From a virus, in IMG/VR virus record IMGVR_UViG_3300043015_000272, positions 1-28,705 of that record: a DNA stretch of 28,705 nt; one strand, written 5' to 3'. Made by a program: the position numbers and the translations under genes. The stretch's first letter is position 1; each line of letters opens with the position of its first letter. Positions 1 through 28,705 of this stretch are shown one piece after another. A model generated the notes under the pieces. The model was not told the origin of the DNA, ran no database searches, and saw only the letters and a list, made by a program, of their open reading frames with translations.

Positions 1-441
1 CCCATACATTTCTGCGTAAATTGTACTCTCAGCGGCATCGTTTCTACCTTTGACGCAGAATGTAGCAAGTTGGTCGCTTGCGGCAGGAGATGCACTATCT
101 CTGTCAAGTATAATTGTAGGTGCGCCTGCGGCGCCCGCGTCATTATGGTAAATATTAAGAACTTGACCTGATATATCTACAGCATGTGCAGGCGCGGCAA
201 CATTGATACCAATTCTATCATTGTCAGTATCAATTGCTAAAGTATCGGTATTAAATGTGTGAATACCCGTTGTGGCAGTATTTACAATAATGCCAGTTTG
301 TGTTTGCTGTGTATCTGTAATTGTTAAATTCGTTACGGTTGATGCACTATCATCAATTCCAGTTGAACTGAAAGTGGTAATTGTACCGCCATCTAATCTA
401 TTACCTGATACTCTCGGTTGTGCGCCTACATATTTCGCCAT
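1..441 (-). CDS. Tail fibre / virion surface protein, 3' part missing (partial)
   Basis: This ORF is open from an ATG at 441 to the left edge (147 codons visible), so the C-terminal part lies outside the window. It starts MAKYVGAQPRVSGNRLDGGT and continues with Thr/Ser/Asp-rich beta-type sequence. A segment around residues 78-103 (IDTDNDRIGINVAAP then HAVDISGQ) resembles the short shaft modules of phage tail fibres that precede a C-terminal adhesin or an S74-type chaperone domain; that C-terminal domain is not visible here. A Shine-Dalgarno GAGG lies 9 bases before the ATG, and one base separates it from the preceding gene's stop (TAATATG). It sits at the end of the baseplate operon, where T4-like phages place fibres. 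The family is inferred from composition and motif style, not from a specific match. Confidence 0.6.
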   Translation of the reverse strand, partial: MAKYVGAQPRVSGNRLDGGTITTFSSTGIDDSASTVTNLTITDTQQTQTGIIVNTATTGIHTFNTDTLAIDTDNDRIGINVAAPAHAVDISGQVLNIYHNDAGAAGAPTIILDRDSASPAASDQLATFCVKGRNDAAESTIYAEMYG

Positions 442-442
442 A

Positions 443-778
443 TTAGATGTCCTCTAAGATACTTGCAATTGCATTGAGTGATGATGCGGTATCACTTGTC
501 ACTGCTACTTTATCACTTTCATTCAGAACAATCTTCTGTCCACTAATAAATGAAAGCGTTGAGTTCGCAGGTATAGTTATACCATTTCCAAGCACTACAT
601 ATGCAGAAGCGGAATCATCCCAGATTTCAACTGTAACGGCAATTGCACTAACAGTGGTATTAGCAAGTTCTAATCCAATAAGCATACTACGCTTACCTAC
701 TGCGGATGGTGTAGTATACATATCAACTCTTGATGTTCCTACCCCACTAGCAATTCTATTCTCAAAATCGTTTGCCAT
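443..778 (-). CDS. Small virion structural protein (fibre/decoration type)
   Basis: This 111-residue protein has no signal peptide or membrane segment. It opens MANDFENRIASGVG and then shows an alternating beta pattern (VDMYTTPSAVGKRSMLIGLE, then VTVEIWDDSASAYVVLGNGI, then KIVLNESDKVAVTSDTA). This resembles small beta-sandwich virion proteins common in marine phages, in which a short IPANSTLSF loop links strands; that assignment is from recall of the style. The start is supported by GAGGAAAC 6-12 bases before the ATG. It lies between another small virion protein and the fibre gene, with gaps of 25 and 1 bases, so it is co-transcribed with them. A decoration, collar or fibre-attachment role is possible. 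No exact family can be named. Confidence 0.6.
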   Translation of the reverse strand: MANDFENRIASGVGTSRVDMYTTPSAVGKRSMLIGLELANTTVSAIAVTVEIWDDSASAYVVLGNGITIPANSTLSFISGQKIVLNESDKVAVTSDTASSLNAIASILEDI

Positions 779-803
779 TTGTTTCCTCTATCCTTTATAG
801 TAT

Positions 804-1139
804 TTATTCATAAAATCCATGTGCATCTAAATCAGTGTCAGTTCCAACAACATGAATAGGATGCATATCATATGCTAGAGGTTCTCCCTCTGAAATTCTC
901 GCTCTTGTAATTCTATCACTCAATTCGTTCATAGTACCAACAACATCGCCAGTACTGATATCACCCGCAAGTAATGAAGTATCTCCAACTTTCGTTTGAA
1001 CAACTCCAATGCCGCTGATAATATTATTTCCAAGAGATACATCTAATAAAGTTGTATCTCCAACATCATTAAACATTGTATTAGTTCTAGTAAACCATTC
1101 CTTTAGAGATATTAATCTGTCGAATATAGTTACTGCCAT
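804..1139 (-). CDS. Small fibre-associated protein with SLxxW-TN/GD N-terminal module
   Basis: This 111-residue protein carries an N-terminal module with ISLKEWFTRTN (about residues 10-20), then two GD-T-x-LL segments (near residues 27 and 52), and a conserved GDVVGTMNELSDRI stretch (about 64-77). The same layout occurs in the next gene of the operon (1149-1430), so the two are probably paralogues. Modules of this type are found at the N-termini of marine phage tail fibres, where they attach a fibre to the baseplate or virion; here the distal shaft is absent. The C-terminus (VVGTDTDLDAHGFYE) is acidic. An AGGAAG site precedes the ATG by 6 bases. It follows its paralogue by 9 bases. Function beyond virion association is unknown. 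Confidence 0.6.
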   Translation of the reverse strand: MAVTIFDRLISLKEWFTRTNTMFNDVGDTTLLDVSLGNNIISGIGVVQTKVGDTSLLAGDISTGDVVGTMNELSDRITRARISEGEPLAYDMHPIHVVGTDTDLDAHGFYE

Positions 1140-1148
1140 TTTTACTTC

Positions 1149-1430
1149 CTATGCAAATGCAATCAACTGTGGTCGCGTCAATGCAGTTGCGGTTGATAAA
1201 TTATCAAAATTAGTTTTTACTTCATTAACGGCACTAACTATATTTGATTTATTTGCTGTTGATAAGTTATTCAAATCCCCAACATTATTATTCAAAGTAT
1301 TAACACCACCAACAACAGTTGTTACACCAGCAGGAAGAGAAGCAGGATCACCTAAAGTTGTAGATACTGTATTTGTTTTTTGACGCCACTGGTCTAAACT
1401 GTCCGTTGATAATACTTGCGTAACTGCCAT
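1149..1430 (-). CDS. Small fibre-associated protein, paralogue of the 804-1139 product
   Basis: This 93-residue protein has the N-terminal signature DSLDQWRQKTNTVSTTLGD (residues 9-27), a second GDLNNLS segment (about 52-58), and NKSNIVSAVNEVKTNFDNL (about 61-79). The order SLxxW-x-x-[KR]-TN, GD-x-x-x-L, then IV-x-A-x-NE parallels the neighbouring 804-1139 protein, although identity is limited. A GGAG site lies 7 bases before the ATG, and the upstream gene ends one base away. The protein lacks signal peptide, membrane segments and Cys. It may form a short trimeric coiled-coil or beta prism that links a fibre to the baseplate. That role is an inference from module and position. Confidence 0.6.
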   Translation of the reverse strand: MAVTQVLSTDSLDQWRQKTNTVSTTLGDPASLPAGVTTVVGGVNTLNNNVGDLNNLSTANKSNIVSAVNEVKTNFDNLSTATALTRPQLIAFA

Positions 1431-1431
1431 A

Positions 1432-1656
1432 TTATTTCTCCAAAATTTCTTTTAACAAATTCTTTATGTCTGTCATCTCATCTTTTAAACTATTTAGTTC
1501 ATCACATAGATGCTCTACTTTTTGTTTTTCTGCGGTTTTATTATTATACGCCTGCATAAATTGAATATATTCGTGTCTAGAAGCGTTAATTACTGCACCA
1601 CTTGACACATCTCTAACTAAATTATCATGCCCTTCAATTCTAAGTCTAGAAGACAT
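1432..1656 (-). CDS. Small virion-operon protein with C-terminal coiled coil
   Basis: I place the start at the ATG at 1656 (MSSRLRIEGHDNLVRD), giving 74 residues. A longer reading from 1680 would begin inside the preceding coding region and adds an unconvincing MYLHWRCN leader. With the 1656 start, the ATG is one base from the stop of the upstream 2198-residue gene, matching the tight packing elsewhere in this operon. The N-terminal half (GHDNLVRDVSSGAVINASRH) looks globular. The C-terminal half (about residues 37-74) is a heptad-rich helix with ELNSLKDEMTDIKNLLKEIL, a likely coiled coil. A small coiled-coil protein following the large DUF4815-type gene could be its chaperone, trimerisation partner or a minor baseplate part. 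No specific family is recognised. Confidence 0.65.
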   Translation of the reverse strand: MSSRLRIEGHDNLVRDVSSGAVINASRHEYIQFMQAYNNKTAEKQKVEHLCDELNSLKDEMTDIKNLLKEILEK

Positions 1657-1657
1657 A

Positions 1658-4600
1658 TTACACCGCCAGTGCAAGTACACGCAAGTTTTTGATTTGCGGA
1701 ACGCTTGCTGGATTAGTAGATTTAAACACCAACTTCACGGCAATTGATGAGAATCCATTTAGATTTTCGACTAGATGTGTTCTTTCTCTAAAGATGAATT
1801 GATTTTCATCTGGTGAATCCGGAATTTCTGTCGTAGTTTGTACATATGGAATGGTGTCAAATGTTGCTTCATCACCATCAGGCAATACTTTATAATAAAC
1901 ATCAACTGTTGTTCCAGCAGGTCTGTTCATTTCATATAAAATCTTAATCGCGGTAGAAGAATTTTCTAATGTAAATCTTCTAGTGACATAGTTTGCAAGA
2001 TTGGTTGCGCCAACGGGTGCAATATCGTGAATGAACTTCTCTGCTTGGATAAGAGTGATAGCACTAGTAGCACTTTCATCTACTCCAGGAGCAGGCGAAA
2101 CTGTAATAGTCGATGTGGTACCATCATTTTTGTAATTTGTGATGATATAAGTTTTATCATTTGATGCGTTACCTGAACCACTAGTTGTAATTTCTTTACC
2201 AATATCTAATGTATCAAACTCTTCTCTAAGAGTTGCGTTAGTGGTTGTAATAGTACTATTAGTTGCAGAGTATGCAATATGTGTATTTGCACTAGCAACA
2301 GTTCTATTATCAAAGTCAGCAACATTGACACCAGATGCAGTCAAGTTATCAATTCTATTAGCAACAGTACATAACGATACTCTCTGACTATCAATTACAG
2401 GACTTACAAAAGAATTAGAACTAAACAATGTTGCTCTTAGTTGAGCAGAATATCCTGCCGTTGATTGATTATCATATGACATTATAGATTTTCTATCTGT
2501 AAAATATGTAATATCATTTTCAGCAATATTTTGCAATCCAGTAAATACTCCGTTTGTATTGCCGATATTCAAGTCATATGTTAATGATGTGTTTGCAAAC
2601 TTTAGTTGTGTAACAGTAGGAGTAATAACGTCAACTGGTAGATTTCTAGTTGCGCGAACTCCAGCACCCCCAACAAAATCTGCAGAAAGAATATCTGCTT
2701 CAGTTCCAGGATACGCTCCACCATCCGCGATGTTTGCTTCAGTAACTTCAATGACATATGTGTCTGTAGTAACTGGAGCAACAACTGTATGTTGTCCATT
2801 CAACTCTGTGTGTGGAATACCAACGCTTGTTGAGTTTGCACCATAAAATCCACTAGGTACTCCAGCAATTGATACTTTGTTGCCAGCAACAAATCCATGA
2901 TTTCTTTGATACACACGAACTTTATTCGAACCAGTTGTTGTTTCAAATGGGTCAGTTCTTAAAGTTGTGTAACCATTTCTGGAGTTCTGAAAGTTAATTT
3001 GTCCAACTGCATCACTAAACTCGGCGCGATGTAAGGTAAACTTCAAATCTCTAGTTTGGAAAGGAGTCCATGTTCCACCATTCTGCGATAAGAACATTGT
3101 TCCAGTTAACGGATTTTGAGATACAATTCGACCATCACCAATATTTGTTTTACCAACTTCAGAGAAGAATACTCTCATTCCAGGTTCATCTGCTTTAAGA
3201 ACAAGCGCATAAGTTGCGTCTTGTTGCATAAACACAGGACTATCAAAGGAAATAGTGGTTGATACAGTAGCATCATCAGAAGTATTAATTGCTGATGCAG
3301 GAATTGTTTTCTGTGCTAGAATTTTACCTGATGGATTTCCATCTTTAGTATTAAGTAACTGTACAATTAATGGGCGAGTACCTCTAGCAGAGAAGAACAA
3401 ATCAACTTTAGTAATCATTGCTCCATCAATAACATCTTGAACTACAAAAGTTTGTGCAAGTGGATCATGTCCAATTCTACGAGTTGGGGTAAATCTTGAA
3501 CTTACACCAATACTTCTTGTCACAACCCTATCTTGCTGTACGCGGTCACGAACAAACTCTGCTTGACGAACAGATAGAATTGTTTCTTCTCTCTCTTCAT
3601 TTAGACCAGAAGCATGGAAAATTCTCTCTGCTTTGGTTGAGTGTGTTCCGTAATCTAGATTGTTCGATATATTGTCTATTAATCTAAATACTCTCTCACC
3701 AGTTCTAAACTGCGTTGATGCATTGTTTGGTACAACGAATACGCCATTAAATGAACCATCATCATCAGTAATCTTATCACCACCAAACTTCTGAAGTTTC
3801 TTATAAACATCAGTTGATGTAGCATCTGTTACATCATTCACCGCTGTAATTGTACACTGGTTAATATTACCAGCATTATTAAGAAGTGTTCCTGTTAAAA
3901 CGTCACCAATTGCAAATCCATTTTGTCTGTTTGTAATATTAATATCAACAGGAGCGTTAGCGGCACCATTAGGATCATCTGGTCTCTGATAAGAGACAAC
4001 ACCAGATGCTTGCAATCTTGTAGCAGTTCCACCGCTGGTATATGCGGTTAGTGCAGATACAGGTGAATTATTATAATCAATTTGAATAATAGTAATTTGA
4101 TTTGTTCCAGTGTTTACACTTTCTACAAAATATCTGTTATCATTAACACCATCATAGTTAAGTTCTATCGCACCACCAATGTTGGCAAAGGTGACCATAT
4201 GACCAACTGCAATACCATTCACGCTTGCGAGTGTGATAGTTGTTACATTACCAACTTGAGTTACGTTAGTTACAGTTGTTGGTGTGTGTACTTGGTTGCG
4301 AACCACATCACCAAATCCAAATGCGGCAAATGGTTGCTTTAACCATGACCCAGAATTTTGGTCAAATGAATCCCAAAATCTTGCACTATCTGTATCTGCC
4401 TGTGATCCAGGGTCTGCCATTGGGGTAAACTGAAAATCAGTACGATTTGTTGATGTTACTGTTAGTTTTTCATCTGGAAGAACATATGCATTAACATTAA
4501 CATTATCAAAGAATGCTTGTACTTTGGTGCGCGGTTTCATGTTTCCAACAGAAACGTGAATTGGAATTTCACGCATGTAAGGAATTAAAGAAAGGTCTAC

Positions 4601-7600
4601 AATCTTATCGCCAAGAGATTTGTTTACATAACTACTTTGAAGAGAAGTCTCTGTTCCAATGTTGATTTGTCCAACCTCTTGGGTAGTCGTTGTTACAGTA
4701 TTAAATCCAATAAATCTGCTCCGACGTTCTAGACCACCCCTTACGCTTGTTTGATTGGTAGCACCAAACCAATTATCTTGCCAACCTTCCCAAACTGTAC
4801 CTTCAACTCCAATTTCATCTGCTAAGAATTGAATTGCATCAAAGTTGTTATCATCTTGTACAATTAGGTCAGGTCTGCGAGTTGTATCTTTCCAGTCATC
4901 TGATGCTGGAGTAAGTATCATTTCACCAGTAAAGGCGGAAACTTTATATGCGTTGACATCCATTGTGTCTGATGCATATGGATTATTAATATAAGAAACT
5001 TCTGAATATGGAAGAGTGATAATACCATCAACGTGTTTTTTATATCCAGATGTTGCTCTCTCGGCGTCTGTAGATACAGTTTCTACTAAAGAAACAATAT
5101 CTGAGTGCGCCATTGGTCGCGCAACTTTTCTCTTCATATCTACAGCAATACGATAATCTTCATTTGATACGTTACCAATGCCATGTCCACTAAATGGATC
5201 AACAATAAATCCATTCTTTAATCTATCATTACCATTAACATCTTTAACTAGTAGGTCGGTTGTTGCTTTTTCAAGTAAGTTAAGACTACTAATCAATTCT
5301 AGATTATTAATTCTAGTTTCCAATTTACCAATGTCGCGCATTGTATATCGTTTGTTATTGATTTTTTTCGCAATTGCTTCTGTTGTATTAAGTACATATG
5401 GTTGATAACTTACAACAAATAACGTCATTGCCTTATCTAAGTCGGCAGGTGGTTTAGGATCATCTGCAGGAACACCCTTGACAACAAAGAATTCTCCGTC
5501 AAAGTTAGCAACAACTTTATCAATTCTAGGTAAGTAATATGAGAAATCTGCTTCTACATTGGTTCCGATTACAGGTAGTTCACCTTTTGCTGAACCAGAA
5601 CCTGTGAATGATACTCCAGCATCATCAATTCTAGGTCTAAAGTCTAAACTATCTCGCAAGTCATATGATGCACCATCAGTTCCAGATGAGATATATGTAG
5701 GAATATCTTCATAATCAATAACGCCATCATAACTATCTACTGAGAAATAGTCTCCAGCACCATGAGTGAAGTAATCAAAAGTAATGAGCAATCTTCCAGA
5801 TGGGGCAGGATTGCCAGATTTTAACTTAATGCTTGCTAAGTCGTAATATGCATCTTTTTGTCCCGTGTCGAAATCATATCTACTAGTAATATCTAAATCG
5901 GATGCTGTTGCATTAGTACTAAAGTCAGCAGACATTTTAATAGATACCAATCGATATCCATCTGCTTTACCGAGTTTAATAACTGTGTTTTGTGCTTCTG
6001 CTTGCGTAGTAACTTGTTTTGTTTCATTAAGATTTAATGTTTTACTTTTTTCAACAGCATCATTACCACGAACATCAACTGAAGCAATCAAATCTACTGT
6101 ATCACCATCAGTTACAGGAGTATCAGTTAGAGTGTGAAGGTCACTAATGTTTAGTGTGCGGTCAGAACCAGTAAGGGTTAAGTTTGACGTTGTAATCTTT
6201 AGAACATCACCAGCACTTCTTGCCGAACCGCCTGCAGGTGTATTAATAATAAGTGTAAAGTTAGAAATATTGCCAGTAGAAGCGAATGTCTCTTCGGTTC
6301 CAGCGGCAGTAAATGACACAGAACCATTGTTTGCGTTTGCTACTGTTCCTGTTGCAAATTTTCTACGAACAGTGTAGTTAGTAGATGCAACATTATCTGG
6401 TGTGGCAGAACTATCACCACGAACTTTTCTCATACGGAAGTAGTTTGTATCGAATACAAGAATTTTTCTATCTGGTCTGATAATCTCTGCGCTAAAACGC
6501 TTCACAGAACCAGAAGTAATCGCCGCTAGACCGTTAGCAGTAAGGTTTAGAGATAAGTTGTTAGTAATTGTAGCAACTTCACCAACATCGATGTCGTTGA
6601 TGTATAGACGGTCTCCTACACTCACCTGTGAATTAAACAGTGTTCCTTGTCCAGTTACGGTTACTGCGCCTGTGCCTACTGTAGCACTACCTGTGAGTGT
6701 TACTAGTTTAGGTGAGATATCACATTTGAATGTTGCGCTTGCGGCAGTTGAATTATCTCCAAATGCTCTAGCATCTCTAGTAAAATCTTTACCTTGGTTC
6801 ATAACAATATCAAAAATACCAAACTTAAATTCAGTATCACCTGTATGTGCATCATCATAGTCACCACTATGAAGCATGAAACTTCTTACATTACAACTAC
6901 CAATTGCTGTTGGTGTACCACTAACAAAGTCATCGTAAATATAAATTTCTTCATAATCATCAATCTCAGGCATACCAGTTACGTTTTGTACAATTACATA
7001 GTTGCCAATTGGTGTCTGAATTGGTGTATCTACTACACGATTAAATGTTCTTGGTTTCTCAACATTCAAAAAACGAGTTGCTTGTAACTCAACTTCATAA
7101 CCTTGAATATATGCTTTACCAGGTTCGATGCCTAAAGCAAGATTTTCAGCAAGTCCACCCTCTAAGGTAGTAAAGATACCTCTGTTATTACCAGAGATTA
7201 AACTTTCGCGAACATCGACTTTGAATGGTTTAACTTCATAGTCACCACTTTCGTCATATGTTCTTCTTGCAAACTCTTCAGCAAGAACATTATAGTCTGC
7301 TTTCTTGACAAATCTTTGAATAGTACCGTTTTTAACACGACCCAATTCGATAAAGTTTGTATCAGTAGTTGCATCTAATGCTCTTTTTTCAAGAGTGAGA
7401 GTAATTTTATATCTGTGGGCACCAGGAGCGGCAAAGTTTGATGCTCCTTGTGCATTATCTTTTAGTGTTTCATCTTCTTCTGGTGTTAGTGTGCTTTGTA
7501 CAACTTTCCAACCAACACGATATGATGGAGCATTATGATATGGTTCCAACAATATGGTTTGGTTTTCGTTAGCAACAAAGAACCCATTTACAAAATAGAC

Positions 7601-8254
7601 ACCAGCATTTACTCTTACCGCAGAACCAGTACCTACTGTGTCGTTTAGTCCTGCTTCTAATAACCCACCGGCATCTGTCTGTGCAACATTAATTACACTT
7701 CTAACAGTTCCAGTAGGTCTTATAGATGCAGAAATCTCAGTAGTTTGGTCTGCGGTAAGAAATTGATTTTTTAATTGAGTATTATCCGCATTGAGAGATG
7801 TTACAGTTTCACCAATAGAAAAGGTATTCGTTGTATTATTAGTACCACTATCTTCATACTTAATGTATAGCGTCATTGGAGTGCTAGAGGTTGCCGCTAC
7901 AGTTCCAATAACTCTCGCTTTAACGCCAGTTTCACTACCGGTAATAATTTTATTAACAAAGTCTGTTCTATAACTTTCAACATTCTGTGCATTAAATGTA
8001 GATTGAACCTTAATGAAATCATATTCCATATCAAATGCAACATCACCAGGAATCACCATCGATCCTTCTTCAAATACATGACTACCAAATCTTTCAATTT
8101 GATTTTGAAGAATTGATTGTAACTGTGTTAACTCTCTCGCCTGAACAGGAAATCCAGGACGAAAGAGTACACGATGATACTTCTTTGATTTGGCACCCGC
8201 GGCGCCTTCAAAGTCATCATAATAAGGGTCTACATTAAAGTCGATAACTGCCAT
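1658..8254 (-). CDS. Very large DUF4815-type baseplate/fibre virion protein (2198 aa)
   Basis: The N-terminus (DFNVDPYYDDF, YHRVLFRPGFPVQARELTQL, ILQNQIERFGSHVF) is the hallmark of the DUF4815 family of large virion proteins in T4-like marine phages, usually annotated as a baseplate- or fibre-associated structural protein. The DUF4815-like core covers about the first 470 residues. Inserted beta modules follow: one near residues 530-575 (TVGTGAVTVTGQGTLF), one near 1330-1410 (NVTTITLASVNGIAVGH), and an HGFVAGNKVSIAGVPSG module near 1785. Near 1600 is the conserved motif GHDPLAQTFVVQ, followed by a jelly-roll-like region (VDLFFSARGTRPLIVQLL). No membrane segment or enzyme motif is seen. GGAG stands 7 bases before the ATG. 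It occupies the slot downstream of gp8 where T4 has gp9, gp10, gp11 and gp12, so it may replace several of those proteins. Family is well supported; the exact position in the virion is inferred. Confidence 0.8.
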   Translation of the reverse strand: MAVIDFNVDPYYDDFEGAAGAKSKKYHRVLFRPGFPVQARELTQLQSILQNQIERFGSHVFEEGSMVIPGDVAFDMEYDFIKVQSTFNAQNVESYRTDFVNKIITGSETGVKARVIGTVAATSSTPMTLYIKYEDSGTNNTTNTFSIGETVTSLNADNTQLKNQFLTADQTTEISASIRPTGTVRSVINVAQTDAGGLLEAGLNDTVGTGSAVRVNAGVYFVNGFFVANENQTILLEPYHNAPSYRVGWKVVQSTLTPEEDETLKDNAQGASNFAAPGAHRYKITLTLEKRALDATTDTNFIELGRVKNGTIQRFVKKADYNVLAEEFARRTYDESGDYEVKPFKVDVRESLISGNNRGIFTTLEGGLAENLALGIEPGKAYIQGYEVELQATRFLNVEKPRTFNRVVDTPIQTPIGNYVIVQNVTGMPEIDDYEEIYIYDDFVSGTPTAIGSCNVRSFMLHSGDYDDAHTGDTEFKFGIFDIVMNQGKDFTRDARAFGDNSTAASATFKCDISPKLVTLTGSATVGTGAVTVTGQGTLFNSQVSVGDRLYINDIDVGEVATITNNLSLNLTANGLAAITSGSVKRFSAEIIRPDRKILVFDTNYFRMRKVRGDSSATPDNVASTNYTVRRKFATGTVANANNGSVSFTAAGTEETFASTGNISNFTLIINTPAGGSARSAGDVLKITTSNLTLTGSDRTLNISDLHTLTDTPVTDGDTVDLIASVDVRGNDAVEKSKTLNLNETKQVTTQAEAQNTVIKLGKADGYRLVSIKMSADFSTNATASDLDITSRYDFDTGQKDAYYDLASIKLKSGNPAPSGRLLITFDYFTHGAGDYFSVDSYDGVIDYEDIPTYISSGTDGASYDLRDSLDFRPRIDDAGVSFTGSGSAKGELPVIGTNVEADFSYYLPRIDKVVANFDGEFFVVKGVPADDPKPPADLDKAMTLFVVSYQPYVLNTTEAIAKKINNKRYTMRDIGKLETRINNLELISSLNLLEKATTDLLVKDVNGNDRLKNGFIVDPFSGHGIGNVSNEDYRIAVDMKRKVARPMAHSDIVSLVETVSTDAERATSGYKKHVDGIITLPYSEVSYINNPYASDTMDVNAYKVSAFTGEMILTPASDDWKDTTRRPDLIVQDDNNFDAIQFLADEIGVEGTVWEGWQDNWFGATNQTSVRGGLERRSRFIGFNTVTTTTQEVGQINIGTETSLQSSYVNKSLGDKIVDLSLIPYMREIPIHVSVGNMKPRTKVQAFFDNVNVNAYVLPDEKLTVTSTNRTDFQFTPMADPGSQADTDSARFWDSFDQNSGSWLKQPFAAFGFGDVVRNQVHTPTTVTNVTQVGNVTTITLASVNGIAVGHMVTFANIGGAIELNYDGVNDNRYFVESVNTGTNQITIIQIDYNNSPVSALTAYTSGGTATRLQASGVVSYQRPDDPNGAANAPVDINITNRQNGFAIGDVLTGTLLNNAGNINQCTITAVNDVTDATSTDVYKKLQKFGGDKITDDDGSFNGVFVVPNNASTQFRTGERVFRLIDNISNNLDYGTHSTKAERIFHASGLNEEREETILSVRQAEFVRDRVQQDRVVTRSIGVSSRFTPTRRIGHDPLAQTFVVQDVIDGAMITKVDLFFSARGTRPLIVQLLNTKDGNPSGKILAQKTIPASAINTSDDATVSTTISFDSPVFMQQDATYALVLKADEPGMRVFFSEVGKTNIGDGRIVSQNPLTGTMFLSQNGGTWTPFQTRDLKFTLHRAEFSDAVGQINFQNSRNGYTTLRTDPFETTTGSNKVRVYQRNHGFVAGNKVSIAGVPSGFYGANSTSVGIPHTELNGQHTVVAPVTTDTYVIEVTEANIADGGAYPGTEADILSADFVGGAGVRATRNLPVDVITPTVTQLKFANTSLTYDLNIGNTNGVFTGLQNIAENDITYFTDRKSIMSYDNQSTAGYSAQLRATLFSSNSFVSPVIDSQRVSLCTVANRIDNLTASGVNVADFDNRTVASANTHIAYSATNSTITTTNATLREEFDTLDIGKEITTSGSGNASNDKTYIITNYKNDGTTSTITVSPAPGVDESATSAITLIQAEKFIHDIAPVGATNLANYVTRRFTLENSSTAIKILYEMNRPAGTTVDVYYKVLPDGDEATFDTIPYVQTTTEIPDSPDENQFIFRERTHLVENLNGFSSIAVKLVFKSTNPASVPQIKNLRVLALAV

Positions 8255-8309
8255 TTATTTCTCCAGTGCGGTTTTATTCTAATCTAATCTTTTTGTACAA
8301 GTATTTAGA
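8255..8309 (-). other. Intergenic gap between gp8 and the DUF4815 gene, with inverted repeat
   Basis: This is one of the longest gaps in the leftward block. It holds the Shine-Dalgarno of the DUF4815 gene and most of a perfect 12-bp inverted repeat described separately. There is no exact TATAAATA element, but the leftward strand reads TCTAAATA at 8309-8302, a two-base departure from the late-promoter consensus and inside the repeat arm. Confidence 0.5.
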
Positions 8310-8316
8310 TTAGAAT
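8276..8316 (-). repeat. Perfect 12-bp inverted repeat (RNA hairpin candidate)
   Basis: ATTCTAATCTAA at 8276-8287 is exactly complementary to TTAGATTAGAAT at 8305-8316, with a 17-base spacer. The right arm covers the gp8 stop codon (8310-8312). In leftward RNA it would form an AU-rich hairpin just after gp8. There is no following U tract, so it is not a standard intrinsic terminator; it may be an mRNA stability or processing element, or a protein site. Confidence 0.6.
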
Positions 8317-9668
8317 TCAACAACGAGTTTGATATCTTCAATCTGGTCAGATGCACGATTAATTGGGCGTCTGTGTTCGACATACATGATATCACCGCTG
8401 TCCGGTTCTACTTCAGGATTGTTCAGAGTATCTACTGTACCAGTTGCAGAAGAAGAACCACCCGTCACTGTTTCTGCCGCTTGAATTGCGATAAATCCAG
8501 TGTTAATGTCTTGGTAATAGCGTAAAATTCTAGTTGCGGAATCGTAATCAATTACCTTTGCAGATGCACCAGAGGTACCACCTGTGATTGTTTCATCAGT
8601 TACAAATGTTCCACTTAAACCAGCGACGGCAAGAGTAATTGATTTTGTTGCAGACATAGTTACTGCAGTTGAAACTACACTAGTACCAAAGTTATAAGGA
8701 TCACGAACAAGACCAATTCTACGATAGTCGTTAGAAACTGGGAAGTCTCCAGAACCGTCATTGTACTCAAGTCTTACGTTGTTCATTACATAAAATCCAC
8801 CAAGTTCATGTACTGGATTAGATGAGTGTCCACCTTTTGGTGAAATTACTGCAGTCATCGCACCACCAGAACCAGAACCACCGGTAATAGAGATAGATGC
8901 TTGAGTATATCCTGTTCCTTCTGCGGTAATTGTTACTGCAGTGATAGCACCAGCGGAAACAGTTGCAGTTGCAGTTGCGCCTGTTCCATCACCTGTGATA
9001 GTGACGGTTGGAGCAGAACTATAACCAGAACCAGCGTTTGTAATGATGATATGACGAATTTCACCATCTACTGCCGCTTGCTGTGTATCCCATTGTTCTT
9101 TGTATGGTTGTCCAGCACCCGGATCGGAAGTGACATATTTAACTGGCATAAAGTCAGTTGATAAAAACTTCAGTGCATCAGAAGCAGAGATTGTGTACAT
9201 GTATTTCCACACATAACTATCTGCAGTTGTGATGTAACCAGTTGAAGTTCCTGTTGGTTTGGTTGTTGATGCAGTATTTCCATTATTAGAAATACATTTG
9301 TAAACATTATAGTCATCAGTCAATACATAGAATGAAGCACTAAATAATGAAGATGCTCCACTGTTTGATTGATTTGATGATGAGATATTATGTTCGTACT
9401 CATCATAAACTGTACCTGATGCCCAGTTTCTGCGAACTACTGCGTGAGTGATGTCAGATGAGGTTACACGTTTCATTGCAACCATATCGTCATATGCATT
9501 AAATGCTGTATCATCGTTGTCAGCAGGAGTAGGCGGTGCGGTATCATCGGTCCACGCCTGTGGTCTTCCGATGAACAAATAAGTGTTAGTTGCGGCAGTC
9601 TCACTAAATGCTTCCATGTATTGTTCAGCATTGTGAATCCGAAACTTGTTCGTAATGATAGCGGCCAT
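8310..9668 (-). CDS. gp8: Baseplate wedge protein gp8
   Basis: This 452-residue protein matches the T4 gp8 pattern: N-terminal IITNKFRIHNAEQYMEAFSE, YLFIGRPQAW near residue 31, VVRRNWASGTVYDEY near 77 (T4 gp8 has RRDW here), YNVYKCISNNGN near 120, DSYVWKYMYTI near 150, and a final GDIMYVEHRRPINR before DQIEDIKLVVEF. gp8 is a dimer in each baseplate wedge, contacting gp6, gp7 and gp10 in T4. It is longer than T4 gp8 (334 residues) because of inserted beta repeats: two G-x-GY units at about 205-275 and two ET(I/V)TGG-S units at about 358-412. Its own late promoter (TATAAATA, 9706-9699) and an AGAGAGG site precede the ATG. The order gp6, gp7-like, gp8 is the T4 order. Confidence 0.88.
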   Translation of the reverse strand: MAAIITNKFRIHNAEQYMEAFSETAATNTYLFIGRPQAWTDDTAPPTPADNDDTAFNAYDDMVAMKRVTSSDITHAVVRRNWASGTVYDEYEHNISSSNQSNSGASSLFSASFYVLTDDYNVYKCISNNGNTASTTKPTGTSTGYITTADSYVWKYMYTISASDALKFLSTDFMPVKYVTSDPGAGQPYKEQWDTQQAAVDGEIRHIIITNAGSGYSSAPTVTITGDGTGATATATVSAGAITAVTITAEGTGYTQASISITGGSGSGGAMTAVISPKGGHSSNPVHELGGFYVMNNVRLEYNDGSGDFPVSNDYRRIGLVRDPYNFGTSVVSTAVTMSATKSITLAVAGLSGTFVTDETITGGTSGASAKVIDYDSATRILRYYQDINTGFIAIQAAETVTGGSSSATGTVDTLNNPEVEPDSGDIMYVEHRRPINRASDQIEDIKLVVEF

Positions 9669-9698
9669 TTTATTCCTCTCTAAGTTAATCTATTACTA

Positions 9699-9706
9699 TA
9701 TTTATA
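9699..9706 (-). promoter_or_regulatory. T4-type late promoter element upstream of gp8
   Basis: Leftward strand reads TATAAATA exactly, the T4 late -10 consensus (positions -13 to -6). It lies in the 45-base gap between the gp7-position gene and gp8. Predicted start near 9693 gives a 25-base leader holding the gp8 Shine-Dalgarno. Recognition by gp55/gp33/gp45 homologues is known for T4 and inferred here; those genes are not in the window. Confidence 0.75.
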
Positions 9707-9713
9707 ACAGTTT

Positions 9714-12704
9714 TTAACTGTCTCTCAAGAAGATTTCACTATCAAACGTGAAATCCGTCTTACGCCCTGGATAATTTACCAAGTCATCTATAACTAAGTT
9801 ACCTATGTTCTGAATTTGAGTATTCGCATAAGTATCCCAGTAGTTATTATTTGCTGTGTTCGTGCCAGTATAATTACTGGTCATGATAGAACTATTATAG
9901 GTATCTCTATAAATTCTACCTCCACGGTCAACGCTTCTAAATCCTATTAATTCTGGAATAATCTTGTCTCCAGTTTCTAATAAAATATCTTCTCCATCTT
10001 CTTTTGTTACTCTTCTATCATCTGCATATGGTGGCATAAGGAACTTGAACCTATCAATTGAGTATCCTGTTGTTCCTAGTTTTGCGCTTCCAAAACTTTC
10101 GTGTAACATAGTATCTTCTAGTCCAAGTGATGCAATTAAATGCAACTTGGATGAAGTAACAACTTTTAAATCATCTACACTTGTAATAGTTGGTAGATAT
10201 AAAGTTACTACTTGTTGTGCCACACTTGCGATACGCGAAAGTTGCTTGTATATTTCAATCTGATGTTTAACACTCGTATTCATCGTTAAATCATTTACGA
10301 GTGCTTCAAATGTATGTATAAGCACAGTAATATCCGGAGTTTCGGAAGTCTTGTTATGCTGATTACCACCCAAAGTAGGAATGTTCGGTGCAGTAGGTAT
10401 CTCAACAATCGCTTCAAGTACTCCACCCCCTCTGATATACAGTACGACCTGTTTCAGTAGATTTATTGTAGCATCTATATTCGCCATTGGTGTTCTAAAT
10501 CTTGGGAATATTAAAGTTGGACTTAATCCGAATCCAGGTTCTGTTCCGTGAATATACTCTTCACCTCGTAGATAATTTTTACCTTTATTGGACAATGTTT
10601 CAAAACTATCTTCCGCCAAAAGATAAGTTCCATCTTCTTTCATTAATCTTGTAGGGAACAATGTTGCTTGCGCCACCTCAAAGAATATTTCCAGTTCAAG
10701 TTTTTGAAGATGCGGCGTTGTTAATGTTTGTAATATAATTTCATTCAACAACTTAATTTGTTTAAATCTAGGTGTTGCTGAGTTTAATCTAAAGTCACTT
10801 CCTCCAAATACTCTTGCTCGGACTGAAGTTGAAATTGAAACTTCACCAAATAAAGCAAGACCAACTGGATGAAGAATTCTCTTAACCGCATCTCTCCATA
10901 CGTTAATTGAGTTACCAACTTTGACAACATAAGAAAAGTCTTGATAATATAAACTATCTTGAATTTTTTTAGAACTTTCAGAGATACGCCCATCTGCTCC
11001 AAATAGAACACCTTCACTTCGCGAAACGGTTCCTGTTATTGGATGAATAATTGCTGGATCACAATCATGTATTATTGCTTCTGCTCCTGACACCGCACCA
11101 ACAACTCGTATGCGTCCTCTATTCGATGCAAAATTATCAGTAGATGTGGTTGTTCTAATATTATATAAATTACGAGTATTATCAAAAGATACAATAGTAC
11201 CAGAAGACAAAACATCATTTTCATCTAATAAACAACTTCCATCTTCCAATAAAATCTCATCACCATCTTCGGCGAGAATTCTACCGTGTCTTTCGTTTAT
11301 TGTTTCTCCTGGTTGGAATGTTCCAACAATATTCTTTAATAATGCAAGTTGTCTAGGTGTCACTAAAGGCGCAGAAAAATATCCACTACCTAAGTTTGTT
11401 CTCTGCACACCTGAAATTCTACCAATTCCCGTTGACGTTGCATAAATCTCAGCACCAGTACCATTTGTATCATCAACTTCAACAGTTGGTAGTGCTTGAT
11501 AGTTGGAACCAGTATTAACAATTCTAATATCTTGTATAACACCATCATGATCCGCATCTTCAGGTACAATGTGATTACCATCTTCTAACAATACTTTATC
11601 AACACCACCCTCAGTGACAATTCTTCTAAAGTCCCCAACGAGAATTTTATCTCCGGTTTCAAGTAGAATAGCATCACTTTCACCAGATTCCAATACCAAT
11701 TGTCTTTCAATTCTATTGACATAGGCAACAGAAGAAGTTCCTAAACCTGTATTAGAATATACAATAGCATCTTGTAGTTGATAATCTTTACCGCCGTTTT
11801 CAATAATAAATCCATCAACGCCACCTTTACCTATAGTGGTAATATCAAATTGAGCACCGTTACCAATATCTTCACTTATAATATTATCACCAGTCTCGGT
11901 TAAAATATTATCTCCATCTACCTCTTTAACTATAAATGGAGTTAAGTTTTTTGTGACTAGTGGGTCACTAGGTACATAATATGTACCATCATTCGTAATA
12001 GTAATGTCAGTAATAATCTCATCAACAATAGCAGTGACAACTTGACCAGATACGGAATCCGTTACTGTAACAATCTCACCGGCAACAAACTGTCCACTCA
12101 CAGAATTTTCAGTTAATACTAGTTGATAAATTTCATCATCACCTACAGCGAAAGCAATAAAGTTCTCAACAAGACCTGTTGCTAAGTTAACATTAGGTTG
12201 TAGTGGTTTGTTTGCTTGTACAATAGTTTGACCAATAAGTAATCCGCTATCACCAACAACATTTTTAATGTTTAGAATTGTATCTGATGTAAAGTTACCA
12301 GCGGAAACTCGTAACATATCCTTTTTTGGATAATAGACTTCAACTTCTTCATTGAATAACATTCTGAATAATAGTATAAGCGACTTATCCGTGCCTTTAC
12401 TTTGATAAAAGTCTTTTACTCTTTTAAGAAATAATCTCTTATCATTAATAATATTATCTGGAATATCTACAAGATAATTTTTCTTAAAGTAAGAAACAAA
12501 AGAATCCACAGTTTTATCAATGTCACTATACAAATGTGCGTTTCTAGTACGCTCAATTGCATTACCTTCCAGTTCTAACCACTCATAGTATGCTTCTATA
12601 AAAGCAACAAACGTAGTGTGGTCAGATTGTACAAATTCAGGTAGTTGCTCAGACAATACTGCCGAGACGGTACCCTTTACTTCATCTGAATTAATATTTA
12701 ACAT
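9714..12704 (-). CDS. Baseplate wedge protein in the gp7 position (996 aa)
   Basis: The product lies between gp6 and gp8, where T4 encodes gp7 (1032 residues), and is of similar length. It is therefore the probable wedge organiser, although I do not recognise gp7 by motif. The N-terminal 135 residues are helical and conserved-looking (LPEFVQSDHTTFVAFIEAYY, then DDF-type FYQSKGTDKSLILLFRMLF). The centre (about 230-560) contains repeats of two kinds: N-x-G-x-x-Y beta units, and six copies of an acidic motif with cores such as ILLETGDKI, VLLEDGNHI and ILLEDGSCL at about residues 261-279, 338-358, 364-383, 477-497, 687-702 and 900-918. The region at about 575-680 and the helical stretch at 785-860 may be scaffolds. 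Start and gp6 stop overlap as TAATG, implying translational coupling. Confidence 0.7.
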   Translation of the reverse strand: MLNINSDEVKGTVSAVLSEQLPEFVQSDHTTFVAFIEAYYEWLELEGNAIERTRNAHLYSDIDKTVDSFVSYFKKNYLVDIPDNIINDKRLFLKRVKDFYQSKGTDKSLILLFRMLFNEEVEVYYPKKDMLRVSAGNFTSDTILNIKNVVGDSGLLIGQTIVQANKPLQPNVNLATGLVENFIAFAVGDDEIYQLVLTENSVSGQFVAGEIVTVTDSVSGQVVTAIVDEIITDITITNDGTYYVPSDPLVTKNLTPFIVKEVDGDNILTETGDNIISEDIGNGAQFDITTIGKGGVDGFIIENGGKDYQLQDAIVYSNTGLGTSSVAYVNRIERQLVLESGESDAILLETGDKILVGDFRRIVTEGGVDKVLLEDGNHIVPEDADHDGVIQDIRIVNTGSNYQALPTVEVDDTNGTGAEIYATSTGIGRISGVQRTNLGSGYFSAPLVTPRQLALLKNIVGTFQPGETINERHGRILAEDGDEILLEDGSCLLDENDVLSSGTIVSFDNTRNLYNIRTTTSTDNFASNRGRIRVVGAVSGAEAIIHDCDPAIIHPITGTVSRSEGVLFGADGRISESSKKIQDSLYYQDFSYVVKVGNSINVWRDAVKRILHPVGLALFGEVSISTSVRARVFGGSDFRLNSATPRFKQIKLLNEIILQTLTTPHLQKLELEIFFEVAQATLFPTRLMKEDGTYLLAEDSFETLSNKGKNYLRGEEYIHGTEPGFGLSPTLIFPRFRTPMANIDATINLLKQVVLYIRGGGVLEAIVEIPTAPNIPTLGGNQHNKTSETPDITVLIHTFEALVNDLTMNTSVKHQIEIYKQLSRIASVAQQVVTLYLPTITSVDDLKVVTSSKLHLIASLGLEDTMLHESFGSAKLGTTGYSIDRFKFLMPPYADDRRVTKEDGEDILLETGDKIIPELIGFRSVDRGGRIYRDTYNSSIMTSNYTGTNTANNNYWDTYANTQIQNIGNLVIDDLVNYPGRKTDFTFDSEIFLRDS

Positions 12705-14668
12705 TAGTAACTACTTCCACTACTTCCGCTACTTCCACTACTACTACTACTTACAACAGAGGATGCCGAACCAGAACCAGCAGAACCAACAACTCCAGTT
12801 CCACCAGTTTTACTTAATTCACTATTCGGTGTTGTGATATATTCAACACCAGCAGAGGATTCGCCAGTTGAGACTTTATCTACAATTGTGTTAACTGTAA
12901 TATCATCTTCACTAATAGACAAAAGAACATTTCTAACACTCACAATATCACTTGAGTTTAGAGTTATGTATATCTCAACTGTATTTGCATCCAAAGTTGT
13001 ATCAGAAATATTTAATTGGTCAATAATTAATTTACCAGTTGAATATTCTATTGTTCCTTGTTGACTGTTTACATAAACTCTTGTAGATGAACCTTCTTCA
13101 AGATAGTATGAACGAATATTTCCATTACCATCATCATCTAGATAAATTGTTTGTGTTCTACCAGATATATTAAATCCAGTTGACGATAAGTTAGTAGGTG
13201 AACCAGGTCCTTGAGTAAACAAAGGATTGTAGAAATTAATTGTGTATTTACTTTCTTGACCTATAATAGCATCAAAACTTCTCTGACACCTTACGGTTGT
13301 AATATTTGAAACAATACCAGGATCGGACCTATCAACAATATTACTAAATTTTGAAAATCTAAACACACTATCAAACTTTTTAAGTTCGTTGTTTTGATAA
13401 TCCATTACAGAAGTTCGAACTGCAGATGAAATATCAGTATAAGATGATGTTGTACTATTAGGATTCCAGTAAACATTAATAGTAGGAATAATATTAATAT
13501 AAACAGGATCAATAATTTCAGGTGTAATTGAAACCATAGTCTTCGATGATAAAATAGTGTTCTTAATCGCATCTTTGGTTGATGTGGTTAAAGTTCTACC
13601 TGTTCTAGGTTTAATTGACATGAATACTTTTCCATAAACAGGAGGATCATTATCTTCTCCACCCCATACTTGCATAGTATCTACGTTGTTATATAATTTA
13701 GGTAGAATGACTTTATAATCTTCTGCAGTAACCGCACGATTTTGTGCTGAGTAAAACTTAGGAGCATTGAATTTAATACTATCAATTGTCTCTCTAGGTC
13801 CACCATTCTCTGCAGAGATAACAGTAGTAATTGTAGCATTTGTAGAACCACCAACTGAAGATGACAGAGTAAAGTTTGATGCGCCATTTGCTTCTGCTTC
13901 ATTAGTCACAATATATTCTAGAATGATAATATTACCATCTTCTAATGCAGTACCCAAAACTCCATCACCGAATGATATTTCGTATGTTCCGTTTTCAACA
14001 GCATTTAAAAAATATACATTTGAAGTATTTTGTATATCTAAAATATTTTCCGCTTTAGTAAATGTTGTTACAGTTAAATCATTTAAACTATTTTGTACAC
14101 GAACGGAAAGTGTGGTGGAATCAAAACTCTCTTCAGGAATCAAAAATCTCTGTGTTTTGCTAGATGAATTCTTAGTATATAATAGTTGAAGTAGAGTTCC
14201 CTCTTTAATATCAATATTTGTAAAAGTATAAACACCTTCGGTAGGTACAATAGTTACATCTGCGGTTGTTACAAACTGATAGTTGATGTCCGATACACGA
14301 CTTCTAAAAACTGTACCTTTTGACATTGTTAATTGTGGAGGCGAACCAACAGGATTATTAATTGTGACGTTAATTCTAGCAGTTGCCGCTTGTGATGATG
14401 ATGGTGTATAACCAAGATGTTTAGCAAGAGAAACCACACTGTCTCGCTTAACTGCGCTATCTAAGAACATCTCATTCGAAACCATGTTGGCGTACACTGC
14501 GTTATAGTGAGTATTATATGATAATACATCTAGTAAAGTATTCATTGCTGAACCTTCAAAATTATAATCTTTGAAAGATTCCTGAGATGATAGATATGTT
14601 TTAAGATTTGCTTTAATATCAGCAAAATCTAATTCGGTTACCCTAAGTCTTTTTGTTGTATTTGCCAT
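12704..14668 (-). CDS. gp6: Baseplate wedge protein gp6 (baseplate_J type)
   Basis: This 654-residue protein (T4 gp6 is 660) has the family's N-terminal signature: TELDFADIKANLKTYLSSQ, FEGSAMNTLLDVLSYNTHYN, and SNEMFLDSAVKRDSVVSLAK followed by HLGYTPSS. A baseplate_J-like region follows, with YEISFGDGVLG near residue 235, NGASNFTL near 265, and RAVTAEDYKVILPKLY near 315. gp6 forms the continuous inner ring of the baseplate that links wedges, with gp53 and gp25. Its C-terminus ends in an unusual Gly/Ser run (about 618-654, ending SSGSSGSSGSSY) that is not part of the conserved fold and is encoded by tandem short DNA repeats. It follows gp25 by 3 bases and overlaps the next ATG as TAATG. Confidence 0.92.
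   Translation of the reverse strand: MANTTKRLRVTELDFADIKANLKTYLSSQESFKDYNFEGSAMNTLLDVLSYNTHYNAVYANMVSNEMFLDSAVKRDSVVSLAKHLGYTPSSSQAATARINVTINNPVGSPPQLTMSKGTVFRSRVSDINYQFVTTADVTIVPTEGVYTFTNIDIKEGTLLQLLYTKNSSSKTQRFLIPEESFDSTTLSVRVQNSLNDLTVTTFTKAENILDIQNTSNVYFLNAVENGTYEISFGDGVLGTALEDGNIIILEYIVTNEAEANGASNFTLSSSVGGSTNATITTVISAENGGPRETIDSIKFNAPKFYSAQNRAVTAEDYKVILPKLYNNVDTMQVWGGEDNDPPVYGKVFMSIKPRTGRTLTTSTKDAIKNTILSSKTMVSITPEIIDPVYINIIPTINVYWNPNSTTSSYTDISSAVRTSVMDYQNNELKKFDSVFRFSKFSNIVDRSDPGIVSNITTVRCQRSFDAIIGQESKYTINFYNPLFTQGPGSPTNLSSTGFNISGRTQTIYLDDDGNGNIRSYYLEEGSSTRVYVNSQQGTIEYSTGKLIIDQLNISDTTLDANTVEIYITLNSSDIVSVRNVLLSISEDDITVNTIVDKVSTGESSAGVEYITTPNSELSKTGGTGVVGSAGSGSASSVVSSSSSGSSGSSGSSY
12711..12762 (-). 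repeat. Short tandem repeats encoding the Ser/Gly tail of gp6
   Basis: The stretch is built from near-repeats of ACTTCC(A/G)CT and then ACT triplets (plus-strand reading). It encodes the C-terminal Ser/Gly run of gp6. Such repeats can change length by replication slippage in units that keep frame. Confidence 0.6.
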
Positions 14669-14671
14669 GAA

Positions 14672-15073
14672 TTATCGTGTCCTTGTGAGATATGTCTCAA
14701 ATATTTGTTCTTGTGTATGGTTAACTACATAAAAATATATTCTCACTTGATATTCATTGCTATCAGAATTGTCAAATACGTCAACCGCTGTCAATTTTAC
14801 TCTAGGTTCGTGATTTTGAATAACCTCATATATTGTCTTTTCAATCATTCGGCGGGTCATTGGAGTATTGTTTTCAAACAGTAGTTCCGCTATACCACAT
14901 CCTAAATAAGGTTGAAATGGTCTTTCAAAATGCCGAGTGTTAATTAACGCTCTCATAGACTGCTTTACTGCTTCAACATCAGATTTTTTCGCCACATCAT
15001 TAGTACTACTCAACTTTGTAAAATTAAAGTCTAAGTCTGTAAAATCTGCAGTCTGCCTTGTTATCGTTGCCAT
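14672..15073 (-). CDS. gp25: Baseplate wedge protein gp25 (GPW/gp25 family)
   Basis: This 133-residue protein (T4 gp25 is 132) carries the family features: a helical N-terminus, SMRALINTRHFERPFQPYLG at residues 39-58, and the conserved EPR at 89-91 (NHEPRVKLTAVDVF), then a two-strand C-terminus (YQVRIYFYVVNHTQE). gp25 joins gp6 and gp53 to form the core bundle that fixes sheath to baseplate; the old lysozyme label is not supported by structure. The ATG is 18 bases from the PAAR gene's stop. The gap contains GAGG and then an exact TATAAATA five bases before the ATG. The Shine-Dalgarno spacing is long (13 bases), so a leaderless transcript from that element is possible. gp6 follows after 3 bases. 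Confidence 0.93.
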   Translation of the reverse strand: MATITRQTADFTDLDFNFTKLSSTNDVAKKSDVEAVKQSMRALINTRHFERPFQPYLGCGIAELLFENNTPMTRRMIEKTIYEVIQNHEPRVKLTAVDVFDNSDSNEYQVRIYFYVVNHTQEQIFETYLTRTR

Positions 15074-15078
15074 AGAAC

Positions 15079-15086
15079 TATTTATA
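15079..15086 (-). promoter_or_regulatory. T4-type late promoter element 5 bases before gp25
   Basis: Leftward strand reads TATAAATA exactly, followed by GTTCT and the gp25 ATG. With the T4 late geometry (element at -13 to -6) the predicted +1 is the A of the ATG at 15073, implying a leaderless gp25 message. The element also sits between GAGG and the ATG, so it might instead just be spacer in a polycistronic message. Confidence 0.6.
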
Positions 15087-15091
15087 CCTCT

Positions 15092-15382
15092 TTATCCACC
15101 AGCAAATACATTAGATGATCCGGCGGCGACTGATGTACAACCACTCACACCATCACCTACTCTACCTGCACCTTTTCCATTTACTTTAACAGTAGATGAA
15201 CCAGATGCTATTGGTGCCGCGTGTGAGGGACATGGCGCACCAGGAAGCAAATGTCCTGTGTTTACATCTCCTTGGCGAGACCACGGAATGTTATTCACAA
15301 ACACATTAGGACTACCTACCGCTCTTGTCATACCTGAACAATGTGGTACGTCTGCATCACCTATTCTAGTTGCCGCTGGCAT
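15092..15382 (-). CDS. PAAR-domain spike-tip protein
   Basis: This 96-residue protein is a stand-alone PAAR protein, the sharp cone that caps the central spike of contractile tails (T4 gp5.4) and of type VI secretion VgrG. It has the typical internal repeat: RIGDADVPHCSG, then GSPNVFVNNIPWSRQGD (residues 23-39), GHLLPGAPC (43-51), and GSSTVKVNGKGAGRVGD (61-77) ending with GC-T. Likely metal ligands are among H14, H44, H54, C51 and C82; family members bind one metal ion with three His and one Cys. No C-terminal toxin is attached. It overlaps the upstream 69-residue gene by 17 bases and lies just ahead of gp25. It presumably sits on the tip of the gp5-like trimer encoded at 15744-16706. Confidence 0.92.
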   Translation of the reverse strand: MPAATRIGDADVPHCSGMTRAVGSPNVFVNNIPWSRQGDVNTGHLLPGAPCPSHAAPIASGSSTVKVNGKGAGRVGDGVSGCTSVAAGSSNVFAGG

Positions 15383-15575
15383 TTCGTTCTCTCCCCATCA
15401 ACTCTCTGAGTTTACTATTGTACTGTGCAATAATATGATGTTGTTCGTCTGTGTGAGGTTCTGGTGGATACTCAGGTTCAAATCTAATTAGATTATCAAA
15501 ACCGAGCGGAATATCTTCATACTTATTATATGTGTGTACTACTCCATTAATAAGAACGCAAAATATTCCTGTCAT
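15366..15575 (-). CDS. Small conserved-looking baseplate-operon protein (69 aa)
   Basis: The sequence (GIFCVLINGVVHTYNKYED, then FDNLIRFEPEYPPEPHTDEQ, then a C-terminal helix HHIIAQYNSKLRELMGRE) has no membrane segment and no recognised motif. The Pro/Glu-rich middle separates a small beta-rich N-terminus from a helix, which suits a small adaptor. It starts immediately after the stop of the 50-residue gene (TAGATG) and overlaps the PAAR gene by 17 bases, so translation is likely coupled at both ends. The position between spike and PAAR tip suggests a spike-assembly or PAAR-loading role. That is inference from context only. Confidence 0.6.
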   Translation of the reverse strand: MTGIFCVLINGVVHTYNKYEDIPLGFDNLIRFEPEYPPEPHTDEQHHIIAQYNSKLRELMGRERNASGN

Positions 15576-15728
15576 CTATCTACCTTGTCCTCTGTATTTC
15601 TTAAAATTGCGTTTTTTATCTTTATTCATAGAAGCAAATTTAACCATAGACATTCTACCACTTGTTGATGTTTTCTTTGGATTACTTTCATGAATATATG
15701 TTCCAATGCTTGCTTTTACTTTTGCCAT
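15576..15728 (-). CDS. 50-residue basic protein between gp5 and the PAAR genes
   Basis: This short gene translates as MAKVKASIGTYIHESNPKK, then TSTSGRMSMVKFASMNKDKK, then RNFKKYRGQGR. About a third of the residues are Lys or Arg. It is supported by a good Shine-Dalgarno (GGAGAGATAAA before the ATG), a 15-base gap from the gp5 stop, and a stop that abuts the next ATG. The composition suggests nucleic-acid binding or an extended, ordered-on-binding virion peptide. The VKFASMNKDKKRNFKKYRGQ block looks conserved in style, but I cannot name a family. It is easily missed by length cut-offs. Confidence 0.65.
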   Translation of the reverse strand: MAKVKASIGTYIHESNPKKTSTSGRMSMVKFASMNKDKKRNFKKYRGQGR

Positions 15729-15743
15729 TTTATCTCTCCATTA

Positions 15744-16706
15744 TTAGTTCAAGTCAATTCTAGGTGCATCTGCATCAATGTTTGCACCAGCGTTTAAGTC
15801 CATTGTTTGACCACAAGTTTGTGTAATATTAGTTTGCGCTTCTACTTTAAAGTTTACGCATTTAATCTGTACATCTTTTTCGGACTGCATATCAATATTA
15901 TCTTTTGCATATACAGTTGTCTTACCTTGTGTGAATATATTAACTGCACCTTTTGCTTCAATGTTAAAGTCTTCATCTACTAATACTTCAGCATTCTTAT
16001 ATGAATGTATCTGAATAGTTCCATCGGGATGCAATTCAATGAATGTATCTTTACGATGAAATAATAAAATTCTCTCATTATCAGGAGTATCATCAAATTC
16101 TAAAGCATGTCCACTCTCAGTTTGATAAACTTTATTATATGGGTATCGTGCATTGAAAGGAACCGCAGAAGGAGTCCATGTGTCAGTACTCCAAGCAATG
16201 TTCTTCTTTCCTATAGAAGGTTTACCGTTAGGTCCTTCTCCATCTACGCGATGACCTTTATTAACACCATCATTTCTTGCTGTATAAAGTTTTGACTTTT
16301 TATCACCTCTCGACAATCGAGAAGTATCCGCCTCATTAATTTCGGTAGGATGTGTTCCGCTTGGATCACAGAATCCCAAATCTGTATTGGGACGTTCTGT
16401 TGGGTGTCCATGAAAAGACCCCATAACAACTGGTTCTTGACATCCTTCACCATCTCTAAAGAACCCCACCACCCACGAACCTTTAAGTAGTCCTGATGGG
16501 GAGTGACCAATCTGCGATATTGATGCGGATGTTGTTGGCATCATAACCATCGCCCATGGTAAATCTTCAATAGGAAGTGTTTCTTTATCTTCTGTGTGAA
16601 TACCCAAGCAACGAACACGAACTCGTCCAATCTGCTCAGGATCATTATGGTCTTCAACTACACCCATGAACCAGATAAAACCGTCCATGCCCATGAAATT
16701 TTTCAT
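15744..16706 (-). CDS. gp5: gp5-like central spike protein, lysozyme-less (OB domain + beta-helix)
   Basis: This 320-residue protein keeps two of the three gp5 domains. Residues about 8-105 form the OB-fold (FIWFMGVVEDHNDPEQIGRV, then LPWAMVMMPTTSAS, HSPSGLLKGSWVVGFFRDGE, EPVVMGSFHG). A linker (110-190) follows where T4 gp5 (575 residues) carries its lysozyme; no lysozyme sequence is present. Residues about 190-320 form the spike: SGHALEFDDTPDNERILLFH, then short repeats of beta-helix type (IEAKGAVNIF, TTVYAKDNIDMQSEKDVQI) ending DADAPRIDLN. The trimer penetrates the outer membrane on contraction; a PAAR tip is encoded nearby. AGAGG precedes the ATG by 6 bases. The C-terminal DADAPRIDLN end resembles that of related marine spikes. 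Confidence 0.88.
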   Translation of the reverse strand: MKNFMGMDGFIWFMGVVEDHNDPEQIGRVRVRCLGIHTEDKETLPIEDLPWAMVMMPTTSASISQIGHSPSGLLKGSWVVGFFRDGEGCQEPVVMGSFHGHPTERPNTDLGFCDPSGTHPTEINEADTSRLSRGDKKSKLYTARNDGVNKGHRVDGEGPNGKPSIGKKNIAWSTDTWTPSAVPFNARYPYNKVYQTESGHALEFDDTPDNERILLFHRKDTFIELHPDGTIQIHSYKNAEVLVDEDFNIEAKGAVNIFTQGKTTVYAKDNIDMQSEKDVQIKCVNFKVEAQTNITQTCGQTMDLNAGANIDADAPRIDLN

Positions 16707-16716
16707 AATCTACCTC

Positions 16717-17469
16717 TTAATTATCTCTAAGTATAATGTCGAATGTTGTTGAAATATTTGTTCCAGTAGATGCAATTCCTCTTACTTCAACATCTGTTTT
16801 CTCAGGTAAAGCAATTGGCACAGTATACTTTCGTGTGTGATGACCACCAGGAACATCCATAATATCTCTACTTCTAAATGGCGCACCGCCGTCTAGTTCT
16901 CTAGCAAGAAGCGTTGCGGTTGCGCTGTCATTATAATTTCCAATACCAATATTCCATTGTGTTAGATATCCAGTTTTGCCAGCAGGAATAGTGTATATAC
17001 CAAGTTGTGTTTGTCCTAGTCCGTAAGTTGTACCTGTTCCAATAACTCCAATATCTGCAAGAACTGTTCCGCCACCATTCACCAGAGTAGAAATTATAAG
17101 AGCGCCTTCATTAGTTGTAGATGAACCAGCAGTAGCAACGAATGCACGATATACTCTTAGAAATGATGCTGTTGTTGCTACATCAGAGTTTACTGTAACT
17201 GTTTCTTCGATGGGGTTGAAGTTTGCATCTAGACCTTGAATAGTGACTGTTCTTGCACCTGTTCCAGCGGCACTATCATTTACGTTTGCACTATGAATAA
17301 AGAGAGTAGATGCTGTAGTTAGATATGTGTATATTCCACCATGCATCCAAATTGTTTCTGGTGCACCACCAACAGAAGGATTACGCCCAAACTTAGCAAT
17401 GTGAGTAACTCCTTTGTATAATCCTCGTGCAATATTGATGGATTCGTCATTGAAAAAATAGTTACCCAT
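16717..17469 (-). CDS. Conserved virion structural protein (250 aa), beta-rich
   Basis: The N-terminus (MGNYFFNDESINIARGLYKG, then VTHIAKFGRNPSVGGAPETI) and the ordered beta pattern that follows (ARTVTIQGLDANFNPIEETV, LRVYRAFVATAGS, YTIPAGKTGYLTQWNIGIGN, VPGGHHTRKYTVPIALPEKT) mark a family of phage structural proteins seen in many marine and other phages; no precise role is known to me. About 60 residues after the start a beta-sandwich ligand- or sheath-binding domain seems likely. It has its own late promoter (TATAAATA at 17501-17494) and a GAGGAGAG site. It sits between the hub region and the spike gene, so a hub, collar or fibre-base role is plausible. Confidence 0.7.
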   Translation of the reverse strand: MGNYFFNDESINIARGLYKGVTHIAKFGRNPSVGGAPETIWMHGGIYTYLTTASTLFIHSANVNDSAAGTGARTVTIQGLDANFNPIEETVTVNSDVATTASFLRVYRAFVATAGSSTTNEGALIISTLVNGGGTVLADIGVIGTGTTYGLGQTQLGIYTIPAGKTGYLTQWNIGIGNYNDSATATLLARELDGGAPFRSRDIMDVPGGHHTRKYTVPIALPEKTDVEVRGIASTGTNISTTFDIILRDN

Positions 17470-17493
17470 TGGTTTAGTCTCTCCTCTTTATCT

Positions 17494-17501
17494 TATTTAT
17501 A
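17494..17501 (-). promoter_or_regulatory. T4-type late promoter element upstream of the 250-aa virion gene
   Basis: Leftward TATAAATA is exact and overlaps the stop codon of the preceding gene. The predicted start near 17488 gives a 19-base leader carrying GAGGAGAG before the ATG at 17469. Confidence 0.7.
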
Positions 17502-17883
17502 CAGAAAGCGTTTGGTTGCTTGTTGCAAAACCCTTTTTACGCATAACAGTCTTCGCAACTAATTCGAACTCTTGTGAGTTTTTATCCCACTTGAGAACAA
17601 ATGGCATATTAATATCTGTTTGCATATCTTTGATTACCGCTTCAGCATCAGGACCCAACTGTGGAATTTTCTTACCATGTTTGTTATAAGTCTGCTTAAA
17701 CAGTCTCGTAAGTTCTGCAGTAGTAATCTGTTTCTTGTTACGTTCATCATTAACCCTATCTAAAAAATGTCGAGTGAACTCAACGTCAATTTTAACTTTT
17801 GCAAATAATCTATCTGCAAACTTTTCGATACCATCTAAATCTCTTTGTGATATCTCTTCTCGTAATTCTGAAAATTTACGCAT
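17497..17883 (-). CDS. Small conserved tail-operon protein (128 aa)
   Basis: I choose the ATG at 17883 (MRKFSELREEISQ) over the one at 17892 (MDLMRKF). AAAGG lies 9 bases before 17883 but directly abuts the 17892 ATG, too close to serve it. The start lies inside the 3' end of the upstream hub gene (8-base overlap), so translation is coupled. The protein is mixed helical (DGIEKFADRLF, then FTRHFLDRVNDERNKKQITT, AELTRLFKQTYNKHGKK) and then has DAEAVIKDMQTDINMPFVLK and FELVAKTVMRKKGF. The His/Arg-containing HFLDRVNDERN segment resembles the small toxin-like or RNase-like folds of some phage proteins, but no catalytic assignment is justified. Context suggests a minor tail or assembly factor. Confidence 0.65.
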   Translation of the reverse strand: MRKFSELREEISQRDLDGIEKFADRLFAKVKIDVEFTRHFLDRVNDERNKKQITTAELTRLFKQTYNKHGKKIPQLGPDAEAVIKDMQTDINMPFVLKWDKNSQEFELVAKTVMRKKGFATSNQTLSV

Positions 17884-19291
17884 TAAATCCATCCTTTATA
17901 ATTACAGTATCGCACTTATATGATGCTGTTGAGTTACCAACAGGTTTAAAAATATGAATAGCATCTCTAACTAAATACATACCACTATACTTCGGTTGAT
18001 AAACTTTACTTGGTGTATCAACTTTTTTTACTGATGGAAAATTAAAGTATGCTAATCTACCCACTGTTATAACTGGATGTCCAGGAACTTGAAAAGAACT
18101 AAGGACCTCATCTTGCAATTGTTTTGCAATAACAGTTCTTCCTAAAAGATAATCATTTGCAAATAAATCTCTGTATCCAACTTCATCTTTCTTTTCAGCA
18201 TGTATTCTACTCGATTTAGGACTCATATAAACTTTAACATCAGGATTAATCTCTGATCCCCAATCTACATATTTTGAATTAGGGGATAATCTTTTCATTT
18301 TTGATGCAAACTTCTTTGATGATTTATCATATGAATTAAAATAGTTATATGTCTGAACTTGATAAGATTTATGAAAAGTATCATGTATGATGTGTTTGGA
18401 TGATAAATTTCCGTTTTGAATATCGGAAAGATAATTAGACTTCTCATCAATTCTAAAGTCATCAACATTCTGTGCGCTTTCAGATGCAACCATTCCACTT
18501 AGAGGTTTACCATCTGCACCATATGTAGGAACACCAGGAACTTTATATAAATATCCATTCTTTATTGCGCCACTCTTTCTATCTACCGGAATTTCTTCCA
18601 TCAAATCTGTTATAACCACATTTTTTGTATTGCTGAATAATGTTGATGTTGATAAAAATTTAAATCCATGCATAGATTGAAAGAAAAAGAATCCGGGCAT
18701 GTCTGTATCAGGATCAATTGCTTTTCCGGTTACCCATTGAATTGCTTTTGCTGGTCTCCATCTTGGAGAAACAAATTTTAAAGACCCTATAGACATATCA
18801 AAAAATATACCCTCTTTTGTATCATTAGAAAAGATGTAATTTTTAAATATATCGCGAACAATATCATGCGGCGCACCAGTAAATGCTTGACTTATACTTG
18901 TATGAATGTTGTTATAACCTTCTTCGGTAATAAGACTTAAAGTAAAATATTGTTTTCTTTCTTGAATTATGGGTCCTTGAATATTAGCAACTCTAAACCA
19001 CTTTGATATCTTTGTATCTTCAACTCCACCTGATACATTGTAAACGATATTGACAATTTCACCACCTAGAATTGGATAGTCAGCAATCATATCATTGCTG
19101 TCTGTGATACTTAGTTCTGCAGTCTGAAATGGAGACTTGATACTTTCATAGATATTGAGAGCAGTATATACTGAGAGTAAATCCATAAACTGGTCAGAAC
19201 CCTTCGCAGTTTTGATGTTCTTAACTCTATTGTGATATAGTTTCATGGAGGAAAATAGTACTTCTCCACCACCTTTTACAGGCGCCGCCAT
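17876..19291 (-). CDS. Probable baseplate hub protein (gp27-like)
   Basis: This 471-residue protein precedes the spike genes in the same operon and lies directly after gp53. Its first 120 residues show the two-strand hub pattern (DLLSVYTALNIYESIKSPFQ, TAELSITDSNDMIADYPILG, GEIVNIVYNV). Further on are RKQYFTLSLITEEGYNNIHT and SISQAFTGAPHDIVRDIFKN, then SPRWRPAKAIQWVTGKA with MPGFFFFQSMHGFKFLS. This beta-then-helical-insert layout is typical of gp27/VgrG N-terminal hub proteins that adapt the spike to the tube. T4 gp27 is 391 residues. The C-terminus (SGMYLVRDAIHIFKP, then CDTVIIKDGFNA) ends near a final strand. A GGAG site precedes the ATG. Identity is inferred from fold pattern and neighbours; gp27 itself is the leading candidate. 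Confidence 0.65.
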   Translation of the reverse strand: MAAPVKGGGEVLFSSMKLYHNRVKNIKTAKGSDQFMDLLSVYTALNIYESIKSPFQTAELSITDSNDMIADYPILGGEIVNIVYNVSGGVEDTKISKWFRVANIQGPIIQERKQYFTLSLITEEGYNNIHTSISQAFTGAPHDIVRDIFKNYIFSNDTKEGIFFDMSIGSLKFVSPRWRPAKAIQWVTGKAIDPDTDMPGFFFFQSMHGFKFLSTSTLFSNTKNVVITDLMEEIPVDRKSGAIKNGYLYKVPGVPTYGADGKPLSGMVASESAQNVDDFRIDEKSNYLSDIQNGNLSSKHIIHDTFHKSYQVQTYNYFNSYDKSSKKFASKMKRLSPNSKYVDWGSEINPDVKVYMSPKSSRIHAEKKDEVGYRDLFANDYLLGRTVIAKQLQDEVLSSFQVPGHPVITVGRLAYFNFPSVKKVDTPSKVYQPKYSGMYLVRDAIHIFKPVGNSTASYKCDTVIIKDGFNA

Positions 19292-19292
19292 G

Positions 19293-20111
19293 CTAGTCTC
19301 CTATCAAATTAGTAAATTCTTCAATGAATTCTTGTACAAGAGTAGGTCGCAGAATTCGTATTCTTCTTTTCTTTTCGTTCTCTTGTTGTTCATAAACTGT
19401 GTTAGTAATGGCAACTGAACTGAATTGTTGTACAACTCCAATTCCTGTGGTTTGTGTGTAGAATTCACTGCTGGTTCTTACCATCTTTGTTGGGTCACCT
19501 GAAGACTGTGGTCTTTCATAATGATGAATTCCATTAGGACCTGAATTAATAGTCCAGAGTTTATATGTATTACCATCATATGAAGATTGTGCATGACCTT
19601 GTCCATAGTTACCTGGCATATAAAATGTCTGATTAGGAAACTCAGCAAACGTATGGATGTGTGCAATGCCTTCTCCATTTTGTTTGTATCTGTTATAACT
19701 TTTCGCATCCGCTTCGTTTAAAAATATAGGATACCAATAACCTTCACCAAGATGCATACCAGAAGTGCCTGTTCCATATAACGCATAAGGACCACTACCA
19801 CCATACTTCTTAGCAATCATTTTTCGCAATTCATTTTCTGTGCGCGGCCAATCTTCTAACACATCATGTATCTCATTAGTCAATAAAATTATCCATGCAA
19901 GTTCGGAATCATTAAAGAATTGATGTGCTAATATATCTGGTCGCTCACCCTCTTGAATGTCATACTCATCATATGAGAAAACATTTGTCGATAAGTTTTC
20001 TTTAAGTTTTACTCTTCGAATAATATCTTTTGCTATGAATAAATTATCAACCGTTGAATTTGGTTTTGTTAAATCATAAATTATTTCTGGATATTTTGAA
20101 AAATATGACAT
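19293..20111 (-). CDS. gp53: Baseplate wedge protein gp53
   Basis: This 272-residue protein starts MSYFSKYPEIIYDLTK and carries the gp53 hallmark near residues 48-82: EYDIQEGERPDILAHQFFND followed by SELAWIILLTNEIHD, then DWPRTENELRKMIAKKYG. The N-terminal part resembles the LysM-like portion of gp53. gp53 pins neighbouring gp6 dimers and gp25 together in the inner baseplate ring. T4 gp53 is 196 residues; the extra C-terminal region (about 115-272), with HIHTFAEFPNQTFYM and HHYERPQSS, is a longer beta-rich extension found in marine relatives. The ATG overlaps the stop of the upstream gene as TAATG, and the following hub gene begins after one base. Confidence 0.9.
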   Translation of the reverse strand: MSYFSKYPEIIYDLTKPNSTVDNLFIAKDIIRRVKLKENLSTNVFSYDEYDIQEGERPDILAHQFFNDSELAWIILLTNEIHDVLEDWPRTENELRKMIAKKYGGSGPYALYGTGTSGMHLGEGYWYPIFLNEADAKSYNRYKQNGEGIAHIHTFAEFPNQTFYMPGNYGQGHAQSSYDGNTYKLWTINSGPNGIHHYERPQSSGDPTKMVRTSSEFYTQTTGIGVVQQFSSVAITNTVYEQQENEKKRRIRILRPTLVQEFIEEFTNLIGD

Positions 20112-21220
20112 TAATAACCCTCTGCAATTCTTTGTTTATGTAAAGGTTCAATTTCTTTGAACGCCATTGTAATTTGTATCTCAGTAGGTTGTCCATCGCG
20201 GTTTGTCGAAAAGACACCAGAAGATGTATAGTTAGTTGTAAAGTCTGTCAGAACACAAGTAGATATCTTATGCATGTATGGGTTGTCATTTTCTTTGAAC
20301 ATAACACTAATATCGAATAAAGACGGATATTGAAAATATAATCCACTCTCAATTAATTCTGGATGCATGTGAAATCTAAATGTTTTAATAATATTATCAA
20401 TTGCCTGCGCTTCTGCTTGAGACCTTGCCGCAAATTCATACACAAACTGAAATGTTCTAAAGTTCATGCTATCAAATCTTTGTTCAACGTGAGGATTTGA
20501 AACTCTTCTTGTAGATACTTCTAATATGTTTTGTAAGTTCATACCAAATGCATCAGGTAACTTAGCGGCAGTTTCTAATGCAAGTCTTGCGACTTCACCA
20601 CCAACTTGTGTTAAATCTCCAGCAGATGATGCTTGTGCTTTCTCTTTAATTCCACTGATACCACCTTCCATCAATCTTGCTATACCACCACCCATTGCGC
20701 CAATCTTAGCATCTGCCCATTGTGCGCTAGATGTAGAAACAAAAGTGTTAGGAACAGCAAGAGCAATAGAACTATTTAACTTCTTCATGTTTCTTGCGCC
20801 AGCAAACACTGCGCCTGTAAAATTACTTGTGGATTCAACAACAGCACCAGCAACTTTTCCAGCGGTACCGCCACCTAATAGTCCAACACCCTTATTCAAA
20901 GCACCCTTAATATCATTTCCTGTATTTGTCAAACCATTTCTAATTTTCTGAGATGCAATTGCAGTATGACCTTGGAATGCTCTAGGTTCACCTTCGGTTG
21001 TTTGTTTTTTCATTGCGAATGATGTGGTATCATCAATGTATATATCAAAGATAACGTGATTGTCCAACTCCGCAGGTGCGTCAATACCCATATCAATAGG
21101 ATAAGTCAGTCCACGAGTTCCGTAAGTTCTACCTGTTTTGCGTGGTTCTTGTCTGCTAGACACTAAACCGTGTCCACCTACTATATCCCCCACTAGTTTT
21201 GAAAGTGTATTTAGTGCCAT
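20111..21220 (-). CDS. gp48: Baseplate tail-tube cap protein (gp48-like)
   Basis: This 369-residue protein has a tail-tube-like C-terminal half: NPHVEQRFDSMNFRTFQFVY, FEFAARSQAEAQAIDNIIKT-type helix, FRFHMHPELIESGLYFQYPS, then LFDISVMFKENDNPYMHKIS and CVLTDFTTNYTSSGVFST, ending MAFKEIEPLHKQRI. This is the pattern of T4 gp48/gp54 tube-initiation rings (gp48 is 364 residues). The N-terminal part (LTYPIDMGIDAPAELDNHVI) and a Gly/Ala-rich middle (about 95-215, with GLLGGGTAGKVAGAVVES) may be a flexible or amphipathic insert. It is the first gene of the leftward block, with a dedicated late promoter (21259-21252) and GAGGG before the ATG. gp48 rather than gp54 is chosen because a second tube-like protein is encoded at 22310. 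Confidence 0.75.
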   Translation of the reverse strand: MALNTLSKLVGDIVGGHGLVSSRQEPRKTGRTYGTRGLTYPIDMGIDAPAELDNHVIFDIYIDDTTSFAMKKQTTEGEPRAFQGHTAIASQKIRNGLTNTGNDIKGALNKGVGLLGGGTAGKVAGAVVESTSNFTGAVFAGARNMKKLNSSIALAVPNTFVSTSSAQWADAKIGAMGGGIARLMEGGISGIKEKAQASSAGDLTQVGGEVARLALETAAKLPDAFGMNLQNILEVSTRRVSNPHVEQRFDSMNFRTFQFVYEFAARSQAEAQAIDNIIKTFRFHMHPELIESGLYFQYPSLFDISVMFKENDNPYMHKISTCVLTDFTTNYTSSGVFSTNRDGQPTEIQITMAFKEIEPLHKQRIAEGY

Positions 21221-21230
21221 TGCGTCCCTC

Positions 21231-21238
21231 TATAAATA
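21231..21238 (+). promoter_or_regulatory. T4-type late promoter, rightward (gp4 operon)
   Basis: Exact TATAAATA. Predicted +1 near 21244 gives a 28-base leader to the ATG at 21272. It faces the leftward promoter 13 bases away; the predicted start points overlap by three bases. Confidence 0.75.
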
Positions 21239-21251
21239 GTTATTGCAGTAT

Positions 21252-21259
21252 TATTTATA
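21252..21259 (-). promoter_or_regulatory. T4-type late promoter, leftward (gp48 operon)
   Basis: Leftward strand reads TATAAATA exactly. Predicted +1 near 21246 gives a 26-base leader with GAGGG before the gp48 ATG at 21220. It drives the whole baseplate block in this reading. Confidence 0.75.
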
Positions 21260-21271
21260 TGAGTTATACAG

Positions 21272-21706
21272 ATGGCATACAAAGGAAGATATTCTCCACT
21301 AAATCCTAAGAAATATCAAGGTAATCCAACCAATATTATTTATCGTTCTCTTTGGGAAAGAAAATTTATGGTATGGTGTGATATGAACAGTGATGTTATA
21401 AAATGGGGAAGTGAAGAAACTGTTATACCTTACATATCTCCTTTAGATAATAAAAGACACAGATACTTTGTTGACTTCTATATACAGGTTCGAACTAAAG
21501 AGGGCATACTCAAATCATATCTTGTAGAAGTTAAACCTAAAAAGTATACAAAACCACCAGAAAAATCCCCAACTAGAAAATCTAAATCGTGGTTCGGTGA
21601 AGTTAAGGCATGGGGTATAAACTCTGCAAAATGGAAAGCGGCATCTGAGTATGCTAAAGATAGACACTGGGAATTTATAATTCTTACAGAAGACCATTTA
21701 AAGTAG
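21272..21706 (+). CDS. gp4: Head completion protein gp4 (nuclease-like fold)
   Basis: This 144-residue protein (T4 gp4 is about 150) has the family layout: NIIYRSLWERKFMVWCDMN at residues 21-39, KWGSEETVIPYISPLDNKRH (44-63), RYFVDFYIQV (64-73), YLVEVKPKKY (83-92), and a closing basic AKWKAASEYAKDRHWEFIIL. Acidic residues E29 and D68 and the E86-V87-K88 triad fit a PD-(D/E)xK-like nuclease fold. gp4 acts at the DNA-filled head, preparing it for tail joining; an endonuclease role has been suggested for the family. It is the first gene of the rightward operon behind the TATAAATA at 21231. The next gene starts 14 bases after its stop. Confidence 0.88.
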   Translation: MAYKGRYSPLNPKKYQGNPTNIIYRSLWERKFMVWCDMNSDVIKWGSEETVIPYISPLDNKRHRYFVDFYIQVRTKEGILKSYLVEVKPKKYTKPPEKSPTRKSKSWFGEVKAWGINSAKWKAASEYAKDRHWEFIILTEDHLK

Positions 21707-21714
21707 CATAAATA
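21707..21714 (+). promoter_or_regulatory. Late-promoter-like element 5 bases before the 21720 ATG
   Basis: CATAAATA differs by one base from the late consensus and overlaps the end of gp4's stop region. It is followed by CTATT and the ATG at 21720, the same spacing as TATAAATA before gp25. The predicted +1 falls on the A of the ATG. No good Shine-Dalgarno is visible for this gene. Confidence 0.45.
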
Positions 21715-21719
21715 CTATT

Positions 21720-22310
21720 ATGGCAGAAGAAACTAGAATATTAGAACAAATTCGAAACGCACGTGGAGATGCATCGAAATCCTTTACATGGTATCAACAA
21801 CAAGTTAGAGACTTGGTTGGTACTCAGTATCCTGGACCTAGATTTCAACGTGAATATGCAGAAAACATGACTAATCGCATGTTACCTGGAAGAATGTATT
21901 TAATCAACTATTCAAATCCAGCAGGTAGAGATACTTTACCATACTACGATATGTTTCCACTAATATTACCATTCAACATTGAGAGTAATTTAGTGACAGC
22001 ATTGAATTTTCATTATTTACATCCAGTACAAAGATTAATTCTTTTAGAAAAACTAATGCCATTTAAAATTGGCGATACAGATATAGCAACGAGAATCCGA
22101 GCAAACTGGAATGTTCTAAGTAATTTTGCTAGATTTAGAGAAGTTAGACCGGCAGTTAAAAGATATAGAAGAGGATTAATTAAAGGGAGACTTCTTTTCA
22201 TTCAACCAGATGATTGGGTAACTGCCGCAGTATTACCAACCGAACAATTTAAAAAGGCATCTAAGCAAAAGGTTTACTTAGACAGCAATAGAAAAATGAG
22301 GCAACGATAA
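21720..22310 (+). CDS. Conserved virion/tail protein next to gp4 (196 aa)
   Basis: This protein has a helical N-terminus (WYQQQVRDLVG) and then PGRMYLINYSNPAGRDTLPY followed by YDMFPLILPFN (about 56-86), and LNFHYLHPVQRLILLEKLMP at about 95-114. The combination of G-x-MY-x-x-x-Y-x-P...LPYYD-x-FPL-x-x-PF with LNFHYL is a widespread pattern in T4-like phages. A basic C-terminal half (VRPAVKRYRRGLIKGRL) follows. In T4, gene 2 (DNA-end protector) neighbours gene 4, so a gp2 equivalent is one possibility, but the match is not specific and a tail role is equally likely. It lacks a convincing Shine-Dalgarno. Its stop overlaps the next ATG as TAATG. Confidence 0.6.
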   Translation: MAEETRILEQIRNARGDASKSFTWYQQQVRDLVGTQYPGPRFQREYAENMTNRMLPGRMYLINYSNPAGRDTLPYYDMFPLILPFNIESNLVTALNFHYLHPVQRLILLEKLMPFKIGDTDIATRIRANWNVLSNFARFREVRPAVKRYRRGLIKGRLLFIQPDDWVTAAVLPTEQFKKASKQKVYLDSNRKMRQR

Positions 22311-23101
22311 TGTCATTAACAGAATTCATAGCGAATGCTAAAATTAGAAATTTCGCAAGAGCAAATAAATATCTTGTCATTATTGACATGCCCAGAGGAC
22401 CATCAGCAAACAATTATGGTAGACCTGATCCATTTGGGTCTCTGTTTAGAACTGGAGGTAGAGGTGCAAACGATGCGTTTGGTGGTCTCATAAACAACTT
22501 TGTTAAGGCAGACGGTCAGTATCTAGCATCTTTGTTTTGTGAATCCACGGCACTACCAGGATTGAATATCGATAGTAAGATAAACAAGCAGTATGGTCCA
22601 GGGAGAGAAATTCCTTACGGTCGTAGTTATGCTCCTGTTAATATGTCTTTCTATATGGATGCTGGTTATCAGATTAAAGATTTCTTTGAAATTTGGCAAG
22701 GAATGATTTTTAATGAGGACTCATCTCATTTAAATTATTATAATGAATATGTGACGAATGTACACATTCTAGGATTAGATATGCGCGAAGGACGTTTTGG
22801 TACTTTTGGAGTTCTTCCTGATATAGGAACATTACAAAATAGTATCATCGTATCTAGATATCAGTGTACACTACAAGAATGTTACCCAAAAAGTGTAGCG
22901 GAAATTCAAATGTCCGCTGGTAGCGGTGAAGTACCTAGACTTCAAGTTCAGTTTCAATATAGAAAATGGACAAACACAAGCACACTGATGGGAGTTGGAA
23001 ATGTAACATCAACAACACCGGAATCGGATATTGTTAAGTACAATCCTGCAACAGGAACACTAGCACCAGCACCAGCACCATCATATCCACCAGGACCATA
23101 A
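22310..23101 (+). CDS. gp54: Baseplate tail-tube initiator, gp54-like (tube fold)
   Basis: This 263-residue protein has a tail-tube-type body: ANKYLVIIDMPRGP near residue 19, LFCESTALPGLNIDSKINKQ near 75, YGPGREIPYGRSYAPVNMSF near 95, YMDAGYQIKDFFEIWQGMIF near 115, then NEYVTNVHILGLD. These motifs (CESTALPG; YGPxRxxPY; FFxxWQ) are shared by gp19 tube and gp54 initiator proteins. gp54 and gp48 form the rings that start tube polymerisation on the hub; a gp48-like gene lies just across the divergent promoter. The C-terminus is a Pro/Ala-rich tail (LAPAPAPSYPPGP). It could alternatively be the main tube protein gp19, but the baseplate context favours gp54. Start is coupled (TAATG) to the gene before. 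Confidence 0.7.
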   Translation: MSLTEFIANAKIRNFARANKYLVIIDMPRGPSANNYGRPDPFGSLFRTGGRGANDAFGGLINNFVKADGQYLASLFCESTALPGLNIDSKINKQYGPGREIPYGRSYAPVNMSFYMDAGYQIKDFFEIWQGMIFNEDSSHLNYYNEYVTNVHILGLDMREGRFGTFGVLPDIGTLQNSIIVSRYQCTLQECYPKSVAEIQMSAGSGEVPRLQVQFQYRKWTNTSTLMGVGNVTSTTPESDIVKYNPATGTLAPAPAPSYPPGP

Positions 23102-23127
23102 TAACCATATAATGAGGAGAAAATAAT

Positions 23128-23835
23128 ATGGCACTACCAATAATTGATACTCCAACCTATGATTTGAAATTAGTATCATCAGGCGAGACTATTAAATACA
23201 GACCATTTTTGGTCAAAGAGCAAAAGATTTTATTAATGTCTGCAGAAGATGGAACACCAGATGCAGTTATGAATGGAATCACTCAAATCTTACAGAACTG
23301 TACGTTTGGTTCTGTTGATATATCTAAACTTCCTGTATTTGAAGTTGAAAACATTTTCTTACGTCTAAGAGAAAAGTCAGTAGGAGAGATTGCTGAATTT
23401 TCTGTGGCATGTACTAGTGATGAATGTAAAGGAACTACCCAAACAAAAATTGACTTGAGACATTTAAAAATTGATGAAACAAAAATCAAGTCTAAGACTA
23501 TTGAGTTAACATCTAGTTTATATGTTAATATGAGATATCCAACTCTAGTTGACTTAGGGGTTTTAAAAGACCTGAACAGTCTTGATGATAACTTCAAGTT
23601 TCTTGCAAGTTGTATTGAAAGTATTGAATATAACGGAGAACTCATTGACATGAGTACAACATCAAGAAGTGAGTTACAAGAGTTTATTGAAAATTTAACA
23701 CAACAACAATTTGAACTCATTAAAGAATTCTTTGCAGATATGCCAAGAATGTCTGGAAAATTAGAGTATGAATGTTCTGCTTGTGGAACGCACTGTGAAA
23801 GAGAATTAAGTGGACTTCAAAATTTTTTAGCATAG
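23128..23835 (+). CDS. gp26: Baseplate hub assembly protein gp26 (zero-frame product)
   Basis: This 235-residue protein opens with the family signature: PIIDTPTYDLKLVSSGETIK then YRPFLVKEQKILLMSAEDGT. VMNGITQILQNCTFGSVDIS and FEVENIFLRLREKSVGE follow. Two Cys pairs (C95/C100 and C216/C219, with C223) suggest a zinc ribbon. T4 gp26 (208 residues) acts with gp51 in hub assembly and is not in the mature particle. GAGGAG precedes the ATG by 10 bases. The frame closes with TTT TTA GCA TAG. The heptamer T_TTT_TTA two codons before the stop allows a -1 shift into the 58-codon frame at 23829-24005, giving a 292-residue form. The neighbouring tape-measure gene supports a tail-chaperone interpretation. 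Confidence 0.85.
   Translation: MALPIIDTPTYDLKLVSSGETIKYRPFLVKEQKILLMSAEDGTPDAVMNGITQILQNCTFGSVDISKLPVFEVENIFLRLREKSVGEIAEFSVACTSDECKGTTQTKIDLRHLKIDETKIKSKTIELTSSLYVNMRYPTLVDLGVLKDLNSLDDNFKFLASCIESIEYNGELIDMSTTSRSELQEFIENLTQQQFELIKEFFADMPRMSGKLEYECSACGTHCERELSGLQNFLA
23823..23829 (+). promoter_or_regulatory. -1 ribosomal frameshift slippery heptamer (T_TTT_TTA)
   Basis: In the gp26 frame the codons read AAT TTT TTA GCA TAG, so TTTTTTA fits X_XXY_YYZ exactly. Slipping back one base re-pairs TTT/TTT and places AGC next, entering the downstream open frame. I see no strong stem-loop or pseudoknot just 3', only a weak GTTT/AAAC hairpin. The nearby zero-frame stop may itself stimulate the shift. 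Confidence 0.7.
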
Positions 23836-24005
23836 TCCTCTCGCATGAAGATTTGTTTGGTTTATTAAAAACTAACTTTGCTCTTATGCAACATCATAAA
23901 TACTCTTTAACAGAGTTAGAAAATATGATGCCATGGGAGAGGGAAATTTACGTCACTCTTCTAATGCAATACATTGAAGAGGAAAAAGAACGACAAAAGG
24001 GATAA
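23829..24005 (+). CDS. -1 frame C-terminal extension of gp26 (frameshift product)
   Basis: From AGC at 23829 the frame is open for 58 codons to TAA at 24003-24005. It reads SIVLSHEDLFGLLKTNFALM, QHHKYSLTELENMMPWEREI, then YVTLLMQYIEEEKERQKG. It looks like real protein: a helical, conserved-looking core (TNFALMQHHKYSLTELE, MPWEREIYVTLL) with an acidic/basic C-terminal helix, and it resembles the C-terminal segment I associate with long gp26-type proteins in related phages. In this frame the first ATG lies 19 codons in, with no Shine-Dalgarno, so independent initiation is unlikely. The next gene starts three bases after its stop, filling what would otherwise be a 173-base gap. A sequencing frameshift in the T6 run is the main alternative. 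Confidence 0.7.
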   Translation, partial: SIVLSHEDLFGLLKTNFALMQHHKYSLTELENMMPWEREIYVTLLMQYIEEEKERQKG

Positions 24006-24008
24006 AAA

Positions 24009-24338
24009 ATGGGAGAAGATATTAAAGAAGCAGGTTTCCATCCAGCAGACACCAATGGTGATGGAACAGTAACCACAGATGAGCAAAAAATGTATCTTGA
24101 GTTCAAACGTAAAGAACTTGAAGATGCAGATGCGAGAAGAGATGCAATGAGATATATGACATGGTTCGCTTTGTTGGGTATATTCAACTATCCAGGGGCG
24201 ATTTTGATTACAGCAATGTTAGGTTATGATACAGCGGCGAATATTATCGGAGATATTGCTCCGACTTACTTCGTTGCCACTTCAGCAATTGTTGCCGCTT
24301 ACTTTGGCGCGAATGCTTACACAGACAAGAAGAAATAG
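24009..24338 (+). CDS. Small membrane protein with EF-hand-like calcium loop
   Basis: Residues 14-25 read DTNGDGTVTTDE, a perfect EF-hand loop with ligand positions D14, N16, D18, T20, T22 and E25. A charged helix follows (EFKRKELEDADARRD). Two hydrophobic segments at about 50-71 (FALLGIFNYPGAILITAM) and 85-103 (PTYFVATSAIVAAYFG) should span a membrane, leaving the calcium loop at the N-terminus and a Lys-rich C-terminus. Two-helix membrane proteins of about 100 residues in phages are often holins, but this gene lies between gp26 and the tape measure, so it may be a virion or assembly protein. It starts three bases after the frameshift frame's stop with no strong ribosome site of its own. Confidence 0.7.
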   Translation: MGEDIKEAGFHPADTNGDGTVTTDEQKMYLEFKRKELEDADARRDAMRYMTWFALLGIFNYPGAILITAMLGYDTAANIIGDIAPTYFVATSAIVAAYFGANAYTDKKK

Positions 24339-24350
24339 GGAAACACTTAA

Positions 24351-26216
24351 ATGGCAGATATAGCATCACTAGCGGAAGCAATTGAACATCTAAAAATAGA
24401 AGTTCAGTCTACGGGCGGGCAACAGATTGTTTTCCTAGATAGTTTATCTGTTAATATGGAAGATTTGGTGTCAACATCTTCTCTAATGCTTGCGGAGTTA
24501 ATTGCAATTAAAGATGCACTTGCTCCTGACAATGCATTTGAGAGAGTGCAACAAAAAGAACGTGAGCGAGAAGCAGACATTAGTGGACAGAATGTAACAC
24601 CAGACCAACAAGCAATTAAACCTGTGAAGAGTGGTATGTCAGGCAAAGGAATGCTTATGGGTGCCGCTCTTATTGGTGGTATTGGCGCATTACTTGCAAC
24701 ATTCTCAGGATTGCTTGACTTTGATGCAGAAGCACTAAAACAAAAAGTAAAGACACTTCTCTCACTCAAAGATGAAGTAGCAGATGGTAGTCTATTAAAA
24801 CTTCTTGCTGAAGGTGGTGTGCTTATTGCAGTTCTTGGTGGTATAGGTCTTGCTCTTGGAGCATTTGGTATTGGTGCCGCTGTTGCTGGAGGTGGTATGG
24901 CATTCGCGGACTGGGCAGGAGGAGGAAACTGGTCTCAAGCAATCGTAGACCACGTTGTAACTCTACTCTCTATTAAAGACCAACTTGGTGGCAATCTTGA
25001 AATGCTAAAAGATGGGTTTGCATTTACACTCGCAATGACAGGTGTTGGATTAGGTCTTGCCGCGTTTGGTGCTGGTGCCTTTGTTGGTGGTGCAGGATTA
25101 GGTTTTTCCGATTGGGCAGGTGGAGACAACTGGTCACAAAAAATTAAAGACCATGTAGTTACATTACTATCAATCAAAGATGAACTTGGTGGTAACTGGG
25201 ATATGTTAAAAGCATCAGGTGCCTTTGCTCTTGCAATGGGAGGTGTTGGTGCTGGTCTTGCCGCTATCGGTATTGGTATGGCAGTTGCGGGTGCTACTTT
25301 AACATTAGCAGACTGGATGGCAGGTGATTGGTCACAAAAAATTAAAGACCATGTTATAATTCTTCTTTCTATATCTGATGCTCTAGGTGGTGCTAAAGCA
25401 TTTATTGGTGAAGCGGCAACATTCGCTCTTGCGATGGCGGGCATTGGATTAGGTCTTGCCGCATTCTCTGCCGGGCAAGCGGCGGCGGCAGTTGCAAAGT
25501 TTATATCGGCAGACGATTGGACACAAACCATCAAAGATAATGTTAAGAACTTATTATCTATTACTAGTGAAGGATACGACCAGAAAAAAGCAGATGAATT
25601 CTCTTCTGTTATGGGTACTATCTCTGCAGGACTACTAAAGTTCTCCGGTGGTAATCTAGTTTCTTCTCTCGCAGGTGCGGCAAGTGGTATTCTGAACTTC
25701 TTGTCTGGTAAAGAGAGTCCTATTGAAGAGATGATGAATATTGCGAATAAAGCAGATAAGTTAGAAAAAGGTGCTAATGCACTTGATAGAATTGCTGGCG
25801 CACTAAGTAAAATCTCAGGTCTAAACTTTAATGGTTCTGATTTGAATATCGCAGATATGGCAGAGGATTTATTGAAATCTATTCCTGCAATTGAAACTGC
25901 TATCAATGGTGGTACTGTTGGGGAAGGATGGATATCATCTGGAACAAAGATTAAAGGTCTTGCATCTGGCGATATTAAGTTTGATGAAGCGGCAAAGAAC
26001 ATCACATTACTGAGAGAATCCTTAGGACTAGCACCAGTAGTTCAAGCGGCACCAACTGCAGACGTATCTAGTGCAGTAGTGCCACCAGCGCAACAACCAG
26101 TAATTAATACTGTTACAACCGTGGCGGCACCAACAACAATGAACTCAAGCAGTAATACAAATATTTCGCCTAGAAATCAACAACAGAAAGCATGGCAGGA
26201 AGACTTAGTATATTAA
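24351..26216 (+). CDS. Probable tail tape-measure protein with tandem repeats (621 aa)
   Basis: The protein follows gp26, as expected for the T4 gp29 tape measure (590 residues). The N-terminal 85 residues are helical and polar. Residues about 98-455 contain five units of 63-69 residues. Each has a polar segment (cores TLLSLKD, TLLSIKD, TLLSIKD, ILLSISD, NLLSITS starting at residues 135, 204, 271, 337 and 400) and a Gly/Ala-rich hydrophobic helix (e.g. GIGLALGAFGIGAAVAGGGM), closed by DW or NWS-type motifs. The hydrophobic helices suit the tail tape measure, which enters the host membrane during infection. The C-terminal 170 residues are non-repetitive, ending in a Pro/Asn-rich linker. An AGGGA site precedes the ATG. 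Its stop overlaps the stop of the convergent gene (TTAA). A different internal virion role is possible. Confidence 0.65.
   Translation: MADIASLAEAIEHLKIEVQSTGGQQIVFLDSLSVNMEDLVSTSSLMLAELIAIKDALAPDNAFERVQQKEREREADISGQNVTPDQQAIKPVKSGMSGKGMLMGAALIGGIGALLATFSGLLDFDAEALKQKVKTLLSLKDEVADGSLLKLLAEGGVLIAVLGGIGLALGAFGIGAAVAGGGMAFADWAGGGNWSQAIVDHVVTLLSIKDQLGGNLEMLKDGFAFTLAMTGVGLGLAAFGAGAFVGGAGLGFSDWAGGDNWSQKIKDHVVTLLSIKDELGGNWDMLKASGAFALAMGGVGAGLAAIGIGMAVAGATLTLADWMAGDWSQKIKDHVIILLSISDALGGAKAFIGEAATFALAMAGIGLGLAAFSAGQAAAAVAKFISADDWTQTIKDNVKNLLSITSEGYDQKKADEFSSVMGTISAGLLKFSGGNLVSSLAGAASGILNFLSGKESPIEEMMNIANKADKLEKGANALDRIAGALSKISGLNFNGSDLNIADMAEDLLKSIPAIETAINGGTVGEGWISSGTKIKGLASGDIKFDEAAKNITLLRESLGLAPVVQAAPTADVSSAVVPPAQQPVINTVTTVAAPTTMNSSSNTNISPRNQQQKAWQEDLVY
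25131..25354 (+). repeat. Direct DNA repeat within the tape-measure gene
   Basis: A 26-base identical segment (starting TGGTCACAAAAAATTAAAG) occurs at 25131-25156 and at 25329-25354, 198 bases apart, exactly 66 codons. This matches the repeat-unit length of the protein and points to duplication or gene conversion between units 3 and 4. Confidence 0.7.
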
Positions 26217-26734
26217 TTCGCCAAAGGATTATCTAAAGCACGTTGTACCATCTTTTTCAATCTTTCTTCTAGTTCATTCAATTGCCTATCTACATCACTA
26301 GAGACTTTATCACGTTTGTTATCAAACCTCTGGTCGGCAAGGTCTACGAGTTCTCGCACTTCTTTAGTCTGGTCTGTCAACTGTATGCGAACCTCGTATT
26401 CGCTATCTTTCACTCTTTGTTCAGTCTTGTCAACTATCTGTTCGATACGTTCAATATCACTCTTTAAATCTATCTTTATATCTCTAGTGTAATCTCTTGC
26501 TTCAGTGACACTCTCTTGTAGTTTAATCATATTAGCATCAAGCACAGATAATTGTTCTTGTAGACCTGATAAGTCAGGTGCAACATATTCTTGTATTTGC
26601 TCTTTCATATTCATGTAGTCTTTGTAGAATTCAAATCCTGCCCATAGACCACCACCCAATGCACTAAGCAATGGTAGTATGAGTAACATCTTACCACCAG
26701 ATATTTTTGCTCCTGCAACTTCTATTTCTGCCAT
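26213..26734 (-). CDS. Membrane-anchored long coiled-coil protein
   Basis: This 173-residue protein has one N-terminal membrane segment (about residues 15-35: KMLLILPLLSALGGGLWAGF). A continuous charged helix of about 130 residues follows (LQEQLSVLDANMIKLQE, IERIEQIVDKTEQRVKD, QLNELEERLKKMVQRAL). The short N-terminal cytoplasmic part has no cleavage site, so the coil probably faces the periplasm. Spanins, which also join a membrane anchor to a coiled coil, are a possible comparison, but no lipoprotein partner is visible here and the order in the operon is not typical. AGGAGAGAG precedes the ATG. It is the last gene of the leftward envelope module and shares its stop bases with the tape-measure gene from the other strand. 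Confidence 0.65.
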   Translation of the reverse strand: MAEIEVAGAKISGGKMLLILPLLSALGGGLWAGFEFYKDYMNMKEQIQEYVAPDLSGLQEQLSVLDANMIKLQESVTEARDYTRDIKIDLKSDIERIEQIVDKTEQRVKDSEYEVRIQLTDQTKEVRELVDLADQRFDNKRDKVSSDVDRQLNELEERLKKMVQRALDNPLAN

Positions 26735-26745
26735 TTCTCTCTCCT

Positions 26746-28431
26746 TTATTGATACTGCATATCGACCATCTTGTCGTGCAGAATTTGTTGTGCGAGTCCA
26801 TTGCGTAATCCTCGCTGATTTTCTTTCGGTGATTTAGTATACTCATTAGGCAACGCACTTTCAAGTCTAACACCGTCAGGCATCGATGCTTGATATGCAC
26901 CAAATCCTTGATTGAAGTTCATTAGTGCTATAGCAAGTCCTTGCGCCGCTTGCTGTTCTTCAAGTGATACTGCATTCGCAATCTTCAACGCATTATCTGC
27001 CGCTTTCTTTGCAATGATTTTGCGTAGTTTCTTTTTCTTACTTTCTTTTTTATCTTCTTTCTTTTCTTCTTGTGCAACTTCTTCTTCAGGTTCATCTTCA
27101 GTTGCTTCTGGTTCTGTATCTGCTACTTGCTCTTCTTCAGCAGGTTCTCTATCTTCTGCAACCTCATCTGTAGTCTCTTCTTCTGATTGCTCATCAGTTG
27201 ACGCAACTTCCTCTTCTCGCTCTTCTTGCTCAGGCATCTCTTCAATAGTTTCAGCAACTTCTTCAACAACCTCTTCAGGTGCTTCAAGACTTTCTTCAAA
27301 TGACTGTATCTCTGCAATCTCTATCTCCTGACTAGTTGGTTCTTCTATAACAAATTCTACTTCCGGTAATGCTTCTACCGTTTCAACTACAGGTGCTTCT
27401 ATCGCAGGTTCAAAAATATCGATAACAGAAAACCCACCAAATTCAGTAGTGTTCAACTCATTGCTTATTAAGTTATCAATGATAGCATCACCAGTAGTAG
27501 AAACTTCATCAAACTCAATTACATTTTCAACAACAGGTTGCTCCTCAAATTGTGCCAATTCTTCTTGCTGAGGTTCTACAAAAGTTTCATAGTAAAGTTG
27601 TTCGTAACCAGGACATGATGGATCATATAAAGCGTCTACGGCGCAGTTCTGTGCAAATACTATCTCTGCTAGTGCTTCAGCATAACCAGTACACAGACTG
27701 CTATAAAGCGGATTAGCGGCGCACATAGCATCCAGATTGAAAGTGTATATTACTTCACCCTTACTATTGTATCCGTTAGGTTCAAATTTAAATTGTTCTA
27801 TCTCATTATTAGTAGTGTCACCAAATATACCTACAGTAACAGCATGATTGACAATGTTAATATCAAAGTGATGTATCTCAATAGCACCACTATCAAAGTT
27901 CATCTCTACACCAAATGTATTGAGATTGTTTGCATCATGAAACTCTGCGATATACCGCCAATAATAACGTAGTGTATCGATATCACCATCATTGTCTGTA
28001 TCAAGTTCTTTAGTGAAGAATCCACTATCAGGTATACCATCACCAGTCACATCTACATTCAAGTCAATCAAGTCTGTCCATAATGCCGCGATAGTATAAT
28101 TAAAGAATGGTTGTCCAGGAAGAGTTCCATTCGCCGCCATTGATGCAACGTCTTGTCCATTACAACAAAAATGCTGAAAAGGTGCATTCGTGTTAATGTT
28201 AGGACCGTACATGACAACAGCACCATTAGACATGAATGCACTATTAGTGAATACTTGACCATTCATAGTGAACGGAACAGGTAAATCTACAAGAGCATTG
28301 CTATCATCAAATATCTGATACTGAGTTGTACCCTCAGAACCAGGTTCGATGAACTCTTCTGCTATACTAGAGTAAGAGTAGAAGCAATAGAACAGAACCA
28401 GCGCCCATAGCGGCACCTTTAATTGTATCAT
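26746..28431 (-). CDS. Secreted NIDO-like protein with calcium loops, Cys repeats and Glu-rich stalk
   Basis: The 561-residue protein starts with a Sec signal peptide (MIQLKVPLWALVLFYCFYSY, with cleavage likely after SSIA at residue 24). Residues about 40-230 look like a NIDO-type beta domain (PFFNYTIAALWTDLIDLN, FGVEMNFDSGAIEIHHFDIN). Loops GDGIPD and DTDNDGDID at about 127-152 resemble thrombospondin-3/dockerin calcium loops. Two Cys units follow at about 237-279: C-x6-7-LY...C-x-GY, as in CAANPLYSSLCTGY and NCAVDALYDPSCPGY. Residues about 290-455 are Glu-rich and probably extended, and a Lys-rich patch (KKEDKKESKKKKLRKIIAKK) leads to a helical C-terminus. AAAGAGG precedes the ATG. It overlaps the upstream gene by 65 bases. 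Secretion by a phage suggests host-surface display, exclusion or release, but this is inference. Confidence 0.6.
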   Translation of the reverse strand: MIQLKVPLWALVLFYCFYSYSSIAEEFIEPGSEGTTQYQIFDDSNALVDLPVPFTMNGQVFTNSAFMSNGAVVMYGPNINTNAPFQHFCCNGQDVASMAANGTLPGQPFFNYTIAALWTDLIDLNVDVTGDGIPDSGFFTKELDTDNDGDIDTLRYYWRYIAEFHDANNLNTFGVEMNFDSGAIEIHHFDINIVNHAVTVGIFGDTTNNEIEQFKFEPNGYNSKGEVIYTFNLDAMCAANPLYSSLCTGYAEALAEIVFAQNCAVDALYDPSCPGYEQLYYETFVEPQQEELAQFEEQPVVENVIEFDEVSTTGDAIIDNLISNELNTTEFGGFSVIDIFEPAIEAPVVETVEALPEVEFVIEEPTSQEIEIAEIQSFEESLEAPEEVVEEVAETIEEMPEQEEREEEVASTDEQSEEETTDEVAEDREPAEEEQVADTEPEATEDEPEEEVAQEEKKEDKKESKKKKLRKIIAKKAADNALKIANAVSLEEQQAAQGLAIALMNFNQGFGAYQASMPDGVRLESALPNEYTKSPKENQRGLRNGLAQQILHDKMVDMQYQ

Positions 28432-28705
28432 TGCGTTGTTCCTCTTTTTTTACGCTTTCAGGTCTCAACTCAGGATATGTTTCCCATAGTTGTTTTGCTT
28501 CATCTCCGATTTTACCCATAAACGGACAAGGTGTACCTGCCATCTCCATAGCATCAAAGACACGCTCATCTTGACACATGTTAGAGACTGCCGCTACTTT
28601 CATACCCATATCATAGAGGACTTTTGAGAGTTTAAGACGTTCACAGTTCATATCTCTGACTGCCGAACCGCCTGAGAAACCTAATACTTGTGTTTGTACT
28701 GCTCC
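28367..28705 (-). CDS. Cys-containing envelope-module protein, 5' end outside window (partial)
   Basis: The frame is open from the right edge to TAG at 28367-28369. It includes 18 codons before the first visible ATG (GAVQTQVLGFSGGSAVRD), so the true start probably lies beyond 28705 and the first 94-residue reading from 28651 is likely a fragment. Its core is MNCERLKLSKVLYDMGMKVA, then NMCQDERVFDAMEMAGTPCP and FMGKIGDEAKQLWETYPE. Three Cys (in NC, MC, TPC) suggest an oxidised fold outside the cytoplasm. The C-terminus ends in GSVLLLLLLL, a poly-Leu hydrophobic tail. Its 3' end overlaps the start of the secreted 561-residue gene by 65 bases, so expression is coupled. A similar core occurs in other marine phage proteins as far as I recall; function unknown. 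Confidence 0.6.
   Translation of the reverse strand, partial: GAVQTQVLGFSGGSAVRDMNCERLKLSKVLYDMGMKVAAVSNMCQDERVFDAMEMAGTPCPFMGKIGDEAKQLWETYPELRPESVKKEEQRNDTIKGAAMGAGSVLLLLLLL

What the first reader, a model, noticed from the sequence alone, without database searches (positions are those of the whole stretch)
1..28705. Near-total absence of RGCY tetranucleotides (AGCT, AGCC, GGCT absent; GGCC twice)
Reading the whole window by eye I found no AGCT, no AGCC and no GGCT. GGCC occurs only at 9663-9666 and 19846-19849. AGC and GGC are always followed by a purine (apart from those two GGCC), while RGCR and YGCR tetramers (AGCA, AGCG, GGCA, TGCA, GCGC, CGCG) are common. With G+C near 35 percent (estimated by eye), about 200 RGCY sites would be expected. 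RGCY is the CviJI specificity and contains AluI and HaeIII sites. This points to strong selection against a host or competitor restriction or modification system of RGCY type, or a phage-encoded sequence bias.
Basis: partly seen in the sequence, partly recalled or inferred. Interest (0 to 1): 0.85.

Follow-up and report, generated by a model that had tools for sequence, protein, structure and literature searches.

The report
Phage genome purged of RGCY sites
A group of marine T4-like phages has erased practically every copy of the short DNA word RGCY, along with several other short words, most likely because an unknown DNA-cutting enzyme destroys genomes that carry it; the pressure is strong enough to thin out one pair of amino acids in their proteins.

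Summary
The window is a marine T4-like phage fragment. In the window plus seven clade contigs (587 kb, partly overlapping) AGCT is 0 of ~2,217 expected and AGCC/GGCT 0 of ~1,978; 55 GGCC remain. Of these, 23 encode Trp-Pro, the only dipeptide that forces an RGCY, and Trp-Pro itself is depleted (19 vs 54.5). RGCY is one of several eliminated words: GCWGC, GATC outside GGATC, AACGTT, CTTAAG, TGCGCA, GCATGC, TACGTA; CGCG and TTTAAA only in some members. Other marine T4-like phages lack other 4-bp palindromes. Best reading: elimination of Type II restriction sites, a known strategy, with a specificity known to me (recall) only from chloroviruses (CviJI). Neither enzyme nor host was identified. A phage-borne nuclease is not excluded: two T4-like phages of one SAR11 strain differ in which palindromes they lack, and SAR11 almost never carries restriction systems (PMC7029224, passage).

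The parts
1..28705 (.). Whole record: structural-gene stretch of a marine T4-like phage with RGCY eliminated (2 vs ~235 expected), GCWGC 0 vs 28, HGATCD 0 vs 69
9663..9666 (.). Residual GGCC in ATG-GCC, codons 1-2 of the ORF 8310-9668 (-)
19846..19849 (.). Residual GGCC in TGG-CCG, a Trp-Pro dipeptide of the ORF 19293-20111 (-); Trp-Pro cannot be encoded without GGCC
1346..27624 (.). The 21 residual GATC sites; none lies outside a GGATC context (HGATCD 0)
12704..14668 (-). T4-like baseplate wedge protein gp6 (654 aa); used to place the phage (43.8-46.1% identity to the gp6 of HTVC008M, Melnitz and Mosig)

Best explanation
The window is part of a lytic marine T4-like phage whose lineage has repeatedly met a Type II restriction endonuclease that cuts RGCY and does not find the phage genome protected. 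Genomes with a site are cut and lost, so mutants without sites are kept until the word is gone. The word is removed mostly by synonymous change (Ala GCY practically only after a pyrimidine, Ser AGC and Gly GGC only before a purine) and, where the protein forces it (Trp-Pro = TGGCCN), partly by changing the protein. The other missing words are the marks of further enzymes met by the same lineage. Shown: the elimination, its clade-wide extent, its mostly synonymous route, the Trp-Pro depletion, no C5-methylase match in the clade records examined. Inferred: that the cutter is a restriction enzyme, that it is host-borne, and that one enzyme of RGCY specificity (not AluI-like plus HaeIII-like) is responsible.
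For: RGCY 2 vs 148 +/- 8.6 by synonymous shuffle; Ala GCY after a purine 1 of 234, after a pyrimidine 198 of 448; of Ser AGY codons, AGC before a purine 39 of 167, before a pyrimidine 0 of 51. Window plus 7 clade contigs: AGCT 0/~2,217, AGCC+GGCT 0/~1,978, GGCC 55/~443. 27 clade loci, some near-identical: 66 sites vs 2,786 expected. At 273 RGCY sites of homologues in Mosig, S-CRM01 and G005 (RGCY O/E 0.78-1.15) where the dipeptide is identical, 268 are lost in window or G001 and the 5 kept are all GGCC; control YGCR kept 124 of 271. 23 of 55 residual GGCC are Trp-Pro; Trp-Pro 19 vs 54.5 in six clade contigs while Pro-Trp is 70 vs 54.5. GCWGC is nearly gone and several 6-bp palindromes are gone. 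Non-palindromic AGCC/GGCT is as absent as AGCT, which argues for one RGCY enzyme. C5 methylase: 0 of 9 clade records. Avoidance is lineage-specific: the nearest outgroup in the methylase tree, L297 (6.4 kb), has RGCY 0.89, while G017 lost RGCY (1/172) with HGATCD normal. Precedents: HF1-group haloviruses (PMC7230728); Rusinov 2018 (PMC6286503).
Against: No RGCY restriction or modification enzyme was found and the host is unknown. Relatives isolated on an R-M-poor host also lack whole palindromes (HTVC008M TCGA 0.01 and CGCG 0.03, Mosig ACGT 0.00 and CGCG 0.00, both on HTCC1062), which host restriction does not explain simply. GGCC is kept at about 0.12 of expectation, and 26 of the 55 residual sites are neither Trp-Pro nor a start codon, so GGCC is less strictly enforced than AGCT and AGCC. 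Partial RGCY depletion (0.13-0.34) in cyanophages, HTVC008M and Melnitz spans hosts too different to share one system easily.
Confidence: 0.72

Rival explanations
1. The phage itself makes a sequence-specific nuclease that cuts RGCY to break up the host chromosome or rival phages, and protects itself by having no sites rather than by a methylase (a methylase-free analogue of chlorovirus CviJI).
For: Avoided palindromes do not simply follow the isolation host: HTVC008M and Mosig share host strain HTCC1062 and both lack CGCG, but HTVC008M lacks TCGA (0.01; Mosig 0.44) and Mosig lacks ACGT (0.00; HTVC008M 0.34); only 1 of >100 SAR11 genomes codes for an R-M system (PMC7029224, passage). Cyanomyoviruses lack T4 denA, ndd and denB and may use an undescribed way to degrade host DNA (PMC2984593, passages). 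Chlorovirus restriction enzymes are packaged and thought to degrade host DNA (PMC7019647, passages).
Against: HNH 0 of 3 clade contigs, GIY-YIG 0 of 7 clade contigs. The two protein families that come nearest to tracking RGCY depletion fail: DUF6267 (6 of 6 depleted, 1 of 4 others) also occurs in G035, G036 and G039, whose loci L317, L355 and L354 have RGCY 0.68, 0.49 and 0.67, and carries a KxDG ligase-like motif (seen by eye, recall); a 110-aa family (5 of 6, 0 of 4) also occurs in P-SSP7 with RGCY 0.97. CGCG avoidance differs between close relatives, yet of the G001 ORFs only a 136-aa glycine-rich protein and a 48-aa ORF are found in G019 and not in G002, G003, G021, G022, and the 48-aa one also occurs in the window and G017, which have CGCG. 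Many missing words would need many nucleases per phage. Such enzymes diverge fast and several contigs are partial, so this is weak evidence.
Confidence: 0.14
2. Several separate enzymes (an AluI-like AGCT cutter, a HaeIII-like GGCC cutter, and something cutting AGCC) rather than one RGCY enzyme.
For: AGCT is missing with AGCC near normal in other lineages (L039; L314, L319, L323, L347, L353), and GGCC is low with AGCT and AGCC near normal or high in P-SSP7 and phiM12 and in marine T7-like loci.
Against: Non-palindromic AGCC/GGCT is 0 of ~1,978 in the clade, and G017 lost the whole set too (AGCT 0/74, AGCC 0/77, GGCC 1/20).
Confidence: 0.1
3. A mutational or compositional bias, for example m5C deamination at RGCY turning it into RGTY/RACY, without selection.
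For: RGTY/RACY is 878 vs 779 under synonymous shuffle, though those are also the natural synonymous substitutes.
Against: C5 methylase 0 of 9 clade records; of the 258 outcomes listed for 273 conserved-dipeptide sites, 95 are RGTY or RACY, the commonest being AGCA (51); zero in over 4,000 expected AGCT and AGCC/GGCT (overlapping contigs) and the loss of unrelated palindromes do not look like decay.
Confidence: 0.02

Closest known systems
Restriction-site elimination in lytic dsDNA phages (Rusinov et al. 2018, PMC6286503: abstract, passages and part 1 of the Discussion read)
   Same: Near-complete loss of a Type II-like site in an apparently non-temperate phage; that study calls CB < 0.1 elimination and finds it mainly for orthodox Type II sites
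   Different: Here the matching enzyme and host are unknown, the word is a degenerate 4-mer, and many words are lost at once
HF1-group haloviruses (PMC7230728, passages read)
   Same: Total loss of GATC and CTAG in the virus isolates and of 21 six-mer palindromes across a group of related lytic myoviruses; AGCT lost in HRTV-7; ascribed to host sequence-specific defences
   Different: Archaeal hosts with described CTAG and GATC systems; the RGCY class and a protein-level effect are not in the passages read
Chlorovirus CviJI (PMC7019647, passages read)
   Same: Cuts PuGCPy, the same word (that this is its normal specificity is recall)
   Different: Virus-encoded in algae; chloroviruses modify their DNA with many methylases, about a quarter of which have companion endonucleases, rather than losing the sites (the last point is recall)
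GANTC depletion in pelagiphages (PMC9516812, passages read)
   Same: Marine phages; depletion follows phage phylogeny; hosts without known R-M
   Different: Different motif, mostly podoviruses, discussed there in terms of host methylation marks

Membership tests
Type II restriction-site elimination in a phage | Observed/expected of the word below 0.1 with expected count above 15 | tested here: met
   RGCY 2/235 in the window; O/E 0.00-0.02 in the clade contigs. Our expectation is an order-1 model, not the CB statistic of PMC6286503
Type II restriction-site elimination in a phage | Loss exceeds what protein sequence and codon usage give | tested here: met
   2 vs 148.0 +/- 8.6 in 300 synonymous shuffles
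Type II restriction-site elimination in a phage | A host enzyme of that specificity | tested here: inconclusive
   Host unknown; 2 of 8 alphaproteobacterial genomes with a relative of the clade's PstS-like protein carry C5 methylases of unknown specificity
Type II restriction-site elimination in a phage | Lytic lifestyle | not tested
   Inferred from T4-like genes
CviJI-type virus-encoded restriction system | C5 methylase gene in the virus | tested here: not met
   PF00145: 0 of 9 clade records; 2 of 29 records in all, Melnitz and S-CRM01; the contigs may be incomplete
CviJI-type virus-encoded restriction system | RGCY endonuclease gene in the virus | tested here: inconclusive
   HNH 0 of 3 and GIY-YIG 0 of 7 clade contigs; other folds and diverged enzymes would be missed
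T4-like phage related to Kyanoviridae | Homologues of T4-like phage genes, nearest to members placed in Kyanoviridae | tested here: met
   gp6 tblastn: 35.6-46.1% identity in the 40 rows listed, best HTVC008M, Melnitz, Mosig (their records say Kyanoviridae); many ORFs of clade contig G001 have homologues in these phages

The most novel reading that the evidence does not exclude
Marine T4-like phages carry unrecognised, fast-evolving sequence-specific nucleases for host-genome destruction, each with its own short target, and protect themselves only by having no target sites; genomes free of RGCY, TCGA, ACGT, CCGG, GCGC or GTAC would be the fingerprints of these nucleases rather than of host restriction.
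Probability: 0.13. Interest if true: 0.85.

Novelty: new member of a known kind. Interest (0 to 1): 0.52.

Why it matters
A genome-wide list of missing words is a record of the cutting enzymes that a phage lineage has met. Here it predicts an RGCY-cutting activity in marine bacteria or their phages, a specificity that I know (recall) only from chloroviruses, and shows that the pressure can reach amino-acid sequence through Trp-Pro. It also poses a testable puzzle: T4-like phages on SAR11, which almost never has restriction systems (PMC7029224, passage), lack whole palindromes.

Tried and rejected
Looked for a protein family whose presence follows RGCY depletion among whole phage genomes. The nearest, DUF6267 and a 110-aa family, fail as told under the first rival. 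Looked for one that follows CGCG avoidance: no convincing one. Families shared by the pairs lacking ACGT, TCGA or CCGG gave no recognisable nuclease for the word; for ACGT one RuvC-like protein is shared by Mosig, G006 and G001, but G001 has ACGT at 0.40; for TCGA no family was shared. The unknown proteins among them were not searched further.

Suspected that the phage methylase (G001:36629-38188, TSPPY motif by eye, N6_N4 type) explains the tolerated GGATC. HTVC008M shows the same GGATC-only pattern (83 of 83 sites) without a PF01555 match, and L299, L344, L350 and L363 carry the methylase yet lack GGATC too. Rejected as a sufficient cause.

Host search: gp6 in genome contigs found no relative. 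The PstS-like protein of G001 matched 52 genome loci, 50 of them alphaproteobacterial by title, best identities 57-58%; the gene lies outside the window, so this is a weak lead. In G025 two C5 methylases stand beside a 266-aa ORF without a match in NCBIfam, PADLOC or PDB sequences, in G027 one stands beside an ORF with a weak REase_II match; specificities unknown.

Against my reading, or limits: marine T7-like loci have normal overall RGCY (45 of 80 loci, those of at least 6 kb: median 0.98, range 0.82-1.13) but avoid GGCC (median 0.08, AGCT 1.39, AGCC 0.84; Trp-Pro 18 vs 69.8 in the 31 of 46 lowest), so avoidance is not a T4-like privilege. Other dipeptides are not flat either: in six clade contigs Trp-Ala is 64 vs 110.4 and Met-Pro 182 vs 129.1. 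HTVC008M has GGCC 0.22 but Trp-Pro 0.93. Conservation of Trp-Pro at aligned sites is suggestive only (6 of 18 kept, Pro-Trp 17 of 29). The link of Trp-Pro with GGCC is partly tautological, since each Trp-Pro makes a GGCC. Dropped before counts: loci under 6 kb (35 of 80 T7-like and 9 of 80 methylase loci; likewise), G013, 30 of 80 loci in the tree. T4, KVP40, P-SSM2 and S-PM2 were opened for 1.5 kb each and family searches but their RGCY was not counted.
Full report
Observation. Order 2 is conservative because its trimers already contain the depletion. With proteins and overall codon usage fixed, 300 synonymous shuffles of 24 genes give 148.0 +/- 8.6 (minimum 124) against 2. Ala GCY follows a purine once in 234 Ala codons but a pyrimidine 198 times in 448; Ser AGC and Gly GGC never precede a pyrimidine (0 of 51 AGY codons and 0 of 204 Gly codons).

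What the window is. The record is a 28,705-base IMG/VR virus record. Its gp6 is 43.8-46.1% identical to the gp6 of Pelagibacter phages HTVC008M and Mosig and Methylophilales phage Melnitz, and further from cyanomyoviruses. IMG/VR holds 27 loci at 74-100% gp6 identity, the clade.

Extent. These 27 loci, some near-identical, have 66 RGCY against 2,786 expected; one, L016, has one AGCT. In the window plus seven longer contigs (587,265 bases in sum; G002 overlaps the window's region at 99% gp6 identity, and G001 and G020 share an identical methylase, so the sums are not independent) AGCT is 0 of ~2,217, AGCC+GGCT 0 of ~1,978, and GGCC 55 of ~443. Elsewhere RGCY O/E is Syn1 0.13, P-HM2 0.18, G013 0.20, G004 0.21, HTVC008M 0.25, Melnitz 0.34, G006 0.69, Mosig 0.78, phiM12 0.89, S-CRM01 0.94, P-SSP7 0.97, G005 1.15. 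T7-like loci have median 0.98 (45 of 80 loci), but their GGCC is 0.08.

Not RGCY alone. In six clade contigs (488,286 bases) GCAGC is 5 of 398, and AACGTT, CTTAAG, TACGTA, TGCGCA and GCATGC are all 0 with 43-112 expected; GAGCAC is 2 of 115 and CGACG 4 of 156. GATC survives only where G precedes or C follows it: HGATCD is 0 of ~1,586 in the window plus seven contigs. Among these contigs CGCG is absent from G001, G020 and G019 but not from the window, G002, G003, G021 and G022; TTTAAA is absent only from G001 and G020. So the list changes among close relatives. Other phages show their own gaps: HTVC008M TCGA 0.01 and CGCG 0.03, Mosig ACGT 0.00 and CGCG 0.00, P-HM2 CCGG and GCGC 0.00, Syn1 CCGG and GTAC 0.00, G004 TCGA 0.00.

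Route of loss. At 273 RGCY sites of homologues in Mosig, S-CRM01 and G005 where the dipeptide is identical in the window or G001, 268 are gone; the five kept are GGCC; YGCR controls are kept at 124 of 271 (window and G001 are counted separately, so sites can repeat). Of the 258 outcomes listed, 95 are RGTY or RACY and the commonest single one is AGCA (51), which speaks against deamination as the main route.

Residual sites and protein-level effect. By the genetic code every RGCY can be removed by a synonymous change except GGCC in Trp-Pro (TGG CCN). Of the 55 residual GGCC, 23 are Trp-Pro, 6 are Met1-Ala2 starts, 24 are other in-frame cases and 2 lie in no called ORF. Window 19846 is a Trp-Pro and 9663 a Met1-Ala2 start. 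Trp-Pro itself is depleted: 19 vs 54.5 in six clade contigs (Poisson 2.6e-8), with Pro-Trp 70 vs 54.5, Trp-Ser 106 vs 105.4, but Trp-Ala 64 vs 110.4 (after TGG two of the four Ala codons would make an RGCY). Over 17 records with at least 5 expected Trp-Pro, GGCC and Trp-Pro O/E correlate (Spearman 0.90). In 119 loci of gp6 or methylase relatives, binned by GGCC O/E, Trp-Pro is 0.20, 0.40, 0.71 and 0.77; the methylase loci of at least 6 kb each share three or more other ORFs with G001 (62 of 62). The records are related and the link is partly tautological, so these figures are descriptive; the point is that avoidance did not stop at synonymous change.

Cause. The words are mostly palindromes or degenerate palindromes, as for Type II enzymes, and elimination in lytic phages is known (PMC6286503; PMC7230728). 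Equal absence of AGCC/GGCT favours a single RGCY specificity. C5 methylase: 0 of 9 clade records, so self-protection by m5C is unlikely in what was sequenced. An N6/N4-type methylase (519 aa in G001) is present in 6 of 7 clade contigs searched, not in G002, whose coverage of that region is unknown, and relatives occur in many other phage loci; its target is unknown. In the methylase tree (50 of 80 loci, midpoint root) the nearest outgroup L297 does not avoid RGCY or GATC, and the next, L298 (record G017), lacks RGCY but keeps GATC, so avoidance is gained or lost on short branches.

Open point. Two T4-like phages of the same SAR11 strain both lack CGCG but differ in TCGA and ACGT, while only one of more than 100 SAR11 genomes codes for an R-M system (PMC7029224, passage) and eight Pelagibacterales MAGs had none (PMC9516812, passage). 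Either they have other hosts, or some avoided words are imposed by the phage itself. Cyanomyoviruses lack the T4 genes for host-DNA degradation and may use an undescribed route (PMC2984593, passages). I found no nuclease that follows any avoided word, but such enzymes diverge fast and several contigs are partial.

Literature on RGCY. Full-text search for RGCY with phage found one paper, on an unrelated DNA-library tool; of the 15 listed for RGCY, methyltransferase and restriction, only that same paper holds RGCY. Searches on cyanophage and pelagiphage avoidance listed 12 of 32 and 10 of 22 papers, none describing RGCY loss by title or start of abstract. That RGCY enzymes are otherwise unknown in bacteria is recall.

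Verdict. A real, extreme case of short-word elimination, best explained as restriction-site avoidance against an unidentified RGCY cutter; a new member of a known kind, with an unusual target and a protein-level trace.

Noticed in passing
window, 21 sites between 1346 and 27624; G001, G002, G003: GATC occurs only in a GGATC context; HTVC008M shows the same (83 of 83) and in Mosig all 19 GATC are GGATCC. Something spares GATC there.
   Followed up: partly
L082:16629-18188 (-), G001:36629-38188: 519-aa phage protein with a C-terminal N6/N4-methylase domain and TSPPY motif; relatives at 58-100% identity in the 80 IMG/VR loci listed; target unknown.
   Followed up: partly
Syn1, P-HM2, G004, HTVC008M, Mosig, G006: Each of these marine T4-like phages lacks or nearly lacks one or more 4-bp palindromes (Syn1 GTAC 0/540 and CCGG 0/141, G004 TCGA 0/452, Mosig ACGT 0/247 and others).
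   Followed up: partly
HTVC008M whole genome: The non-palindromic word TCAAGA is 0 of 84 expected.
   Followed up: no
L086:3559-3989 and L090:18590-19023: Clade phages carry tmRNA genes with tags ANDNFAHSEYALAA and ANDNIAYEDIRLAA; Melnitz is annotated with one too.
   Followed up: no
T7-like loci L207-L286: Marine T7-like loci avoid GGCC but not AGCT or AGCC, and in the 31 of 46 with lowest GGCC Trp-Pro is 18 vs 69.8; Trp-Gly is oddly rare (21 vs 107.4) and Pro-Trp common (147 vs 69.8).
   Followed up: partly
L081-L087 (G001): Auxiliary-type genes: tryptophan halogenase-like, ring-hydroxylating oxygenase-like, PstS-like binding protein with alphaproteobacterial relatives, several 2OG-Fe(II) oxygenases.
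   Followed up: partly
phiM12: 45 near-absent words, among them CCAGG 1/151 and CGATCG 0/122; Trp-Pro O/E 0.22.
   Followed up: no
G001:17607-18851 (-) and relatives: DUF6267 protein with a KxDG motif (by eye), which suggests a nucleic-acid ligase; in 17 of 38 phage records searched.
   Followed up: partly
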